Below are positions 1-64,000 of a stretch of 64,000 nt of DNA, piece by piece. How positions within the stretch are numbered: the stretch's first letter is position 1; each line of letters starts with the position of its first letter. The position numbers and the translations under genes were made by a program. The stretch is from Bacteroidales bacterium. GTDB lineage: Bacteria > Bacteroidota > Bacteroidia > Bacteroidales > UBA932. The notes below the pieces were generated by a model. That model worked only from the letters and a program-made list of their open reading frames with translations. It ran no database searches and was not told where the DNA came from. The stretch spans positions 25,457 to 89,456 of the forward strand of contig JAGBAO010000014.1 in the NCBI GenBank assembly GCA_017938925.1. Direction: 5' to 3'.

Positions 1-1312
1 TGTTAGGTGCGAATGCATCTCCGCGACCTGTACCGTAGTTGAAGTAACCGTTACATGTGGTCATATCCACTGTACCGTCCTCATTGCGGAAATATGGATC
101 CTGAGTAGGGTTGAAGAAGGCAGCGTTTCCTACCACTCCACCGTCAGCATAGTTAGAGTATGTATATACACCCTTTGCGTTGAGGTTGATGGTGAGGTGC
201 TTGTCGAAGAAGTTAGGAGACAGGCTGAAGTCAACCGTTCCCTTATCGTAAGTCGAGCCTACGAGGGTACCTGACTGGTCAGTGTAACCGAGAGATGCAC
301 GGTAAGGCATACGGTCGTTCACGTTTCCGCTCACGCTCACGTTGTGGTCATGAGTGATGGCTGTGCGGAACACGATATCCTGATAGTTGATGTTCTGATC
401 CTTGCTCAGACGCGAGCCGATCGTCTTTCCTGCAGGTGTAGAGAGGTCGCCCATGAGCTGGTCGCCTTCCCAGTAGATGCCGTAATTCTCCTTGATGAAG
501 TCACGGAACTCTGTAGGGTTGAGCACCTGGAGCTGCTTTGAGTTCTGCTGGACGCTCACGCTACCGCTGTAAGAGATCTGCGGACGGTTACCCTTACCCT
601 TCTTTGTTGTGATGAGGATGACACCGTTTGACGCACGTGAACCGTAGATGGCTGCCGAAGAAGCATCCTTGAGGACAGTGAATGACTCGATGTCGTTAGG
701 GTTGATCATATCAAGAGGGTTAGACATACCGAAACCACCCTCGCGAGCGATTGGAACGCCGTCGATTACGATGAGTGGGTCGTTAGATGCGTTGAGGGAA
801 GCGGCACCACGGATACGGATTGTAGATCCTGAACCTGGACCACCGTCACCAGGGGTGATGAGAAGGCCCGGAACCTTACCCTTGAGCATGTCCTGGGTAT
901 TTACCACAGCACCGCGGTTGAGTTCCTCGCTCTTGATTGCAGTGATCGAACCGGTCATGTCTTCCTTCTTTACGGAACCGTAACCGATTACGACAACCTC
1001 ATCAAGGAACTGAGTGTCCTCTGCGAGAGTCACAACAGCAGGAACTGCAGATGCTGTGAAAGTCTGAGTCGCATAACCGATGCAGCTGATTTCCACAACA
1101 GCATTCGCGCTTGAAACATTAAGGACATAGTCGCCGTCGAGACCAGTGGAAGCACCGTTGGTGGTTCCCTGCTCGATAACAGTCGCACCGATGATCGGTC
1201 CGACGTTGTCAACAACTACTCCTTTCACCTCGTATCCGCCCTGAGCGAATACAGATGCGCCCATAATGCATGAAAGCAGGAATGATGCGCATAGTGTCAT
1301 GATTCTATTCAT
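1..1312 (-). CDS. SusC/RagA-family TonB-linked outer-membrane transporter, N-terminal part
   Basis: This is the first 437 codons of a SusC-type TonB-dependent porin; the gene runs off the left edge. The start at 1312 gives MNRIMTLCASFLLSC and a signal peptide ending near ASVFAQ. A carboxypeptidase-like beta-sandwich domain follows (GVVVDN...GATVIEQGTTNG), then a TonB-box-like segment VVVIGYG, then the plug with GSTIRIRGAASLNASNDP and DPLIVIDGVP, which are SusC hallmarks. These proteins import glycans with a SusD lipoprotein, which would be encoded beyond position 1. A sugar transporter gene ends 65 bp upstream on the same strand and a 4-alpha-glucanotransferase lies nearby, so an alpha-glucan is a reasonable substrate, but that is inference. 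Confidence 0.95.
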   Translation of the reverse strand, partial: MNRIMTLCASFLLSCIMGASVFAQGGYEVKGVVVDNVGPIIGATVIEQGTTNGASTGLDGDYVLNVSSANAVVEISCIGYATQTFTASAVPAVVTLAEDTQFLDEVVVIGYGSVKKEDMTGSITAIKSEELNRGAVVNTQDMLKGKVPGLLITPGDGGPGSGSTIRIRGAASLNASNDPLIVIDGVPIAREGGFGMSNPLDMINPNDIESFTVLKDASSAAIYGSRASNGVILITTKKGKGNRPQISYSGSVSVQQNSKQLQVLNPTEFRDFIKENYGIYWEGDQLMGDLSTPAGKTIGSRLSKDQNINYQDIVFRTAITHDHNVSVSGNVNDRMPYRASLGYTDQSGTLVGSTYDKGTVDFSLSPNFFDKHLTINLNAKGVYTYSNYADGGVVGNAAFFNPTQDPYFRNEDGTVDMTTCNGYFNYGTGRGDAFAPN

Positions 1313-1376
1313 AAGAATTTTGTTTGGTTAGTAGATTGTTTGTTATTATGTTTTCCTTAATTGGTGCAATTGAGGA

Positions 1377-2678
1377 TTATTTTTCCTTCACGAGACGCAC
1401 TGACAGGGCTCCAAGCACGAGGAGCACAGCCGCAACCAGGAACATGCTCACCTGAGCACCGCCCACAAGCTTGAGGATGAATCCTCCGCATGCTGCAGCC
1501 GCGATCTGAGGAAGGCAGATTGTGCCGTTGAACAGACCGAGGTAGGTTCCGATATGGTCTCCCGAAAGAGAGTTGGTGAGGAGTGTGAAAGGAATTGCCA
1601 GCATTGCTGCCCATGCTGCTCCTATGAGAAGGAATGAAGCGATGAGGAGATACTGGTCATGGATATAGAACACTGAAGCAAAGCCGACAGCTCCCACAAG
1701 GAGGCTGACGACATATGCAGTCCTGATGTTCTTGAACTTAGGGATGAGCAGAGCCCAGAGCATTGAGCCTATGGCCTGGACAGCGAACATCATTCCCACC
1801 CAGTTGCCGGCTTCCTGATAGCCCTCGGAAGCCACGTCTGTAGTGCCCCAGCAGGTATCAGCGATGGCACCGTTGGTGTATGTCCACATATAAAGGAATG
1901 CAGCCCAGCAGAAGAACTGTACGAGTCCCACTGTCCAGAATGTCTTTGGCGCATTCTTGAGAAGGGCAAACATGCTCGGAGCCTTTTCCTCGGCCTTTTT
2001 CTGAGTGTCGATGCCGTGGAACTCCGCATATTCCTTCGGAGGCATCTCCTTCACCTTGAAGGTGGTGAAGAGGACGCAGAGGATGAGGATGGCCGCACCG
2101 ATGTAGAATGCATACTTCACAGTGTCAGGGACCTGTCCCTCAGGAGCGGTGTTTGCGATTCCGATCCATGCGAAGATGAACGGGAACACATATCCGATGA
2201 GACTTCCAGCATTGCAGAGGAAGCTCTGGATGGAATATGCCTGAGCCTTCTGGTTCTCGCCCACCATATCACCTACGAGCATCTTGAACGGCTGCATGGC
2301 CACGTTGATGGATGTATCCAGAAGCATGAGCGACAAGAGTCCGAAGACCATCGCTCCACTGACTGCGAGACCGAAATTGCCTGCGTTAGGAAGCATGCAC
2401 ATCACGAGGATGGCGATGATCGATCCGAGGAAGAGATACGGGATTCTACGGCCGAGACGGGTCCATGTCCTGTCGCTGTACTTTCCTACGAGAGGCTGTA
2501 CGATAAGGCCCATGAGGGGAGGAAGGATCCAGAAAAAGCTGAGATTGTGCGGATCCGCACCGAGTGTGGCGAAGATGCGGCTGATATTCGCATTCTGCAG
2601 CGAATATGCTATCTGGACTCCGAAGAATCCGAAGCTGATGTTCCACATCTGCCAGAAAGTAAGTTTCGTTTTTTGCAT
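1377..2678 (-). CDS. MFS sugar transporter, SLC45/MalT-like
   Basis: A 433-residue inner-membrane carrier with about twelve hydrophobic segments. The motif GKYSDRTWTRLGRR at residues 65-78 is the loop 2-3 signature of the SLC45/GPH-like sugar carriers, which move sucrose, maltose or maltodextrins with protons. I chose ATG 2678 (MQKTKLTFWQMWNISFGFFG) because the family starts there; 46 further in-frame residues upstream are hydrophobic but unlike the family. It lies 65 bp upstream of the susC gene on the same strand and near malQ, so the likely role is bringing maltooligosaccharides released in the periplasm into the cytoplasm. The exact sugar is not shown by the sequence. Confidence 0.88.
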   Translation of the reverse strand: MQKTKLTFWQMWNISFGFFGVQIAYSLQNANISRIFATLGADPHNLSFFWILPPLMGLIVQPLVGKYSDRTWTRLGRRIPYLFLGSIIAILVMCMLPNAGNFGLAVSGAMVFGLLSLMLLDTSINVAMQPFKMLVGDMVGENQKAQAYSIQSFLCNAGSLIGYVFPFIFAWIGIANTAPEGQVPDTVKYAFYIGAAILILCVLFTTFKVKEMPPKEYAEFHGIDTQKKAEEKAPSMFALLKNAPKTFWTVGLVQFFCWAAFLYMWTYTNGAIADTCWGTTDVASEGYQEAGNWVGMMFAVQAIGSMLWALLIPKFKNIRTAYVVSLLVGAVGFASVFYIHDQYLLIASFLLIGAAWAAMLAIPFTLLTNSLSGDHIGTYLGLFNGTICLPQIAAAACGGFILKLVGGAQVSMFLVAAVLLVLGALSVRLVKEK

Positions 2679-2879
2679 TTTTATGCGGTTTTGGTTACTA
2701 TTTTTAGCATTCGTTAAGTTTGTAAATATAAATATTAATTGCAAGATAAGACTTATTTTTTGACGAAATGTCCGGAAAAAGACGACGAACGGTCGGTTTT
2801 TGGGGATGAAAAACAACGAAGCTTTGGAATATCAGAGCAAAAAGGCTAACTTCGTGGATGTTTAGAGATTCGAAAACAG

Positions 2880-4253
2880 ATGAGACGACATAACATCGCT
2901 TTCATAATACACACATTCGCACTTCTCCACGCGGCGGTCGCTCTGACCTGCCGTCTGGCCGGTATCGAGGACGAACTGCTCCTTACCATTCTGACCATGG
3001 CGATGGTGCTTCTTATCTGCCTTAGAAAGAAGTTCAGCATCGAATTCTCTGCCGCCAGTGTGATAGTGGCCAATGTCATCGGCTACCTGCTGGGAAACAT
3101 CGGAGCCGAAATCCTGGAAAAGTTCATAAGTTCACCATACGCCGTCCATGCCCTTTCCACAGCAATAACGACCGAACTCCTCGGATGGGGAACAGTGTTG
3201 TTTTCGAGGCTATTCAGCTACGACAGGAAAAAGTCGGAAGGCACCTCGACAGAGTCGTACCTCAAATGGACAATCACGGCTATTGCAGGCATCTTTGTAT
3301 TCAGAGTAGGTATCATCCTGCTTTTTTCCAACCAGCCGTTTGCAAAGATGGATCTGGTGAATGCCGTCATCAAGGTGTTCTCCAATTCATGGGCTCTGAT
3401 AACAATATTCTGCATCAACATTATATATATAAGGTATAGCGAACGGTTCATCGGAAGGCTGCCACGTCCTCTTAGGGTTACGATTCTGGTGACATTCATG
3501 CTGGTGGTGAGTCTGCTGGAGACACTCGTGGTGTCGGAGGTGACGACAGACAAGGTAGCTGGATTCTGGAAGGCCTTCCCTTCAATGTTCGCAATTTCCC
3601 TGCTCGTGCAGATCACCGTGTATTGCGTCGTATTCATGAGCAACTATGCACTGAACGCCCGCAACAAGATGCAGAAGGAAATCGGCAAGGCCAACATGGC
3701 CCAGTACCGCTACATGAAGCTCAAACAGCAGGTAAACCCCCATTTCCTGTTCAATTCTCTGAACATCCTTGACTGTCTTGTCTGCGAAGACCAGAACGAA
3801 AAGGCAAGTCTGTACATCCATAAGCTGGCTGGAATATACAGGTACATGATCAAGAGCGAGGACGAGGAGGTCGTTCCTCTCAGAGATGAGCTGTTGTTCG
3901 TCAGTCAGTATGTCGACCTGCTTCGTATCCGTTTTCCGGAGGGATTCAATGTCGAGATGGACATCCCGGAAGAAATGATGGGAAGCTTCGTGCTTCCGTG
4001 TTCCATTCAGCTGCTGATTGAAAACGCCACCAAGCACAATGCCGTAAACACAGAGAAGCCATTGACCATCAAGGTCGTGGCTGACAATAATCACATCCGG
4101 GTGACCAACAATATCAATCCAAAGGTCGGCCGGGTCGAGTCCACCGGACTGGGACTCAAATATCTCCGCCAGCAGTACCTGGATATCTGCGGAAAGAATA
4201 TTGTGATTGAACATACCGATGAGACATTCAGTGTCACATTGCCATTAATATAA
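2880..4253 (+). CDS. LytS/YehU-type sensor histidine kinase
   Basis: A 457-residue membrane histidine kinase. Roughly residues 1-255 hold about seven hydrophobic segments with no evident periplasmic domain. A short coiled linker leads to a His_kinase domain with the H-box QQVNPHFLFNSLN (phospho-acceptor His288), the N-box QLLIENATKHN (378-388) and a G-box STGLGLKYL (421-429). This is the LytS class, which usually signals to a LytTR response regulator; such a gene begins 7 bp downstream. The stimulus cannot be read from the sequence. The start at 2880 is the first ATG and leaves about 200 bp to the divergent transporter gene. Confidence 0.93.
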   Translation: MRRHNIAFIIHTFALLHAAVALTCRLAGIEDELLLTILTMAMVLLICLRKKFSIEFSAASVIVANVIGYLLGNIGAEILEKFISSPYAVHALSTAITTELLGWGTVLFSRLFSYDRKKSEGTSTESYLKWTITAIAGIFVFRVGIILLFSNQPFAKMDLVNAVIKVFSNSWALITIFCINIIYIRYSERFIGRLPRPLRVTILVTFMLVVSLLETLVVSEVTTDKVAGFWKAFPSMFAISLLVQITVYCVVFMSNYALNARNKMQKEIGKANMAQYRYMKLKQQVNPHFLFNSLNILDCLVCEDQNEKASLYIHKLAGIYRYMIKSEDEEVVPLRDELLFVSQYVDLLRIRFPEGFNVEMDIPEEMMGSFVLPCSIQLLIENATKHNAVNTEKPLTIKVVADNNHIRVTNNINPKVGRVESTGLGLKYLRQQYLDICGKNIVIEHTDETFSVTLPLI

Positions 4254-4260
4254 GACAGTT

Positions 4261-5016
4261 ATGATGAAGGTCCTGATTGTAGAAGATGAAATCATGGCTC
4301 AGAAGAGCCTCACCCGACTCCTAATGCAGAACTTCTCAGACATGAGCATAGTCGGATACACCGATTCGATTAAAAACACGGTCAGCTGGCTGAGGACAGA
4401 AGGCAACTCGGCAGACATAATCTTCATGGATGTGGAGCTGTCTGACGGAGTCTGCTTCGAGATCTTCCGTCAGGTGGAAGTCAAGGCCAAGGTCATAATG
4501 ACCACAGCATACGACAGTTACGCTCTGAAAGCCTTTGAAGCGGGTAGCGTGGACTACCTGCTGAAGCCGGTGGAGTCAGCCGCACTCAAGAGGGCTGTTG
4601 CCAGATGCCGGATGAGCGGAGGTCAGATAGATGTGGAGGCATTGCTGAAAGCTGTCGGAGGCGAATCAAAGAAGGAATACAAAGAGAGATATATCGTCCG
4701 GTTCAATGACCGCATCGTTCCTTTGGAGACTTCCAACATTGCTTATATATACTCCGAGGAGAAGAACAACTACCTCGTGACCTTTGACGAGCAGAGATAT
4801 ATAATAGACTCGTCTCTTGATCTTGTGATAGATGAATTCAATCCCGAGCAGTTCTTCAGAGTGTCCCGCAGCTGCATCGTATCCCTCAAGGCCATTGTCA
4901 GCATCATCAAGCAGGCAGGGAGCAGACTCCGCATCGTGGCAAGACCAGAACCTGACTTCGAGATGACTGTCAGCCGCTCCCGCGTGGATGATTTCCTCAA
5001 GTGGCTTGAGAGATAA
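4261..5016 (+). CDS. LytTR-family response regulator
   Basis: A 251-residue regulator. The receiver domain (1-120) has the acidic pocket VEDE at 7-10, phospho-acceptor Asp57 in IIFMDVEL, and Lys102 in YLLKPVES. A LytTR DNA-binding domain covers about 145-250 (RYIVRFNDRIVPLETSNIAY, then FFRVSRSCIVSL). It follows its kinase by 7 bp and forms a two-gene operon that ends in a strong hairpin at 5036-5073. LytTR regulators usually bind paired direct repeats upstream of a few genes; the target here is not evident, and the neighbouring alpha-glucan genes are only candidates. Confidence 0.95.
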   Translation: MMKVLIVEDEIMAQKSLTRLLMQNFSDMSIVGYTDSIKNTVSWLRTEGNSADIIFMDVELSDGVCFEIFRQVEVKAKVIMTTAYDSYALKAFEAGSVDYLLKPVESAALKRAVARCRMSGGQIDVEALLKAVGGESKKEYKERYIVRFNDRIVPLETSNIAYIYSEEKNNYLVTFDEQRYIIDSSLDLVIDEFNPEQFFRVSRSCIVSLKAIVSIIKQAGSRLRIVARPEPDFEMTVSRSRVDDFLKWLER

Positions 5017-5035
5017 TCACTTAGACGGTTATAGA

Positions 5036-5076
5036 AAAATCTCCCGAATGCCAGATGACATCGGGAGATTTTTATT
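5036..5076 (+). terminator. Rho-independent terminator of the two-component operon
   Basis: The stem AAAAATCTCCCGA / TCGGGAGATTTTT is perfect over 12-13 bp with a 13-nt loop, followed by TTATTTG. It begins 20 nt after the response-regulator stop codon. The A-tract on the left arm means it could also act on the opposite strand, ending transcripts that read past malQ. Confidence 0.85.
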
Positions 5077-5080
5077 TGTA

Positions 5081-5208
5081 TCCGGGAAACCGCATGTTTT
5101 CCCGGACGAAAGCCGTATTTCGAAGAAGCCATCCGGGATTTACTGCATTTCCCCGGATGACAGTCGTTTTTTCGAGGAGTCATCCGGGATTTACAGTATA
5201 TTCCCGGA
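5081..5208. repeat. Family-2 palindromic triplet, 51-bp period (intergenic copy)
   Basis: Three 26-bp hairpins start at 5081, 5132 and 5183. Each begins TCCGGG and ends CCCGGA or CCCCGGA, and they are separated by exactly 25 bp (period 51). The spacers are alike too (CGAAAGCCGTATTTCGAAGA versus TGACAGTCGTTTTTTCGAGG). The block sits between the convergent ends of the response regulator and malQ. The same three-unit array occurs at 11701-11829 and 31064-31191. Confidence 0.85.
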
Positions 5209-5225
5209 CGAGTACGAAAAGAGCG

Positions 5226-7628
5226 TTACTTTCTGCCGCTGTCAGCGATCATGCCGCTGAGGGTTGCGTTGAAGTCGTCTGCTGCTGCAAGCTGGTCGAG
5301 GGTCAGGTGCATGCGGTAGCGCCAGTAGTGGCGAGGGTTGGCAGGCACGTTGATGCGCTCGTCGTTAGGATTGCTGCGGCGAAGGGCGCCGTCCATGGAG
5401 AGCCAGTCCTGGAGAGGAAGCACGGTCAGCATTGCAGGAGACCAGAGGTGCTGGTCGAGAATCTGACGGCAGATCCAAGGCTCGCAGAAGTATGGAGCAT
5501 CCCCCTGACCGCCGAGCATCTCGTTGTAGAACTGCTGGGTCACCTGTCTGTCCTCTTCCCACCATGCACGGATAGGGTTCATGTCGTGGGTTGAAGTCGT
5601 GCAGACTGAAAGATATGGATACCACGCCGGGTTCGCAAAGTTGTCGTGAACAGACTTTGGCATACGCTGGATCTCAAGAGAGAGGATCTTCAGTCCGTCC
5701 ATCACGCTCGGCACGCATGCAGGGATCATTCCGAGGTCCTCACCGCAGGCGAGCATGCCTGTGGAATCGAGGAGTGCAGGAAGTTTCTGCATTGCTGTGT
5801 GGTACCAGAAATCGTTATGACGATAGTAGAAGAAGTCAGTATAGAGACGGTCGAAGGCAGCACGGCGGTAAGCGTCAAGCCACTGGTATGACTGGCTGTC
5901 ACGTGCTCCGATGCGAGGATGGTAGTGACCGGTCTTGCGCGGGTCCTCGATGAAGAGGCCGCCGTCACGGACATCAAATCCCTGGTTTTCAAGTTCGTGT
6001 GCAGGATAAGGCAGTGCCGGGCTGAAGTAGCCGTCAAGTCCGCTCTTTGACCAGAGAGGAATCTCCCATATGCGGAAGAATCCGAGGATATGGTCGATAC
6101 GGAACACGTCGAAGTACTCCGCCATCTTCGCAAAACGTGCCTTCCACCATGCAAATCCGTCCTCGGCCATCTTCTCCCAGTTGTATGTAGGGAAGCCCCA
6201 GTTCTGGCCGTCTGCAGAGAATGCATCAGGTGGTGCTCCCGCCTGAGAATCCATGTGGAAAAGTTCAGGATGGATCCATGCATCCACACTGGTGCGGCTG
6301 ATTCCGATAGGAAGGTCACCCTTGAACACGACTCCGTGTGAGTGGGCATATTCGCATACCTCCGAAAGCTGGAGGTCAAGGTGATACTGAACGAAGCACC
6401 AGAAGTCGATGTCTGTCTTGTGCTCCTCGCAGAATGCCGCCACCTTCTTCCTGTTATACTTTGCATATCCCTTCCACTGTGAGAAGTCAGGGGTTCCGTT
6501 AAGGTCACGAAGGACGCAGAAGGCTGCATATGGAAGAAGCCAGTCGTAGTTCTTCTGAACGAATGCCTGATATTTCTCAGTTGCTGAGAGTTTCTTGAAT
6601 GTCTTGTCGAAGGCCTTGCGAAGATATGCAAGCTTTGTGTTGTTCACCCTCTCGTAGTCGATCTGGTCGAGGGCGTTGAGTTCAGCCTGAAGGGCCTTGT
6701 ATTCTTCATCCACCTTCACGCCTACTGCCGGCAGGTGAAGGAACTGAGGATGAAGTGCGAATGTAGAGTTAGGATTGTATGGATATGAGTCCTCCCAGGT
6801 TCCGAGCATTGTGGTGTCGTTGATAGGGAGGAGCTGAAGGATGCTCTGGCCTGTCGCAGCAGCCCAGTCCACCATTTTCTTGAGGTCGTAGAACTCACCC
6901 ACACCGAAATCCTCTGCACTGCGGAGAGAGAACACTGGGATCGCTGTTCCGGCTCCCTTCCAGTTTCTTCCGTAGAAACATGTCTGGACTGTGCCGTCCA
7001 CCACCATTTCGCCTTTCTGAGGCACTGTAGTGAACCATCTGTTCTCACATCCCTCCCAAGCCAGCGGCTCAAGAGTCTTCCTGTCTGCAATGACTAACTT
7101 GTACTCGAACACCTCGCTGACATTCAGAGCCAGAGTCCACTGAGGATATGCGCTTGAGTCAAAAGGCAGGACCTTCTTCCAGTTTCCGAGAGCCTTTCCG
7201 CTTCCGGCAAGTGCCAGAACCTCGTTCGGACGGATGTTCGCAGCCTGAACAGAAAGAACGACATTCGCGTCCTTTACAGCCTTTGCCTTCTTCTCGGCAC
7301 CTCTTCCGAAGATCGCACCTGTGAATGCAGAAGAATAGAAAGGAGCATCTGCCGGGCGGTCATGCCATCTGTCGTTAAGCACCAGGGTCTTTGGTGCAGC
7401 ACCCTCAGGGAGTGCAAGAAGATGCTTTCTCCACTCGGTGCGGACTGTCTGGCCATCGCGGACAACCTCATAAGTGTACTCCGACGCCTTCTCAGGATTG
7501 AAGCGTGCAACCTCGAGGGTCCACTCGCCCTCTCCGGTCCAGGCCATCGGATAGCGCTTTCCGCCCAGACAGAGGACAAGTTCCTCACCCCAGGCGGTGT
7601 TGTAGTTGATTTTTACCTGTAATTTCAT
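5226..7628 (-). CDS. malQ: 4-alpha-glucanotransferase, DPE2-like GH77 with two N-terminal CBM20 domains
   Basis: An 800-residue cytoplasmic disproportionating enzyme that moves glucosyl or maltosyl units between maltooligosaccharides. Two starch-binding CBM20-like domains occupy about 1-95 and 122-222, followed by a GH77 barrel. Visible catalytic residues are the nucleophile Asp512 in FDVFRIDH, acid/base Glu630 in LACGEDLG, and Asp682 in STHDMN. About 118 residues separate the first two, the insertion typical of plant DPE2-type enzymes rather than short MalQ. The Bacteroidota forms I recall are somewhat longer (near 890), so this one is compact but complete. It fits with the maltose-type carrier and SusC gene to its left. 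The start MKLQVKINYN has no competing Met. Confidence 0.95.
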   Translation of the reverse strand: MKLQVKINYNTAWGEELVLCLGGKRYPMAWTGEGEWTLEVARFNPEKASEYTYEVVRDGQTVRTEWRKHLLALPEGAAPKTLVLNDRWHDRPADAPFYSSAFTGAIFGRGAEKKAKAVKDANVVLSVQAANIRPNEVLALAGSGKALGNWKKVLPFDSSAYPQWTLALNVSEVFEYKLVIADRKTLEPLAWEGCENRWFTTVPQKGEMVVDGTVQTCFYGRNWKGAGTAIPVFSLRSAEDFGVGEFYDLKKMVDWAAATGQSILQLLPINDTTMLGTWEDSYPYNPNSTFALHPQFLHLPAVGVKVDEEYKALQAELNALDQIDYERVNNTKLAYLRKAFDKTFKKLSATEKYQAFVQKNYDWLLPYAAFCVLRDLNGTPDFSQWKGYAKYNRKKVAAFCEEHKTDIDFWCFVQYHLDLQLSEVCEYAHSHGVVFKGDLPIGISRTSVDAWIHPELFHMDSQAGAPPDAFSADGQNWGFPTYNWEKMAEDGFAWWKARFAKMAEYFDVFRIDHILGFFRIWEIPLWSKSGLDGYFSPALPYPAHELENQGFDVRDGGLFIEDPRKTGHYHPRIGARDSQSYQWLDAYRRAAFDRLYTDFFYYRHNDFWYHTAMQKLPALLDSTGMLACGEDLGMIPACVPSVMDGLKILSLEIQRMPKSVHDNFANPAWYPYLSVCTTSTHDMNPIRAWWEEDRQVTQQFYNEMLGGQGDAPYFCEPWICRQILDQHLWSPAMLTVLPLQDWLSMDGALRRSNPNDERINVPANPRHYWRYRMHLTLDQLAAADDFNATLSGMIADSGRK

Positions 7629-7710
7629 ATCTGTTTACTATATATTTGTGTTTTCCTGTTCTATCTCCGTCACAGTTTCCATCAAAAGCGCCCTTTCTGC
7701 GGAGAAACCA

Positions 7711-9075
7711 TTATTTCCTCATCTTTTTCCAGTTCAGTACAGGCAGCACAAAGGAAATAAGGGCAGCGGTCATCCAGAACCACGACACCGGTCCGAAATC
7801 ATACACATCCGCACCTTCCACCTCTGTCATGAATCCCTGGATCAGGTATCCGCTGGTTATGTCCTGCAGACCAGCCGCCACATAACTTGAGATTCCCACG
7901 ACTCCCAGAGCGGCTCCGGTCGCCTTGCGAGGCACTATATCCACAGCCATAAGGCCGGCGACTATGCAATACAGCACACCCACCGACAGGCTGAACAAAG
8001 ATACATAAAATATATTGAGTACAAAGCCCCCACCCACAAAGAGGAACAATCCCAGCGACGCCAGACCCAGCACTCCGGACAGAAGCGCAGGTTTCACCCT
8101 GTCGCTCCTGAAGACCTTGTCTGAAAGCCATCCTGCCAGCACGGTTCCCAACACCCCGAATGCGGCAGAGAAGGCGATTACCTGAGTGGCATCCTCGAGG
8201 GAGAATCCCCTCGCTTTCTGAAGGAAGAGCACTCCCCAACCGGCAATCGCATATTTCGTTATATATATGAATGCACTTGAAAGGGCTATCACCCATATCC
8301 CCGGATGCCTCACAATCATCTTCTGAAGTTCCTTGGTAGGCATCTTGTCCTGCTTTGTGACCTGCTCGCCCGACAGGGTCTGGACAGGCGGAAGGCCCTT
8401 GCTCTCAGGAGTGTCGCTAACAAGAAGAAGGATGATCAGGGATCCGACCAGACCGGCCAGAGAGGCCACCAGGAAGCCATATTCCCATCCCAAGGCACCG
8501 ACTACGAATCCTGTGATGATGAAGGACAGGAACTCGCCTATATACGGACTGGAACTGAACATGCTGTAGTACGTACCCCTTTTGGACTGAGGAAACCAGC
8601 GCGAAAGGCTGATCACTCCCGGAGGCGAGCCCATCGACTGAGCCCAGCCGTTCACGCCCCAGAGCACGGCAAACGAAACGAAGATGAGCACGGAAGGCAG
8701 TCCGGCTGGCCCTTGTAGAAGCCCGAAGACTCCCATGAGAAGGTTCACCAGAGTGGAAATCAGAAGACCTGTGGCCATGAAACGGCGCACATTGCAGTAG
8801 TCGGCGATGAAGCCGTTCATGAACTTGCCCACTGCATAGACCAGCAGAAGTGCCGATCCTATGAGTCCCAGTTCGCCGGCAGTCAGCACTCCCTCGTCGA
8901 TGAGGGGCTGTTTCACCACGCTCAGACTCATGCGGCAGACATAATACAGACTATAAGCAATCGTCGCACCCCAGAACGTCCTGCGGCGCAACGATATGTA
9001 TGTCTGGTCCACCTTGTCCGGTTCAACCTTGTCGGCGGACGGCTTGCTTATTCTGTAGAACGTGTATAGTCCCAT
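7711..9075 (-). CDS. OPA-family MFS transporter (UhpC/GlpT-like)
   Basis: A 454-residue, twelve-segment inner-membrane protein of the organophosphate:phosphate antiporter family (glycerol-3-phosphate, hexose-6-phosphate). Family marks include YYVCRMSLSVVKQPL in the first helix, where the conserved Arg binds phosphate, and NGFIADYCNVRRFMATGL after helix 2. It ends 82 bp upstream of malQ on the same strand, so the two may be co-transcribed. It could be a transporter or a UhpC-like sensor; no uhpAB-type partners are adjacent. A -7 element (TAACTTTG, complement of 9116-9123) lies about 40 bp upstream of ATG 9075. Confidence 0.88.
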   Translation of the reverse strand: MGLYTFYRISKPSADKVEPDKVDQTYISLRRRTFWGATIAYSLYYVCRMSLSVVKQPLIDEGVLTAGELGLIGSALLLVYAVGKFMNGFIADYCNVRRFMATGLLISTLVNLLMGVFGLLQGPAGLPSVLIFVSFAVLWGVNGWAQSMGSPPGVISLSRWFPQSKRGTYYSMFSSSPYIGEFLSFIITGFVVGALGWEYGFLVASLAGLVGSLIILLLVSDTPESKGLPPVQTLSGEQVTKQDKMPTKELQKMIVRHPGIWVIALSSAFIYITKYAIAGWGVLFLQKARGFSLEDATQVIAFSAAFGVLGTVLAGWLSDKVFRSDRVKPALLSGVLGLASLGLFLFVGGGFVLNIFYVSLFSLSVGVLYCIVAGLMAVDIVPRKATGAALGVVGISSYVAAGLQDITSGYLIQGFMTEVEGADVYDFGPVSWFWMTAALISFVLPVLNWKKMRK

Positions 9076-9115
9076 GCGGTCATGTTCATATGCCGGGAGA
9101 CCCGGACATCAGAGA

Positions 9116-9123
9116 CAAAGTTA
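9116..9123 (-). promoter_or_regulatory. Bacteroidota -7 element for the OPA transporter gene
   Basis: On the minus strand this reads TAACTTTG, matching TAnnTTTG, 41 bp before the ATG at 9075. No clear TTG was found at the expected -33 distance, so support is moderate. Confidence 0.5.
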
Positions 9124-9140
9124 TAAAAGAATGGGAAGAT

Positions 9141-10562
9141 TCAGAATTTTATTCTTGAATATTTCGCAGAAAGGTAGATGGTGCGGGCAAGAAGATGGGC
9201 GAAATATGCAGCCATCAGGATGTGCATCGCCAGGACATCGTGGCGGAAGGCAGCTGTCTGAGTGGCGATTTCAGTCCGTATCGCCGGGATATGGTCCAGA
9301 CAGGCCATTCCGACGAGCCATACTCCGGCAAAGGCCACGACCGCCCAAAGCATCGCATTGCGGATCTCCTTAGAGGCTGTCGCACCTATATATATGCCGT
9401 CCCACGTGAAGGCGGCACAGCCTATCACCGGCATGAGCAGGAGCCATGGCATGAACTCGCGGGACTGCTCGATCACCGCAGCGTCGGAAGTCATGATCCG
9501 GAGCATCGGCACGCCGGCAAACTGATATATCCCCATGAATATCACCGCAATAGCCATGCTCCACACGAAAGTCCACTTCACGGTCTGACGCAGCATCGGG
9601 CCATCTTTTGCACCTATATATCTTCCAGTCAGAGCCTCCCCTGCATATGCGAAACCGTCCGTGAAATATGAGAAGATCATCAGAAGTTTCATCAGGATGG
9701 AACTGACTGCCAGCAGAAGGTCACCATAGCGGGCGGAGATGGTGGTGAAGCCTATATATATTGCTATGAAACAGAGGGACCTGACAAAAAGGTCGGTGTT
9801 CATCACGAAGAAGCGGCGGGTCTCTGCACCTGCGAAAGTTTCCCTAAGGTCGGTTACGGACAGGGTGGATATGGTGCTGCGCACATATTTGAATGCCAGC
9901 AGGAGGAGGGCTGTCAGGAGTCCGGAATATTGGGCCACGACAGTTCCTGCCGCTATTCCGTTGAAACCCATAGGGGTGAGAAGCCACCTTATGTTTCCGT
10001 CCGGACTTCCGGCTGGGATGCCGAGGGCAAGTACTATGCTAATAAGCACATTCATTCCGTTCACGACAAAGTCCGTCACCATCGGGCTCACGCTGTCCTG
10101 CATGCCTATGAACCAGCCTTTGAACGCCATCAGGCTGAGAGTAGCCGGAGCCGCCCATATCCTTATGAAGAAATATTCCGAAGCCAGGTCCCGCACCTCG
10201 GGAGTGCAGTCCACCACGAGGAAGGCTGCCTTGACGAATATCCACTGGATTGCTATCAGAGCCAGGGCACAGGCGAGCGATATGCCGAGGGCCCTGGTCA
10301 GGATCCTTGCACACTCCTTTCTGTCACCCTTTCCGAAGGCCTGCGCCGTCAGTCCGCCTGTTCCGACGCGAAGAAAACCGAAATTCCAGTAGAGCAGGTC
10401 AAAGAGCATCGTGCCTATGGCGATTCCGCCGATCATGGTCGCCACCGCCCCGTCCAGATGGCCGGCCACGGCGACATCCACCATTCCCACAATCGGGACG
10501 GTTATGTTGGCAAGGATGCTGGGAATTGCCAGTTTCAGTATGTCTCTGTTGATTGCTTTCAT
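9141..10562 (-). CDS. MATE-family multidrug/Na+ antiporter (DinF-like)
   Basis: A 473-residue, twelve-segment exporter of the MATE family. The N-terminus MKAINRDILKLAIPSILANI and the segment PIVGMVDVAVAGHL are typical of DinF-like members, as is GFLRVGTGGLTAQAFG at the second helix pair. MATE proteins export cationic drugs or metabolites using Na+ or H+. I chose ATG 10562; ATG 10571 would start inside a repeat hairpin (10570-10590), and longer upstream frames overlap rsgA. rsgA ends 32 bp upstream on the same strand. The substrate is not predictable. Confidence 0.9.
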   Translation of the reverse strand: MKAINRDILKLAIPSILANITVPIVGMVDVAVAGHLDGAVATMIGGIAIGTMLFDLLYWNFGFLRVGTGGLTAQAFGKGDRKECARILTRALGISLACALALIAIQWIFVKAAFLVVDCTPEVRDLASEYFFIRIWAAPATLSLMAFKGWFIGMQDSVSPMVTDFVVNGMNVLISIVLALGIPAGSPDGNIRWLLTPMGFNGIAAGTVVAQYSGLLTALLLLAFKYVRSTISTLSVTDLRETFAGAETRRFFVMNTDLFVRSLCFIAIYIGFTTISARYGDLLLAVSSILMKLLMIFSYFTDGFAYAGEALTGRYIGAKDGPMLRQTVKWTFVWSMAIAVIFMGIYQFAGVPMLRIMTSDAAVIEQSREFMPWLLLMPVIGCAAFTWDGIYIGATASKEIRNAMLWAVVAFAGVWLVGMACLDHIPAIRTEIATQTAAFRHDVLAMHILMAAYFAHLLARTIYLSAKYSRIKF

Positions 10563-10567
10563 AAACG

Positions 10568-10592
10568 TCATTGCCGGCCTGACCGGCAATCT
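10568..10592. repeat. GTCAT-NNCCGG hairpin (family 4), rsgA/MATE gap
   Basis: The stem ATTGCCGG (10570-10577) pairs with CCGGCAAT (10583-10590) around CCTGA, flanked by GTC and CTT. The same frame with different but matching stems occurs at 46112-46137 (ATCCCCGG) and 62109-62134 (ATTCCCGG). It falls just downstream of the rsgA stop on the minus strand. There is no U-run, so a terminator role is weak. Confidence 0.7.
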
Positions 10593-10593
10593 T

Positions 10594-11679
10594 CTACCTG
10601 TATTTGCCTTCCTCTTCCAGCATGCCGAGATACGAAGAATAGCGGTCATATGTGATGTCGCCGTTCTCCACAGCCTCCTTGACGGCACATCCCGGCTCAT
10701 GAGTATGGGTGCAAGGGGTGAAGCGGCAGTCCTGTGCAGCCTTCAGCATCTCAGGGAAATAAAGAGCTATCTCCTCCTTCTTCAGGTCCACCAGGCCGAA
10801 GCCTCTCAGACCAGGGGTGTCCACGATGAAGCCGCCTGTAGCCAGGGAATACATCTCATAGAAGGTCGTGGTGTGGCGTCCCTGTTCGTGTGCATCCGAA
10901 ATCTCGCCCACACGCGGTTCCAGAGCCGGATCAAGAGCCTTTATCAGCGACGACTTGCCCACTCCGGAGACTCCGGAAAAGAGCGAGACGACCGGTTTCG
11001 AAGGATCATATTCCGGGTTCGGCGTCCCGTCAGGCAGAATCCTTCCGGCCACCATATCCCTGAGCATATCCACACCCTGGCCTGTGTGAGCCGAAAGTTC
11101 GATGACAGGATATCCGGCACCCTCATATATCTCATGGAAGGCCACCCTCATGTCCTCGTGCTCGGGGCCATACAGGTCGCACTTGTTCAGGACTATCACA
11201 GGCGGCACGTTATAGACCTCGCAGGTCACCAGAAGCCTGTCCAGGAACGGAAGCTTGACCTGTGGAAAGTCCAGGGTCACCACCAGGAAGGCCCTGTCCA
11301 GATTGGAGGCGATGATATGGGACTGACGCGAAAGGTTTGTGGATTTGCGGATTATATAATTGGCGCGGGGGGTAACCGACGTGATTGCCGCAGGGTTTTC
11401 CAGGTTCAGATAGTCCAGCGGGTAGCTTCTTCCGTCTGTATCTTGAATGGTCTGACCGGCGGAACTATCATACGGCTCTTTGCACATCAGAGCGTCCTCC
11501 GGAATGTCCGCCTCGAAGGTCACCCTGTCGCCGACAGCCACAGGATTTGTCGCAGTGCTTCCCTTCAGGCGGATCTTTCCTCTGAGCACCGCCGGGAAAA
11601 GATTCCACTGGGGCAATTGAGCCAGCATGTAGTGGCTTCCCGTATGTTTGACTACCGTCGCTTCTCCTTTAACTGTCAT
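10594..11679 (-). CDS. rsgA: Ribosome small-subunit GTPase A
   Basis: A 361-residue late 30S assembly GTPase that checks decoding-site maturation. It has an N-terminal OB fold (about 1-85), then a circularly permuted GTPase domain in which the NKxD motif (VLNKCDLYG) precedes the P-loop (GVSGVGKSSLI) and DTPG (VDTPGLRGFG). The C-terminal zinc knuckle is CRFTPCTHTHEPGC. Length and order match RsgA/YjeQ. The start MTVKGEATVV is the only sensible one. A minus-strand -7 element lies at 11850-11857, about 170 bp upstream, beyond a family-2 repeat array that would form part of the leader. Confidence 0.97.
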   Translation of the reverse strand: MTVKGEATVVKHTGSHYMLAQLPQWNLFPAVLRGKIRLKGSTATNPVAVGDRVTFEADIPEDALMCKEPYDSSAGQTIQDTDGRSYPLDYLNLENPAAITSVTPRANYIIRKSTNLSRQSHIIASNLDRAFLVVTLDFPQVKLPFLDRLLVTCEVYNVPPVIVLNKCDLYGPEHEDMRVAFHEIYEGAGYPVIELSAHTGQGVDMLRDMVAGRILPDGTPNPEYDPSKPVVSLFSGVSGVGKSSLIKALDPALEPRVGEISDAHEQGRHTTTFYEMYSLATGGFIVDTPGLRGFGLVDLKKEEIALYFPEMLKAAQDCRFTPCTHTHEPGCAVKEAVENGDITYDRYSSYLGMLEEEGKYR

Positions 11680-11700
11680 ATATTCCTTTTTTTACCTTCG

Positions 11701-11829
11701 TCCGGGATTTACCCCGTTTCTCCGGATAACACCGTCTTTTTGGTGCCTTCGTCCTGGATTTACCCCGATTTTCCGGACAGCGTCTGCTTTTAAAGGGTGG
11801 TAATCCGGGGGTACCTTAGTTTTTCCGAA
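11701..11829. repeat. Family-2 palindromic triplet upstream of rsgA
   Basis: Hairpins of 26 bp begin at 11701, 11752 and 11804 (periods 51 and 52). Units one and two share GGATTTACCCCG in the loop side and end TCCGGA. The third (TCCGGGGGTACC ... TTTTTCCGAA) is degenerate. It lies between the rsgA start and its likely promoter, so it would be transcribed in the rsgA 5' leader. Confidence 0.8.
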
Positions 11830-11849
11830 CGAGAGGAAATGATGGACTG

Positions 11850-11878
11850 CAAAGATAATGAAATATTCATTACCTTTG
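11850..11878. promoter_or_regulatory. Divergent -7 elements for rsgA and the prenyl synthase gene
   Basis: CAAAGATA at 11850-11857 reads TATCTTTG on the minus strand, facing rsgA. TACCTTTG at 11871-11878 faces the prenyl diphosphate synthase gene, 29 bp from its ATG. Both match TAnnTTTG. Upstream TTG boxes are not obvious for either. Confidence 0.55.
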
Positions 11879-11906
11879 TAGGATTGAGCATAAGCATATA
11901 TACGAC

Positions 11907-12893
11907 ATGATACAGGAAAAACACATCGAAGAGGCTCTTAAGGAGCTGTTTGCGAACCTCAGGTTCACTGCCGAACCCGCAGGATTGTATGACCCGCTCA
12001 GATATATGATGGAGATCGGAGGCAAAAGGATCAGACCCCGCCTCTGTCTGACGGCATATTCCCTTTTCAAGGACAGTTTCTCTGAGGAGATCCTCTCCCC
12101 TGCCGCTGCGCTTGAGGTGTTCCACAGCTTCACCCTCATCCACGACGACATCATGGACAAGGCTGACGTCCGCCGTGGAGTGCCGACTGTGTACCGCAAA
12201 TGGGACGAGAACACTGCCATCCTTTCGGGAGACGTGATGTCCATCGAGAGCTACAAGCTCATCTCCAAGGCTCCGGCTAATGTGCTCCCAGAGGTGCTGG
12301 AGCTGTTTTCTGAGACAGCCGCAGAGGTGTGCGAGGGACAGCAGTATGACATGGATTTCGAGAACATGCAGCAGGTGCCGATGGCGGACTATATGAAGAT
12401 GATAGGTCTGAAGACCGCAGTGCTCATCGCCTGTGCTGCCAAGATGGGTGCAATCATCGGAGGCGCTTCGGCCCGGCAGTGCGACCTTCTGTATAAGTTC
12501 GGATACGATGTGGGACTTGCATTCCAGATGGCTGACGACTGGCTGGACACATTCGGAGATCCGGCCGTGTTCGGGAAGGCTATCGGAGGTGACATCCTCA
12601 ACAACAAGAAGACCTGGCTGATGATCCGCGCCCTTGAGAAGGCCTCGCAGAAGGAGTATGAGGCCCTGCAGCTGGCCATGGCCCTGCCTGTCGACACTGA
12701 CAAGCAGAAGGCTGTGAAGATAGCTGCCGTCAAGAGCATATATGACAGTCTCAATGTGGGAGAGGACGCTAAGAAGGAAATAGTGCGTCTGCATGAGCAG
12801 GCCATGGGATATGTGGCTGAGCTTGGACTGACGCCCGACTGCACGGCGCTGCTGAAGAATTATGCCGCCGCACTGATCGGACGAAAGAAATAG
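11907..12893 (+). CDS. All-trans polyprenyl diphosphate synthase
   Basis: A 328-residue isoprenoid chain elongation enzyme that condenses isopentenyl diphosphate onto an allylic primer. The first Asp-rich motif is HDDIMDKADVRRG (Asp80-Asp81) with the following Arg pair, and the second is MADDWLDTFGD (Asp210-Asp211). GGKRIRPRL near residue 38 is the diphosphate-binding Lys/Arg region. The product may be the side chain of menaquinone or a C15-C20 precursor; chain length cannot be set from the motif alone. It is followed after 13 bp by the U32 family gene on the same strand. Confidence 0.93.
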   Translation: MIQEKHIEEALKELFANLRFTAEPAGLYDPLRYMMEIGGKRIRPRLCLTAYSLFKDSFSEEILSPAAALEVFHSFTLIHDDIMDKADVRRGVPTVYRKWDENTAILSGDVMSIESYKLISKAPANVLPEVLELFSETAAEVCEGQQYDMDFENMQQVPMADYMKMIGLKTAVLIACAAKMGAIIGGASARQCDLLYKFGYDVGLAFQMADDWLDTFGDPAVFGKAIGGDILNNKKTWLMIRALEKASQKEYEALQLAMALPVDTDKQKAVKIAAVKSIYDSLNVGEDAKKEIVRLHEQAMGYVAELGLTPDCTALLKNYAAALIGRKK

Positions 12894-12906
12894 AGGAACA
12901 ACGAAA

Positions 12907-14280
12907 ATGAAACAGAAAGATATTTTGAGCAAAGGGAAGGATTTGGCCAGATCCTTGGAGATAATGGCGCCGGCGGGCAATTTCGAGTGTCTGCAGGCGG
13001 CGATACAGGGCGGAGCGGACTCCGTATATTTCGGAGTCGAGAAGCTGAACATGCGTTCGCACTCGGCCAACAACTTCAAGATGACGGACCTCGCTGAGAT
13101 CGTGCGCATATGCTCGGAGCATGGGGTCAAGACATATCTCACACTGAACATTGTCCTGTACAACGAGGATATCGAGGACATGAAACGCACCCTTGAGGCG
13201 GCAAAGGCTGCCGGGGTGACTGCCGTGATCGCTTCCGACATGGCTGCCATCATGTATGCCCGTCAGATAGGCGTGGAGGTGCATATATCCACACAACTCA
13301 GCATATCCAACGCCGAGGCCCTGCGATTCTATGCCCAGTTCGCCGACGTGATCGTGCTGGCACGAGAGCTGAACCTCGGTCAGGTCAAGGAGATCAAGGC
13401 AATCATCGACCGCGACCAGATCTGCGGACCATCAGGACGTCTGGTGGAGATCGAGATGTTCGCCCACGGAGCACTCTGCATGGCCATTTCAGGGAAGTGC
13501 TATCTCAGTCTCCACGAATACGGGGCTTCCGCGAACCGCGGTTCATGCTACCAGATCTGCCGCCGTGCATACGACGTGCGCGACAGGGAGACGGGAGGGG
13601 AACTGACCGTGGACAACAAATACATAATGTCACCTAAGGACCTCTGCACCATAGAGTTCATGGACAAGATCATCGATGCGGGAGTGACAGTCTTCAAAAT
13701 CGAGGGACGCGCCCGCTCGGCTGAATATGTGAAGAGGGTGGCATCATGCTACCGCCGTGCTGCGGATGCCGTGTGCGAAGGGACATATACCCCAGAGCTG
13801 GGAGCCGCGCTGAAGAAGGAGCTGAGCGACGTATTCAACAGAGGATTCTGGGACGGATACTATCAGGGAGCGCGCCTGGGCGAATGGAGCGAGGTGTACG
13901 GAAGCTCTGCCGCACGCAAGAAGGCATACTGCGGCAAGGTGACCAACTGGTTCGGCAAGCTCGGAGTTGCGGAAATCCTTGTGGAATCATATTCCTTGAA
14001 GGTCGGAGACAAGATCCTGATCATAGGCCCGACTTCCGGCTGTGTGGAATACACTGTCCCTGAGATCCGCGTGGACCTCAAACCTGTGCAGGAGGCATCC
14101 AAAGGAGTGTTCTGCTCGATTCCGATCGACTGGAGCAAGGTGGTGCCGGGTGCACGTGAGGAAGCTCTCGGACTGTGCGGGGACGGCTGCAGCGAAACCG
14201 CCTGCAAGGCCATTGAGGTGACCCGCCTGCGCCGCTCGGACAAGGTCTATATCTGGGCTGAGGAACAGTCCGACATCTAA
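12907..14280 (+). CDS. Peptidase U32-family protein (TrhP/YegQ-like)
   Basis: A 457-residue member of the U32 family. It starts with an (alpha/beta) barrel region (LEIMAPAGNFECLQAAIQGG) and carries the family signature EMFAHGALCMAISGKCYLS with the conserved Cys set continuing through NRGSCYQICRRAYD. A C-terminal beta-barrel domain follows (about 360-440). E. coli TrhP and RlhA of this family take part in prephenate-dependent 5-hydroxylation of tRNA uridine or rRNA cytidine; older annotations say collagenase-like protease. It is likely co-transcribed with the prenyl synthase. The tRNA-modification role is inference from family. Confidence 0.88.
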   Translation: MKQKDILSKGKDLARSLEIMAPAGNFECLQAAIQGGADSVYFGVEKLNMRSHSANNFKMTDLAEIVRICSEHGVKTYLTLNIVLYNEDIEDMKRTLEAAKAAGVTAVIASDMAAIMYARQIGVEVHISTQLSISNAEALRFYAQFADVIVLARELNLGQVKEIKAIIDRDQICGPSGRLVEIEMFAHGALCMAISGKCYLSLHEYGASANRGSCYQICRRAYDVRDRETGGELTVDNKYIMSPKDLCTIEFMDKIIDAGVTVFKIEGRARSAEYVKRVASCYRRAADAVCEGTYTPELGAALKKELSDVFNRGFWDGYYQGARLGEWSEVYGSSAARKKAYCGKVTNWFGKLGVAEILVESYSLKVGDKILIIGPTSGCVEYTVPEIRVDLKPVQEASKGVFCSIPIDWSKVVPGAREEALGLCGDGCSETACKAIEVTRLRRSDKVYIWAEEQSDI

Positions 14281-14318
14281 CCTGATTTTCACAAGGTGTT
14301 TTTTTAAAAAAAGTTGTG

Positions 14319-15077
14319 ATGAAAGGAATCGGAATATTTATGACGGTGCTGATGGCCTTTGTGGCATGTGAGTCCGGCCTGTTCGGAGAAAAGGGCAACG
14401 GAGTTTCTGTGACCAGGGAGATTGAGGTCGGGGAATTCAGCAGGATCGACGTGCCTGATTTTGTGGATGTCCGTTACACTCAGACCACGGACGGTCAGAG
14501 CGTCACCCTGACATGCGACGGCAATCTGATCGAGCGTTTTGCAATCACGGTTAAAAGCGGTACACTCGTGGTGGCGACCAAGCCGTCACTCTCTCTGATA
14601 ACCAAGACCGACACATACGTCACAGTCTGCTCCCCGGTCCTCACCGGTGTTGACCTGTCAGGCTCGGGAGACCTATATATAAACGGTCCTTTATCTGTCG
14701 AAGGTGACTTCAGCGCAGACCTGTCCGGATCGGGAGATCTGAAGGTTGACGGACACATCACGGCAGAAAGCATCAGTATTCAGTTGAGCGGAAGCGGCGA
14801 TGCATCAGTAGCCGGCATGACCGCGACAGATGCCGAATTTGAGACCAGCGGAAGCGGAGACATCAACGCCAGACAGGTGACAGCGGAAAAGGTACACGTT
14901 TCAAGTTCAGGCAGCGGTGACTGCACCCTCGGCCTGAAGGATTCCGGAAGTCTGGACATCCAGTTATCCGGAAGCGGCGACGTGACTCTCAGCGGAACAG
15001 CCCGCGCCATAATGAGCATATCTCAGACCGGAAGCGGGGACTTTGACATGCGGGGCCTTTCACTTTCCGGAATATAA
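14319..15077 (+). CDS. DUF2807 (head GIN) beta-helix lipoprotein with SGSGD repeats
   Basis: A 252-residue exported protein. The signal sequence MKGIGIFMTVLMAFVAC predicts lipid attachment at Cys17. Residues about 30-120 are the DUF2807 head (GEFSRIDVPDFVDVRY), followed by seven turns each carrying SGSGD or TGSGD at roughly 20-residue spacing (SGSGDLYI, SGSGDLKV, SGSGDASV and so on), as expected for a short right-handed beta-helix. GTG at 14316 directly precedes ATG 14319, so I use the ATG. Function of the family is not known; cell-surface adhesion has been suggested. A terminator at 15099-15125 follows. Confidence 0.85.
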   Translation: MKGIGIFMTVLMAFVACESGLFGEKGNGVSVTREIEVGEFSRIDVPDFVDVRYTQTTDGQSVTLTCDGNLIERFAITVKSGTLVVATKPSLSLITKTDTYVTVCSPVLTGVDLSGSGDLYINGPLSVEGDFSADLSGSGDLKVDGHITAESISIQLSGSGDASVAGMTATDAEFETSGSGDINARQVTAEKVHVSSSGSGDCTLGLKDSGSLDIQLSGSGDVTLSGTARAIMSISQTGSGDFDMRGLSLSGI

Positions 15078-15098
15078 GATTCCGCTCCAAAGCATTTC

Positions 15099-15126
15099 AG
15101 CCACTCCTTTTCGGGGTGGCTTTTTG
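15099..15126 (+). terminator. Terminator after the DUF2807 gene
   Basis: AGCCACTCC ... GGGGTGGCT forms a stem of about nine pairs around a TTTTC loop, followed by TTTTTG. It begins 22 bp after the stop codon. Confidence 0.8.
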
Positions 15127-15294
15127 TATGCGGGATGTTACTGTGGTAAAAACATTACGTTTTATCGTACATTCTTGGTACGGATTCGACCGTCTATGGG
15201 CCTGTGAGCTTGATTTTTCAAAATAGCCGAATACTTTTTCGGTAAACTGATAATCCTTCGGAACTTTGCTGTCCGAACAAATACTTAATGTGAT

Positions 15295-16194
15295 ATGGAA
15301 ACAGCAGAGAACAGCGAGATGGAGCAGAAGTATGTGGACATACTCAGCTTGGGTGGATTCAATGCCATCTTCGGAGACGAGAAAAACAAGGCGGAGGTGA
15401 TGACAATCATCAATGAACTTCTGCCGGAGCACAGGAAGGTGGTGGAAATCGATTTCATGCCCACCGAACAATTCGGACCGGTTATCGGATACAGCAAAGA
15501 CTTTCGTTATGATTTCAGATGCCGTGATTCCTCGGGGGTGGTATTTATCGTCGAGCTGCAGAAGTACTATGAGACGGCATGGTTCAAGAGATGCGTCAGT
15601 TATGCAAGCAGAGCATACGACAGACAGAACAAAAGCGGAGAGGATTATGACGTTCCTCCTGTATATCTGATCGGATTGATGGGAGTGCCGATCATGCATC
15701 CGGACAAGGAATATTGGAAGGACAAGTATATTTCTGAATATACTTTCAGGGAAAAAGATTGTCATGACTTGCTTGAAGAGACAATTGTGATTATATTTGC
15801 CGAGCTGACGAAGTTTGACAAGAGCGAGGAAGAGTGCCTGACCCGGCAGGACAGGATGCTGTATCTGCTGAAGAACTCCGGCAAGTTGAGAGTCCCTCCG
15901 GCATGGTCGGAACAGGAAAACTACACAGAACTCCTCAACGCTTGTCATATAGATGATTTCAGCGAGGAGAAACGCAATAAATACGACAGTGACATGTACG
16001 ACGAGAAACGACGCAAAGGCGAAATGAAGGCCGCCATTGAAATGGGCATGGCAGAAGGTCTGGCTACGGGACGTGAGGAAGGAAGAGAGGAAGAAAAGCG
16101 GAATAATGCCTTAAAGTTCAAACAACTGGGAGTAGCAATCGAGACTATTTCTCAGGCGACGGGGTTGTCTGTGGAGGAGATTGAAGCTTTATAA
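15295..16194 (+). CDS. Rpn-family PD-(D/E)XK nuclease / putative transposase
   Basis: A 299-residue protein of the Rpn (recombination-promoting nuclease, PDDEXK_2) family. The N-terminal segment GGFNAIFGDEKNKAEVMTII and the core YDFRCRDSSGVVFIVELQKY contain the expected Asp and the (E)xQ/K-type active-site strand. The C-terminus is charged and repetitive (GREEGREEEKRNN). Family members are DNA endonucleases linked to recombination, and are often annotated as transposases. ATG 15295 follows a roughly 200-bp gap in which I see no clear promoter. A terminator (16220-16254) and a pair of family-3 hairpins (16259-16371) lie directly downstream. Confidence 0.85.
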   Translation: METAENSEMEQKYVDILSLGGFNAIFGDEKNKAEVMTIINELLPEHRKVVEIDFMPTEQFGPVIGYSKDFRYDFRCRDSSGVVFIVELQKYYETAWFKRCVSYASRAYDRQNKSGEDYDVPPVYLIGLMGVPIMHPDKEYWKDKYISEYTFREKDCHDLLEETIVIIFAELTKFDKSEEECLTRQDRMLYLLKNSGKLRVPPAWSEQENYTELLNACHIDDFSEEKRNKYDSDMYDEKRRKGEMKAAIEMGMAEGLATGREEGREEEKRNNALKFKQLGVAIETISQATGLSVEEIEAL

Positions 16195-16219
16195 TAGTTT
16201 ACCCTGACTCATATCGAAG

Positions 16220-16254
16220 GCGGAAAGCGGTTGATGACTGTTTTCCGCTTTTTG
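16220..16254 (+). terminator. Terminator after the Rpn gene
   Basis: GCGGAAA (16220-16226) pairs with TTTCCGC (16242-16248), followed by TTTTTG. It is placed 26 bp after the stop codon at 16194. Confidence 0.7.
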
Positions 16255-16258
16255 TTTG

Positions 16259-16371
16259 CGGGTGATGCATAAGAATGCAGAGTTCGTGTAGCACCCGCAT
16301 GACTTTTCGGGATTTGAGCACCATTTTGAGGGCGGGTGATACATAAGAACGCAGAGTTCGTGTAGCACCCG
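16259..16371. repeat. Family-3 hairpin doublet, 39-35-39 (113 bp), downstream of the Rpn gene
   Basis: Two nearly identical 39-bp imperfect hairpins (16259-16297 and 16333-16371) start CGGGTGAT and end GTTCGTGTAGCACCCG, separated by 35 bp. The GTGTAGCACCCG arm is the same as in the two doublets flanking the RAYT cassette at 41347-41459 and 43864-43976, and the total length is identical. Here both hairpins are in the same orientation. The rest of the gap up to recO (16372-16467) shows nothing recognisable. Confidence 0.85.
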
Positions 16372-16467
16372 GTGAAATAGACCTTTGCAACATTTCAACT
16401 GCCCTGACCCACTGATTTTCTAAAACACTGATTTCAAAGGAGCTGAACGGGTTGTGCGAAGCACGAC

Positions 16468-17115
16468 TCAGGAAAAGAGGTCGCGGAGGACCTTGAGGGA
16501 GTTGATGTTGACCGAGGATTCGGTGTGGAATTCTATGTAGCGGAGGATCTCCTCGGCAATTTCATTTCTTACCGTGCCGTTGAGGGGGATGAGCATGGAC
16601 TCGGCGAAGGAGGTCTGCATGAAGCGTTCGACGGTGGGATAGTGATCGCCGACAAACGGCTGGAGATCACGGGATTCCGGACTGAAACCAAGGGCTACGG
16701 TGAGTTCGAGGAGAAACCTCAGATGGAAGTTGCTGAAGTCGTGCTGCACGGCGTCCAGCAGGAGGATATTCCTTTCGCACCATTCATAGAGGCCCTGTTC
16801 TGCCGCGCCTTCCTTGATGACCCTGTAGAGGACTTCGCTCATGAACATGGTCATGGAGTTCTTGAAGACGTTGCTTCGGATTCCGAGCAGAGGGTGACGT
16901 GCGGTGAGATTGCGGGCAGTGAATAAGGTGGATTTCGTGGACTCCTGCACATCGGCTTCCAGAATATTCAAGGGCAGAAAGAGCGACATCAGGCGTTTGC
17001 CTGCACCGCGCACAAGAAAACTTCGCCGCCCGTATTCCCTGCTGAGGGTGTGGACGACGATGGAATTCTCTCCAAACTTCGTGGTATGGAGAACTATCAG
17101 CTCCGTGTTTACCAT
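16468..17115 (-). CDS. recO: DNA repair protein RecO
   Basis: A 215-residue RecO, which loads RecA with RecR by displacing SSB during RecFOR repair. The N-terminal OB fold (residues 1-80) has VLHTTKFGENSIVVHTLSREYG and the basic segment LVRGAGKR; the rest is the helical domain. The usual CxxC zinc pair of many RecO proteins is absent; only WCERN remains, as seen in other Bacteroidota. ATG 17115 is chosen over a TTG two codons upstream. The C-terminus faces the Rpn gene and its repeats. Confidence 0.9.
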   Translation of the reverse strand: MVNTELIVLHTTKFGENSIVVHTLSREYGRRSFLVRGAGKRLMSLFLPLNILEADVQESTKSTLFTARNLTARHPLLGIRSNVFKNSMTMFMSEVLYRVIKEGAAEQGLYEWCERNILLLDAVQHDFSNFHLRFLLELTVALGFSPESRDLQPFVGDHYPTVERFMQTSFAESMLIPLNGTVRNEIAEEILRYIEFHTESSVNINSLKVLRDLFS

Positions 17116-17230
17116 AATCAATACGCACCAATATTCACAAAATCCTATCTCTCAGATACTTATCCTGTCTCGAAAACACTTACGGAAGTGAAGACGGAGT
17201 GACCTGAAGTCAAAGGACTGGAGGGAAGGG

Positions 17231-17863
17231 TCATTTATTGGATTTCAGCCAGGCGGCCATGGCGCGGAGAGCCTTGCCCCTGTGGGATATCTCGTTCTTC
17301 TGTTCCTCGGTTATGTCTGCCAGGGTCTGGCCGGGATACTCGTCAGCGATGAAGATAGGGTCATATCCGAAACCGCCGTTTCCTGACTTCTCACGGGCGA
17401 TCTCGCCTTCCAGGGTTCCTTCGAACATCTGGACCTTTCCGTCAATGATCAGGGTCACCACGCTCTTGAAGCGTGCACGGCGTGAGACCGGTTTTGTCTT
17501 CAATCCATATTCTGCCGCCATACGGGCAGACGTTTCAAGGGCCTGAAGTTCATAGAGTACCTTGTCCATGTTCTTGTTGAAGTCCTTGTCTTCTCCGGCA
17601 TAACGTGCGGTGTACACCCCTGGGGCACCTCCGAGAGCATCGACTTCAAGTCCGGTGTCGTCTGCAAAACAGTTGCAGCCGCACTTTTCATATAGATACT
17701 GAGCCTTCTGCAATGAGTTGGCTCTCAATGTATTTCCTGTTTCAGGAATACCCTCGGTAATACCGAAATCTGCGGGGGTAACGAGCTCGAATCCCTCGCC
17801 CAGAATCTCTGATGCTTCACGCAGTTTGCCGCTATTGCCCGTTGCAAATACCAATTTCATCAT
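17231..17863 (-). CDS. rdgB: XTP/dITP pyrophosphatase (RdgB/HAM1)
   Basis: A 210-residue house-cleaning enzyme that hydrolyses dITP, XTP and dHAPTP to monophosphates. It has the N-terminal substrate loop FATGNSGKLREA, the catalytic segment FADDTGLEVDALGGAPGVY, and the C-terminal FGYDPIF. Two consecutive ATG codons at 17863 and 17860 are possible starts. A minus-strand -7 element (TACCTTTG, 17898-17905) lies 35-45 bp upstream. Confidence 0.96.
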   Translation of the reverse strand: MMKLVFATGNSGKLREASEILGEGFELVTPADFGITEGIPETGNTLRANSLQKAQYLYEKCGCNCFADDTGLEVDALGGAPGVYTARYAGEDKDFNKNMDKVLYELQALETSARMAAEYGLKTKPVSRRARFKSVVTLIIDGKVQMFEGTLEGEIAREKSGNGGFGYDPIFIADEYPGQTLADITEEQKNEISHRGKALRAMAAWLKSNK

Positions 17864-17897
17864 AAAACTGCTTTATTATTACTACTAAAAACCGGTG

Positions 17898-17924
17898 CAA
17901 AGGTATAAAAATTTCATAACTTTG
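17898..17924. promoter_or_regulatory. Divergent -7 elements near rdgB
   Basis: CAAAGGTA at 17898-17905 reads TACCTTTG on the minus strand toward rdgB. TAACTTTG at 17917-17924 reads rightward, but its nearest gene on that strand starts 330 bp away at 18257, so the second is less certain. The rest of the 396-bp gap 17864-18256 holds a purine/GC-rich stretch without an open frame I trust (17940-18105) and a family-1 repeat (18108-18220). Confidence 0.45.
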
Positions 17925-18107
17925 CGAATTGGTGTCAGTGGGGTCCGGTGCAAAAATCGGGCGATTGATGATTCGACTGGATCGATGGAAAATCTCCGGC
18001 CGAGCTGGGAACGACAGAGACGGACCAGGGATGATGTAGGGGGGGGAGATTGAATGGAGCCGGAGAAGAGGGTAAGGAGCCAGGATGACAGGGAAGGAGA
18101 GACATCG

Positions 18108-18220
18108 ACCGTCAGGCACTAAATCAGCTAAAACTCTGCCTGTCGGTATAAAAAACAAGGCAATTTGCCCGTTTTCGGGGATCGTCAGGCAGAGTTTCGG
18201 GCAAAAAACTGCCTGTCGGT
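18108..18220. repeat. Family-1 hairpin doublet, 40-33-40 (113 bp), rdgB/protease gap
   Basis: Unit one (18108-18147) runs ACCGTCAGGC to GCCTGTCGGT, the spacer (18148-18180) ends TTTGCCCGTTTTCGGGG, and unit two (18181-18220) runs ATCGTCAGGC to GCCTGTCGGT. The reverse complement of unit one closely matches the units at 60337-60449, so units can sit in either orientation. It lies 36 bp before the protease start. Confidence 0.88.
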
Positions 18221-18256
18221 GCCATATGATTAACTTATAAGATCATTAAAAGGAAT

Positions 18257-19879
18257 ATGAAGAGGAAAATATATATGCTCATGGCTGCGGCCATGTTTTT
18301 TATGGCGGGAGTGACCGCCGAGGGACAGTCAAAGGGGTTCAGATTAGGACAATGGTCCGAGATTCATAATGCCATCGTGATGGAGCTGAACCGCTCGTAT
18401 GTGGATTCGCTGCCGGTGGACAGGATCATGAGGGCCGGGGTGGATGCCATGCTGGAGGAACTGGACCCATATACCGTCTATATTCCTGAGGAGGAGAACG
18501 AGGACCTGCAGATGATGCTTTCCAAGACGTATGGAGGCATCGGCGCGATCATCCACAAGAAGAAGGATGAGAATGTGATCATAAACGAGCCTTATGCCGG
18601 CTCCCCTGCCCAGAAGTACGGACTCCAGTGCGGAGACGAGATCCTTCAGATCGACGGTCTGCCGACCAAGGGGCTGGAGACAAAGGAGAGCAGCGACCGC
18701 ATGAAGGGCAAGCCCGGCACCACCGTGGTGTTCAAGGTGAAGAAGGTGCGCACGGGTGACACTCTCGATATCCCCGTCGTGCGCGAAAGAATCCATTTCC
18801 CGGACATAGAATATGCAGGGATGCTGGACGACACCACCGGATATATCCTCCAGAGCGGATTCACCGAGAATGTTTCAAACGATCTGCGTGCCAAGTTCCT
18901 TGACCTCAAGAAGCAGGGTATGAGGCGTTTCGTCCTTGACCTCAGGGGCAACGGAGGCGGACTTATGAGCGAAGCCATAGGCATCGTGTCGCTGTTCGTT
19001 CCGAAGGGCTCTCTTGTGGTGACCGCCAAGGGAAACACCAAGGACTCGATCAAGGAATATCATACAACCGCTGAGCCTGTGGACACGGAGATTCCGATGA
19101 TCGTCCTCATAGATTCAGGATCGGCATCGTCGTCTGAAATCGTGTCCGGAGCCCTCCAGGACATGGACAGGGCGACCATCATGGGCAAGCGCAGTTACGG
19201 AAAGGGACTCGTGCAGTCTATCAGACCTCTGCCATACAACGGACAGATGAAGATCACCACCTCGAAATACTACACTCCAAGCGGACGCTGCGTCCAGGCG
19301 ATAGACTATGCCAACAGGAACGATGACGGAAGCGTGGGACATATCCCTGACTCTCTGACCAGAGAGTTCAAGACAGCTGCCGGAAGGACGGTGCGTGACG
19401 GCGGCGGAATCACCCCGGATGTGGACATAGAGGTGCCGCAGTACAGCCGCCTTGTATATTCACTCGTGCTGGGAGGCGTCATCGACCAGTATGTAATCAA
19501 TTACGCACGAGGTCACGAATCGATTCCCGCAGTTGATGATTTCCATTTCACCGACGAGGATTTCGAAGATTTCATTGCCTTTGCCAGAACTCAGGAGTTC
19601 GACTACCGCAGCAGTGCGAAGACCTATTATGACCAGATGAAGAAGGAACTGGAGAAGGACGGTCTGGCAGATGCCATGTCTGACGAGCTCAAGGCGATGG
19701 AAAAGGCTCTGGAGATGGATAAGGAGAGGTTCATCCGCCTGAAGAAGGAGGAGATCGTTCCGTTCATCGAGGAGGAGATCGCGACACGCTACTGGTTCCA
19801 GGAGGCCGGTGTCAAGGTGCGTCTGAGGTATGACGAGCAGCTGAAGAAGGCTCTTGTCTCTCCTCTGATTGTAAAATGA
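18257..19879 (+). CDS. C-terminal processing peptidase, S41 family with PDZ domain
   Basis: A 540-residue periplasmic Ser/Lys protease. A signal peptide (residues 1-24, ending VTAEGQS) is followed by a helical N-terminal region, a PDZ domain (about 85-175, with YGGIGAIIHKKKDE and GDEILQIDG) and the S41 core. Catalytic Ser293 lies in SGSASSSEI and Lys316 in SYGKGLVQ. The C-terminal 130 residues are helical and charged. Such enzymes trim or degrade periplasmic proteins marked by non-polar C-termini. The stop overlaps the first possible start of the HAD gene by 4 bp (ATGA), suggesting co-translation or simple operon packing. Confidence 0.94.
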   Translation: MKRKIYMLMAAAMFFMAGVTAEGQSKGFRLGQWSEIHNAIVMELNRSYVDSLPVDRIMRAGVDAMLEELDPYTVYIPEEENEDLQMMLSKTYGGIGAIIHKKKDENVIINEPYAGSPAQKYGLQCGDEILQIDGLPTKGLETKESSDRMKGKPGTTVVFKVKKVRTGDTLDIPVVRERIHFPDIEYAGMLDDTTGYILQSGFTENVSNDLRAKFLDLKKQGMRRFVLDLRGNGGGLMSEAIGIVSLFVPKGSLVVTAKGNTKDSIKEYHTTAEPVDTEIPMIVLIDSGSASSSEIVSGALQDMDRATIMGKRSYGKGLVQSIRPLPYNGQMKITTSKYYTPSGRCVQAIDYANRNDDGSVGHIPDSLTREFKTAAGRTVRDGGGITPDVDIEVPQYSRLVYSLVLGGVIDQYVINYARGHESIPAVDDFHFTDEDFEDFIAFARTQEFDYRSSAKTYYDQMKKELEKDGLADAMSDELKAMEKALEMDKERFIRLKKEEIVPFIEEEIATRYWFQEAGVKVRLRYDEQLKKALVSPLIVK

Positions 19880-19926
19880 CCCGGCATGAATTAAACGACA
19901 GGATGGTCATAAAACAAACTGAAGGC

Positions 19927-20574
19927 ATGGAGCTTAAGACAGCATTGTTTGACTTTGACGGTGTGATCATGGACACCGAGCACTTGTACACCGAATTCTG
20001 GAGCATGCTCGGAGAGGAATATCTCGGGCTGGAAGATTTCGGCCACACCATCAAAGGCCAGACACTGATCCAGATATTCGAGAAGTATTTCGAAGGAATG
20101 GATGCCCAGAAAGCGGAGATTGTTCCCAGACTCAACGAATTCGAGCGGACCATGCCGTTCGAATATATCCCGGGTGCACTTGAATTCATGAAGAAGCTCA
20201 AGAAAGCAGGAGTTCCGATTGCCATCGTGACCAGTTCAAACGACGCCAAGATGGAAAAGGTCTATAAGGTGCATCCCGAACTGCTCGAGCTGGCCGACGC
20301 CATACTCACCAGCGAGCATTTCTCAAAGTCCAAGCCTGATCCCGAATGCTTCCTGAACGCCATGGAAAGACTGGGAGGCAGACCGGAGACCACAGTGGTC
20401 TTCGAAGACTCCCTCCACGGTATTGCAGCCGGACGCGCCTCCGGAGCCTATGTCGTGGGACTCGCAACATCCTTCCCGCGCGAGGTGATAGAACCTCTGT
20501 GCGACATGGTGATTGAAGATTTCTGCTACATGGCGACTGAAGACTTCACCTCGTTATCCCAGCGCGACTCATAA
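19927..20574 (+). CDS. HAD-family phosphatase (beta-phosphoglucomutase-like)
   Basis: A 215-residue HAD subfamily IA hydrolase. Motif I is FDFDGVIMDTE with nucleophile Asp and the +2 Asp; motif II is IVTSSN; motif III Lys lies in FSKSKPDPECF; motif IV is VFEDSLHG. A four-helix cap sits between motifs I and II. The family dephosphorylates or isomerises sugar phosphates; the substrate is unknown. ATG 19927 (MELKTALFDFDG) fits the family; an in-frame ATG at 19876 would add 17 residues and overlap the protease stop by 4 bp. Confidence 0.9.
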   Translation: MELKTALFDFDGVIMDTEHLYTEFWSMLGEEYLGLEDFGHTIKGQTLIQIFEKYFEGMDAQKAEIVPRLNEFERTMPFEYIPGALEFMKKLKKAGVPIAIVTSSNDAKMEKVYKVHPELLELADAILTSEHFSKSKPDPECFLNAMERLGGRPETTVVFEDSLHGIAAGRASGAYVVGLATSFPREVIEPLCDMVIEDFCYMATEDFTSLSQRDS

Positions 20575-20651
20575 CTCACTAACCGCCAGCAAGATAAACA
20601 ACGAACTAGCTATCTTTGCCATGCTAGCCATACCATTTTATTTGCTTTGAG

Positions 20652-20825
20652 GCCATCAGGCAGAGAATTGCCCCAAAGTCTGCCTGTCGGTCCTAAAAAC
20701 CCATCTTTCGGCCTAGTTTCGGGCACCGACAGGCGCCTTTCAGCACTTTTCTCTGCCTGTCGGTCCTAAGAAGAGACAAAATGACACCGTCAGGCAGGAA
20801 ATCAGTCATTTTCCCGCCTGACGGT
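20652..20825. repeat. Family-1 hairpin doublet (20652-20764) plus a third unit (20786-20825)
   Basis: The doublet again has 40-bp units and a 33-bp spacer. It differs from the copy at 26934-27046 at only two positions of 113. A third 40-bp unit, ACCGTCAGGC to GCCTGACGGT, follows after 21 bp. The block sits between the convergent HAD and outer-membrane channel genes. The remaining bases of the 304-bp gap (20575-20651 and 20826-20878) show no gene; CTAGCTA / TAGC-type short inverted motifs near 20605-20630 are weak. Confidence 0.9.
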
Positions 20826-20878
20826 GCTGTATGGAGGTTCTGGTGAGGGGAAGCACCTATTTCATTTGCGACACGGTG

Positions 20879-22258
20879 CTATTCCTGGCCGCCGCCGAGG
20901 GCACGGTAGAGGGTGACCACGGCAGAGATCTTCTCGAAGGTGTCCTGGGCCTGTGAGGTCTGGGCCTGCAGGAGAGACTGCTGGGCGGTGAGGACCTCCA
21001 GATAGGTGGTGGAGGTGTACTGCATCAGTTTTTCGGTCTTGGTCAGGGCCGTCTGAAGGGCCTCGACCTGCCTGTTTCTCCACTGCTCCTTGGCAAGAGC
21101 CGTCTGGTACTGGGTCAGGGCGTTGTTCACCTCTGCTCCTGCATCCAGGACAGTCTGCTGGAATGCGAGGACTGCCGCTTCCTGATCGGCACGGGCTATC
21201 TTCACCTTTCCGCGAAGGGCACCGGCATTGAATATCGGCTGGAAGAGGGATCCCGCAGCATTCATCAGAAGACCGGAAGGGTCCATCACCGTGCTGCCGA
21301 GATTATTGGTCCACCCGAGGACTCCGCTCAGGGAGAGCGACGGATAGAGGTCTGCACGGGCCACATTCACTGCGTAGTATGCGGCAGCAAGATTATTCTC
21401 CGCTGCGCGGACATCCGGACGGCGTGAAAGAAGGGCTGCAGGGACCCCTGTCGCCAACTGGTCAGGGAAGACCGCCGACGAGAGTTTTCCGCGATGGATG
21501 GAGCGAGGTGTCTGGCAAAGGGTCACGGACATGGAGTTCTCCAGTTCGTTTATCGCCTTCCTTATGTCCTCGACCGCTGCCTCCACCTGATACCAGGCGC
21601 CTTCCATCTGGGCCACAGCCACTTCGTTGCCCATTCCGGCACCGACCATGGCACGCAGCACACGTACGCTCTCGGAGAACTTCTCGCAAGTCTGCTTCGC
21701 TATCCTCAACTGCTCGTCCAGCATCAGGAGAGTGTAGTACTGGGTCGCTACGCCGGCAATGAGTCCTGTCCTTGCAGCCTGTTCATAATCCTGAGCCATA
21801 GCTGCGGCGGACTGCGCCTGACGCTTTGCATTTGTCTTTCCTCCGAAGATGTCTATTTCCCAGGACGCTGCAACAGGGACTGTATATGTCCAGCCTGCTC
21901 CGGTGGTGACATTCTCGAAGTTATTGAATCCGCTCACGGCACCTTCCGGAGCGAAGTTTATGGACGGGAGATAGTCCAGACGGGCTATCTTCAGTCCGGT
22001 CATCGCCTGCTCCACCCTCAGACGGGCAGTACGCAGGTCAGTGTTTCTGGCCAGAGCGCTGTCGATCAGCACCTGGAGCTGAGGGTCCGTGAAGAGTTCC
22101 CTCCAGCCCAGATCGGCAATCGAAGACGTATCAGCGGTCTGAAACCTCTCCCCGAACAGGGAATCGGTCACGACCTCAGCCGGCCTCTCATATTTCTTAT
22201 ATATTCCGCAGCCAGTGACCATCATCACCGCCACCAACATCATTACTATTCTTTTCAT
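20879..22258 (-). CDS. RND efflux outer-membrane channel lipoprotein (OprM/TolC type)
   Basis: A 459-residue outer-membrane factor of the NodT/OprM family. The start MKRIVMMLVAVMMVTGCG gives a lipoprotein signal with Cys17. Two OEP repeats follow, with characteristic coiled helices (LRTARLRVEQAMTGLKIAR and VRAAENNLAAAYYAVNVARA) and RRPDVRAAE in the second half. It forms the outer duct of a tripartite pump with the adaptor and pump genes upstream on the same strand. The 187-bp gap to the pump gene holds a 100-bp structured element (22340-22439), so this gene may be expressed differently from the first two. Confidence 0.94.
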   Translation of the reverse strand: MKRIVMMLVAVMMVTGCGIYKKYERPAEVVTDSLFGERFQTADTSSIADLGWRELFTDPQLQVLIDSALARNTDLRTARLRVEQAMTGLKIARLDYLPSINFAPEGAVSGFNNFENVTTGAGWTYTVPVAASWEIDIFGGKTNAKRQAQSAAAMAQDYEQAARTGLIAGVATQYYTLLMLDEQLRIAKQTCEKFSESVRVLRAMVGAGMGNEVAVAQMEGAWYQVEAAVEDIRKAINELENSMSVTLCQTPRSIHRGKLSSAVFPDQLATGVPAALLSRRPDVRAAENNLAAAYYAVNVARADLYPSLSLSGVLGWTNNLGSTVMDPSGLLMNAAGSLFQPIFNAGALRGKVKIARADQEAAVLAFQQTVLDAGAEVNNALTQYQTALAKEQWRNRQVEALQTALTKTEKLMQYTSTTYLEVLTAQQSLLQAQTSQAQDTFEKISAVVTLYRALGGGQE

Positions 22259-22339
22259 AAATCTGCTATATATCATTTCTCACCCACGTTTCTCACCTTG
22301 AGATGAAGAGTGACAATCTCTCAAGATGAAGGGGAGCCA

Positions 22340-22439
22340 GACTGATTTAGGGATGGCATGTAAGCGACATGCCACCCCCGGCTAGGGGGTGCCTGCCGTA
22401 GGCAGGCGGGGGTCGCTGTAATGCCACCCGAAATCAGTC
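22340..22439. repeat. 100-bp cloverleaf-like palindromic element inside the efflux operon
   Basis: The ends are inverted repeats: GACTGATTTAGGGATGGCA (22340-22358) against TGCCACCCGAAATCAGTC (22422-22439). Inside, AGCGAC (22363-22368) pairs with GTCGCT (22412-22417). Within that are two hairpins: CACCCCC/GGGGGTG (22373-22391, loop GGCTA) and CCTGCC/GGCAGG (22392-22406, loop GTA). The stems nest into a four-way junction. It starts 6 bp after the pump gene stop in the direction of transcription. It could be a MITE-like insertion, an mRNA-processing site or an attenuator. Confidence 0.75.
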
Positions 22440-22445
22440 GATACG

Positions 22446-25400
22446 TCATAACCTCACAGTATTATCCACTTCACCCTTCCCTCTCTTCATCTCCCTGACC
22501 TCCTCAATCTCCCTCTGAATCTGCCAATCCCCCCTCTCAAACTCTTCCGGCTTGAACCTCTCCTCGATCCACTTGAAGACCACAAAGAGCGACGGCACAA
22601 GAAAGAGCAGCACAAGGGTACCCACAAGCATACCTCCCACTGCACCTGTTCCCAGCGACGAGTTTCCGTTTGCACCCACGCCATTGGAGAACATCAGAGG
22701 AATCATACCGAACACCATCGTCAGGGCAGTCATGAGGATAGGACGAAGACGCACCTTCGCCGCACCCACAGCCGCCTGGGTCAGGCTCATTCCTGCCTTG
22801 CGGCGCTGACCTGCATACTCGGTGATGAGGATGGCTGTCTTGGCAAGGAGTCCGATGAGCATGATGACTCCGGTCTGGAGGTAGATATTATTTTCAAGTC
22901 CGAAGAACTTGGCGAACAGGAAGGATCCCATGATGCCGCAAGGCACGGATATGATCACGGCGAGCGGAATCAGGAAACTCTCATAGAAGGCACAGAGGAT
23001 CAGATATATAAGGACTATACATATTATATATATGATCATCGAGCTGCTAGCCGAACGTGCCTCCTCACGGGTGATACCTCCGAACTCGAAGCCGAAGCCT
23101 CGCGGAAGCACCTGCTCCGCCACCTCGTTGATGGCGCGGATGGCATCTCCGGACGAATATCCCGGAGCCGCAGAGCCGTTGACAGCTATGGAGTTATACA
23201 TATTGAATCTCGCCAGGGACTGCGCTCCATAGACCTTTGTGAGTTCCACGAACTGAGACAGAGGAGCCATCTGGCCGTTGTCCATACGCACATGGATCCT
23301 GTTCAGGGTCTCAGGCGACATCCTGTACTGAGGAGCAGCCTGAATCATCACGCGGTACACGTGGGAGAAGCGGTTGATGTTGGACACATACTGGCCTCCG
23401 TAATAGCCTCCGAGTGTCGCAAGCACGGTTGCCGGAGAGACTCCTGCCCTCTTGCACCTTGCCGCATCCACATCCACGACATACTGCGGGAAGTTAGGGT
23501 TGAAGGACGTATATGCCATGGCAATCTCCGGACGCTGGTTCAGGGCTCCAAGGAACTGCTGCGCAACTGAGTAGAACTCCTGCACATCCCCGCCGAGCTT
23601 GTCCTGAAGGTGCATCTCGAAACCATTGGTGGTACCGTATCCCATGATCACAGGAGGTGCCATAGGGATGATCTGTGCATCCTTGATGTCGGCTGTGCGT
23701 GCCATAATATCCCCAATGATGGCGTCCACCTTGTTTTCGTCTCCAGGCCTTTCGCTCCAGTTCTTAAGACGGAGGATGAGCTGGGCATATGGAGTACCCT
23801 CTCCTGCGATCATTCCATATCCCGAAACCGCCGCACATAGTTCTATATTCTTCATTCCGTCAAGCCTTGCATTCACTTCGCGCAAGGTCCTGTCGGTGTT
23901 CTCGAGCGAGCTTCCCGGAGGCATGGTAACGTCCACCATGATGGTTCCCATATCCTCGTTCGGCACCAGACCGGTTGGGGTTGTGATCATGAGCCACACG
24001 AGAAGTCCTATACATACTGCAACCACAGCCCACATCGTCTTCTTGTGGCGGATGAAATAGATCACTCCGAACTTGTAGTGGTTAACGATGGCGTTGAAAC
24101 CCACCGTGAACCTCTCTCTGAACCTGTTGGAGAAGGTGTCCTTGACCTTTCCGTCCTCACCCACATACGGTTTCATAAGCAAGGCGCAGAGAGCTGGAGA
24201 GAGCGTGAGGGCGGTCACCGCGGATATACCCACAGCTACTGCCATGGTGATACCGAACTGGGTGTAGAAGATTCCCGAAGTACCTCCTGTCATGGAAACC
24301 GGGATGAACACCGCCATGAAGACCAGAGTCGAGGTAATGATGGCGGACATAATGCCGTTCATCGCGTCGTTGGTCGCATGGTATGAAGACCTGTATCCCA
24401 CCTCGAAACGGGCCTGGACAGCCTCCACGACCACTATGGCGTTGTCGCACACCGTTCCGATGGCGAGCACAAGGGCGAAGAGGGTCAGCAGGTTGATGGT
24501 GAATCCCGCAACCGCCATGAATGCGAAGGTTCCCACGAGGGACACCACGATCGCAATGGTCGGGATCAGGGTGGCACGAAGGTCCTGAAGGAAGAAATAC
24601 ACCACCAGCACCACAAGGATGAAGGCTATGATGAGTGACTTGAAGACCTCTTCCATAGAGGCATAGAGGAAGTCGTTCACTGACATAAGGGTGTCGATTT
24701 CAACATCTTCCGGCAGGTCCTTGCTCGCATTTTCGATGAGTTCGTCGATGCTGTTGACCACCTCTGTGGCATTGGATCCTGCGATCTGGAAGACCATGAG
24801 CTGGATGCCCGGATGGCCATTCAGACGGGAGTTATATCCATACGACTCGATGCCGAGTTCGGTCTTGGCAACATCCTTCAGACGAAGCACCTCACCGTCT
24901 GGCAGGGCCGCGATGACGATCTCGTCAAATTCCTCCGGAGTCATCTTGCGTCCGCGGTACTTCATCGTATATTCATATGTCGAGCCTGAACTTTCTCCGA
25001 AGGAGCCGGTCGCCGCCTCGATGTTCTGCTCCGCAAGCACTCCGGCTATATCGGACGGAATGAGATGGTGACGGGCCATTGCTGTCGGGTCGAACCATAT
25101 TCTCATCGAATACTGGGCACCGAGCAGGACGACGTCTCCCACACCCTTGATTCGCTTGAGTTCGGGCTCGATGTTCAGTTTCATGTAGTTGGCGAGGAAA
25201 CGCTCGTCGTATGTTCCGTTCGGACTGTGGATATCCACGATCTTAAGCATGGATGTCTGCCTCTTGATGACGGTCACACCGATTCGTGTAACCTCCTGAG
25301 GGAGAGAGCCTAAGGCCATGGACACACGGTTCTGGACATTGACGGTGGCCATGTCCGGGTCGGTTCCCTGACGGAAATATATGTTGATCGACACCGAGCC

Positions 25401-25658
25401 GTTGTTGTTGGAGGTGGACTTCATGTAGTCCATGTTCTCCACTCCGTTGATGGACTCCTCGAGAGGGGCGATCACTGATTTCTGGATGGTCTCGGCACTG
25501 GCTCCCGGATACTGGGTCATCACCATTACTGTTGGAGGAGCGATGTCAGGATACTGCTCGATAGGCAGGGTCGCCAGACCGATGCAGCCCGCCAGGACTA
25601 TGACTATCGAGATCACGCTCGACAGCACGGGGCGGTCTATGAATACCTTTAACTTCAT
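22446..25658 (-). CDS. RND multidrug efflux pump, HAE1/AcrB family
   Basis: A 1070-residue inner-membrane trimeric pump. The N-terminus MKLKVFIDRPVLSSVISIV and the repeated two-half layout, each with a large periplasmic porter domain (about 35-335 and 560-870), are typical of HAE1. In helix 4 the proton-relay pair of AcrB (Asp407-Asp408) appears as Asp-Asn in CDNAIVVVEAVQ; the second Asp is replaced, as I recall for related Bacteroidota pumps. It starts 11 bp after the adaptor gene stop and so is in one operon with it. Substrates are likely hydrophobic drugs or bile compounds, which is inference. Confidence 0.96.
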   Translation of the reverse strand: MKLKVFIDRPVLSSVISIVIVLAGCIGLATLPIEQYPDIAPPTVMVMTQYPGASAETIQKSVIAPLEESINGVENMDYMKSTSNNNGSVSINIYFRQGTDPDMATVNVQNRVSMALGSLPQEVTRIGVTVIKRQTSMLKIVDIHSPNGTYDERFLANYMKLNIEPELKRIKGVGDVVLLGAQYSMRIWFDPTAMARHHLIPSDIAGVLAEQNIEAATGSFGESSGSTYEYTMKYRGRKMTPEEFDEIVIAALPDGEVLRLKDVAKTELGIESYGYNSRLNGHPGIQLMVFQIAGSNATEVVNSIDELIENASKDLPEDVEIDTLMSVNDFLYASMEEVFKSLIIAFILVVLVVYFFLQDLRATLIPTIAIVVSLVGTFAFMAVAGFTINLLTLFALVLAIGTVCDNAIVVVEAVQARFEVGYRSSYHATNDAMNGIMSAIITSTLVFMAVFIPVSMTGGTSGIFYTQFGITMAVAVGISAVTALTLSPALCALLMKPYVGEDGKVKDTFSNRFRERFTVGFNAIVNHYKFGVIYFIRHKKTMWAVVAVCIGLLVWLMITTPTGLVPNEDMGTIMVDVTMPPGSSLENTDRTLREVNARLDGMKNIELCAAVSGYGMIAGEGTPYAQLILRLKNWSERPGDENKVDAIIGDIMARTADIKDAQIIPMAPPVIMGYGTTNGFEMHLQDKLGGDVQEFYSVAQQFLGALNQRPEIAMAYTSFNPNFPQYVVDVDAARCKRAGVSPATVLATLGGYYGGQYVSNINRFSHVYRVMIQAAPQYRMSPETLNRIHVRMDNGQMAPLSQFVELTKVYGAQSLARFNMYNSIAVNGSAAPGYSSGDAIRAINEVAEQVLPRGFGFEFGGITREEARSASSSMIIYIICIVLIYLILCAFYESFLIPLAVIISVPCGIMGSFLFAKFFGLENNIYLQTGVIMLIGLLAKTAILITEYAGQRRKAGMSLTQAAVGAAKVRLRPILMTALTMVFGMIPLMFSNGVGANGNSSLGTGAVGGMLVGTLVLLFLVPSLFVVFKWIEERFKPEEFERGDWQIQREIEEVREMKRGKGEVDNTVRL

Positions 25659-25669
25659 GGGGACCTCCT

Positions 25670-26806
25670 TTATTTAGATTCGCTCAACTCGCTGCGCTCG
25701 CTCGGAATGACAGTCTGGCCTTCACGGACCATGCCGACGCCCTCGGCGACAATGACATCTCCTGCCGAGAGACCGGCCTTCACTACATATCCCTTGCCGT
25801 CATCGGTGAGTTTCACACCCTGGAGGTGGGTCAGGACGGCTTTGCCGTCAACGACCTTATATACACAGACAATGTCCTGCATCTCGAAAGTAGCCCTGCA
25901 CGGAACCACGATACTGCTGTCCAGCGTCCTTGCCAGGATGATGTTTCCCGACGCGCCGCTGTGCAGGATGCCGCCCTCGTTAGGGAAGACTGCACGCACC
26001 GACACGCTTCCGGTGCGAGGGTCAATCACTCCGCTGATGGTCTCGATATATCCTTCCTCACCGTAGAATGAGCCGTCTGCAAGCTGAAGTTTCACTGGCG
26101 GAAGGCTTGCAAGCACCTCCTGCATCGACCCGTGCTCGGCGGTCAGACCGAGAAGCTGGATCTCTGAAATCGAATAATAGACATACATCTGGGAGTTGTC
26201 GGACACTGTGGTCAGAGGCTGCGGGATTGCCGGCGAGACGAGGGCACCAGCACGGAACGGAATGGTACCCACGACTCCATCCACAGGGCTGAGGACCTGG
26301 GTGTAGGTCATGTTGTTCTCTGCTGTGACAAGCTGAGCCTCAGCCTGGGCGAGTCCTGCCTTCGCTGTAAGGAGCTGATTCTTGCTTGTGAGCAGATCGA
26401 ACTCCGAGATCACCTTCTCCTCGAAGAGCTTCACACGGCTGTCATACACCAGCTGAGCCGTAGCCACACCGGCATTCGCAGCCTCCACATTGGCCTGAGC
26501 CATCTGAAGGGCGGCCTTGAACGGCACCTGGTCGATGATGAAGAGTGACTGTCCTTTCTTCACGCGCTGTCCCTCCTTCACACACACCTTTGAGATTGTG
26601 CCCGAAACCTGCGGGAATATCGCAATATCCTGACGTCCTTCGATGGATGCCGGATAGGTCTCGGACAGAATTGTCTGAGTCGCTTCGACCGTCATCATCT
26701 TGTGAGCCGAAGCCTGATTCTGGTGGCCCTGCTGCTGATTCCGGCCACAACTGACACTAAAAAAGGCAGCAATCAAAGTTGCTGCAATCACTGATAATTT
26801 TTTCAT
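25670..26806 (-). CDS. RND efflux periplasmic adaptor lipoprotein (AcrA type)
   Basis: A 378-residue membrane-fusion protein. The start MKKLSVIAATLIAAFFSVSCG gives a lipoprotein signal with Cys20. A lipoyl/barrel-sandwich half-motif (VCVKEGQRVKKGQSLFIID), an alpha hairpin (about 95-160), the second lipoyl half (VLSPVDGVVGTI) and beta-barrel domains follow. It joins the pump to the outer-membrane channel. The last residues, IPSERSELSESK, are encoded by a dispersed repeat (25676-25711) rather than by normal family sequence. ATG 26806 is chosen because the longer frame reaches past the promoter-like TACTTTTG at 26827-26834. Confidence 0.94.
   Translation of the reverse strand: MKKLSVIAATLIAAFFSVSCGRNQQQGHQNQASAHKMMTVEATQTILSETYPASIEGRQDIAIFPQVSGTISKVCVKEGQRVKKGQSLFIIDQVPFKAALQMAQANVEAANAGVATAQLVYDSRVKLFEEKVISEFDLLTSKNQLLTAKAGLAQAEAQLVTAENNMTYTQVLSPVDGVVGTIPFRAGALVSPAIPQPLTTVSDNSQMYVYYSISEIQLLGLTAEHGSMQEVLASLPPVKLQLADGSFYGEEGYIETISGVIDPRTGSVSVRAVFPNEGGILHSGASGNIILARTLDSSIVVPCRATFEMQDIVCVYKVVDGKAVLTHLQGVKLTDDGKGYVVKAGLSAGDVIVAEGVGMVREGQTVIPSERSELSESK
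25676..25711. repeat. GTCATTCCGAGCG-type repeat forming the adaptor C-terminus (family 5)
   Basis: On the minus strand the element reads GTCATTCCGAGCGAGCGC then AGCGAGTTGAGCGAATCT, with GAGCG/CGCTC self-complementarity. It is translated as the tail of the adaptor just before the stop codon. Related elements lie at 47204-47230 and inside an aminotransferase gene at 59155-59205. Confidence 0.7.
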
Positions 26807-26826
26807 CCGTTTTAATTTTTGCGCGG

Positions 26827-26834
26827 CAAAAGTA
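26827..26834 (-). promoter_or_regulatory. -7 element of the efflux operon
   Basis: The minus strand reads TACTTTTG 21 bp before the adaptor ATG, in an A/T-rich stretch. A TTG-like box lies only 13 bp further upstream, shorter than usual. The spacing to the ATG gives a very short leader. Confidence 0.5.
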
Positions 26835-26933
26835 TACAAAAAAACGACAAGTTGTGACCTCTGAAAATTCAAAAAAAATGCATTTTTTGCTCAGAAATTT
26901 CTGAGTATCCCGGAAAAGCACCGGCCATTTCTG

Positions 26934-27046
26934 ACCATCAGGCAGAGAATTGCCCCAAAGTCTGCCTGTCGGTCCTAAAAACCCATCTTTCGGCCTAGTT
27001 TCGGGCACCGACAGGCGCCTTTTAGCTCTTTTCTCTGCCTGTCGGT
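26934..27046. repeat. Family-1 hairpin doublet, 40-33-40, near-identical to the copy at 20652
   Basis: Units 26934-26973 and 27007-27046 flank the 33-bp spacer CCTAAAAACCCATC ... TTTCGGGC. Compared with 20652-20764 there are two substitutions, both in the loop of the second unit. The block sits in the 400-bp divergent gap between the efflux operon and the galactanase gene. The rest of the gap (26835-26933, 27047-27172) is A/T-rich with no gene seen. Confidence 0.9.
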
Positions 27047-27172
27047 CCCGCAGGGCTACAGATTGTGAGTTCTGCTTCCTTTCCGCCTATATTCTTGCAT
27101 TTCTGCACCAGACATTTTAGCGCCGAGACCAAAAATATGACGAAAAAAATCGGCGTATCCGAGGAATATTTT

Positions 27173-27180
27173 TAAATTTG
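27173..27180 (+). promoter_or_regulatory. -7 element of the galactanase operon
   Basis: TAAATTTG matches TAnnTTTG and ends 27 bp before ATG 27207. This decides against the longer in-frame start at 27180, which would begin at the end of the promoter element. No convincing TTG was found at -33. Confidence 0.5.
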
Positions 27181-27206
27181 TGGGATTTGGAATTTATTTG
27201 AATACC

Positions 27207-28325
27207 ATGAAATACAGAAGACTTATATTGGTGGCAGCAATGATCATATCAGGGTTTGCCGCCTGCGAAAAGACACCGGACAACGACGATCAGGGACAGA
27301 CTCCGGGCAATGGGGATGACAATCAGGAAGTGAGCGTTCCTGCGACATTCGCCAAGGGAGCGGACATCAGCTGGGTCACACAGATGGAAGAAGACGGGGT
27401 GGAGTTCTATAATGCGACCGGCAAGGAGACAGAGTGCACCGAACTGATGAAGGAGCTGGGATTCAACTCGATACGCCTGCGCGTGTGGGTGGATCCGGAA
27501 GACGGATGGTGCAACAGCGAGGATGTGCTCGAGAAGGCATTCAGGGCATATAATCTCGGAATGAGACTGATGATCGACTTCCATTACAGCGACACATGGG
27601 CAGATCCTTCAAACCAGACACCGCCTGCAGCGTGGAAGTCATACAAGGCCGATGAAATGACCCAGGCCGTAGCCAGACATACGACAGACGTTCTCCAAGC
27701 CATGAAGGAAGTCGGCATAGAGGTGGGATGGGTGCAGGTGGGCAACGAGATAAACAGCGGCATGCTGCATCCGCTCGGAGACATAACCCAGCCTGCCAAT
27801 ATCCCGAACTTTGTCAAGTTCGTCAATGCCGGATATGACGCAGTCAAGGCAGTCTATCCGGAAGCCAAGGTCATCCTGCACAGGAGCAACGGACAAGACA
27901 CCGACAAGTTCGCCTGGTTCCTGAATGTGCTCAAGGTCCAGAAAGTCAAGTATGACATCATCGGAATGTCACTCTACCCTATCTGGTGGGAAAACGGCTC
28001 GAACGGATGGAATGCGGGATGGAAGAGCGTCATCTCGAACTGTCTGGACAACGTCCGCAATTTCAGCAGCACATACGGCAAGCCGGTGATGATCTGCGAG
28101 ATAGGAGTGCCGGTGAGCGAGCCGCAGATGTCCAAGGAGGCCGTGAAGATGATTCTGGACGGCACCCGCGAGATCGAAAGCTGCCACGGAGTGTTCTACT
28201 GGGAGCCTCAGACAGACGGAGTGTGGAAACCGTCAAGCTATGCTGCTCTTGGCTGGAACGCATATGACAAGGGCGCTTTCAAGGACGGAAAGGCGACAGC
28301 TGTTCTCGACGCGTTTAAAGAATAA
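27207..28325 (+). CDS. Arabinogalactan endo-beta-1,4-galactanase, GH53 lipoprotein
   Basis: A 372-residue endo-galactanase that cuts beta-1,4-galactan side chains of pectin. MKYRRLILVAAMIISGFAAC is a lipoprotein signal (Cys20), followed by an acidic linker and the GH53 barrel beginning FAKGADISWVTQME. The acid/base Glu181 lies in VQVGNEINSG and the nucleophile Glu298 in MICEIGVPVSE. Lipidation suggests attachment to the outer membrane, perhaps at the surface. It heads a run of three genes (subtilase 14 bp downstream, then a small lipoprotein), none of which is a SusCD pair, so this is not a typical polysaccharide-use locus. Confidence 0.94.
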   Translation: MKYRRLILVAAMIISGFAACEKTPDNDDQGQTPGNGDDNQEVSVPATFAKGADISWVTQMEEDGVEFYNATGKETECTELMKELGFNSIRLRVWVDPEDGWCNSEDVLEKAFRAYNLGMRLMIDFHYSDTWADPSNQTPPAAWKSYKADEMTQAVARHTTDVLQAMKEVGIEVGWVQVGNEINSGMLHPLGDITQPANIPNFVKFVNAGYDAVKAVYPEAKVILHRSNGQDTDKFAWFLNVLKVQKVKYDIIGMSLYPIWWENGSNGWNAGWKSVISNCLDNVRNFSSTYGKPVMICEIGVPVSEPQMSKEAVKMILDGTREIESCHGVFYWEPQTDGVWKPSSYAALGWNAYDKGAFKDGKATAVLDAFKE

Positions 28326-28339
28326 ACAAAAAGACATAT

Positions 28340-30436
28340 ATGAAAAAATCGATTTTTGCATTGCTGGCAGCAGGTGCCGTCTGCATCTCATGCGCCAAGG
28401 AACTGCATGAAAACGCTGCTGAGATGACACCTCAGCAGCAGACGCTCATGACCAAGCTGGTCGGAGGCACTCAGGGAGAACTGATTCCGGGAAGCCTGCT
28501 GGTCAGACTTGAAGACGAGGCAGTTTCAGCGGTCGGAAGCAACGGCTCGGGCGTGTTTGACGGAATCGAGGGCCTGAAGGTATCCCCTGCACTTGCTGTC
28601 CAGCCAAAGAATATGGAGGTGGCCAGGAAATATGGTCTCCATCTGTGGTTTACAGTTGAGTTTGACCCGCAGATCAAGCTGGAAGATATGGCAGAGAGAC
28701 TGGCAGCAGCACCGCTCGTGAAGTCCCTGCAGTACACCAGATATGTCCAGCCTGTAACAGACGGAATGTCTGTCCCGTTCGATATTCCGGCACAGACGAA
28801 GTCGGAAGACGCCGTCCCGCCGAAGAACCCAGATGCGTTCGACGACCCTTATTATCGCTGGCAGTGGAATCTGGTCAATGACGGAACGCTTACAGAAGAC
28901 GCTGTCGAGGGTGCAGATGTGGGAGTACGCGACGCATGGAGACTGACGGGAGGCGACCCGAGCGTGGTGGTCGCTGTGTTTGACTGCGCCGTGAACAGCA
29001 TGCATGCCGATCTCGCTGATGCATTGTGGCAGAACGAGGCTGAAATCAATGGAACTCCCGGGAAGGATGATGACGGCAACGGATATATAGATGACAAGTA
29101 CGGTTTCAACTTTGTCGGCTGCTTCCGCATCACTGAAGAATTCGCCAGCGACAGGCTTGACGGCAAGAAGGTCACCGATGCTGTCCAGGGCAATGCACTC
29201 AACTGGCATGCAGGAAGCGGACACGGAACACATGTAGCCGGAATCATCGGAGCGACAAACAACAACGGCAAGGGCGTGAGTTCGATTGCAGGAGGAACAG
29301 GAAACGGTGACGGAGTGCGGTTGATGACATGCCAGATCTTCGAGGGAAACAAGGCGACAAGCGACGCCCAGAGTGCCGCTGCCTTCATCTATGCTGCGGA
29401 TAACGGAGCATGCATAGCACAGTGTTCATACGGAACTTCAATGACGATCACCCAGGACGACATCTATATCAACGGAAGCGGTGATGACATTGACGACATC
29501 AAGGGATCTCCTATGGAAAATGCAGCCCTCAAATACTTCCTGGATCCGGAGAACTGTCATCATCCGGCTCTGGAAAGGAACATCGCGATCTTTGCCGCCG
29601 GAAATCACAGCAACCCGTATTCAAGCTACCCGGGGGCACTTCCTTATGTGATTTCAGTGACCTCATTCGGTCTGGATTTCCTTCCTGGAGGCTACACCAA
29701 CTACGGTCCCGGCTGCAAGATTGCCGCACCTGGCGGAGAAATGACCTCCGACAACGACAAGATTAGAGCCGTGCTTTCTACCGGTGTTGCCAACGCCGCT
29801 CAGGGATCGCCGGGAGCGATAATGGATGACGGCAGAATCGACAGTCAGTATGTCTATATGCAGGGAACATCGATGGCCTGTCCTCATGTGTCAGGAGTCG
29901 TGGCACTGGGTATTTCATATGCTGCAAAACTCGGAAAGAAACTCACCAACGAGCAGCTCACTTCGTATCTCCTTACATCCGTGAACGATATCGACCAGTT
30001 CTGCGTCCAGGGCAACAAGTCATATAACGGGAAGACTATTCCTCTGTCGCAGTACAAGGGCAAGATGGGAACAGGAGCTGTGGATGCATGGAAGTTCCTC
30101 ATGGCCATCGAGGGGACTCCTTCAGTGATGATCAAGGCCGGGGAGAAGACATCCATAGACTTGTCCCAGTGCCTCGGAGGCAGTGTCATGAACATGAAAT
30201 ATGAAATCTCCATCGATGAACAGACAAAGGCCTCACTCGGCTTAACGGAAGATCCTGTGATCAAGGACGGAATGCTGGAGCTCACTTGCACCAAGATCGG
30301 AGCCGGGAAGGTCACTCTGAGTTCGGCTGTCGGAAAGGACACCGCAATGGAGGACGGAATCGGAGAGATGGCATTTGCACGCGAACTTTCCATTGTTTCA
30401 CGACCTTATGCCGCCAGCAACGGAGGATGGTTCTAA
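28340..30436 (+). CDS. Subtilisin-family (S8) serine protease lipoprotein
   Basis: A 698-residue exported protease. MKKSIFALLAAGAVCISCAKE has a lipoprotein signal (Cys18). An N-terminal propeptide-like region (about 45-140, PGSLLVRLEDEAV) precedes the S8 domain. The triad is Asp215 in VAVFDCAVNSMHADL, His295 in SGHGTHVAG, and Ser511 in GTSMACPHVSG; the oxyanion Asn is in AAGNHSN (Asn422). The residue after the catalytic Asp is Cys where Thr or Ser is usual. About 120 residues after the domain form a beta-rich C-terminal extension. It probably acts at the cell surface or in the periplasm; targets are unknown. Confidence 0.93.
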   Translation: MKKSIFALLAAGAVCISCAKELHENAAEMTPQQQTLMTKLVGGTQGELIPGSLLVRLEDEAVSAVGSNGSGVFDGIEGLKVSPALAVQPKNMEVARKYGLHLWFTVEFDPQIKLEDMAERLAAAPLVKSLQYTRYVQPVTDGMSVPFDIPAQTKSEDAVPPKNPDAFDDPYYRWQWNLVNDGTLTEDAVEGADVGVRDAWRLTGGDPSVVVAVFDCAVNSMHADLADALWQNEAEINGTPGKDDDGNGYIDDKYGFNFVGCFRITEEFASDRLDGKKVTDAVQGNALNWHAGSGHGTHVAGIIGATNNNGKGVSSIAGGTGNGDGVRLMTCQIFEGNKATSDAQSAAAFIYAADNGACIAQCSYGTSMTITQDDIYINGSGDDIDDIKGSPMENAALKYFLDPENCHHPALERNIAIFAAGNHSNPYSSYPGALPYVISVTSFGLDFLPGGYTNYGPGCKIAAPGGEMTSDNDKIRAVLSTGVANAAQGSPGAIMDDGRIDSQYVYMQGTSMACPHVSGVVALGISYAAKLGKKLTNEQLTSYLLTSVNDIDQFCVQGNKSYNGKTIPLSQYKGKMGTGAVDAWKFLMAIEGTPSVMIKAGEKTSIDLSQCLGGSVMNMKYEISIDEQTKASLGLTEDPVIKDGMLELTCTKIGAGKVTLSSAVGKDTAMEDGIGEMAFARELSIVSRPYAASNGGWF

Positions 30437-30448
30437 TATAAGACGGAT

Positions 30449-30904
30449 ATGAAGAAGATACTATTATATATATGTGCAGCGGCGCTCTGCCTGCTGACAT
30501 CTTGCGAAAAGGAACTGACCATGGCTGAGAAACTGGTCGGAGACTGGCATTGCACATCGACATCCACAGACGCAGAGATATATGTGACATTCAGGGCAGA
30601 AAACACCTTCGTCCTCTACCAGCAGATCGGTGAGGGCGCATTCAGAGTATATAACGGCACATATGTACTTTCTGCCGGCACAGGCGAGGGTGCGGAATAT
30701 GTCCTGAGCGGGGAATATAACGACGGGACTCCTTGGGGCACCACTTATGAATTCAGAAGCGAGGACAAGAACGTCTTCACACTCACGGCGGCTGGAATTA
30801 CTGAGACATACACCAGAGTGGACGGTGGCATTCCGGAAAAGGTCACTGCCAGTTGCGAGACTGTGGTCAAATCTGAGGATGGATACTGGAAGCCTTTCCT
30901 TTAA
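30449..30904 (+). CDS. Small lipocalin-like lipoprotein of unknown function
   Basis: A 151-residue protein with lipoprotein signal MKKILLYICAAALCLLTSCE (Cys19). The mature part starts LVGDWHCTSTSTDAEIYVTF and continues as alternating short strands (FVLYQQIG, TYVLSAGTG, EYVLSGEYND), similar in layout to Bacteroidota lipocalin-like domains. It follows the protease by 12 bp and ends overlapping the queH stop by 4 bp on the opposite strand. I do not recognise a specific family; a ligand-binding or inhibitor role beside the protease is only a guess. Confidence 0.75.
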   Translation: MKKILLYICAAALCLLTSCEKELTMAEKLVGDWHCTSTSTDAEIYVTFRAENTFVLYQQIGEGAFRVYNGTYVLSAGTGEGAEYVLSGEYNDGTPWGTTYEFRSEDKNVFTLTAAGITETYTRVDGGIPEKVTASCETVVKSEDGYWKPFL

Positions 30905-31656
30905 AGACCGGGCTTGGCGTTCATGCTGAACTCGCAACCGCAATAGAGCTGGTTGTAGAAACCGTATTCCTTTATGATCTGAAGGCGGCGCTCCTGGAGC
31001 CCGCCTTTTTTCCAGTTATGAGGCCACCATGTCACGCCTGGGCTTTCACTTGGAGAGTTCCTATCCGGGGATTCGGCTGTTTTCCCGGATAGCGCGAGCA
31101 AATCTGATGGTTCGTCCGGGAAATTCCCCATTTTTCCGGATGGCGGCAGATATTTTTCCAAATTGTCCGGGAAATCCCCTATTTCTCCGGATGACAGCAT
31201 GCTATTTATCTGCTCACAGGCCCACTGACCGGCTTCGTTGATCTGATCGAGGGACTTCCATCGCGATGAAGCGAGAGTCGAGGTTATGACCCTGATGCCA
31301 TGGGCGGCAGCATATTCCGCTGTGCGCAGGAGCCTGAGCTTGAAGCATTTGAGGCAGCGTCCTCCCCTTTCGGGCTCGTTTTCAAGGCCCTTGACGCATT
31401 CAAGCCAGTTCTCGTGGTCGTAGTCCGCATCTATGATCTCCAGACCGAGGGACTCGGCATAGCGGGTGCACTCGTTCTTGCGGATCTCATATTCCTCGTG
31501 AGGGTAGATATTTGGATTGCAGTAATATATGACCGGAGTGACCCCGTGTTTCATCAGACACTCGATGATGGCACTCGAACATGGGGCACAGCAGGTGTGA
31601 AGGAGAACCTTCGTCTCCCCAAGCGGCACCTGAAATATTTCTTTTTGTTTTGCCAT
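30901..31656 (-). CDS. queH: Epoxyqueuosine reductase QueH, with an in-frame repeat insertion
   Basis: A 251-residue enzyme for the last step of tRNA queuosine synthesis, reducing epoxyqueuosine. The family Cys motifs are LLHTCCAPCSSA (21-30), RCLKCFKLRL (100-109) and LYCGCEFSM (237-245). Residues about 153-206 have no counterpart in the QueH proteins I know (near 200 residues): they encode three copies of an SGK.G.FPD-like segment spaced 17 residues apart, which is the family-2 repeat read in frame. Before it lies EAGQWACEQ and after it GVTWWPHNWKKGG, which are normally close together. The frame is intact, so the gene is probably functional. Confidence 0.92.
   Translation of the reverse strand: MAKQKEIFQVPLGETKVLLHTCCAPCSSAIIECLMKHGVTPVIYYCNPNIYPHEEYEIRKNECTRYAESLGLEIIDADYDHENWLECVKGLENEPERGGRCLKCFKLRLLRTAEYAAAHGIRVITSTLASSRWKSLDQINEAGQWACEQINSMLSSGEIGDFPDNLEKYLPPSGKMGNFPDEPSDLLALSGKTAESPDRNSPSESPGVTWWPHNWKKGGLQERRLQIIKEYGFYNQLYCGCEFSMNAKPGL
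31064..31191. repeat. Family-2 palindromic triplet inserted in frame within queH
   Basis: Hairpins of 26 bp start at 31064, 31115 and 31166, at exactly 51-bp period. Units two and three share GTCCGGGAAAT and TTTCTCCGGA or TTTTTCCGGA. Since 51 bp is 17 codons, every unit is read in the same frame on the minus strand and the array adds no stop codon. It is the coding counterpart of the arrays at 5081-5208 and 11701-11829. Confidence 0.9.
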
Positions 31657-31663
31657 GGCTCCG

Positions 31664-31690
31664 CAAAGATATGCATTTTTCGTATCTTTG
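31664..31690. promoter_or_regulatory. Divergent -7 elements for queH and the NhaC-like gene
   Basis: CAAAGATA at 31664-31671 reads TATCTTTG toward queH, only 7 bp before its ATG, so the queH transcript would be nearly leaderless or use another promoter. TATCTTTG at 31683-31690 faces the antiporter gene, 23 bp before ATG 31714. The two elements form an inverted repeat around GCATTTTTC. Confidence 0.5.
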
Positions 31691-31713
31691 CCGCTTCATA
31701 AAACGAACTGACT

Positions 31714-33066
31714 ATGGGAATAATTCCTGACAGATACATCTCCGAACTGAGCCGGAGCCTGAAGAAGAGGAAGAAGGCATATGACGAGACCCCGATGAGC
31801 GGCTGGCTGGCCCTCAGTCCCCTTTTCGTCTTCCTGTGCCTTTATCTTGTATCTTCAATCATAGCAAACGATTTCTACAGGATTCCGATCTCGGCTGCCT
31901 TTCTCCTGGCTTCCATCTACGGAATCCTCATCTGCAGAGGAAAAAGTCTGGAAGAAAGGGTGAGCGTATTCTCCAGGGGGGCCGGCAACAGGAATGTCCT
32001 GCTGATGATATGGATATTTGTCCTCGCAGGAGCATTTGCCGCCACAGCCAAACAGATCGGAGCCATCGATGCGACAGTCAATCTTGCACTGAGGATACTG
32101 CCAGGGAAACTTCTGTACGCCGGCCTGTTCCTGGCCTCGTGCTTCATATCCATGTCCATCGGCACAAGCGTGGGCACCATTGTAGCCCTTGTTCCTGTTG
32201 CAGCGGGAATCGCTCAGGAGATAGGGGCGGGAGAGGCGATGATCACTGCCATAATCGTGGGAGGAGCCTTCTTCGGAGACAATCTCTCGTTCATTTCTGA
32301 CACGACCATTGCGGCGACACGCACACAGGAGTGTTCCATGTCTGACAAGTTCAAGGTCAATTTCAGGATTGTGGGTCCGGCCGCCGTGGTGGTCACACTG
32401 CTGTATATCTTCCTCGGAAAGAGCGTTTCCGTGGTTCCTGAGGCCGGTGCTGTGGAGCTTGCGCTGCTGATTCCATATATACTTGTGATAATCCTTGCCA
32501 TCACTGGTGTGGATGTCTCTGCTGTGCTGGCAATAGGAATTGCTGTGAATGCAGTGATCGGATTCGCTCAGGGAAGCCTGGACTGGAGCGGGTGGCTTGA
32601 AGGCATCGGAAGCGGAATCAGCGGAATGGGAGACCTGATCATAGTGACGATGCTTGCCGGCGGAATGCTCGAAGTCATCCGCGAGAACGGCGGTCTGGAC
32701 TTCATCGTAAGAGGCTTGACAAGACATATCAGAGGGAAACGCGGTGCTGAACTCAGCATAGCAGGGCTCGTATCCCTGGCCAATCTGTGCACGGCGAACA
32801 ACACGATAGCCATCATCACCACAGGGGAAATCGCCCGCGACATCACCCGCCGCTTCGGCCTGGACCCTCGCAAGAGTGCCAGCATCCTGGACACCTTCTC
32901 CTGTCTGATCCAGGGTCTCATACCTTACGGTGCCCAGCTGCTGATGGCAGCAGGTCTTGCAGGAATCTCATCCATATCCATCATAGGATATCTCTACTAC
33001 CCGTTCGTGATGGGGGTCTTCGCCCTCGGCGCCATCCTCCTCCGCCTTCCGCGGAAGTATTCATAG
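31714..33066 (+). CDS. NhaC-family Na+/H+ antiporter
   Basis: A 450-residue inner-membrane carrier with about eleven hydrophobic segments. Family features include SMSIGTSVGTIVALVPVAAG, the segment GGAFFGDNLSFISDTTIAA (two conserved acidic residues in a membrane region), and the C-terminal SLANLCTANNTIAIITTG. NhaC proteins exchange Na+ for protons, or amino acids and dicarboxylates in some subgroups such as malate/lactate antiporters. Its 3' end lies 7 bp from the convergent NifX-like gene. Confidence 0.9.
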   Translation: MGIIPDRYISELSRSLKKRKKAYDETPMSGWLALSPLFVFLCLYLVSSIIANDFYRIPISAAFLLASIYGILICRGKSLEERVSVFSRGAGNRNVLLMIWIFVLAGAFAATAKQIGAIDATVNLALRILPGKLLYAGLFLASCFISMSIGTSVGTIVALVPVAAGIAQEIGAGEAMITAIIVGGAFFGDNLSFISDTTIAATRTQECSMSDKFKVNFRIVGPAAVVVTLLYIFLGKSVSVVPEAGAVELALLIPYILVIILAITGVDVSAVLAIGIAVNAVIGFAQGSLDWSGWLEGIGSGISGMGDLIIVTMLAGGMLEVIRENGGLDFIVRGLTRHIRGKRGAELSIAGLVSLANLCTANNTIAIITTGEIARDITRRFGLDPRKSASILDTFSCLIQGLIPYGAQLLMAAGLAGISSISIIGYLYYPFVMGVFALGAILLRLPRKYS

Positions 33067-33073
33067 ACCAGGA

Positions 33074-33421
33074 TCAGTGGCAGTCGTGGTGGTCGCAGGC
33101 CTCGCCGTTATCCTTGATGCGGCCGTCCAGATAGGCGGCCACGAGCTCCTCAACATCGCCGCTGCATCCTCTGATGACCTCGATACGCTGGGCCTCCAGC
33201 ACATTCTTCGCTCCCTGGCCCATATTGCCGGCCAGCATCACAGCCACACCCATCTGCCTGAGCACAGGGGCGATTCCGCTCTTGCATCCGCAGCCTTCCG
33301 GTGAAGCCATCCTGCTGATGCCGGTCACCTTGCCGTCAATCACATCAAATATGGTATAATACGCGCAATGGCCGAAATGATCGTCCACGCGTCCGTCTCT
33401 TGTTGGTACTGCTATCTTCAT
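33074..33421 (-). CDS. NifX/NifB-type FeMo-cofactor-binding-fold protein
   Basis: A 115-residue protein of the dinitrogenase iron-molybdenum cofactor biosynthesis family. It starts MKIAVPTRDGRVDDHFGHC, with the DDHFGH motif typical of the small stand-alone members, and ends with a His/Cys-rich tail CDHHDCH. ASPEGCGCKSGI adds a Cys cluster. No nitrogenase genes are present, so the protein probably binds iron-sulfur or molybdenum clusters in another process. It stands beside a hemerythrin gene and feoAB, which agrees with an iron-related role (inference). Confidence 0.88.
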   Translation of the reverse strand: MKIAVPTRDGRVDDHFGHCAYYTIFDVIDGKVTGISRMASPEGCGCKSGIAPVLRQMGVAVMLAGNMGQGAKNVLEAQRIEVIRGCSGDVEELVAAYLDGRIKDNGEACDHHDCH

Positions 33422-33550
33422 ATCTGTTTAGATTTGGGACACAAAATTAATCAAATTAATGTCCTCCCGAAAGCATCGCACATAGGTTTATCCAACAAAG
33501 ATCTCGTCCGTGGAACCCTTTTCGAAGACACCCGGATGCCCTGGATCGGG

Positions 33551-33663
33551 AGCGACAGGCAGAGTTTGAGGCAAAAAGTTGCCTGTCGGTGCTCAAAACG
33601 AGGGTTCTAGGCGCGAAAGCGGAACCGACAGGCGGAATTTCGGGCGAAAGTCTGCCTGTCGGT
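33551..33663. repeat. Family-1 hairpin doublet, 40-33-40, between nifX-like and luxR genes
   Basis: Units 33551-33590 (AGCGACAGGC to GCCTGTCGGT) and 33624-33663 (ACCGACAGGC to GCCTGTCGGT) are separated by 33 bp (GCTCAAAACGAGG ... GCGGA). The surrounding 309-bp gap has no gene; the stretch 33664-33720 is purine-rich (GGAGGAAGG runs) with nothing recognisable. Confidence 0.88.
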
Positions 33664-33730
33664 CGGAGAGGAGGCTGGAGGAAGGGACAAGGGAGAAGGA
33701 AGGGAGGAATGAAGGGAGAAAGGCAGGAGA

Positions 33731-34336
33731 TCAGAGGTCAATGGAACTGGAGTCGATGAGGTTGTTCAGGAGGGCATAGACCGTCAGGCCGGCGACTGTC
33801 TTTATGCCGGTCTTGCGGGTTATGTTCTTGCGGTGGGTGATGACCGTATGGATGGACAGGTTGCAAGCGTCTGCTATCTCCTTGTTCAGCATGCCCTTGG
33901 CCACACAGACCAGGATCTCCTTCTCTCGTGCCGAGAGGTCATATTCCTCCGTCTCGGGATTGTCCTGTCTGGAGTCGAGAGACTCCCTCAACTTTCTGAC
34001 AATCAGCACCGGATCGTCATTCAGACCGATCAGGGCATCATACTGCTTCTTCTGCTCGTCATCCATCGGGATGGTCTGCAATCCGACCACTGCGGCATCG
34101 GAATACTCGGATATGTGGCTGCGCACGGACGAGCGCGACACGAAATCGAACACCACCGGATCCAGCACGATCACATCGGCATCTATATTCCTCAGGCGCA
34201 TCTGCGAGGCGTGTGACAAGTCTGTAAGGATGCCCTCCACCCTGAACTCTCCCAGTTCAGAGAGCACCGCCTCAATTCCCCTTGCCACAATCTTGGAAGG
34301 GACGATCAGCAGGACTTTCTTTGCATGTGTCTTCAT
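33731..34336 (-). CDS. LuxR-type transcription regulator
   Basis: A 201-residue regulator. An N-terminal receiver-like domain (about 1-120, KKVLLIVPSKIVARGIEAVL) lacks the normal acidic pocket, although an Asp occurs at VIVLDP. The C-terminal LuxR helix-turn-helix is LSAREKEILVCVAKGMLNKE followed by IADACNLSIHTVITHRKNI. It lies 18 bp after the hemerythrin gene on the same strand. This pairing is common in Bacteroidota, and suggests the regulator controls or responds with nitrosative or oxygen stress genes; that is inference. With a degenerate receiver, control by phosphorylation is doubtful. Confidence 0.88.
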   Translation of the reverse strand: MKTHAKKVLLIVPSKIVARGIEAVLSELGEFRVEGILTDLSHASQMRLRNIDADVIVLDPVVFDFVSRSSVRSHISEYSDAAVVGLQTIPMDDEQKKQYDALIGLNDDPVLIVRKLRESLDSRQDNPETEEYDLSAREKEILVCVAKGMLNKEIADACNLSIHTVITHRKNITRKTGIKTVAGLTVYALLNNLIDSSSIDL

Positions 34337-34354
34337 AAGCCTCTACCTGTCTGA

Positions 34355-35047
34355 TTATTCACCCTCGATCCTGTTGACTATCGGGATCAGCACCCCGTCT
34401 TCCAGAACCGTATGCTTTGCAAGGTCCTCCTCCAGACGGAAGATCCTGTACAGAACCTCATTGCGGAGCACCGTGTCGCAGGTGTCCGGAAGATATTTCA
34501 TGACTATGTTCTTCAGGTCGCTCAACGCCTCGTCGATATCGCTGTGATTCTCCTCGAACTGCTCGATCGTATATCCCTCGTGAGTCTTCCCCGCTACCAG
34601 AGCCCTGACATAAGGGAACACGACGTTTTCCTCATAGGAGAAGTGGTTGGCCACATGGGTCTTGTAGTCCGTGAAGAACCTTGCTACAATCTTCTTCTGC
34701 ATCTGGTCGCACGAGGCCACCATGGCAGTTATGTTCTTTTCAAGGGAATTGAACTCCTTGTCCATATAGAAGGAATGGGAGTTCTGCAGGTAGTCCACTA
34801 TTGTGAGCGGATCCGCCTCAGCAAGCATCTCGGAAGAAGGGATATAGTCTTCGTAGGTATATATGCAGCATATCAGCAGGAAGGACCGCACGTCTATTCC
34901 CTGCCTATGGCACACCTCATTGATCGTATTCTCACCGAATCCCAGACCTATTCCGAACCGCGAAAGCACATTCAGCAGCTTCCAGTTCATCTCTATCAGA
35001 TCCGCAAGCTTCATCGACTCTGAAAAAACTATCCTGTCGTTTCCCAT
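34355..35047 (-). CDS. Hemerythrin HHE-domain protein (YtfE/ScdA-like)
   Basis: A 230-residue protein with an N-terminal ScdA-like segment (about 1-75, MKLADLIEMNWKLLNVLSRF), followed by a hemerythrin di-iron helical bundle. Likely iron ligands are His in NSHSFYMDKE, HVANHFSYEENVVFPYV, EENHSDIDEAL and LAKHTVLEDGVLIP. Family members repair iron-sulfur clusters damaged by nitric oxide or peroxide. The usual conserved N-terminal Cys of YtfE is not obvious. A minus-strand -7 element TATATTTG (35072-35079) stands 25 bp upstream. Confidence 0.88.
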   Translation of the reverse strand: MGNDRIVFSESMKLADLIEMNWKLLNVLSRFGIGLGFGENTINEVCHRQGIDVRSFLLICCIYTYEDYIPSSEMLAEADPLTIVDYLQNSHSFYMDKEFNSLEKNITAMVASCDQMQKKIVARFFTDYKTHVANHFSYEENVVFPYVRALVAGKTHEGYTIEQFEENHSDIDEALSDLKNIVMKYLPDTCDTVLRNEVLYRIFRLEEDLAKHTVLEDGVLIPIVNRIEGE

Positions 35048-35071
35048 AATAATGATTACAAATTATTTGTC

Positions 35072-35079
35072 AAATATAG
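35072..35079 (-). promoter_or_regulatory. -7 element of the hemerythrin-luxR operon
   Basis: The minus strand reads TATATTTG 25 bp before the ATG at 35047. The feoB stop codon is 39 bp further upstream (35118), so this would separate the two transcripts. Confidence 0.5.
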
Positions 35080-35117
35080 CGATTTTGCGAAAAGAAGAGA
35101 TGCTCCGTCACGGAAAA

Positions 35118-37601
35118 CTACAGCCCGCAAAGCAGGGCGATTCTGAATGTGACGAAGGCAGCCACCCAGGCCAAGACAATGGTATATACCGCTGTGAATA
35201 TCGCCCATTTCCAGCCTCCGCTTTCCTTCTTTATGGCTACAAATGTGGCTATGCACGGGAAATAAAGCAGGATGAAGACCATATATGCAAGGGCTGCGGC
35301 AGGGGTCACAGACCTCAGGAGGGCCTTCTGCAGACGGGTGTCGCCGGCCGATTCCTCACCTGCATGACGCATATCCTGTTCCAGATGGACATAAGTGGCT
35401 TCCGGATGCAAGCCTTCTGCCAAGACCAGGTCAGCCCCATCACCAGAAGTCAACACCTCCATCGGTTCCTCCGGAGCATACATAACGCCCAGAGTGCTGA
35501 CCACCAGCTCCTTGGCTCCGACACCGGCCACGATGCCCACTCCCATCCTCCAGTCGAATCCCAGAGGTTCGAGCACCGGCTCCATGGCCTTTCCTATATA
35601 TCCTATGAACGAGTGTTCCTGCTGCTCCTTCACCGAATCGTAGGCATTGTGGTTAGGGAAATATCCCAGGAACCATATCACCACCGAGAAGATAAGGATC
35701 ACTCCGCTCATCTTCTGCAGATACTGCTTTCCCTTCTCCCAGGTGTGTCTGAATATGGACTTTGCGGTCGGAACACGATACGGCGGGAGTTCCATCACGA
35801 ACGGGAGGTCGTCATCCTTGAAGAAGCGGCTCATTATCCTCGCCGCCACGATGGCAAGCAGGATTCCCAGGGCATATAGTCCCAGAAGCACAAGTCCGGC
35901 CCGGCGCGGGAAGAAGGCTCCGGCAAGGAGTATATATACCGGCATTCGTCCGGCACACGACATCAGAGGGATTATCAGCATGGTAATCAGGCGGCTCTTC
36001 GGGCTCTCGATGGTCCTGGTGGCCATTACGGCCGGCACATTGCAGCCGAATCCCATGATCATAGGAATGAAGGACTTGCCGTGAAGCCCTATCTTGTGCA
36101 TCAGCCTGTCCATGATGAAGGCCGCACGGGCCATATATCCTGAATCCTCAAGCAGGGATATGAACATATACAGCAGCAGGATGTTAGGCAGGAAGACCAG
36201 CACGCTGCCGACTCCGCCTATGACTCCGTCGATCATGAGGTCCTTGACCCAGCCGTCCGCCATATTCGCCCCGACAAAGGCACCCACCTGCTCCACAAGC
36301 CACTCGATCCAGCGCATCGGATAGTCGCCTATCACGAAAGTGCCCTCAAAGACGACATAGAGCATGAGGAAGAATATCGGGAAGGCTGCCCAGCGGTTGG
36401 TCACCACTGCGTCTATCTTGTCAGTTATCGTACTGCGTTTCTTGACCCCCTTGTACGGTTCATAGGTCTCGGTGAGGGCGCCCTGGATGAAGGCATATTT
36501 CGCCACAACCATAGACGATTCCGCTCCGGATCCCATAAGGCTTCTTATCCTCTGGTCTTCCTCGTATCTTGCTGAAATGATCTCGTCTCGGTTCGGAAGG
36601 GCTTCCACTATCTTCTCGATCTCTCTGTCATGTTCAAGATACTTGATCGCGAGATATCTGGTCGAATAGCTGTACTGGATGTCGAGGTTCTTCCATATGA
36701 GATGCTTCAGACGGTCTATGCTCTGCTCCAGCTCGGCTCCATGATTGATGTGGATGTGACGGGCCAGACGCGGGTCGCTCTTCTCGTAGATCTGGATTAC
36801 GGTGTCGAACAGATGCTCTATACCCTCTCCGCTGCGGCTCACAGTCGGCACCACGGGCATTCCGAGAAGGTAGCCTAACTGTTTGATATCCAGCTTATCT
36901 CCCTTAGCTTTCAGCTCATCATACATATTCAGGGCCATCACCACACGCAGGTTCATGTCTATGAGCTGGGTGGTGAGATAGAGGTTGCGCTGGAGATTGG
37001 ATGCGTCCACCACATTGATCACCACATCAGGCATATCCTCCAGAAGGTTCTTGCGCACGAAGAGTTCCTCAGGACTATATGCTGAAAGAGAATATGTGCC
37101 GGGAAGATCCACCAGAAGGAAGCGGTAGCCTCCGTATTCGAAGGAGCCTTCCTTGGCGTCCACAGTGACTCCGCTGTAGTTTCCCACATGCTCGTGACTG
37201 CCGGAAGCGATGTTGAAGAGGGAGGTCTTGCCGCAGTTCGGGTTTCCCACCAGAGCGACCTTGATGACCTTTCCCCTCTGCTCGGCCAGGCGGTCCATCT
37301 CGCTTTCCAGCCAGACCTCACGATCTCCTTCGAGGGGCGGCAGGTCCTCCTTTGACATGAGCGTCTCCTTTGCCTCCGATTCGCTTATGACCTCGATCTT
37401 GGCGGCCTGTTCGCGACGCAGGGATATCTTGTAGCCGATGACCTCATATTCGATCGGATCCCTCAACGGAGCATTGAGGATGACCTTGACCTTGCTTCCC
37501 TTGACGAAGCCCATCTCGATTATCCTCTTACGAAAACCGCCGTGACCGTTCACCTTAACGATCACACCGCGCTCACCTGTCTTTAACTCCGATAGTTTCA
37601 T
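35118..37601 (-). CDS. feoB: Ferrous iron transporter, FeoA-FeoB fusion
   Basis: An 827-residue Fe2+ importer. Residues 1-75 are a FeoA SH3-like domain (MKLSELKTGERGVIVKVNGH). The G-domain begins near 115 with P-loop GNPNCGKTSLFN, followed by DLPGTYSLSAYS and NMYD. The membrane domain carries the two Gate motifs with Cys (GFGCNVPAVMATRT and SCAGRMPVYI). A FeoA-FeoB fusion is usual in Bacteroidota. ATG 37601 is chosen; 19 upstream in-frame residues do not resemble FeoA and would overlap the promoter element at 37608-37615. It is next to iron-associated genes (hemerythrin, NifX-like). Confidence 0.97.
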   Translation of the reverse strand: MKLSELKTGERGVIVKVNGHGGFRKRIIEMGFVKGSKVKVILNAPLRDPIEYEVIGYKISLRREQAAKIEVISESEAKETLMSKEDLPPLEGDREVWLESEMDRLAEQRGKVIKVALVGNPNCGKTSLFNIASGSHEHVGNYSGVTVDAKEGSFEYGGYRFLLVDLPGTYSLSAYSPEELFVRKNLLEDMPDVVINVVDASNLQRNLYLTTQLIDMNLRVVMALNMYDELKAKGDKLDIKQLGYLLGMPVVPTVSRSGEGIEHLFDTVIQIYEKSDPRLARHIHINHGAELEQSIDRLKHLIWKNLDIQYSYSTRYLAIKYLEHDREIEKIVEALPNRDEIISARYEEDQRIRSLMGSGAESSMVVAKYAFIQGALTETYEPYKGVKKRSTITDKIDAVVTNRWAAFPIFFLMLYVVFEGTFVIGDYPMRWIEWLVEQVGAFVGANMADGWVKDLMIDGVIGGVGSVLVFLPNILLLYMFISLLEDSGYMARAAFIMDRLMHKIGLHGKSFIPMIMGFGCNVPAVMATRTIESPKSRLITMLIIPLMSCAGRMPVYILLAGAFFPRRAGLVLLGLYALGILLAIVAARIMSRFFKDDDLPFVMELPPYRVPTAKSIFRHTWEKGKQYLQKMSGVILIFSVVIWFLGYFPNHNAYDSVKEQQEHSFIGYIGKAMEPVLEPLGFDWRMGVGIVAGVGAKELVVSTLGVMYAPEEPMEVLTSGDGADLVLAEGLHPEATYVHLEQDMRHAGEESAGDTRLQKALLRSVTPAAALAYMVFILLYFPCIATFVAIKKESGGWKWAIFTAVYTIVLAWVAAFVTFRIALLCGL

Positions 37602-37607
37602 GCCGTG

Positions 37608-37640
37608 CAAAAGTACAAAAAAACTACCACCCACGTGCAA
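37608..37640 (-). promoter_or_regulatory. Promoter of feoAB
   Basis: The minus strand reads TACTTTTG at 37615-37608 and TTG at 37640-37638, with a 22-bp gap, near the usual 19-21. The ATG is 7 bp past the -7 element, so the leader would be very short. No Fur-type palindrome was recognised by eye. Confidence 0.55.
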
Positions 37641-37722
37641 GAAAGGGCGAAATATCACGAGAGAATATGAGAAATCTCTGACGCTCTAACCACTTATGGG
37701 GAGAGTTGAAAAGAATAATGAT

Positions 37723-37730
37723 TATATTTG
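37723..37730 (+). promoter_or_regulatory. -7 element upstream of a lipoprotein gene
   Basis: TATATTTG matches TAnnTTTG and decides the start of the next gene: in-frame codons before it cannot be part of the protein. The downstream ATG codons are at 37744 and 37753. Confidence 0.5.
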
Positions 37731-37752
37731 TGAGTTCGACAATATGCAGAAT

Positions 37753-39012
37753 ATGAAAAGAGCATTATCAGCAATCATCATATCGGCGGCAATGCTTGCC
37801 GCGTGCTCGGAAGATATCACCTTCACTCCCGGCATATCTTTTCTGACTCCTGATCCTGAGATACTGGAAGAGACAGCCATATTCAGAGTGATCGGGCAGT
37901 CATTTTCGTCCGCTGACTCCGTCAGGATTCCTGTCGTGTTCGGGGGCACGGCAGAAGCTGGAAGCGACTACGAGGCCTCGGCCGACCACTTTGTTTTCAG
38001 CAGCGAATCTCCGACTGATTCCATAGTAATATCCACCAAGAGACTTGGAACTGAAAAGACAGTCAGCCTCACCTTGCAGATACCGGACGGCTTCGTCGCG
38101 GGGAAATATCCATCCTCCGAATTCAAGCTGCAGGGCAAATACGGCAAGCTGAGCTTCGGCTCTCAGAGAGGATATATTGCAGACACCACGAAATATACTG
38201 TCAGCCTCAGCGACAGCACGGGCGCTGCAAGAGTGCTCAGCAGGAACTCGCTTATATCCTTCGCTGTTGACAAGGAAAAATCCACCGCTGTCGAAGGAAC
38301 TGACTTTGAGTTCATCGGGGGATCGTCTATCGAAATCGCCGGAGGCGGATCCTCAGCAGAATTCACCATCGCCCCCATCGCAGGAGCCTTGCAGAAAGGA
38401 AGGGATAAGATCGTGCTGAAAGTGGAGTCTGACGACAAATTTGACACGGGCATGTTCCCTGAACTTGAACTGGGAATCCTCAAGCCTGAGTTCAACGTAC
38501 TTGATGGGAACTGGAAGATCGACACACTGGTCACTGACTCGCTTTACTTCGAGCAGATCTGGGGTGAACAGTGCACCGGATATGAACTCGTTCCTGAATT
38601 CAGTTCCTCAGATTCCTTTGAAATATCTTTTGAAGACGCGTCCTTCCAGCCTGTGTTCCGTTCCGGCCTGAAAAACTTCTTCAACGGGGACTCCAAGCTG
38701 AGCTTTGGTGACGAGGTGCAGATCACTGACACTGAGGGGAATCCGAAAAGACTACAGATGCTGTCCCTTGACAAGACAAACAGGTATTTCTCTGAGACCG
38801 AAGTCAGTGAAGACAGCCTCTCGTTTGTCGGAGTACATCTGATGAAGGTCACGGAAGAGGAAACAGAGATCGACATGATGGAATTCTATTTCATCGACCA
38901 CACATCAAAAGGCTTCATGCCGGAACTGGAGTCCGGCACGAAATACGGTTCTGAAAAGCCTGTGGCTACGGAGCATGGAACATATCTGATGGCCACTTTC
39001 CGCAAACGCTAG
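37753..39012 (+). CDS. Bacteroidota surface lipoprotein with Calx-beta/DUF4843-like repeats
   Basis: A 419-residue lipoprotein. MKRALSAIIISAAMLAACSE gives the lipobox with Cys18. The body has two similar beta-sandwich stretches: PVVFGGTAEAGSDYEASADH (about 65-85) and a later SAVEGTDFEF-like stretch (DKEKSTAVEGTDFEFIGG), both of the Calx-beta AxxGxDY/F type found in DUF4843 proteins. A C-terminal beta-rich domain follows. The role is unknown; it may be an adhesion or binding protein. ATG 37744 is a possible start three codons upstream. Confidence 0.75.
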   Translation: MKRALSAIIISAAMLAACSEDITFTPGISFLTPDPEILEETAIFRVIGQSFSSADSVRIPVVFGGTAEAGSDYEASADHFVFSSESPTDSIVISTKRLGTEKTVSLTLQIPDGFVAGKYPSSEFKLQGKYGKLSFGSQRGYIADTTKYTVSLSDSTGAARVLSRNSLISFAVDKEKSTAVEGTDFEFIGGSSIEIAGGGSSAEFTIAPIAGALQKGRDKIVLKVESDDKFDTGMFPELELGILKPEFNVLDGNWKIDTLVTDSLYFEQIWGEQCTGYELVPEFSSSDSFEISFEDASFQPVFRSGLKNFFNGDSKLSFGDEVQITDTEGNPKRLQMLSLDKTNRYFSETEVSEDSLSFVGVHLMKVTEEETEIDMMEFYFIDHTSKGFMPELESGTKYGSEKPVATEHGTYLMATFRKR

Positions 39013-39017
39013 ACCTT

Positions 39018-39602
39018 TTACTTGTTTTCCGGCTGGCCGGTTTCCATGACCTGCGCGTCCTTTCTGACCTGATCGATATTCATGGTCTGGTCCACCCAGA
39101 TCAGTTGTGAAGTGTCATAGCCACGCTCCTGAGCCTCTTCAAGCACGACTTCGATAATTTCCGGACTCAGCTCGGGAGTTCTCGAAAGTATCCAGAGATA
39201 CTTCGGGCTTTTGCTGCCCACCAGGGCCACCTGATAGTCATCATCAAGCATCATGATCCTGTACGGGCTGTAGAAGAAAAGGAAGAAGGACACCTTGAGA
39301 TTGGCCGGGTCTCCTTTCGGGTCAGGCTGCTTTGCCTTGCCTTCAGCCCATTTGTATTTACCTCCCTTCCATCCCGAATTGATCACCCTCACATGGCCGT
39401 CGTCCCTGAGCTGGTATTCGGCCACGACATTGTCCATGCCTCTTTCAAAACTGTGGTCGAATCTTGCAATCTCATACCATGTTCCCAGATATCTGCTCAA
39501 ATCGAAATAAGGGATTGTGGAATTGTCGAACTGCGGTTGAGCACCCGCAAGCACCGGAAACACACATGCCGCCAGTGCCACTGGAATCAGACGATTTAAC
39601 AT
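39018..39602 (-). CDS. Lipocalin (Blc family)
   Basis: A 194-residue bacterial lipocalin. MLNRLIPVALAACVFPVLAGAQ is a signal peptide without a clear lipobox. The lipocalin signature YLGTWYEIARFDHSFERG opens the barrel, and NVVAEYQLRDDGHVRV and YLWILSRTPELSPE match Blc further on. Family members carry lipids or fatty acids in the cell envelope and are induced by membrane stress in E. coli. Convergent with the preceding lipoprotein gene, 5 bp apart. ATG 39602 is chosen because the longer frame has no signal peptide. Confidence 0.92.
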   Translation of the reverse strand: MLNRLIPVALAACVFPVLAGAQPQFDNSTIPYFDLSRYLGTWYEIARFDHSFERGMDNVVAEYQLRDDGHVRVINSGWKGGKYKWAEGKAKQPDPKGDPANLKVSFFLFFYSPYRIMMLDDDYQVALVGSKSPKYLWILSRTPELSPEIIEVVLEEAQERGYDTSQLIWVDQTMNIDQVRKDAQVMETGQPENK

Positions 39603-39674
39603 AAGAAAACCATTTAGAGTTACACTACATACTTCCTGACGCGAAAACAAAAAATGTGCACAAGCCCCACACTC

Positions 39675-39705
39675 TTGCGCAAATCTTGCAAAGATTGTAT
39701 CTTTG
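39675..39705 (+). promoter_or_regulatory. Strong promoter of gpmI
   Basis: TTG (39675-39677), 20 bp, TATCTTTG (39698-39705): an ideal Bacteroidota vegetative promoter. The transcript would have a leader of about 75 nt. Confidence 0.75.
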
Positions 39706-39785
39706 CGCGGCAAAGCCGCGAGCGGCGGGACCGACATCCTCAGCCGGACGGCATATATACTTGAAATGTTTAAAATTACAATACT

Positions 39786-41309
39786 ATGGACAAGAAAGTT
39801 CTACTTATGATCCTCGACGGATGGGGCGAGGGCAGACAGGATGAGTCTAATGTCATCTACACTCAGGGAGCTCCCTACATCGAGAGCCTCCGCAAGAACT
39901 ATCCTATGGCCACTCTCAAGGCATGCGGCGAGGCCGTAGGTCTTCCTGACGGCCAGATGGGTAACTCAGAGGTGGGTCACCTCAACCTCGGCGCAGGCCG
40001 CGTGGTGTACCAGGACCTCGTGAAGATCAACATCGCATGCCGTGAGCACAAGCTTCTTCAGAATGCTGAGATCAAGGCTGTCTACGATTATGCAAAGGCA
40101 AACAACAAGCAGCTCCACCTGATGGGACTTGCTTCAATGGGTGGCGTTCACAGCTCTCTTGAGCACGTGTACGAGTTCCTCAACGTAGCCAAGGAATATG
40201 GCCTCGAGGACGTGTTCGTGCACTGCTTCATGGATGGACGCGACACTGACCCTAAGAGCGGAAAGGGCTTCGTGGAGGCCCTTGAGGCCGAAATGGCGAA
40301 GTCTACAGGAAAGGTCGCTTCTGTCTGCGGACGTTTCTATGCAATGGACCGCGACAAGAGATGGGAGCGCGTGAAGGAGGCATATGACCTTCTCGTTGAA
40401 GACAAGGGAGTATATGCAACTTCTGCAACTGAGGCCATCCAGGCATCATACGACGCAGGCGTGACCGACGAGTTCATCAAGCCGATCGTCATCACCGATG
40501 CTGCCGGTGCACCTCTTACAAAGATCGAGGAAGGCGACGCAGTCATCTTCTTCAACTTCCGTAACGACCGTGCACGTGAGCTCACAGCTGTCCTCACCCA
40601 GCAGGACATGCCTGAGTTCGGAATGCACACCCTTCCGCTCTACTACTGCTGCCTCACTCCATACGACGCATCATTCACAGGTCTTCATATCCTCTTCGAC
40701 AAGGAGAACGTTCAGGAGACTCTCGGAGAAGTCGTTTCAAAGGCAGGAAAGAACCAGCTCCGTATCGCAGAGACAGAGAAGTATGCCCATGTGACATTCT
40801 TCTTCAACGGCGGAGCAGAGGCCCTCTTCGAGAACGAAGACAGAATCCTCGTGAACTCTCCTAAGGTTGCCACTTACGACCTCCAGCCTGAGATGAGCGC
40901 ACCTGAAGTTGCCGACAAGCTCGTGGATGCTATCAACACAGGCCGCAACGACCTGATCATCCTCAACTTCGCGAACGGCGACATGGTCGGCCACACAGGA
41001 GTGTACGAGGCCATCCGCAAGGCAGTTTCTGCAGTGGACAGCTGCGTAGAGAAGGTTGTGGAGGCTGCAAAGGCACAGGGTTATGTGATCCTTCTGACTG
41101 CAGACCACGGAAACGCAGACTACGCAGTGAACGACGACGGCACCCCTAACACAGCACACTCCCTCAACGATGTTCCATTCATCGTGATCAACGCAGGTGA
41201 CGCCGTGTCAGAGGTCAAGAACGGAAAGCTCGCAGACGTGGCTCCGACCATCCTCAAACTGATGGGCATCGAGCAGCCTGCTGCCATGACCGGAACTCCG
41301 CTGGTATAA
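39786..41309 (+). CDS. gpmI: 2,3-bisphosphoglycerate-independent phosphoglycerate mutase
   Basis: A 507-residue manganese enzyme interconverting 3- and 2-phosphoglycerate in glycolysis. The metal motif [10 protein letters not shown], the phosphoserine region [30 protein letters not shown] and [10 protein letters not shown] are all present. Codon use is strongly biased (CTC, ATC, AAC, AAG preferred), as expected for a highly expressed gene, and it has the clearest promoter in this part of the window. A family-3 doublet lies 38 bp after its stop. Confidence 0.98.
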
Positions 41310-41346
41310 GCATACACAGGAGAGCAGCCCGTTTCTCCTCTATAAG

Positions 41347-41459
41347 CAGGTGCTACACGATTTTGCTTTTCTCGTGTAGCACCTGTTTCATTTTTCGTCG
41401 TTTTGCGGGGGTTTTACATACGGGTTGTACACGAGACACCCGCTTTTGTGTAGCACCCG
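41347..41459. repeat. Family-3 hairpin doublet, 39-35-39, left flank of the RAYT cassette
   Basis: Hairpin one (41347-41385) is perfect over 14 bp: CAGGTGCTACACGA and TCGTGTAGCACCTG around TTTTGCTTTTC. The 35-bp spacer includes TTTTTCGTCGTTTTGCGGGG, and hairpin two (41421-41459) is imperfect (CGGGTTGTACAC ... GTGTAGCACCCG). It is a direct repeat of 43864-43976. The second stem base pair is A-T here and G-C there, a compensatory change. The rest of the gap after gpmI (41460-41586) has no gene. Confidence 0.92.
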
Positions 41460-41586
41460 CTGCATCGTCGCTGGAACATACAGCAGATCAAGCGCTGCTG
41501 GTTGCGAGTAACCAAGCCTTCTTCCGGCCTGAATGCATCCATCCTTGCCATCACCCGGACCAGACGAGCAAAAAATCCATTAAAAA

Positions 41587-41618
41587 TTGCAAGGAATTAT
41601 AATTTTCATTTATATTTG
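41587..41618 (+). promoter_or_regulatory. Promoter of the RAYT cassette
   Basis: TTG (41587-41589), 21 bp, TATATTTG (41611-41618). It faces the 73-residue gene starting at 41688 and lies inside the two flanking repeats, so the cassette carries its own promoter. Confidence 0.65.
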
Positions 41619-41687
41619 TTCCGTATTGAACTGTTCTGGTTCGCCATCCACGATCAAATGGCACATATGACATAACACCACTTGATC

Positions 41688-41909
41688 ATGGAAAATCAAA
41701 CACCAATCTATCTCAACGTCAAGACAGTGCCCGCATTCGACACGGAAAAGCTTTGTGAGCATACTGCATATACTGTCTATGTGCACAAAGACAACCATCT
41801 GCTGTACGCCTCCGGATGGACACTTCAGGATGCAATAGACTATTTTGCAGACAGGCATAAGTGCAATCGTGCCGATATCCGCCTGAAACGTCCGTTCAGA
41901 CGACAGTAA
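41688..41909 (+). CDS. Small hypothetical protein, first gene of the RAYT cassette
   Basis: A 73-residue protein of no family I recognise (MENQTPIYLNVKTV, ending RLKRPFRRQ). The middle, YTVYVHKDNHLLYASGWTLQ, looks like two strands and a helix, and the C-terminus is strongly basic, which may bind nucleic acid. ATG 41688 is preferred to TTG 41682. A good promoter stands 70 bp upstream. The next gene begins 94 bp downstream on the same strand. Confidence 0.6.
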   Translation: MENQTPIYLNVKTVPAFDTEKLCEHTAYTVYVHKDNHLLYASGWTLQDAIDYFADRHKCNRADIRLKRPFRRQ

Positions 41910-42003
41910 TCAGTCCACAGACATTCATGTTCACACATTTTCCGACGTCATCATCCAGTTTTGCGTCGGAAGATGTCACCCATAATATTTATACAAATTT
42001 ATC

Positions 42004-42858
42004 ATGGCAACCGTCGCACACTTTACAATCACAGATTATGATGGAGAGACTCATCAGTATTATAGATTTCTTGATGGATATCCCAGTGAAAATGCGGGAG
42101 TATTTATGAATTTCCCTCAAGGAGATCATGATTTCTGTCTTGAGACATTCGAAAGAAGACTGAGACTGGAAAAATCCGGCTTAGATTATATTATTGACAT
42201 ATCCTATTATATGGACTTGAGCGCAAGAACAATAAAAGTACGCTCCAAGGTATTTGATGACATTGATTTCGAGGGAACATTCGAGGGTGCCATCAGACGG
42301 TTTGCATATAATGATTATTCCGAAAAAGATGCCCTTAAATCATACCCTGACAGACACGACATTAAACATATATTATCCCCTGGATTTCTGAACGGACTAT
42401 GGGACATAGTAAAGGCTATAAAATCCAGTATTCCATATCTTGAATATGACCTGTTCTCACATAGAATACTTTATATCGGAGACAACATCAACTTCTATAT
42501 GTATCAGGATTACATAGAATTCCCCTCTTGCCGCATGAATCAGAATTATAAAACATGGTATGACGCTTATGCAAATGCCCGCAGACTTGGAATAAGGTTG
42601 TATTTCAATAACACAATCACAAATAATACATTTACGCTTCTATACATGCTGGATGTAGAACACGATGGGTATTTCCTGCCACTTACAAGAAAGTTCATAC
42701 GTTATGGAGAAGGGATTGACGACGAGACCAAGAAACTGGAACTGGCAATGCTGGTCAAGGACATCAGTCGCAGGAACCCAGAAAGCCTCAAAGCCCGTAA
42801 CTATCTATATGGTCTGATCTCCAAGGCTGAAATGGAAGAATTAAAAAGATCACTATAA
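42004..42858 (+). CDS. Unknown AT-rich protein coupled to the RAYT transposase gene
   Basis: A 284-residue protein I cannot assign. It begins MATVAHFTITDYDGETHQYY and has aromatic-rich strands (SYYMDLSARTIKVRSKVFDD) and a helical C-terminus rich in Lys/Glu. No signal peptide or membrane segment is seen. Its codons are clearly more A/T-rich than neighbouring genes (many AAT, TAT, ATA, TTT), a sign of different origin. Its stop codon TAA is directly followed by the ATG of the transposase with no gap, which indicates co-translation and a linked function. Confidence 0.75.
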   Translation: MATVAHFTITDYDGETHQYYRFLDGYPSENAGVFMNFPQGDHDFCLETFERRLRLEKSGLDYIIDISYYMDLSARTIKVRSKVFDDIDFEGTFEGAIRRFAYNDYSEKDALKSYPDRHDIKHILSPGFLNGLWDIVKAIKSSIPYLEYDLFSHRILYIGDNINFYMYQDYIEFPSCRMNQNYKTWYDAYANARRLGIRLYFNNTITNNTFTLLYMLDVEHDGYFLPLTRKFIRYGEGIDDETKKLELAMLVKDISRRNPESLKARNYLYGLISKAEMEELKRSL

Positions 42859-43776
42859 ATGAAACGGTCGTTCCATATATGTCTGTCTTCAGAGAGTGAA
42901 GTCATGTTCAGGGATGAAGAAGACTATGACAGAGGATTCAACTGCTTTGCCCTTGCGCTCTACAAGACGGATTCTACCGGACTGGTGGAATCCTTCATGT
43001 CAAATCATGCACATCTCCTTGCACAATGCGAATATCCGGAAGGGCTGATCGGAGCATACAGAATGCCTTACGCCAAGTACTTCAACTACAAATATGGAAG
43101 AAGCGGCAAACTGGGAGAGATGAGGTGTTTCGTGCTGGAAGTGAATGGCCTCTATCATCACCTGGCAGCGATGAGTTATATCCTGAGAAATGCTCTGCAC
43201 CATGGTGTGGTATCTATTCCATACGCATACCCGCACTCTTCTGTAAACGTAATCTTTCAGAGGGAAATGGGAAAGCGGCCTGTTGAAGATCTGATTTCTC
43301 CGTCCTCCTACTACAGACATATCGGAAGGCGGGCCGATTTCCCAGACTCCTACAAGATGAGCAGTTCTGGGCTGTTCCTCCGGGAAAGTGTCCTTGACAT
43401 TCCGCAGGTGGAGAATATGTTTGCCTCTCCAAGAGCATTCGACTACTATATGAGCAGAAAGACTTCCGAGGACTGGGTCAAAGAGCAGAGCAAAGACAAC
43501 AACAGCATGCTGCCCATTACTTTGGAAACCATAGAATCCAACGTTTCAATGGATCCAGTAGATCAGATGCTGATCAACGAGAGTGGAAGAGGGAACTACC
43601 GCAGAATCACTGACATTGAGCTGTGCGGAATCATAGACAGGATTGTCCGGGAAGACTTGAAAAAGCACTCGGTGTATTTTCTGTCGCCGGAAGAAAAGAT
43701 GAGTCTGGCAAATCAGCTGCGCAAAACTCACCATCCCACCAATGCACAGCTCCAAAGATGTCTGGTGATGGTGTGA
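42859..43776 (+). CDS. REP-associated tyrosine transposase (RAYT, Y1/IS200-like)
   Basis: A 305-residue Y1 single-strand transposase. FRDEEDYDRGFNCFALAL, the HUH motif in MSNHAHLLAQ (the two His coordinate metal), YAKYFNYKYGRSGKLGEMRC and SYILRNALHHGVVSIPYAYP match, in order, the RAYT consensus (FrDdeDy, MpNHvHLL, Yar-fN-rygr-G, YI-lNPvraG). The Tyr of SYILRN is the likely catalytic residue. About 130 extra C-terminal residues probably bind DNA. It is not flanked by IS200 ends but by the family-3 hairpin doublets, which fits RAYT proteins acting on REP hairpins. It is probably single-copy and domesticated, but that needs the whole genome. Confidence 0.88.
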   Translation: MKRSFHICLSSESEVMFRDEEDYDRGFNCFALALYKTDSTGLVESFMSNHAHLLAQCEYPEGLIGAYRMPYAKYFNYKYGRSGKLGEMRCFVLEVNGLYHHLAAMSYILRNALHHGVVSIPYAYPHSSVNVIFQREMGKRPVEDLISPSSYYRHIGRRADFPDSYKMSSSGLFLRESVLDIPQVENMFASPRAFDYYMSRKTSEDWVKEQSKDNNSMLPITLETIESNVSMDPVDQMLINESGRGNYRRITDIELCGIIDRIVREDLKKHSVYFLSPEEKMSLANQLRKTHHPTNAQLQRCLVMV

Positions 43777-43863
43777 ACTGCTGGGGCAGGATACGGAGGC
43801 AGGATGCGGGTGACAGGATGCGGGAGGAGACGAACGTGATGACTGGATACGGGTGAAATGAAG
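43777..43863. repeat. Short degenerate tandem CAGGATRCGGG repeat after the RAYT gene
   Basis: After the stop codon the motif GCAGGATACGGAG, GCAGGATGCGGGTGA, CAGGATGCGGGAGG, and later CTGGATACGGGTGA recurs at 14-15 bp steps, with a longer interval before the last. It runs up to the right family-3 doublet. I see no coding role. Confidence 0.55.
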
Positions 43864-43976
43864 CGGGTGCTACACGATTTTGCGTTTCTCGTGTAGCACC
43901 CGCCTCATTTTTCGTCGTTTTGCGGGGGTTTTACATGCGGGTTGTACATGAAACTCCCACTTTCGTGTCGCACCCG
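43864..43976. repeat. Family-3 hairpin doublet, 39-35-39, right flank of the RAYT cassette
   Basis: Hairpin one (43864-43902) is CGGGTGCTACACGA and TCGTGTAGCACCCG around TTTTGCGTTTC. The spacer is 35 bp, and hairpin two (43938-43976) is imperfect (CGGGTTGTACATGAAA ... TTTCGTGTCGCACCCG). Orientation and spacing equal the left copy at 41347-41459. The remaining stretch to the M3 peptidase stop (43977-44077) holds no gene. Confidence 0.92.
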
Positions 43977-44077
43977 TTGTATTCCGTTGCTATCAACCCG
44001 CCATCATCCTGGATTTCGCATCGTCATCAGGATAACATTCAGAACGAAACCCAGTCAGGATGTATGGCTCGCCCGGA

Positions 44078-46093
44078 TCAGAGGCCACGGGCGCGGGTGA
44101 GGGCTGCGGGGTCGGGATCGGCGCCACGGAAGCGGCGGTAGAGGTCCATCGGCTCGTCGCTGCCACCCATTTCGAGGACGTTGTGGCGGAATGACATGGC
44201 TGTCTCAGGATCGAAGATGCCTTTCTGCATGAAGAGTTCGAAAGCGTCCTTGTCCAGAACCTCGGCCCAGAGGTAGCTGTAGTAGCCTGCGCTGTATCCG
44301 CCGCTGAAGATATGGGCGAAATATGTGCTGCGGTAGCGTGGGATGATCTCGTCGATCAGGCCCATTTCCTTGCAGGCATTCTTTTCAAATTCCTCTACGA
44401 AAGAGGTCTCTGCTGAAGGCAGCTCTGAAAGCATATGCCATTTGAGGTCGAGGATTGAAGCGGCAGCAAGCTCCGTTGTCATGAAGCCCTGGTTGAAGTT
44501 GCCGGCTGCGTTGATCTTTGCCACGAGCGAATCCGGGATCACCTCGCCTGTCTCATAGTGACGGGCATAGTCTGCAAGAACCTCCTTCTGGAAGGCCCAG
44601 TTCTCCATGATCTGTGAAGGAAGCTCCACGAAATCACGTGCAACCGAAGTTCCCGCAACGCTCTTGTATGTGCACTGGCTCAGGAGGCCGTGAAGGGCAT
44701 GGCCGAACTCATGGAACATTGTCTCCACCTCGTCAAGGGTAAGAAGACCCGGCTTACCGTCCACAGGCTTACTGAAGTTGCCCACATTCACGATTACAGG
44801 ACGGATGTCGTTTCCGTCAAGAACCTCCTGATTCACGAAGTTGTTCATCCAGGCTCCTCCCCTCTTCGTGCTGCGAGGGAAATAGTCTGTAAGAAGGACT
44901 CCGATGAGGCTTCCGTCTGCGTCAGTCACCTTGAAGCCCTCCACTTCATTATGATATACAGGGATATCCTCAAGCTTCTCGAAGTTCAGGCCGAAGAGCT
45001 TGTGAGCAGTGTTGAACACACCGGCACGCACATTCTCCATCTGGAAATACGGCTTTGTCTGCTCCTCATCGAGGGCATACTTCGCCTTGCGTACCTTCTC
45101 TGCATAATATGCCCAGTCCCACGGCTCGATCACCGAACCCTCAGGAAGAAGGCCCGCTGCTATGTCCTCGTTCATCACGGCCTGCATATCCACGATCTCC
45201 TCCTTTGCCCTTTTCACTGCCGGAGCCATGATGCCTGCAAGGAAGGTGTCAACTGTCTTAGGATCGCCGGCCATCTTGTCTGCCAGGATCATCTGGGCAG
45301 GGTTCTCATATCCAAGGAGCTTCGCCTTCTCGATGCGGAGAGCCATCATCTTCATTATGAGGTCCTTGGTGTCGTTTACGTTGCCGTTGTTTCCACGTGA
45401 TGAATATGCCTTGAACATCCTCTCGCGAAGGGCGCGATCATCTGTCGTAGCCATTGCTCCGCCATATTCCGAAATAGCCACTCCGAACTCCTCTGCAAAG
45501 GCATTGTTCTCAGCGAGAAGCCTGTTGCCGAAGGTGTTGGACATGGAGGAGAGCTCCATATTGATCTCCCTCATGCGCGCCTGTTCTGCCTCACCGAGGG
45601 CCACACCGTTCTTCACGAAGGCGTTATAGAGTTTCTTGAGGACCATCTTCTGCTCCTGATTCAGACCGAGGTTGTCAATGTCGTCATAGAGAACCTTCAC
45701 CTTTGCGAAGAAATCAGGATTCATGAATATGTTGTCCGAGTGGACTGAGAACATAGGGAGAACCTGCTCGACTATCTTCTGGAGCGACTCGGTGCCGTCT
45801 GTCTCGGAAAGGTTGAAGAGGACTCCTGTCACTCTGTCGAGGATGGCTCCTGAACGCTCATAGGCTGCCACGACGTTCTCGAATGTCGGAGCCTCGGTGT
45901 TGGCGATGATTGCATCGATCTCTGCCTGCTGCTGGGCCACACCTGCCTCCACAGCCTCCACATAATGCTTTTCCTTCACCTTCGAGAAATCAGGAATTCC
46001 GTATGGGGTGTTCCATTCGGTGAGGAAAGGGTTGGTTGTCGTGCAGGATACTGATGCCATGATTATTGCTGTGATGAGTAATGTTTTCTTCAT
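44078..46093 (-). CDS. M3-family zinc metallopeptidase (peptidyl-dipeptidase Dcp-like) lipoprotein
   Basis: A 671-residue M3 peptidase. The signal MKKTLLITAIIMASVSCTTT has a lipobox (Cys17), so it is exported and lipid-anchored. The zinc motif is HEFGH at 461-465 (ETMFHEFGHALHG), and the third ligand Glu lies downstream near ENWAFQ. The C-terminal FSGGYSAGYYSYLWAEVLD is typical of Dcp. Such enzymes remove C-terminal dipeptides from peptides. It is the last gene of a long minus-strand run; a hairpin repeat at 46112-46137 separates it from the DUF5689 gene 48 bp upstream. Confidence 0.95.
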   Translation of the reverse strand: MKKTLLITAIIMASVSCTTTNPFLTEWNTPYGIPDFSKVKEKHYVEAVEAGVAQQQAEIDAIIANTEAPTFENVVAAYERSGAILDRVTGVLFNLSETDGTESLQKIVEQVLPMFSVHSDNIFMNPDFFAKVKVLYDDIDNLGLNQEQKMVLKKLYNAFVKNGVALGEAEQARMREINMELSSMSNTFGNRLLAENNAFAEEFGVAISEYGGAMATTDDRALRERMFKAYSSRGNNGNVNDTKDLIMKMMALRIEKAKLLGYENPAQMILADKMAGDPKTVDTFLAGIMAPAVKRAKEEIVDMQAVMNEDIAAGLLPEGSVIEPWDWAYYAEKVRKAKYALDEEQTKPYFQMENVRAGVFNTAHKLFGLNFEKLEDIPVYHNEVEGFKVTDADGSLIGVLLTDYFPRSTKRGGAWMNNFVNQEVLDGNDIRPVIVNVGNFSKPVDGKPGLLTLDEVETMFHEFGHALHGLLSQCTYKSVAGTSVARDFVELPSQIMENWAFQKEVLADYARHYETGEVIPDSLVAKINAAGNFNQGFMTTELAAASILDLKWHMLSELPSAETSFVEEFEKNACKEMGLIDEIIPRYRSTYFAHIFSGGYSAGYYSYLWAEVLDKDAFELFMQKGIFDPETAMSFRHNVLEMGGSDEPMDLYRRFRGADPDPAALTRARGL

Positions 46094-46111
46094 ATATGTA
46101 TATTTTAAAAA

Positions 46112-46137
46112 GTCATCCCCGGCTTGACCGGGGATCT
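46112..46137. repeat. GTCAT-NNCCGG hairpin (family 4), DUF5689/peptidase gap
   Basis: GTCATCCCCGG-CTTGA-CCGGGGATCTC, with the stem at 46115-46122 and 46128-46135. It has the same loop frame as 62109-62134 and 10568-10592, but different paired bases. It lies in the 48-bp gap between two co-directional genes. Confidence 0.75.
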
Positions 46138-46141
46138 CTTG

Positions 46142-47191
46142 CTACTTATACCAAAGAGTGCCGTCGGCCTTCTTCACGCCGTCGAGGTCGATGAGTGTGA
46201 ACTGGGCAGCTCCCTTATACTCTGTGAGGATTCCGGTGAAAGAGACTGTCGCCGTGCCGTCAAGAACCTCCTCAGGAATCTCAGTATCCGCGAAACGGGC
46301 ATAACCGCTGCTTCGCACCTGGACATCTGACGCTCCCATCTTGAAGTACTGGCTCACCGAGTATGCCATGGAACCTATGTTATACGTTCCGTCCGGATTC
46401 TTCAGACCACCTACAGTACCTCCGGCAGCCTCCACTGAGTCAAAGTTTCCTGCATTGAGATATTCCTTCCACTTCACCTCCGAGCAGGCCCATGTGGTCA
46501 CGCCATAATTGTCCGGTCCTTCTTCGTCAATGAAGATACCGTTGTTGGTGTAGTCCTTTCTGTTACCGTTAGGATCCACATAGGCAAGGATGAAGATATG
46601 GTTGCCGTACTTGAGGTTCTCTATCGTCACCAGACGTCCGAGGTTCTCCTTCTTGTGAAGGTCTGCCTCAGTAACGACAACAGGCTCTACAGCCTTTGCA
46701 TATTCTCCCTTGAACACGTGATTGTCAATGATATATGCATGTTCCAGATATCCTGTTTCATACTCGCCGGTAGGGTCCTCATAGCCGATGTTGATCATGC
46801 CGTTGTAGTCTCCTACAGTCAGTCCGGAGCAGTCGACATAGAGCCACTGACCGAGCTTGTACTCGTTGTAGAGACCGTTCTTTCCTATCTTGATCTCGAT
46901 TCCGGCTGTCTCATCCTGGATATAAAGACTCTTGTAGAGGTTGCCCACCTGATCCGACGTGGTCACCTGACCCTTGATCACGCAGTTCTTCTCCACCTTG
47001 TACGGCTTGTTGCCGTTGGCCTTGTACATATCCTTCACCTCGGCAATAGTTGTGAACTTGCCGAAGTCCGCGTCAGTATATATCTTCTGGTCTGCAGGGT
47101 TCTCATACTCGCCGGTGAAGACGGGCTGGAACTCCTCGCATCCTGTGAAGAGGGCTGCCGCTGCTAATATTGCTATATATATTCTTTTCAT
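46142..47191 (-). CDS. DUF5689-type OB-fold lipoprotein
   Basis: A 349-residue lipoprotein (MKRIYIAILAAAALFTGCEE, Cys18). It matches the DUF5689 layout: YTDADFGKFTTIAEVKDMYK, VIKGQVTTSDQVGNLYKSLY, QDETAGIEIKIGKNGLY, then a segment with YIDNHVFKG-like text and a further beta domain. The GQV...LYIQDETAGI part is OB-fold-like, of the kind seen in nucleic-acid-binding proteins and next to bacterial surface nucleases. It follows the TonB receptor gene by 44 bp. A surface nucleic-acid-binding role, akin to a SusD partner, is inference from context. ATG 47197 is an alternative start. Confidence 0.82.
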   Translation of the reverse strand: MKRIYIAILAAAALFTGCEEFQPVFTGEYENPADQKIYTDADFGKFTTIAEVKDMYKANGNKPYKVEKNCVIKGQVTTSDQVGNLYKSLYIQDETAGIEIKIGKNGLYNEYKLGQWLYVDCSGLTVGDYNGMINIGYEDPTGEYETGYLEHAYIIDNHVFKGEYAKAVEPVVVTEADLHKKENLGRLVTIENLKYGNHIFILAYVDPNGNRKDYTNNGIFIDEEGPDNYGVTTWACSEVKWKEYLNAGNFDSVEAAGGTVGGLKNPDGTYNIGSMAYSVSQYFKMGASDVQVRSSGYARFADTEIPEEVLDGTATVSFTGILTEYKGAAQFTLIDLDGVKKADGTLWYK

Positions 47192-47203
47192 AATCATATT
47201 GTA

Positions 47204-47230
47204 AAGATCCTTCGCTTTGCTCAGGATGAC
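47204..47230. repeat. GATCCTTCGCT...AGGATGAC repeat (family 5 relative)
   Basis: On the minus strand it reads GTCATCCTGAGCAAAGCG then AAGGATCTT, an imperfect palindrome of the common GTCATYCYGAGC type, between the TonB receptor stop and the DUF5689 start. Relatives are at 25676-25711 and 59155-59205. Confidence 0.65.
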
Positions 47231-47235
47231 AAGTG

Positions 47236-50220
47236 CTAGAATCTGAAATAGAGGTTCAACATATAGTTAATACCCTGCATGTAGAAGTACTTCGAGTCGA
47301 AGCGGTAGTATCTCTCCATGCTCTTGCTGTCGATCAGACGTGTCTGCTCGTATCCACCGGTCTTCACACCACGGTTGTTGGTGATGTTCTGGACATTGAG
47401 CGAGAAGCCGAAGTTATACTTGCGGTCGATGTACCATGACTTTCCGATGCTTGCATTGAGGAGGAAGACAGGGTCGAACTTCTCCTGAGCTGTCATGTAC
47501 TCGATCTCCACAGGGGTCATGATCTTGTCAGGTCCAGCCACAGCCATGTCAGTTCTGTAGAGAGGGTTCATGTCAAGGTATGAATTCGCAAAGTACTGAG
47601 CGTCAATCTCAAAGAACCAGTATGAATTGGTCCTGTAGTTGAGTCCGAGGTTGGTCGCAAGCTGCGGAGTCGAAGGCACATAATGCTTCTGGGACTTCTC
47701 CACCTCAGGCATAGCACCCGCTCTTGGAAGGCCGTTCTCATCGAGATCGCCGGCAGCATATACATACTGTCCTGCATCGTCCTTCCTGTATACAGGGCTT
47801 GTCGCCCAGAACGGAACCATCTGATTGTCGAAGATGACCTCCGCACTGTTGTCCACTGTCTGGGTCATGCGAGGAACTGAAGTATATATGTACTCACCCC
47901 AGCTCACTGCACCCTCGACAGAGAGTCCCTGGACAGGAAGCGGAACCTTGAAGCCGAGTTCGATACCCATATGACGCTGGTCGATGCCGCTCATCGCGAA
48001 GTTGGTGAACGAGTTCTGAGAGTCGTCATAGAAGCTCATCATGTCGGTCTGGTCCATGATCTTGGTGAAGAATCCTGTCACGCGGACATTGTAGCCGTTG
48101 TTGCTGAACTGATAGTTGATATCTGTCGAAAGGGTCTTCATCGTCTCAAGGTTAGGCACGAGGGAGTTCCTTGTGCGTGGAGAGATGAACGACTGGGCGA
48201 ATGTAGGAGCGTCATTGAAATAGCCTGCATTCGCATATACCCTGTGGCCGCCTTCGATATGGTACTGAAGGCCGAGCTTTGCGGAATATGTAAAGAACTG
48301 CGGACGAGCCGACTCTCCCTTTGAAGTGATGGCGGTCTTCACACCGTTCACCATCTCGTAAGTGGTGAAGTTCTGTCCGTCAATGATGAACTCGCTTCCG
48401 TCATCGTTCAGACCGGCAAAGAGTCCCTTTCTAACAAGTCCCTCTCTCCAGAATGTCGCATAGCCAGCCTCCAGGGCGAGATTCGCCTTGAAGCTGCCGA
48501 GATCAAGGGCTCCGTTTGCCCAAAGGTTCGCATTACGCACATGGGCATAGTAGTCATATCCGTACTTGTCGCCCTTGTGGAGAACCTGCGCACCTCCGTT
48601 TGCAAGATAGTAATCCAGGTCGTTCTGCACCATGGCAGGAGAGGAAGCGAAGTCGCGCTCGGCGAACTGGTCGATGTTCAGATAGTACTCACCACCGAGA
48701 AGGTCGTCCATCTTCTTGTAGTACTCAGTACGGTTCCACTTGAAGTTCACGCCACCGGTAAGAGTAAATATCTTCGCTGCATTCCACTTCACGTGAGCTC
48801 CGACATTGATGTCATTCTGGTCAACGCGACGCTCCTCGATTGCATATTTCGAGCGGCGACGGCCTTCTGCGTCGAAGTTGTTATAGTTGACATTGTACAG
48901 ACGGTCCCAGTTCAGATGGGTGTACTGAGGGATATCCTGCATCCAGGCATCCTTGGCCCAGGCATACTTCTCGAAGTTTGCACGGTCATAGTCCGGGTCG
49001 TCCATGTAGTAGTAGCTCGGCAGGTTGCGGTAGTAGTCCGGACGCGGGTCCGCGGCATCGTACCAGTCCATCGCAGTGTATCCGTTCTTACCTGTGCGCC
49101 AGAGAACTGTGGCAGAAGCCTCAAGATTGTCTGAAGGAGTTGCAGTATATTTCAGGATGGTCACTGGCTCGAAGGTCTTGCGGACACGTGCGTTGCGCAC
49201 CTTACCGTTCTGATAACCCCAGTTCGAGTTGTACATGTTGTCACCCATCAGGTCATACACCTCCTGGGTCGAAGCGTTCTGGGCTCCACGCTGTCCCGGT
49301 GCCGCAAAGGTCACGAGGCTGAGACGGTGCATGTCGCCGAATTTTTTCTCGACTCCGGCATAGTATGCGAAATTGCGGTAATATACTCCCTTCACCCAGT
49401 CGTTTCCACCGATACGTGCAGAGACGTTGAATGCATATGACCAGCCGTTGTCAAGCTCGCCGGAAGCATAGGTCGCCATGAGGCGGAGGCGGTAGAGGGC
49501 GCTGTTGGTTAGTGCGCTGAAACGCCAGCCCGGACGTACGCTTGAAGGCATCGCGTGGATGTTGGTCACACCGTTGTATCCGCCGTAGCCATAATCCGAC
49601 ACCTCGTTTCCGACTGTGGTCTCCTTGCTGCGCATAGCCTCGTTAAGACCGCTCCACAGAGAATACGGAGAGTAGCCTGTGATGGCATCGTTCATCCTGA
49701 TTCCGCTAAGGTACACGTCCTGAGACTCGTTTGTGTATCCCCTGTTCTTGAATCGGATCGAGCTGAAGCCGAAGCTGGCTATGTTCGTGAACGGGTCGTT
49801 GCTTCCGAAAAGGATGGACGGAGCGTCCTCGAAGCCCGAGTCGTCCATATCGAACTCCGCGAAGTTCGAGTCATCGACATCGGTCACGACCTGCTCGACA
49901 ACCATACCCACGAAGATGAGGTCCTTCACATAGCCCTCGACTGTCACGTTCACATTGGCATCCAGGAAGCCTGGTGCCTTGACGATCATGTCATAGATGC
50001 CGTTCGGAAGGCCTTCGATGAGGAATTTTCCTTCAGCATCGGAAGTTGCAGTCGCCTGTTCCGCTCCGTTCTGGGAGAGGATTATGACTGCTGATGCAAT
50101 AGGGGCCCTGCCGGCACGGTTCACCACCGTTGCCTTCACGCCGCCCCAGTCACTCTTCTGAGCGAAGAGACTGCATGCGCAGAGCACTGCTGCAATTGAT
50201 AGTAATACTTTCTTTATCAT
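47236..50220 (-). CDS. TonB-dependent receptor with carboxypeptidase-like N-domain
   Basis: A 994-residue outer-membrane transporter. The signal peptide is MIKKVLLSIAAVLCACSLFAQ. A carboxypeptidase-regulatory-like domain (about 28-115, GRAPIASAVIILSQNGAEQA) is followed by a plug and beta-barrel (FKNRGYTNESQDVYLSGIRM; final strand ending in MLNLYFRF with the C-terminal Phe). It lacks the SusC signature and so is a different TonB receptor class. It starts 1 bp after the EEP nuclease gene stop and stands between nuclease genes and a DUF5689 gene, suggesting import of nucleic-acid fragments, nucleotides or phosphate (inference). Confidence 0.93.
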   Translation of the reverse strand: MIKKVLLSIAAVLCACSLFAQKSDWGGVKATVVNRAGRAPIASAVIILSQNGAEQATATSDAEGKFLIEGLPNGIYDMIVKAPGFLDANVNVTVEGYVKDLIFVGMVVEQVVTDVDDSNFAEFDMDDSGFEDAPSILFGSNDPFTNIASFGFSSIRFKNRGYTNESQDVYLSGIRMNDAITGYSPYSLWSGLNEAMRSKETTVGNEVSDYGYGGYNGVTNIHAMPSSVRPGWRFSALTNSALYRLRLMATYASGELDNGWSYAFNVSARIGGNDWVKGVYYRNFAYYAGVEKKFGDMHRLSLVTFAAPGQRGAQNASTQEVYDLMGDNMYNSNWGYQNGKVRNARVRKTFEPVTILKYTATPSDNLEASATVLWRTGKNGYTAMDWYDAADPRPDYYRNLPSYYYMDDPDYDRANFEKYAWAKDAWMQDIPQYTHLNWDRLYNVNYNNFDAEGRRRSKYAIEERRVDQNDINVGAHVKWNAAKIFTLTGGVNFKWNRTEYYKKMDDLLGGEYYLNIDQFAERDFASSPAMVQNDLDYYLANGGAQVLHKGDKYGYDYYAHVRNANLWANGALDLGSFKANLALEAGYATFWREGLVRKGLFAGLNDDGSEFIIDGQNFTTYEMVNGVKTAITSKGESARPQFFTYSAKLGLQYHIEGGHRVYANAGYFNDAPTFAQSFISPRTRNSLVPNLETMKTLSTDINYQFSNNGYNVRVTGFFTKIMDQTDMMSFYDDSQNSFTNFAMSGIDQRHMGIELGFKVPLPVQGLSVEGAVSWGEYIYTSVPRMTQTVDNSAEVIFDNQMVPFWATSPVYRKDDAGQYVYAAGDLDENGLPRAGAMPEVEKSQKHYVPSTPQLATNLGLNYRTNSYWFFEIDAQYFANSYLDMNPLYRTDMAVAGPDKIMTPVEIEYMTAQEKFDPVFLLNASIGKSWYIDRKYNFGFSLNVQNITNNRGVKTGGYEQTRLIDSKSMERYYRFDSKYFYMQGINYMLNLYFRF

Positions 50221-50221
50221 A

Positions 50222-51301
50222 TTATTTAGTAATTACAATATAAGTCGGATAGTGGTCGCTGTATCCTCCGATGAAGGATCCGTTGGAGAAAGTCCTGAAC
50301 GGGGTACCCTTGTACTGACCCTTCTGGTTGGTCAGGAACTTCGGATTGTATATGCGTCCATAGTATCCCTTCTTATGGAGCTGACGGAGTCCGAAAGTGC
50401 CGTCCTGCGGATTTGCAAGGGCATTGTTCACAAGCAGAAGGTCATATATGCTCCACACTCCCTGATATGCCAGAGAACCGAAACCTGCCTTCAGCATGGA
50501 AGTGAACGGTGAGAAGAAGCCCTTGTCGGTGACCTCCTCTCTGGTCTCCCTTCCGTGAAGATACTCCGCCATGCTCGGGTCTGTAGGGTTGTCGTTCATG
50601 TCACCCATGCAGACGATCTTGATGCCCGGATATTTCTCCTGCATCATCATCGCGTGGTTGTACATGATCTCGCCTCCACGGTCACGGAGCTGGTTGCCTC
50701 CCTTCTTTCCTCCAGCACGGGACGGAAGATGAGCTACATATATGGCAAAGTGCTCTCCGTCGATGGTTCCATGCACCATAAGGATGTCACGGGTCTTGAA
50801 ATAGTCCTGCTGGTCCTTGGTCATGACGAAATCGATGGAACTTCCCTCGAAGGTGAACGGAATCGACTCGCTGTCCAGATATTTGAACACCTCCGGCTTA
50901 TAGAGCAGAGCCACATCGACTCCACGTCTGTCCGGACCGTCGTAGTGGATTATCTGATAGTTGGCCTCAGCGATCTGCGGTTCCATCACCAGATCTTCCA
51001 GCACGAGACGGTTCTCGATCTCGGAAACTCCGAGCAGAGCATGCCAGGCACCGTTCTCCTCCTTCATGGACCTTATGACCTTGGCCATGTTCTGAAGCTT
51101 CTTCTGATACTTCGCCTCGGTCCACTTGTTCTTTCCTTCTGGGAGGAACTCCTCGTCGTTCTTGACAGGATCGTTATAGGTGTCAAAGAGATTCTCCAGG
51201 TTATAGAATCCTATGACATAGTTCTTTGAGCCCTTTTCCTGGGCATCGGCAGCAGAGGTGACGAGCATCAACGCTGCCAGTATTGTCAGTATTCTTTTCA
51301 T
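50222..51301 (-). CDS. Secreted endonuclease/exonuclease/phosphatase (EEP) family enzyme
   Basis: A 359-residue exported enzyme (signal peptide to about ADAQE). EEP motifs are visible: FYNLENLFDTYNDP, LLGVSEIENR (metal Glu), DRRGVDVALLYKP, VHGTIDGEHFAIYVAHLPSR, GDMNDNPTDP (Asp/Asn pair) and the C-terminal GGYSDHYPT (catalytic Asp-His). The fold serves DNases and phosphodiesterases; with the NUC1 gene 13 bp upstream, DNA or RNA hydrolysis is likely. It is tightly linked with the TonB receptor gene (1-bp gap). Confidence 0.93.
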   Translation of the reverse strand: MKRILTILAALMLVTSAADAQEKGSKNYVIGFYNLENLFDTYNDPVKNDEEFLPEGKNKWTEAKYQKKLQNMAKVIRSMKEENGAWHALLGVSEIENRLVLEDLVMEPQIAEANYQIIHYDGPDRRGVDVALLYKPEVFKYLDSESIPFTFEGSSIDFVMTKDQQDYFKTRDILMVHGTIDGEHFAIYVAHLPSRAGGKKGGNQLRDRGGEIMYNHAMMMQEKYPGIKIVCMGDMNDNPTDPSMAEYLHGRETREEVTDKGFFSPFTSMLKAGFGSLAYQGVWSIYDLLLVNNALANPQDGTFGLRQLHKKGYYGRIYNPKFLTNQKGQYKGTPFRTFSNGSFIGGYSDHYPTYIVITK

Positions 51302-51314
51302 ATAAAATGTTTAT

Positions 51315-52520
51315 CTACCACCACACCGATGAGTTCGCCGGATCCTGAGCCTCCAGCCTGGCAGCCGTCTCTTCACCGACCTTTGCAGGGAGGTTCACGA
51401 AGAAATCCAGACCGGTCTTCTCCTCAAGTTCGTCGATGGACATGCTGACTGCCTTGAAGTCATATCCGGAAGAGCCTTTGGAATAGTTCCTGTGCTCAAG
51501 ATAGAAGCCGGCCGCACTCCACTGGCCAAGGGTCGAAGCCTTGCTGTATCTGAGCAGGGCCTTGAAATAGTGCGACGGCACACTCATCTTCTTTCCATCG
51601 GAATCGGTTGTCGTGCCTATAGGATTCCTGACCATGCATCCTGTGACCACATACGTGGTGTCGGAGTTGTTGGCTATCGTTCTGACCCTGTCTTCCAGAG
51701 CCTGCCATATGCCTTCGTTATGTCCGTTCAACTGAGGCGTGAGATTGGTCCCGTAGAAGGTCTGCACATTTGCATCCTTGCAGCAGAGACGGTCCGCTGA
51801 AGGAAGCTGATGGCCTCGTGCGTAACTACCGCCATAACCACCGAACGGAGCGGAAGAATAAGCTGATCCCAGCAGAGGGTCGTATGCCCATGCATCCGTC
51901 CTTCCTACCGTCTTGTTCGTGTAGAACTTACAGAGCGGATATGCCACCCACATAGCCACAAGATCATCCTGGCTCCAGCCGAAGGAGTAGTTGCGGTAGG
52001 TCTTGCCGTCATTCGGGAATTTGAAGCTGTGAGCATAGTAGCTCAGGCTCCTGTCATCCAGAGCCGGCAGTTCCATCCAGGCCGCCTTGGTCAGGTCCAT
52101 GTCTTCAGGAGCCGGCTGGTCATCTTCCTGGCTGTCATCCTCCGGTTCATCAGAAGCAGACTGGGTCACCTGGCATGTGCTCCACTGCGTGCCTGAGGTG
52201 ATGACGATTTCGAGAGAACGAGTCTGGCCGGAAGTGTTGTCGTCATATCTTAGAATCACATTGGCCTTGTTGCCTGTTCCGCTTGTCGGGGAGAGTTCCG
52301 CCCAATCGATGGCAGCATCCTCGCCTTTCAGGGAAAGTTCCCAGGCTCCGCTGCATATGACATTCACGAACAAGGAGCCACCCTTCGCCGTCACCTGAGA
52401 AGTCTTGACAGACACCTCGGCCACAACAGCCGGTTCCGGCTCCTCGCAGGAAGTCAGAAAAAGGCAGCAGACGGCTGTCACAGCCACTGCAAACCCCAAT
52501 ATTTTATTGATTTTCATCAT
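51315..52520 (-). CDS. DNA/RNA non-specific endonuclease (NUC1/NucA family) lipoprotein with BACON-like domain
   Basis: A 401-residue nuclease. MMKINKILGF...LFLTSCE is a lipoprotein signal (Cys25). Residues about 33-120 form a BACON-like beta-sandwich (GTGNKANVILRYDDNTSG), followed by an acidic linker and the betabeta-alpha-metal nuclease. The active-site motif is YARGHQLPSADR with catalytic His237; the usual DRGH has Ala in place of Asp. Metal and DNA residues lie in FYGTNLTPQLNGHNEGIW and Glu276. It would degrade DNA and RNA at the cell surface. The EEP nuclease gene follows after 13 bp. Either of two adjacent ATG codons may be the start. Confidence 0.93.
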   Translation of the reverse strand: MMKINKILGFAVAVTAVCCLFLTSCEEPEPAVVAEVSVKTSQVTAKGGSLFVNVICSGAWELSLKGEDAAIDWAELSPTSGTGNKANVILRYDDNTSGQTRSLEIVITSGTQWSTCQVTQSASDEPEDDSQEDDQPAPEDMDLTKAAWMELPALDDRSLSYYAHSFKFPNDGKTYRNYSFGWSQDDLVAMWVAYPLCKFYTNKTVGRTDAWAYDPLLGSAYSSAPFGGYGGSYARGHQLPSADRLCCKDANVQTFYGTNLTPQLNGHNEGIWQALEDRVRTIANNSDTTYVVTGCMVRNPIGTTTDSDGKKMSVPSHYFKALLRYSKASTLGQWSAAGFYLEHRNYSKGSSGYDFKAVSMSIDELEEKTGLDFFVNLPAKVGEETAARLEAQDPANSSVWW

Positions 52521-52536
52521 CCTCTTTTAGACCATC

Positions 52537-52574
52537 AAAAGGGCCCGGCCTGCTGGTCGGTCCCTTTTAAGATA
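52537..52574 (-). terminator. Hairpin between BACON lipoprotein and nuclease genes
   Basis: On the minus strand AAAAGGGACCG ... CGGGCCCTTTT forms a stem of about ten pairs with small mismatches, around ACCAGCAGGC, and is followed by GATGG. It lies in the 72-bp gap after the large lipoprotein gene. The U-run is part of the stem, so it may cause partial termination or protect the mRNA end. Confidence 0.5.
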
Positions 52575-52592
52575 CTTTATAATACTGTTCTA

Positions 52593-54542
52593 CTACTCAG
52601 TGTAAACTGTAATGCTGTCCATTCTCACCTGAGCAGACAAAGTTTCAACCACATACGAATCTGCCGCAGCAGTTAAGTCAACTTGCACTGTTTTACCGTC
52701 TATTGCAACCGTTCCAGTCGTAATCGATTCTTTAAGTGCTTTTGCATAAGATTCATTATTGCAAGCGAACCAAATCTTTGTCATTCCCGAACACTCTACT
52801 GTAAGTTTTGACGACTTGTAGAATCTTGCAGGATTCGAATAATCAGCAACATTGCTAGTTGAAGCACCCTTATCATTGACAACCTTAATTCCATTCTGTT
52901 CCCAAACCTGCTGGCTTGTAGTTAACGTTGTCCTATTAGCGACATCGGAAAAAGAGATAGTTGCTGCTCCGGCAGGTATTTCTATCTCAACATCGCCACC
53001 AGTATTGCCACCACCGGTATTACCGCCACCGGTATTGTCTCCCTCCTGAACGGTAAGATCCTTGGTTCCCTCATACAAGTATGGGAGGAAACTTGCATCC
53101 TGAGTCTCTCTATATGCTCCATAAGAGTTATAATTAGAAGAGAACTGTATCCACTTTGGTGCCAAGACATTAGTGATCTTGAATGTCCCATCTGACTGAG
53201 CCTCAACTTTCCACACATGACCGGAAGTCGGTTCCTTTGAAACATTGAAATTCTTATAATCGTCATCTGCCACATAAAGGAATCTTCCATCTGACTGCAT
53301 TATGGTATATCCACCTTCAACAGCTGTAAACACAAAACCATATTCATCAGAAGTTGTAATCTTTCCTTCTGAATCAGGAGTCACAGAATTCTCATAAAGA
53401 TAGCCATAAGTACGAGATGCCTCTATCGGTTTTGCAACGATTCCCTCTGCAAAAATCACATATTTCTTACCGCTTGTAACCTGAGAAACCTTTGTGTAAA
53501 CATCTGTAGGCCATGTTTGTGTGTTTCCGCCAGTATTATCTCCACCGGTATTGCCACCACCTGTAGAGCCGGCTCCGAAGTCCTTTGCTACTGCCTTTGA
53601 GAAGTCAACTGCAGTTCCTTCCTTAGCTGAAGCCACGAGCTTGAAGTCGTCCATACGGTATGAACTTGCAACATCAACTGCCATGCAGATTGAAAGGGCT
53701 GCCGTACCTGCTGGCACAGAGAAGTTTGCTGTAGCCACGTTCCAACGGCCTTCTGTTGTACCGCCTGCAAATGTGTAGTCTGTGAGCTCAACCCACTTTG
53801 CTCCACCGTCAGCACTGAGCCAGATATGGAACTCTTCGTTCTTGAAGAGGCTTCCGTTGTCCTGAGAGTACTTCTCTGTTCCGAAAGTGAGTTCAAGATC
53901 TTTTGCCTCACCAAGGGCAATTCCATGAGTTGCAAGATATGCAGACTTTCCGAAGAACATGTTGTTGTTACCTGATCCAGGATAGTCTGAATAGCTGCTG
54001 TTTGATGTGGAGTTCGAACGTGCCGACATTCCGCTGAATGCATAAGTCACGTTTGCCGCTCCTGTTCCCTTTTGGTTCTTCCAGCCCTCGAACTGATCAA
54101 GATATGGCCATGAAGTACCTGTCTTCTGAGCTACGTCCTTGTCATAGTCATTAGAATAGATCACCAGAGCATCTGCAGAACCCTTAGGGCCGGCCTGCTT
54201 CACAGTCAGATACTTGGTCTGCATTCCGATTGAGAACTCTACAGAGACCTCACGGTCATAACCCTCATTTGACAATGCGGAAACGGTCACCTGCTGAGCA
54301 TCAGCCGATGCTGTTCCTGAAGCAGGGTCGACAACAAGCCAATCGGCAGTCTCGTCGAATTTCACAGTCCAGTCACGTGTCGCAGTAACATCAACAGTCG
54401 CCTCTCCACCGGCTGCTTCCAATGTCACCTCTTCCAGACTCAATGCGATGCTTGGAGTGCCGAGATCGGCCTTCTCATTTTCGCACGCTACAAATGCCAT
54501 GGCAGAGGCCATGACAGCTGCAAATAAACTTTTAATCTTCAT
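52593..54542 (-). CDS. BACON-domain multidomain lipoprotein, first gene of the nuclease locus
   Basis: A 649-residue lipoprotein (MKIKSLFAAVMASAMAFVAC, Cys20). Domains in order: a BACON-like sandwich (about 30-118, GEATVDVTATRDWTVKFDET), a jelly-roll-like domain (about 125-320, SNDYDKDVAQKTGTSWPYL), a Gly/Asn/Thr linker near 340, a domain with KKYVIFAEGIVAKPIEASRT, a second Gly-rich linker near 505, and a C-terminal beta domain ending SITVYTE. I choose ATG 54542; the frame runs on into the antisense of the dus gene and has no signal there. It is probably a surface binding protein; the ligand is unknown but nuclease genes follow. Confidence 0.82.
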   Translation of the reverse strand: MKIKSLFAAVMASAMAFVACENEKADLGTPSIALSLEEVTLEAAGGEATVDVTATRDWTVKFDETADWLVVDPASGTASADAQQVTVSALSNEGYDREVSVEFSIGMQTKYLTVKQAGPKGSADALVIYSNDYDKDVAQKTGTSWPYLDQFEGWKNQKGTGAANVTYAFSGMSARSNSTSNSSYSDYPGSGNNNMFFGKSAYLATHGIALGEAKDLELTFGTEKYSQDNGSLFKNEEFHIWLSADGGAKWVELTDYTFAGGTTEGRWNVATANFSVPAGTAALSICMAVDVASSYRMDDFKLVASAKEGTAVDFSKAVAKDFGAGSTGGGNTGGDNTGGNTQTWPTDVYTKVSQVTSGKKYVIFAEGIVAKPIEASRTYGYLYENSVTPDSEGKITTSDEYGFVFTAVEGGYTIMQSDGRFLYVADDDYKNFNVSKEPTSGHVWKVEAQSDGTFKITNVLAPKWIQFSSNYNSYGAYRETQDASFLPYLYEGTKDLTVQEGDNTGGGNTGGGNTGGDVEIEIPAGAATISFSDVANRTTLTTSQQVWEQNGIKVVNDKGASTSNVADYSNPARFYKSSKLTVECSGMTKIWFACNNESYAKALKESITTGTVAIDGKTVQVDLTAAADSYVVETLSAQVRMDSITVYTE

Positions 54543-54604
54543 AATCTTTTGTTGTATTGATAAATAATTTCTGCACATATATCTGCCTACCACGGCAAAA
54601 CACA

Positions 54605-54634
54605 CAAAAATAATCATTTCCTCAAGAATTTCAA
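54605..54634 (-). promoter_or_regulatory. Promoter of the nuclease/TonB operon
   Basis: The minus strand reads TATTTTTG (54612-54605) and TTG (54634-54632) with a 19-bp gap, an excellent match. The leader before ATG 54542 is about 55-60 nt. It is divergent from the dus promoter 32 bp away. Confidence 0.7.
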
Positions 54635-54665
54635 TATAATAGCCTGAAAATATTGCATTCCGCAT

Positions 54666-54696
54666 TTGCAAGGGGACGCAATAATAATTATTTTTG
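54666..54696 (+). promoter_or_regulatory. Promoter of the dus gene
   Basis: TTG (54666-54668), 20 bp, TATTTTTG (54689-54696). It decides ATG 54705 as the start; an in-frame upstream start at 54666 would begin at the -33 box. The mRNA would be nearly leaderless. Confidence 0.7.
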
Positions 54697-54704
54697 CGCG
54701 CTGT

Positions 54705-55739
54705 ATGAAGATTGGGAACATAGAACTGGGAGAGAGGCCGCTGTTTCTGGCGCCGATGGAGGATGTGACTGACGCATCCTTCCGTTTCATATGCAAGGAG
54801 TTCGGGGCCGACATGATGTACACGGAGTTCATCTCGTCGGACGGGCTGATACGTGATGCCCGCAAGTCGCTCGAGAAGCTCGTGACTTATGATTATGAGG
54901 CTCCTATAGGCATCCAGATTTATGGCAATATCCCTGAAGCGATGGTCGATGCGGCAGTGATGGCTGAGCGTGCGGCGGAGATTGCCGGAGGCCACGGGGC
55001 TGACCTGGTGGACATCAACTTCGGCTGTCCGGTGAGCAAGATAGCCCGCAGAGGGGCCGGGTCGGGAATGATGAGGGAGCCGGACAAGATGGTGGAGATC
55101 ACCAGGATGGTGGTGGACGCAGTGAAGCTGCCGGTCACCGTGAAGACCCGTCTGGGCTGGGACGAGGACTCGAAGATCATCGTCGAACTGGCCGAAAGGC
55201 TTCAGGATGTCGGAATCCAGGCTCTCACGATCCACGGACGCACACGCTGCCAGATGTACAAGGGCGAGGCGGACTGGCCCCTGATCGGAAAGGTGAAGGA
55301 GAATCCGCGAATGCACATCCCGATCATCGGAAACGGAGATATTTCCTCACCGCAGAAGGCTGCAGAGGCGTTTGACAGATACGGCGTCGATGCAATAATG
55401 ATAGGCCGTGCGACATATGGTCATCCGTGGATATTCAAGGAGATAAAGCATTATCTGCAGACGGGCGAACTGCTCCCGCCGATGAGTGTCACAGACAGGG
55501 TGGAGCTGGCGAAGAGGCACCTGGCCAAGTCATTGGAAATCAAGGGAGACCGCGTAGGAGTGCTGGAGATGAGACGACATCTTTCGTGCTATTTCAAGGG
55601 ACTTCCGGACTTCAAGGAGACAAGGCTCAGACTGGTCACGCTCAACGACCCGGCGGAACTTTTCGCCACTCTTGACGGGATTGCCGACCGCTGGGGCTCA
55701 TACGAGGCACCGCCTGCTTCCAACATATACAACGTGTAA
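54705..55739 (+). CDS. tRNA-dihydrouridine synthase
   Basis: A 344-residue flavoenzyme (MKIGNIELGERPLFLAPMED) that reduces specific tRNA uridines to dihydrouridine. APMEDVTDASFR is the FMN-binding start, INFGCPV holds the catalytic Cys, and VTVKTRLGW, LTIHGRTR and GNGDI are standard DusB-type motifs. Which uridine it modifies is not clear from the sequence. lpxK follows 31 bp downstream on the same strand. Confidence 0.96.
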   Translation: MKIGNIELGERPLFLAPMEDVTDASFRFICKEFGADMMYTEFISSDGLIRDARKSLEKLVTYDYEAPIGIQIYGNIPEAMVDAAVMAERAAEIAGGHGADLVDINFGCPVSKIARRGAGSGMMREPDKMVEITRMVVDAVKLPVTVKTRLGWDEDSKIIVELAERLQDVGIQALTIHGRTRCQMYKGEADWPLIGKVKENPRMHIPIIGNGDISSPQKAAEAFDRYGVDAIMIGRATYGHPWIFKEIKHYLQTGELLPPMSVTDRVELAKRHLAKSLEIKGDRVGVLEMRRHLSCYFKGLPDFKETRLRLVTLNDPAELFATLDGIADRWGSYEAPPASNIYNV

Positions 55740-55770
55740 CGGATCTCATCTGCATATTTAACATAGAACT

Positions 55771-56901
55771 ATGATAGACAAGATATTACTGTTTCCATAC
55801 TGGGCTGCCCTGAAGATCAGGCACTTCATGTTCGACCACGGACTCCGCAAGGTCCGCAGCGCGGACGTGCCTACCATCTGCGTTGGCAATGTCACCGTCG
55901 GAGGCACAGGTAAGACTCCGCACACCGAGATGCTGCTGCGCACCCTTCTTCAGGACTCCGTCTGGGCTGACAAGAATATCGCTGTCCTGTCGAGAGGCTA
56001 CAAGAGAAAGACACGCGGCTTCCAGCAGGTGACCGCTGACGGTACCGCCAGGGAGTACGGAGACGAACCTATGCAGATAAAGAAGAAGTTTCCGTTCATC
56101 ACAGTGGCCGTGGACAAGTCCAGAGCTGAGGGCTGCGATTTCCTGAGCCACCCGGACAAGCTTCAGACATCGAAGAAGGCTCGCCGCTGCAAGGACAAGA
56201 ACCTGCCGGCGGCAGATCTTATAATCCTGGATGATGCATATCAGCACAGATCGCTCAAACCGACGGTTTCCATAGTTCTTGTAAACCACGAAAGGCCTGT
56301 CTTCAACGACCACCTGATGCCGCTGGGACGCCTTCGCGACCTGCCCGAGAGAATCGGAGCTGCTGATATCATCATCGTCTCGAAATGCCCACAGGACATG
56401 AATGCATGGCAGAAATGCACATGGGCGGAGGCTCTCGGAGTGGAACATTATGACGCCTCACTATGCCAGGGAATACGCAAGGACGGCCGCAGGCAGTTCA
56501 TATTCTTCACCACCATCACCTATGATTCCCCGGAGGCAGTCTTCCCTGAAGGAGACCCAAGATATGTCTATGCCAAGAGGCTCATCCTCTTCTCGGGAAT
56601 CGCCAACGACCTGCCTCTGAGGCACTACCTCAGCAGTTCATACAAGATAGTCCGTCATTTCGACTTCCCGGATCACCACAGGTTCTCGTGGTCGGACATG
56701 ATGTCGATACGTGAGGAGGCCAACGCCTTCCCAACCTCTGTCGTGATGACCACAGAAAAAGATTGCCAGAGAGTCCGCGACTGCAAGAAACTCCCTGACA
56801 ACCTTAAACAGCGTATGTTCTATACTCCTATCAAGACCTCCTTCCTCTCAGAAGCCGAGCAGACGGTCTTTGCCGCTACTCTGAACGGTCTCCTGAAATG
56901 A
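55771..56901 (+). CDS. lpxK: Tetraacyldisaccharide 4'-kinase
   Basis: A 376-residue membrane-associated kinase that phosphorylates the lipid A disaccharide at the 4' position. The modified P-loop is VGNVTVGGTGKTPHTEMLL, and LIILDDAYQHRSLKP is the DD-QHR motif characteristic of LpxK. VLSRGYKRKTRG matches the RGY motif. The last 26 bp overlap the 3' end of the convergent aroF-CM gene. Confidence 0.95.
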   Translation: MIDKILLFPYWAALKIRHFMFDHGLRKVRSADVPTICVGNVTVGGTGKTPHTEMLLRTLLQDSVWADKNIAVLSRGYKRKTRGFQQVTADGTAREYGDEPMQIKKKFPFITVAVDKSRAEGCDFLSHPDKLQTSKKARRCKDKNLPAADLIILDDAYQHRSLKPTVSIVLVNHERPVFNDHLMPLGRLRDLPERIGAADIIIVSKCPQDMNAWQKCTWAEALGVEHYDASLCQGIRKDGRRQFIFFTTITYDSPEAVFPEGDPRYVYAKRLILFSGIANDLPLRHYLSSSYKIVRHFDFPDHHRFSWSDMMSIREEANAFPTSVVMTTEKDCQRVRDCKKLPDNLKQRMFYTPIKTSFLSEAEQTVFAATLNGLLK

Positions 56902-57982
56902 CCTTGTTCTGAATTTCCACCGAAGCCTCGTGAATCGCGTTGAAGACCTCCTTGATGAAGTCTTCCGGAAGGTCGTATTCCTGTCCCTTTGCAACCACTT
57001 TTGCCAGCACCTTGTCCCAGCGTGAAGTCTGGAGGATGGCGACATTGTTAGCCCTCTTGTACTCTCCGATCTGACGGCTCACCTTCATTCTGGCTCCGAG
57101 GGTGTAGAGGAGGTTCTCGTCGAGGATGTCGATCTTCGCACGAAGCTGGTCTATATTCTCCTTCCACTCCTTAGAGTCTGAATCTAAATCTCTTACGGTG
57201 ATCTTATTGTAGAGAAGGTCGCTGAGCTCGTCCGGGGTCAGCTGCTGCTTCGCATCGCTCAAAGCGCATGACGGATTGCAGTGGGACTCGATCATAAGAC
57301 CCTCGAAACCCAGGTCGAGAGACCTCTGGCTTAGCTCCTGGATATAGTCCTTGCAGCCTGCCATATGGCTCGGATCCACAAAGAAAGGCAGTTCCGGATG
57401 GCGGCTGCGCAACTCGATGGCCATCTGCCACTGAGGATCATTGCGGTACTTGATCTTATCTGCCGTCGAGAATCCTCTGTGGATGACTCCGAGTTTCCTG
57501 ATTCCGGCACGGTTCAGACGCTCCAGCGCACCGATCCAGAGGTCGATGTCGGGATTGACCGGGTTCTTGACCAGGACAGGTATGTCAGTGTCCTTCAGTG
57601 CATCTGCAATCTCCTGGACAAGGAACGGATTGGCAGTGGTGCGCGCACCGAGCCACACAAGATCGACTCCATACTTCAGGCACTCGAACACATGCTTCTC
57701 GCTGGCCACCTCTGTGGATATCTTCAGGCCATATTCCTTCTTTGCCCTCTGCATCCATTTCAGGCCGGGAGCACCGACGCCCTCGAACGAGCCCGGGTGG
57801 GTGCGAGGTTTCCATATTCCTGCACGATAGACGTTGATTCCCATCTCCTTCAGGCCCTTGGCCGTCTCCATGACCTGCTCCTCGGTCTCGGCACTGCACG
57901 GTCCTGCCACAACACTCGGCCTGGGCTCCGTGAACATGCCCCACTCATACAGAGGCACTATATCTAATTTCTTGTCTGCCAT
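56876..57982 (-). CDS. DAHP synthase-chorismate mutase fusion
   Basis: A 368-residue bifunctional enzyme of aromatic amino acid synthesis. Residues 1-255 are a KDO8PS-like DAHP synthase (VAGPCSAETEEQVMETAKGL, WKPRTHPGSFEG, VDPSHMAGCKDYI). Residues about 270-365 are a type II chorismate mutase (LRAKIDILDENLLYTLGARM then IGEYKR). The fusion is usual in Bacteroidota. It is the last of four minus-strand genes (pheA, aminotransferase, tyrA, this), 15 bp after tyrA. Mutase-linked allosteric control by prephenate is known for such fusions. Confidence 0.96.
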   Translation of the reverse strand: MADKKLDIVPLYEWGMFTEPRPSVVAGPCSAETEEQVMETAKGLKEMGINVYRAGIWKPRTHPGSFEGVGAPGLKWMQRAKKEYGLKISTEVASEKHVFECLKYGVDLVWLGARTTANPFLVQEIADALKDTDIPVLVKNPVNPDIDLWIGALERLNRAGIRKLGVIHRGFSTADKIKYRNDPQWQMAIELRSRHPELPFFVDPSHMAGCKDYIQELSQRSLDLGFEGLMIESHCNPSCALSDAKQQLTPDELSDLLYNKITVRDLDSDSKEWKENIDQLRAKIDILDENLLYTLGARMKVSRQIGEYKRANNVAILQTSRWDKVLAKVVAKGQEYDLPEDFIKEVFNAIHEASVEIQNKVISGDRSE

Positions 57983-57997
57983 ATATTTATAAACTTG

Positions 57998-58897
57998 TTA
58001 TCTTATTATTCTCCTGATCTTGTTGGACTCCTCAATAAGGCCGCGTATCGCATCCTCATCCCCTTCCTCGATGGCCGTCCTGAACGCCTGCATCTTGTCG
58101 ATGTATGTATCGATCACATGCAGGACATTGTCCCTGTTCTGGGTCAGGATCGGGGTCCACATGTCGGGACTGCTCTTTGCCAGACGCACGGTCGATGAGA
58201 ATCCTCCCGATGCCAGGTCGAATATATGCTTTTCATCCTTCTCCTTGTCCAGCACCGTCAGGGCCAGGGCAAAGGAAGTTACATGCGAGATGTGGGACAC
58301 ATATGCCGTATGGACATCGTGGCTGGAGGAATCCATATATATTGTCCTCATATTCAATGTCTCGTACAGGCACTCCACCGTGCGCACCGCCTTCGGATCC
58401 GACTCCTGGGCATCGCAGATTATGCCTGCGTGGCCATCGAAAAGTCCTGGCATCGCCGCCCACGGGCCGCTGTACTCCGTACCTGCCATCGGATGCGTCC
58501 CCACATATCTCCTCCTCTCCGGGTGGTATTTTACCGCACGGGCAAGCTGCTCCTTGGTCGAGCACACGTCGATGACCACCTTCCTGGATTCTGCGTCCTG
58601 ATGCTCTATGCTCTTCCCATCCGGTCCTGCTGCCGGCCTTTGTGTCACACACCGGTCCAGCACCTGAGGCAGCATCTTCACGGCTGCTCCCACCGGCACC
58701 GCCAGCACGACGAGATCCGCCTCGTCCACGCACTCCTCGAAGGAGACTATCCTGTCCGCCAGTCCGATCTTTTCAGCTGCGGCAGCGTTCACAGGGTCCG
58801 ACTCGACTCCCAGCACCTCGTCCGCAAAGCCTCTGCGTCTGAGATCCACCGCCATCGACCCTCCGATCAGTCCAAGTCCTATGATTCCTACTTTCAT
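57998..58897 (-). CDS. tyrA: Prephenate dehydrogenase
   Basis: A 299-residue NAD(P)-dependent enzyme making 4-hydroxyphenylpyruvate. The Rossmann motif is IIGLGLIGGSMA, and the active-site His lies in THPMAGTEYSGP; HDVHTAYVSHISHVTSFAL is the substrate helix. Between VLDRC and RKVVIDVCSTK there are about 23 residues (83-105, TQRPAAGPDGKSIEHQDAES) that I do not expect in this loop, which is normally short. It is followed 15 bp later by the DAHP synthase-mutase gene, whose product supplies its substrate. Confidence 0.94.
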   Translation of the reverse strand: MKVGIIGLGLIGGSMAVDLRRRGFADEVLGVESDPVNAAAAEKIGLADRIVSFEECVDEADLVVLAVPVGAAVKMLPQVLDRCVTQRPAAGPDGKSIEHQDAESRKVVIDVCSTKEQLARAVKYHPERRRYVGTHPMAGTEYSGPWAAMPGLFDGHAGIICDAQESDPKAVRTVECLYETLNMRTIYMDSSSHDVHTAYVSHISHVTSFALALTVLDKEKDEKHIFDLASGGFSSTVRLAKSSPDMWTPILTQNRDNVLHVIDTYIDKMQAFRTAIEEGDEDAIRGLIEESNKIRRIIR

Positions 58898-58983
58898 TAT
58901 TTCACTTAACTATCTACAAACCAATACTTTATGGAATTGTCCTGCCATCCTTTCCATGCAGGACAAACATCTAACTAACTGGC

Positions 58984-60213
58984 TTACAACAACTTCGCCT
59001 GCACGGCAGATATTCTGTCATACGCCTCTTCCAGCACCTGAGGCTTCGCGCAGAGGGATATGCGTATATAATCCTCGCCGTTCTTTCCGAATATGAAGCC
59101 CGGGGTGATGAACACTCCTGCTTTGTGGAGAATCCTGTCGGAGAACTGTTCTCCGGCAGATTTCCCGACTCCCTCCGGTCGCTCGAAATGACATGGGGAC
59201 TCCTGCAGATCTCCTACGCGTCCCCACAGGAACATTCCGGTGGAATTATGGTCATATTCCGCTCCCAGCAGATCGAAGATCCTTCCGGCCAGCACCCTGC
59301 GGCGACGATATTCCTCATTCAGCTGAGAAAACCACTCCGGCCCCTGGGCAAGTGCCTGGACAGCAGCCAGCTGCAACGGCTTGAACATTCCCGAATCCAT
59401 CTGGCTCTTCACTTTCAGAATCTCTGATATGACCTGGGCATCAGCCGCCACCATTCCGATTCGCCAGCCAGCCATATTGTGGGCCTTGCTCAATGAATTA
59501 AGCTCCAGACAGCACTCCTTCGCTCCCGGCTGGGCAAGAATCGACAGAGGCCTGTCGTTCAGGATGAAGCTATATGGATTGTCGTTGCATATGAGGATTC
59601 CGTGTCTGCGGCCGAAGTCCACAAGCCTTGCATACAGCTGCTCTGAGGCGGGCGCACCGGTCGGCATGTTCGGATAGTTGGTCCACATTATCTTCACCCC
59701 GCTAAGGTCCATCCTCTCCAATGCCTCGAAATCGGGCCACCAGCCGTTCTCTGCACGTAGATCATATGTAACTATCTCTGCCTCAACCAGTTTAGAAGCC
59801 GAAGAATATGTCGGATAGCCGGGGTCCGGGACAAGCACCTTGTCACCTTTGTCCAGAAACGCAAGCGATATCAGCAGGATGGCCTCCTTGGATCCGACCA
59901 GGGGCTGGATTTCCTTTGCAGGATCGAGTTCCACACCGTACCAGCGGGAATACCAGTCTGAGAAAGCTTGTCTGAGTTCGGGCAGTCCCACATAGCTCTG
60001 GTATGCGTGGTTGCCCGGCTGAATGGCTGACTCGCACAGGGCTTCGACGGCAGGTACCGGCGGCATCCCGTCCGGAGAACCGATGCCGAGATTGATCACC
60101 GGGGCCTCACCTGCGGCCTTGCGGTCGAGGTTCATCTGCGCAATCTCCTTCAGCTTGCGGGAGAAATAGTATTCCTGGACGGACTCCGTCCTTTTTGCTG
60201 GTCTTATTATCAT
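58984..60213 (-). CDS. PLP-dependent aminotransferase (class I) with in-frame repeat insertion
   Basis: A 409-residue fold-type I aminotransferase, likely acting on aromatic keto acids or aspartate. GIGSPDGMPP at the N-terminus, SKEAILLISLAFLDKGD, TNYPNMPTGAP, CNDNPYSFI, and the PLP Lys in LNSLSKAHNMAGWR are typical. Residues about 338-354 (QESPCHFERPEGVGKSA) are encoded by a dispersed repeat at 59155-59205 and interrupt the otherwise normal FLWGRVGDL...FITPGFIFGKNG region. The gene stands between pheA and tyrA, which supports a role in phenylalanine and tyrosine synthesis. Confidence 0.92.
   Translation of the reverse strand: MIIRPAKRTESVQEYYFSRKLKEIAQMNLDRKAAGEAPVINLGIGSPDGMPPVPAVEALCESAIQPGNHAYQSYVGLPELRQAFSDWYSRWYGVELDPAKEIQPLVGSKEAILLISLAFLDKGDKVLVPDPGYPTYSSASKLVEAEIVTYDLRAENGWWPDFEALERMDLSGVKIMWTNYPNMPTGAPASEQLYARLVDFGRRHGILICNDNPYSFILNDRPLSILAQPGAKECCLELNSLSKAHNMAGWRIGMVAADAQVISEILKVKSQMDSGMFKPLQLAAVQALAQGPEWFSQLNEEYRRRRVLAGRIFDLLGAEYDHNSTGMFLWGRVGDLQESPCHFERPEGVGKSAGEQFSDRILHKAGVFITPGFIFGKNGEDYIRISLCAKPQVLEEAYDRISAVQAKLL
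59155..59205. repeat. GTCATTTCGAGCGACCGG-type repeat inside the aminotransferase gene (family 5)
   Basis: On the minus strand it reads GTCATTTCGAGCGACCGGAG followed by GGAGTCGGGAAATCTGCC. Its ends pair (GATTT/AAATC region with TCGAGCG/CGGTCGC in the centre). It adds about 17 codons without a stop. From memory, this sequence type is widespread between genes in Bacteroidota and other bacteria. Confidence 0.8.
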
Positions 60214-60336
60214 CGTCTTCTTTTTTATATATCAGTTTACGCCTGTCATATCAAGCGTAGTGGAGACATCTTTATATATCGTTCCAATTTTCACAAATAG
60301 TTCAGCAAGACTTTACCTATAAGTTTATTATGCGAC

Positions 60337-60449
60337 ACCGACAGGCAGAGTTTTGACTGATTTAGCGCCTGACGGTGGTCAAAACCTCCTGTTTTGCCCG
60401 TTTTCGGGGACCGACAGGCAGAGTTTCAGCCGATTTAGCGCCTGACGGT
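60337..60449. repeat. Family-1 hairpin doublet, 40-33-40, between pheA and the aminotransferase gene
   Basis: Units 60337-60376 and 60410-60449 both run ACCGACAGGCAGAGTTT to GCCTGACGGT; the spacer (33 bp) ends GTTTTGCCCGTTTTCGGGG. It occupies the 253-bp gap inside the aromatic operon, 18 bp after the pheA stop in the direction of transcription, so it would be part of the mRNA. Confidence 0.9.
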
Positions 60450-60466
60450 CTATGTAACAATCTTTT

Positions 60467-61297
60467 TTATATAGCCGCCACGTATTCTCCCAATATATTA
60501 AGGTCTTCCATCAGCGGGCGCACAGCCGCGAGTGCCTGCTCATAGCGGAGGTAGTCGTCGAACTTGATGTCCACATAGAAGAAGTACTGCCACTCCTGTC
60601 CCGGAATCGGAAGCGACTGGATCCTGGTCAGGTTCATGTCGTAGAAAGACAGGATGGTCAGCACATGGGCCAGCGAGCCGGGTTTGTGCGAGAGTGTGAA
60701 GCACATTGACGCCTTGTTCACCCGGGACCTGTCCACCTCCAGAGCATCATCCAGAATCAGGAAGCGGGTGAAGTTCTGCTTATATGTCTCTATGCTCGGG
60801 GCAAGGATATTCAGGCCATACAGGTCGGCGGCAAGTTCCGATGCCACAGCTCCGACACCCATAAGACCTTCCTGAGCCACCTCCGCAGCACTCTTCGCCG
60901 TGTCCTCCGACTCCACAAGACGGATCCATGGGCAGTTCTTGAAGAACTCACGGGTCTGGTTGATCGCCATGTAATGCGTCCTGACCTCCTTGATGTCCTC
61001 TATGCTCTGGCCAGGAAGGGCCATGAGGTTCTGCTTGATACGCAGGAAAACCTCTCCCTTGATCTTGCGGTCATATTTCCTGAGAAGTTCGAAGTTCGGC
61101 AGGAGTCCACCCGAGACGGTGTTCTCTATGGCCATGACGGCAGCATCCGCCCTTTCCGCATCGAGACTCCTGTACAGGTCGTCGAACGCCGCACACTCGA
61201 CGATCTCCGGCACAATATGCCCGTGCTCCTCATAAAAAAGCCTTGCCGCCTGCTCATGGAAGCAGCCCTTCACACCCTGAATCGCTATTCGTTTCAT
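60467..61297 (-). CDS. pheA: Prephenate dehydratase with ACT domain
   Basis: A 276-residue enzyme forming phenylpyruvate. The catalytic domain has IQGVKGCFHEQAARLFYEEH and AVMAIENTVSGGLLPN. A C-terminal ACT domain (about 195-275, HKPGSLAHVLTILSFYDMNL, then TRIQSLP) provides phenylalanine feedback in the family. It lacks the fused chorismate mutase of E. coli PheA; that activity is in the aroF-CM fusion. First of the four aromatic genes. Confidence 0.95.
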   Translation of the reverse strand: MKRIAIQGVKGCFHEQAARLFYEEHGHIVPEIVECAAFDDLYRSLDAERADAAVMAIENTVSGGLLPNFELLRKYDRKIKGEVFLRIKQNLMALPGQSIEDIKEVRTHYMAINQTREFFKNCPWIRLVESEDTAKSAAEVAQEGLMGVGAVASELAADLYGLNILAPSIETYKQNFTRFLILDDALEVDRSRVNKASMCFTLSHKPGSLAHVLTILSFYDMNLTRIQSLPIPGQEWQYFFYVDIKFDDYLRYEQALAAVRPLMEDLNILGEYVAAI

Positions 61298-61353
61298 AAT
61301 CCTTTGTTTGTAGCTGGCACCATTTTACGGGGAAAGAGTGCCCAACCTTCAAT

Positions 61354-61382
61354 AAAAAGCTGCCCGGAAAAACCGGACAGCC
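61354..61382 (-). terminator. Terminator downstream of frr
   Basis: On the minus strand GCTGTCCGG-TTTTT-CCGGGCAGC is followed by TTTTTATT. It lies about 130 bp after the frr stop and 57 bp before pheA, so it would separate the pyrH/frr transcripts from the aromatic operon. Confidence 0.75.
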
Positions 61383-61510
61383 CAATATCATTCACTATAT
61401 TGTTCGACATGCAACGCCCGGTCTATCACCTTTTCTGGAAATAGAAAAAATAAAAACCGAAGCTGCTAAATCGATAAGTTCCCATAACGGTTACAAATAT
61501 AGTAAAAAAT

Positions 61511-62074
61511 TTACACTGTCATCATTTCCTTCTCCTTTGCGGCAACAAGTTCGTCAACCTTCTTGGAGAAAGCGTCAGTCTCCTTCTGAACGAGCTGTTC
61601 GTATTCCTTCTGGAGATCCTCAGGCATACCTTCCTTGTTTGCCTTCTTGAGCTGCTCGATGGCGTCGCGGCGCGAGTTGCGTATGCTCACCTTTGCGTTC
61701 TCACCTGCACCCTTTGCCCTCTTGAGGAGTTCCTTACGACGATCCTCTGTCAGAGGCGGAACCGTGCAGCGGATGCTCTCGCCGTTGTTTGACGGAGTGA
61801 GACCGATGTTTGCATCAAGGATTGCCTTCTCGATGAGCGGAATCATCTTCTTCTCCCATGGCTGGAGCATGAGGGTCTTCGCATCAGGAGTGGTCACTGA
61901 AGCCACCTGAGGGAGCGGTGTCGGACAGCCGTAGTAGTCAACCATCACGTTGTTGAAAACGAGCGGGTTAGCCTTGCCGGCACGATATGTCTTGAGTTCC
62001 TCGTCGAGGTGTGTGACAGCATGCGACATCTTGTCCTTTGCTGCTGCCAGAATTTCTTTAGCCTTTGTAATCAT
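61511..62074 (-). CDS. frr: Ribosome recycling factor
   Basis: A 187-residue RRF that splits post-termination ribosomes with EF-G. The long helices of domain I (MSHAVTHLDEELKTYRAGKA, DRRKELLKRAKGAGENAKVS) and domain II (YYGCPTPLPQVASVTTPDAK) are complete. It lies 168 bp after pyrH on the same strand, the usual gene order; a family-4 repeat is in between. Confidence 0.97.
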   Translation of the reverse strand: MITKAKEILAAAKDKMSHAVTHLDEELKTYRAGKANPLVFNNVMVDYYGCPTPLPQVASVTTPDAKTLMLQPWEKKMIPLIEKAILDANIGLTPSNNGESIRCTVPPLTEDRRKELLKRAKGAGENAKVSIRNSRRDAIEQLKKANKEGMPEDLQKEYEQLVQKETDAFSKKVDELVAAKEKEMMTV

Positions 62075-62108
62075 AGTATCGTTGTTGTATTGATTTCTTG
62101 TTGTCGTG

Positions 62109-62134
62109 GAGATTCCCGGTCAAGCCGGGAATGA
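62109..62134. repeat. GTCAT-NNCCGG hairpin (family 4), pyrH/frr gap
   Basis: ATTCCCGG (62112-62119) pairs with CCGGGAAT (62125-62132) around TCAAG, followed by GAC GGGCAT; a partial echo, ATGACGGGCATCAGCCGGGG, follows at 62151. It is in inverted orientation to the 46112 copy. No U-run is present. Confidence 0.7.
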
Positions 62135-62242
62135 CGGGCATCTGTCTGATATGACGGGCATCAGCCGGGGATAACCTGCGTGAGTCAGAAAGAGTGGCTC
62201 GTGTCAGGAGCATACCTCGTCATGGCCAGCTCGACTGGCCAT

Positions 62243-62953
62243 CTATACATGAACCAATGTTCCGACCTTCTCACCCTTGACCAGCTTTGTGAGGTTGCCC
62301 TTCTGGTTCATGTCGAACACGATGATCGGCATGTTGCCTTCACGGCAGAGGGCGAATGCGGTCTGGTCCATGACCTTGAGCCTGTCCTCTATAGCCTTGT
62401 CGAAACTCAGTTCCTCATACTTGACGGCCGAAGGGTCCTTCTCCGGATCCGCCGTATATACGCCGTCCACACGTGTTCCCTTGAGCAGGGCATCCGCTCC
62501 GATCTCGAGAGCACGGAGAGCCGCACCTGAGTCTGTAGTGAAATATGGGTTTCCTGTGCCGCCTGCTATCAGGGCCACGCCGCCCTTCTCCATCACAGCC
62601 ACAGCGTCATCCCTCATATAATAACGTGCTACCGGCATCATCGGGGTGGCAGTGAACACCTCTGCCTCGACACCCGCTGAACGGATGGCCATTGCAAGTC
62701 CGAGAGAGTTGATCACGGTGGCAAGCATTCCCATCTTGTCGCCGTTCACCCTGTCGAATCCCTTTCCTACGCCCTGAAGACCACGGAAGATGTTGCCACC
62801 TCCGATCACGATAGCCACCTGAAGTCCGTTCTTCACGGCTGCGGCCACTTCCTCTGCATATGCGGCAAGCCAGTTCTCGTCAATACCTTTTCCTGCAGGG
62901 CCTCCAAGGCTCTCTCCGCTCAATTTGAGCAGGACTCTCTTATATGTTCCCAT
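62243..62953 (-). CDS. pyrH: UMP kinase
   Basis: A 236-residue hexameric kinase making UDP for nucleotide synthesis. RVLLKLSGESLGG is the phosphate-binding start, IVIGGGNIFRG and AGGTGNPYFTTDSGAALRAL are family motifs, and KGTRVDGVYTADP binds nucleotide. Transcription is probably from the promoter at 62983-63013. Confidence 0.98.
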   Translation of the reverse strand: MGTYKRVLLKLSGESLGGPAGKGIDENWLAAYAEEVAAAVKNGLQVAIVIGGGNIFRGLQGVGKGFDRVNGDKMGMLATVINSLGLAMAIRSAGVEAEVFTATPMMPVARYYMRDDAVAVMEKGGVALIAGGTGNPYFTTDSGAALRALEIGADALLKGTRVDGVYTADPEKDPSAVKYEELSFDKAIEDRLKVMDQTAFALCREGNMPIIVFDMNQKGNLTKLVKGEKVGTLVHV

Positions 62954-62982
62954 ATCTTTGATTATTTCGTTTTTCCAACAAA

Positions 62983-63013
62983 CAAAAGTATCGAATTATT
63001 ATGAAACTTCCAA
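62983..63013 (-). promoter_or_regulatory. Promoter of pyrH
   Basis: On the minus strand TTG (63013-63011), 20 bp, TACTTTTG (62990-62983): a full match to the Bacteroidota consensus, 30 bp before the pyrH ATG. Confidence 0.75.
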
Positions 63014-63022
63014 GAAAGAATA

Positions 63023-63030
63023 TATCTTTG
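63023..63030 (+). promoter_or_regulatory. -7 element of sdhC
   Basis: TATCTTTG lies 56 bp before the sdhC ATG. A TTG box at the expected distance is not clear. It is divergent from, and overlaps the region of, the pyrH promoter. Confidence 0.5.
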
Positions 63031-63085
63031 CATGTTAGATGAGCATATTCTAATCGGATATTAACTATAAAAGATTATAACAACT

Positions 63086-63820
63086 ATGGCACTTTCTTCT
63101 ATTACCAAGAAGCTTATCATGAGCATCAGCGGACTTTTCCTTATCCTCTTCCTGCTCCTCCACTCGACAATCAACTTCTTTTCAGTGATCGACGCCTTCA
63201 AGGGCACTTGGGGTGCACCTGCAGGTGAAGGTTGGTTCGCAAGCGGATGCTGGTTCATGGCAACACCGGTGATCGACATCATGGTTCCTGTCCTGGCCCT
63301 CGGTTTCTTCGTGCACATCGCATATGCATGCATCCTCACTTACGGAAACATGAAGGCACGCGGAACAGAGCGTTATGCTGTGGCAAACAAGACAAAGGCT
63401 GAGTCATGGGCTGCAAAGAACATGTTCGTTCTCGGACTCATCGTTCTCGGATTCATCGCATTCCACCTCAGTCATTTCTGGGCCGAGATGCAGTATGTAG
63501 AGTGGTTCAAGGGTGAGCACGTTGCTCCTGAGAAGGCATACTTCCTTCTTGAGAAGACATTCGGAACATGGTGGATGACTGCAATCTACATCGTATGGTT
63601 CGCCGCTCTCTGGTTCCACCTCACACACGGTTTCTGGAGCGCACTTCAGACAATCGGATGGAGCAACAAGGTATGGGAAAAGAGACTCATGTGCCTTGGT
63701 ACAGTTCTCGCAACTCTCTTCTTCGTTATGCTTACAGTGACTGCAGTGGTTGCATATCTCGTGGCTAACGGAATCATCCCAGGCAGCGTGATGGCTTGCT
63801 GCTGCGGAGGTTGCTGCTAA
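63086..63820 (+). CDS. sdhC: Succinate dehydrogenase/fumarate reductase cytochrome b subunit
   Basis: A 244-residue di-heme membrane anchor of the B-type (Bacteroides/Wolinella-like) succinate:quinone oxidoreductase. Five hydrophobic segments carry the heme His residues (LLLHSTINFF, FFVHIAYACI, IAFHLSHFW, LWFHLTHGFW). The last eight residues are ACCCGGCC, five Cys, which I do not recall in the family. The catalytic flavoprotein and Fe-S genes, which normally follow at once, are not within 180 bp; an antisense group II intron end is there instead. Codon bias suggests high expression. Confidence 0.93.
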   Translation: MALSSITKKLIMSISGLFLILFLLLHSTINFFSVIDAFKGTWGAPAGEGWFASGCWFMATPVIDIMVPVLALGFFVHIAYACILTYGNMKARGTERYAVANKTKAESWAAKNMFVLGLIVLGFIAFHLSHFWAEMQYVEWFKGEHVAPEKAYFLLEKTFGTWWMTAIYIVWFAALWFHLTHGFWSALQTIGWSNKVWEKRLMCLGTVLATLFFVMLTVTAVVAYLVANGIIPGSVMACCCGGCC

Positions 63821-63860
63821 ACTGCCTCTTTGCGAAATATAGAAGCCCATGCCGGGCATA

Positions 63861-64000
63861 ATCGAGTAGGAGGTAAACGAAAGTAATGGAGTTTATCTCC
63901 TACTTTCGTTTACCGACCTCTCACACCACCGTACGTGCGGGTCCGCATACGGCGGTTCCTTACATCCGATGATACTTTTCGTAGTATCCCAACAATGACG
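63861..64000 (-). mobile_element. Group II intron, 3' end (domains V-VI and end of the maturase gene)
   Basis: Read on the minus strand, domain V (about 63957-63918) contains GCCGTATGCGGACCC and GCACGTACGGTGG, the highly conserved catalytic hairpin. Domain VI follows as a perfect 14-bp stem GGTAAACGAAAGTA / TACTTTCGTTTACC, and the intron ends CTACTCGAT at 63861. The reverse transcriptase gene ends just before domain V and continues past the window. The intron is in antisense orientation 41 bp after sdhC. The triad base context in domain V looks like CGC, but I do not assign a class. Confidence 0.85.
63960..64000 (-). CDS. Group II intron-encoded reverse transcriptase/maturase, last residues only
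   Basis: Only the last 12 codons are inside the window. They read SLLGYYEKYHRM and stop at TAA 63962-63960, three bases before the start of domain V. The ending GYYEKYHRM and its position directly before domain V agree with an intron-encoded protein. The rest lies beyond 64000. Confidence 0.7.
   Translation of the reverse strand, partial: SLLGYYEKYHRM

Follow-up and report, generated by a model that had tools for sequence, protein, structure and literature searches.

The window (the whole 64,000-nt stretch of Bacteroidales DNA analyzed in this work) contains five dispersed 113-bp elements, each with two 40-bp units separated by exactly 33 bp, and a RAYT-like transposase gene flanked by doublets of a different repeat family (Table 1). 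The 40-33-40 geometry, already described in the earlier note, was confirmed at all five sites, and a sixth site comprises a single unit. These units constitute the ACCG family, with the 10-bp arms ACCGWCAGGC and GCCTGWCGGT. Their description as palindromes holds for the arms, albeit imperfectly because W is A or T independently on each side, and does not extend to the inner 20 bp. Likewise, the supposed relatedness of the spacers is borne out by a TTTCGGG-like end in four of the five, but this end is absent from the spacer of the 33551 site.

Table 1. Repeat elements and the RAYT-like gene located in the window.
Feature	Coordinates	Strand	Context
GTGCTACACGA-arm doublet, 74-bp period	16250..16371		dispersed copy away from the RAYT gene
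ACCG-family doublet	18108..18220		divergent genes on either side; 36 bp 5' of the S41 peptidase gene 18257-19879
ACCG-family doublet	20652..20764		between a convergent gene pair
Single ACCG-family unit (sixth site)	20786..20825		21 bp past the 20652 doublet; 61 bp start to start
ACCG-family doublet	26934..27046		between a divergent gene pair
ACCG-family doublet	33551..33663		the sole ORF overlapped is short (~80 codons)
GTGCTACACGA-arm doublet, 74-bp period	41344..41465		left flank of the RAYT unit
RAYT-like Y1/HUH transposase gene	42859..43776	+	profile E-value 1.2e-50; NHAH and YILRN motifs; flanked by the GTGCTACACGA-arm family, not by ACCG
GTGCTACACGA-arm doublet, 74-bp period	43861..43982		flanks the RAYT gene on the right; 88.5% identical to 41344-41465 in direct orientation
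ACCG-family doublet	60337..60449		aminotransferase/prephenate dehydratase gap; copy in the sister species identical at 113/113 bases

In the source genome, the arm pattern gave 49 forward matches with up to one mismatch, compared to 0 for a reversed-pattern control, and at least 51 units with up to three mismatches, compared to 2 for the control; thus, the units are not due to chance. They form at least 27 arrays in 2.67 Mb, with the window denser than the genome average, so the earlier extrapolation to hundreds of copies per genome is not sustained. The 27 arrays comprise 22 doublets, one triplet and four singles, the latter including one truncated by the end of its contig. In the examined stretches of the sister genome RGIG5433, the 26 arrays are 19 doublets, three singles and four longer arrays, of 3, 4, 5 and 6 units. 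Both counts leave out locus L069, which is a duplicate, and two matches that are probably due to chance (window position 50775 and L077:8003). Altogether, 41 of the 53 arrays consist of two units, and 56 of the 59 start-to-start distances below 400 bp in the two species equal 73 bp (72, 61 and 340 bp occur once each). Hence the fixed spacing, with the doublet as the unit, was upheld, exceptions (singles and one spacing each of 72 and 61 bp) being rare. Among the 400 genomes of the genus searched, the family is present in number only in the source genome and RGIG5433, while six others have one place each, with 2 mismatches. Matches in Neisseria and Planctomycetaceae, which show the inner pattern without full units, were taken as chance, and a viral origin was rejected, with 0 matches in viral contigs; a blastn search of positions 18000-21000 of the window against phages returned three weak partial matches.

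No ORF of at least 80 codons is overlapped by 38 of the 53 arrays. The other 15 do: 11 touch only ORFs of up to about 116 codons, and four touch longer ones (566 codons at L027). The flanking ORFs are in tandem for 22 arrays, convergent for 9 and divergent for 5, the remainder being the 15 ORF-overlapping arrays and two edge cases. The arrays between convergent ORFs speak against a role as promoter operators, which we rejected. Many copies lie near gene ends.

The earlier note regarded the hairpin as a conserved feature of the units, which our pairing counts do not support. In 42 nonredundant units, base pairing within the inner 20 bp is not above the level predicted from composition: in none of the ten inner column pairs is the excess over expectation larger than 0.01, and the column pairs 15/26 and 16/25 are Watson-Crick in only 0.36 and 0.31 of the units, compared to the expected 0.53 and 0.52. 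The column pair 5/36 shows no covariation in the same set. It is very improbable that the elements act as RNA, i.e. as paired hairpins serving as transcription terminators or stabilizers of mRNA: the 10-bp arms could pair and the location of many copies near gene ends would suit such a role, but the inner pairs do not rise appreciably above expectation, and a group II intron is the only Rfam match at the gathering score in the window. On the strength of the pairing counts we rejected the hairpin/RNA interpretation.

What is kept in the interior of the doublet is a pattern of A/T or G/C with a period of 10.4 bp. At this period, each of the 32 nonredundant doublets surpasses 95% of the dinucleotide shuffles of its own sequence, and 27 of them surpass all 200 shuffles; the peak remains at 10.4 bp with the arms masked. 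Some power at 10.4 bp is also present in the 60-bp flanks (0.56); shuffles give 0.25, and the initial 60 bp of the elements give 1.11. Thus, the proposed match of 73 bp to some seven helical turns goes beyond coincidence, and because of it the phased pattern is continuous over both units. In a test of 38 individual arrays (some loci were included twice), 19 were phased with P <0.05, among them one of the ACCG family (L076), while 19 of the 37 non-ACCG arrays were not phased at P 0.05. A scan of 100 kb of E. coli K-12 found one palindrome array, which is not phased.

In 27 of 32 doublets the units form direct rather than inverted repeats; the identity of the inner 20 bp is 0.64 in direct and 0.38 in inverted comparison. 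This, together with the arrays of 3, 4, 5 and 6 units at the 73-bp period, would be expected of a minisatellite or a degenerate CRISPR-like array spread via slippage and recombination. Nonetheless, 41 of the 53 arrays end at two units, the copies are scattered and for the most part differ in their flanks, and the combination of near-identical repeats with unique spacers that characterizes CRISPR is not observed, since the units are variable and the spacers are related and phased. We consider this origin the least probable of all those discussed here.

The copies at 20652 and 26934 are 98% identical across 114 bp, while their flanks are unrelated, which indicates that the doublet moves as a unit. 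Together with the dominance of the 73-bp distance and the differences in presence at orthologous gaps, this bears out the earlier suggestion that the doublet, rather than the single palindrome, is what disperses. The sister genome lacks the 18108 doublet in the orthologous gap, and the source genome lacks the sister doublet L045:7116-7228 at positions 50221-50226 of the window. Among the 27 source arrays, three doublets have a counterpart at the same place in the sister, and at a fourth place one unit in the source corresponds to two in the sister; the remaining arrays have no partner among the sister element loci examined. Inheritance with the flanking genes, named in the earlier note as a refuting observation, is thus seen as well, at these few places. 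The steps between presence and absence are not a clean 113 bp: empty-site comparisons reveal length differences of about 167 bp or more. The elements could be miniature transposable elements (MITEs) of a DDE insertion sequence, in which case the outer arms would be the terminal inverted repeats and the unit would measure 113 bp or about 185 bp. The outer arms are indeed inverted repeats, and a subfamily of seven ACCG-family copies shares common flanks, with a total of about 185 bp. However, in-register arrays of 3-6 units are not MITE-like, similar doublets adjoin Y1 genes instead, and no clear target duplication was visible by eye at the aligned copies (the alignments at L045 overlap by 6 bp, so a short one is possible there). 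We therefore find a MITE origin improbable.

The three fully shared doublets are identical at 113/113, 110/113 and 109/113 positions, compared to 85-92% in the adjacent genes. Good conservation also extends to the short intergenic flanks at two of these places (69/75, 17/17 and 66/71; elsewhere 12/14 and 40/50). The gap at 60213-60467 measures 0-9 bp at 13 of 27 congener loci, but two species have an ACCG doublet in it, another species a CACGACGCA doublet (71 bp) and yet another a CATCCGG doublet (51 bp). The strong constraint on shared copies and the phased A/T tracts would also be expected of an immobile chromosomal array that binds a nucleoid protein, gyrase or a regulator, with copies arising by occasional duplication and kept for the bound protein. 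The published account of E. coli gyrase describes motifs with phased AT/GC and BIME-2 elements with the properties of strong gyrase sites (PMC6379681), in agreement with such a role. Yet the family is numerous in only 2 of the 400 genomes, the sister species differ in its presence, the same gap holds doublets with different arms elsewhere, and 9 of the 53 arrays lie between convergent ORFs, at odds with a promoter operator. An immobile array thus appears unlikely, and a mobile doublet remains our preferred interpretation.

A candidate type of mobilizing enzyme is suggested by the RAYT-like gene of the window (Table 1). Judging from the sequence, its product has the HUH motif and the single predicted catalytic Tyr expected of RAYT/TnpA_REP proteins, and residues H50, H52, Y107 and N111 are invariant in 14 aligned proteins. 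Its match to the NCBIfam REP_Tyr_transpos model (E-value 0.075) is below the cut-off, as is that of the relative L200 (E-value 1.7e-11); a Pfam search with the window gene yielded no Y1_Tnp match, and profile A1 matched solved Y1 transposases weakly (E-values from 0.012 to 0.21). The array-side RAYT profile identified 11 genes in the source and sister genomes, and arrays lie beside 8 of 9 of them (L036 and L156, from the other side of the tree, were left out). Arrays occur on both sides of four of these eight genes, with periods of 74 bp (the window gene), 73 bp (L240) and 82 bp (L241 and L235). The L240 doublets have the 40-33-40 geometry, and their A/T profiles correlate with that of the ACCG family (r 0.54 and 0.51; 0/400 shuffles as high). 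RAYT-like genes flanked by their own repeats were seen for the GTGCTACACGA-, AGTGTCGT- and ATCAAAAAA-arm sister families; none with ACCG-arm flanks was found in the source (91.9% complete) or sister (78%) assemblies.

Across the genus, the first test of Y1 association gave one match in 36 Y1 loci and three in 30 control loci (two of the three being the ACCG site itself), and the first strict test found doublets in 2/81 flanks of Y1 genes, compared to 3/478 control flanks. A wider period scan, with arrays more than 60% covered by an ORF of at least 150 codons excluded (three at Y1 loci, three in controls), revealed 13 intergenic arrays in 164 kb around 49 congener Y1 loci and 7 in 513 kb of controls (Poisson p 7e-7), or, counted by locus, 10/49 Y1 loci and 7/147 control pieces (p 0.002, with 119 of the 147 pieces being a hand estimate); these p-values are optimistic, because the range was widened after a 51-bp example had been seen and the loci (the first 29 plus the next 20 matches) come from the top of the list. 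The controls were 28 AT-PDT loci and 400 kb of genomes G043 and G377, and one of their 7 arrays belongs to the Y1 locus L200; against the AT-PDT loci alone the comparison is 10/49 to 2/28 (Fisher p 0.19). The deepest branch (support 95/92) of a 43-protein Y1 tree (13 of 56 Y1 loci lacked a usable HUH ORF and were left out) separates a side with arrays in 11 of 19 from one with arrays in 2 of 24 (L038 was labelled by eye, not by the scan); clustering of the array label on this tree was not significant in a shuffle test (109/500 as low). A whole-turn test of 27 hand-entered periods, one per family and genome and with ACCG excluded, gave R 0.61 at 10.45 bp (p 4e-5), with p 3e-4 for the 13 Y1-associated periods and 0.04 for the other 14. 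A free scan of the same periods peaks at 10.9, and families of 66, 76, 77 and 87 bp are off phase.

REPs and REPINs are long-known bacterial repeats, of which the reason for fixed-spacing doublets and the benefit to the host are still debated. In our opinion, the 113-bp doublets are probably a dispersed, non-autonomous, helically phased REPIN-like element that spread as a whole, presumably mobilized in trans by a RAYT-type transposase. We infer that a transposase of this type (TnpA_REP, Y1/HUH) would act on the ACCG-family doublets of this Bacteroidales lineage through the family-specific 10-bp arms, which are probably what it recognizes. The A/T-versus-G/C pattern kept in the inner 20 bp and the spacer of 33 bp runs on through both units and probably marks a site at which a host protein bends or wraps double-stranded DNA; DNA gyrase is by analogy the best-precedented candidate for this protein. 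As a more general and quite tentative proposal, which we do not favor at present, a RAYT-like group of Bacteroidales may spread arrays and doublets of palindromes with whole-turn spacing (~42, 51-52, 72-74 and 82 bp), with the interior selected mainly for phased A/T tracts; the payload would be a DNA-shape module (a wrap or bend site, e.g. for gyrase) placed in intergenic gaps, the arms varying by family while the shape stays. In the ACCG family the spacing equals whole helical turns, the interior is kept as phased A/T or G/C and not as base pairs, and shared copies diverge less than neighboring genes; with these three traits, the hitherto vague idea of REPs as binding sites for gyrase or other proteins that wrap DNA can be tested directly.

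According to the published description of REPINs in Pseudomonas fluorescens SBW25, REPs occur mostly as doublets with a preferred spacing (71 bp in the GI group), the doublet being the replicative unit, with some tandem clusters and with RAYT genes near the repeats (PMC3116915). The ACCG family is similar in its short extragenic palindromes, fixed-spacing doublets that predominate in both genomes, the doublet as the unit and some tandem arrays. In contrast, 93% of the doublets described in SBW25 consist of two inverted REPs, with a predicted fold into a single hairpin (PMC3116915), while those of the ACCG family are mostly direct repeats and would not fold in this way, with inner pairing not kept, A/T phased at 10.4 bp and no same-arm RAYT found. 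The Bacteroidetes TnpA_REP subclass 2.6 (RAYT group 5) is described as Y1 genes flanked by "atypical secondary structures" that recur elsewhere in the genome (PMC6006769), and thereby resembles the present families; the available text of that description, unlike our data, gives no spacing, doublet or phasing. CGTC- and GTAG-tagged REPs are reported as extragenic palindromes of 20-40 bp that frequently form dimers, in most cases separated by 20-100 bp, and the CGTC repeats occur in Bacteroidetes among other phyla (PMC3733652). As described there, these REPs have an unpaired tag end, and the CGTC repeats a loop of 4-5 bases, while the flanking columns of ACCG-family units are G/C-rich and have no unpaired GTAG/GGAG or CGTC foot; the CGTC within some ACCG-family arms is CGAC in others. 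A literature search with little coverage of subscription journals found no paper that addresses the helical phasing of REPINs or describes these doublets. Another parallel is BIME-2 of E. coli, reported as REP arrays with the properties of gyrase sites, with a gyrase motif in which AT/GC alternates in helical phase (PMC6379681): the ACCG family shares the unit arrays and the phased AT/GC, but its sequence is unrelated, and gyrase binding is suggested here by analogy. Finally, the BrickBuilt MITE of Porphyromonas gingivalis is likewise described as intergenic with internal repeats, with 19 copies in one strain (PMC4596501); we rejected identity with it, as its 23-nt tandem unit with a leader and a tail differs from the ACCG-family elements in both size and structure.

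All five 113-bp elements that the earlier note described, each made of two 40-bp palindromes (40-33-40), are present with exactly that geometry, and a sixth unit of this ACCG family begins 21 bp beyond the end of the 20652 doublet (see the table). A search of the whole source assembly (2.67 Mb in 34 contigs, 91.9% complete, of which the window makes up 64 kb) with the pattern ACCGWCAGGC-N20-GCCTGWCGGT retrieved 49 matches with at most one mismatch and 51 with at most three, versus 0 and 2 for the reversed pattern used as a control. A scan of genome contigs identified the family in one further species, the sheep-colon Bacteroidales MAG RGIG5433 (59 forward matches; our G294, and also G328 of the same genus, with identical contig coordinates). 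Units with at most one mismatch were absent from the other 100 genomes of the genus sample, and exact units from the other 198 genomes of the family sample. Among 400 genus genomes the doublet core (at most two mismatches) was numerous in two (24 and 34 places) and occurred once, with two mismatches, in each of six more; the control matched in one genome. The 53 arrays lie between tandem (22), convergent (9) or divergent (5) ORFs or at edges (2), while 15 overlap an ORF of at least 80 codons (in 11 of these, only ORFs of up to about 116 codons).

The geometry was analyzed in 20 stretches each from this genome and its sister RGIG5433 (78% complete), together with the loci of the contig scan, leaving out L069, which is a duplicate, and two hits probably due to chance. 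The rigid spacing proposed earlier holds: start-to-start distances below 400 bp equal 73 bp in 56 cases and 72, 61 and 340 bp once each. Doublets account for 22 of 27 arrays in this genome, among the matches listed, and for 19 of 26 in the fetched stretches of the sister, which also possesses in-register arrays of 3, 4, 5 and 6 units. The paired units are direct repeats (identity of the inner 20 bp 0.64 in direct versus 0.38 in inverted alignment), the direct orientation giving the better fit in 27/32 doublets.

In 32 nonredundant doublets (<85% identity) the arm bases CAGGC/GCCTG are almost invariant, and columns 5, 15-16, 25-26, 36, 47-48, 67-68, 78, 88-89, 98-99 and 109 hold A or T in every doublet, either base being tolerated, so that the A/T groups follow each other at steps of ~10.4 bp. 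This 10.4-bp signal exceeds the 95th percentile of the doublet's own dinucleotide shuffles in 32/32 cases and all 200 shuffles in 27/32; the peak stays at 10.4 bp when the arms are masked, and the 60-bp flanks carry a weaker signal (0.56 versus 0.25 in shuffles). AA or TT makes up 87% of the A/T steps inside the tracts versus 58% in the flanks, a likeness to bent A-tracts. The hairpin itself, as a conserved feature, is not borne out: columns 15/26 and 16/25 are paired in only 0.36 and 0.31 of 42 units versus 0.53 and 0.52 expected, and columns 5/36 in 0.52 versus 0.49. Since the phased A/T is kept and the inner pairing is not, the interior looks as if it were selected for the shape of double-stranded DNA rather than as a hairpin stem.

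That the doublet moves as a unit, as had been suggested, is supported by the 20652 and 26934 copies, which are 98% identical across 114 bp in unrelated flanks. Two subfamilies have some 20-50 bp of extra common sequence per side; 69/106 flanks match no other flank. Doublets occupy orthologous places in both species at window 60337 and at loci L025 and L032, with 113/113, 110/113 and 109/113 identical positions versus 85-92% identity in the adjacent genes (short intergenic flanks: 69/75, 17/17, 66/71, 12/14 and 40/50), and a fourth common place holds one unit in this genome and two in the sister. The loci fetched from the sister yielded no orthologous counterpart of the remaining arrays. The proposed comparison of orthologous gaps revealed that the 18108 doublet is missing from the sister's gap and, conversely, that a sister doublet is missing where window genes meet at 50221; such differences do not amount to clean steps of 113 bp. 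The gap occupied by the 60337-60449 doublet measures 0-9 bp in 13/27 congener loci and contains a doublet with other arms (71-bp period) in congener L129 and a CATCCGG-arm doublet (51-bp period) in congener L137; we infer that this aminotransferase-prephenate dehydratase (AT-PDT) gap was entered independently by different repeat families. Two ACCG doublets in direct orientation, with 98% identity, bracket an operon for RND-type efflux (20879-26872). The sister lacks the stretch 20515-28420, operon and a GH53 gene included, and has ~170 bp between the matches on either side; the stretch may have been gained or lost through recombination between the doublets.

Most likely, a RAYT (REP-associated Y1/HUH transposase) of the array-associated group would act at the arms, on DNA in single-stranded form, and copy the whole doublet as a unit, and the phased interior would provide the inserted DNA with a good site for bending or wrapping. 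Action of a RAYT on the doublet as a unit is proposed for REPINs in a passage of PMC3116915, and the ACCG doublets would work in the same manner. However, the inverted hairpin-forming pair and the GTAG-type foot of REPINs were absent from them as tested, and REPINs have a cognate RAYT while the ACCG family has no proven one; for these reasons we call the doublets REPIN-like and do not file them as members. The direct orientation is an added difference, which slightly lowers our confidence in the REPIN-like reading. Our literature search found no report of helical phasing in REPIN-type elements. Passages of PMC6379681 describe E. coli gyrase sites in which, in phase with the helix, AT points to the protein and GC to the solvent, and they ascribe properties of strong gyrase sites to BIME-2 repeats; by this precedent gyrase is a candidate for the wrapping protein.

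Scanning the genus for palindromes repeated at any distance of 34-120 bp, irrespective of arm sequence, revealed further families, mostly at 42, 51-52, 71-74 and 82 bp. Their 27 periods (ACCG left out) fit whole turns with R 0.61 at 10.45 bp (p = 4e-5), in a broad fit with a free maximum at 10.9 and four families off phase, and more weakly among the 14 families not adjoining Y1 genes (p = 0.04). Single arrays are phased at P <0.05 in 18/37 non-ACCG cases (L076 set aside). The ACCG A/T profile is matched by 12/13 doublets of 71-74 bp period (shuffle P <=0.022); the 82-bp family shows no correlation with it, yet is phased by itself. Three CATCCGG-arm arrays overlap ORFs of at least 150 codons, and at L159, on the same contig as the window, about seven such repeats adjoin a RAYT-like gene.

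Features and their positions (window coordinates, or position within a fetched locus, L)
Feature	Position	Remark
ACCG doublets	18108-18220, 20652-20764, 26934-27046, 33551-33663, 60337-60449	73-bp period
Sixth ACCG unit	20786-20825	
CATCCGG-arm arrays	5081-5211, 31064-31141; L018:3219; L159:2300-2680	51-bp period
ATCAAAAAA-arm doublets	L017:3307, L024:2779, L025:4513, L241, L235	82-bp period (about eight turns)
RAYT-like gene	42859-43776	NHAH and YILRN motifs
GTGCTACACGA-arm doublets	41344-41465, 43861-43982	74-bp period; both sides of the RAYT-like gene
GTGCTACACGA-arm doublet, further copies	16250-16371; L030:313	
Tandem repeats of 87 and 76 bp	L046:178, L066:1631-1810	sister; out of helical phase
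Group II intron match	63861-63957	minus strand; Rfam RF00029, 46.7 bits

The arrays of this wider set preferentially adjoin RAYT-type Y1/HUH genes (13 intergenic arrays near 49 congener Y1 hits, in 164 kb, versus 7 in 513 kb of controls), with narrower early tests negative or weak and p = 0.19 against the AT-PDT control alone. The deepest branch of a tree of 43 Y1 proteins parts them into a set of 19, of which 11 have arrays, and a set of 24, of which 2 have arrays; the clustering of arrays on this tree was not significant in a shuffle test. A profile built from 15 proteins of the array-rich side detected 8 RAYT-like genes in this genome and 3 in the sister. The window gene and both GTGCTACACGA doublets around it belong to a stretch (~41323-44081) missing from the sister, which has some 110 bp instead. 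A 284-codon ORF (42004-42858), for which no Pfam match was found, ends one base upstream of the gene's start and is possibly the partner gene of this unit. The L240 protein is 53% identical to the window protein, and 40-33-40 doublets lie on both sides of its gene; their arms are AGTGTCGT, and inside they show the A/T pattern of the ACCG family. The 82-bp doublets flank RAYT-like genes in both species, at L241 and at the sister's gene L235, and dispersed copies of them also occur. None of the RAYT-like genes found in the two assemblies, both incomplete, has ACCG arms; several ACCG copies lie near contig ends, where a multicopy gene could have been lost. Y1 loci of a second kind in the genus (L156, L169, L197 and others) carry HIYQR-type RAYT-like genes flanked by ordinary single palindromes, e.g. 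AAATCGCCTGCG...CGCAGGCGATTT, so that the genus seems to have RAYT-repeat systems of two kinds side by side.
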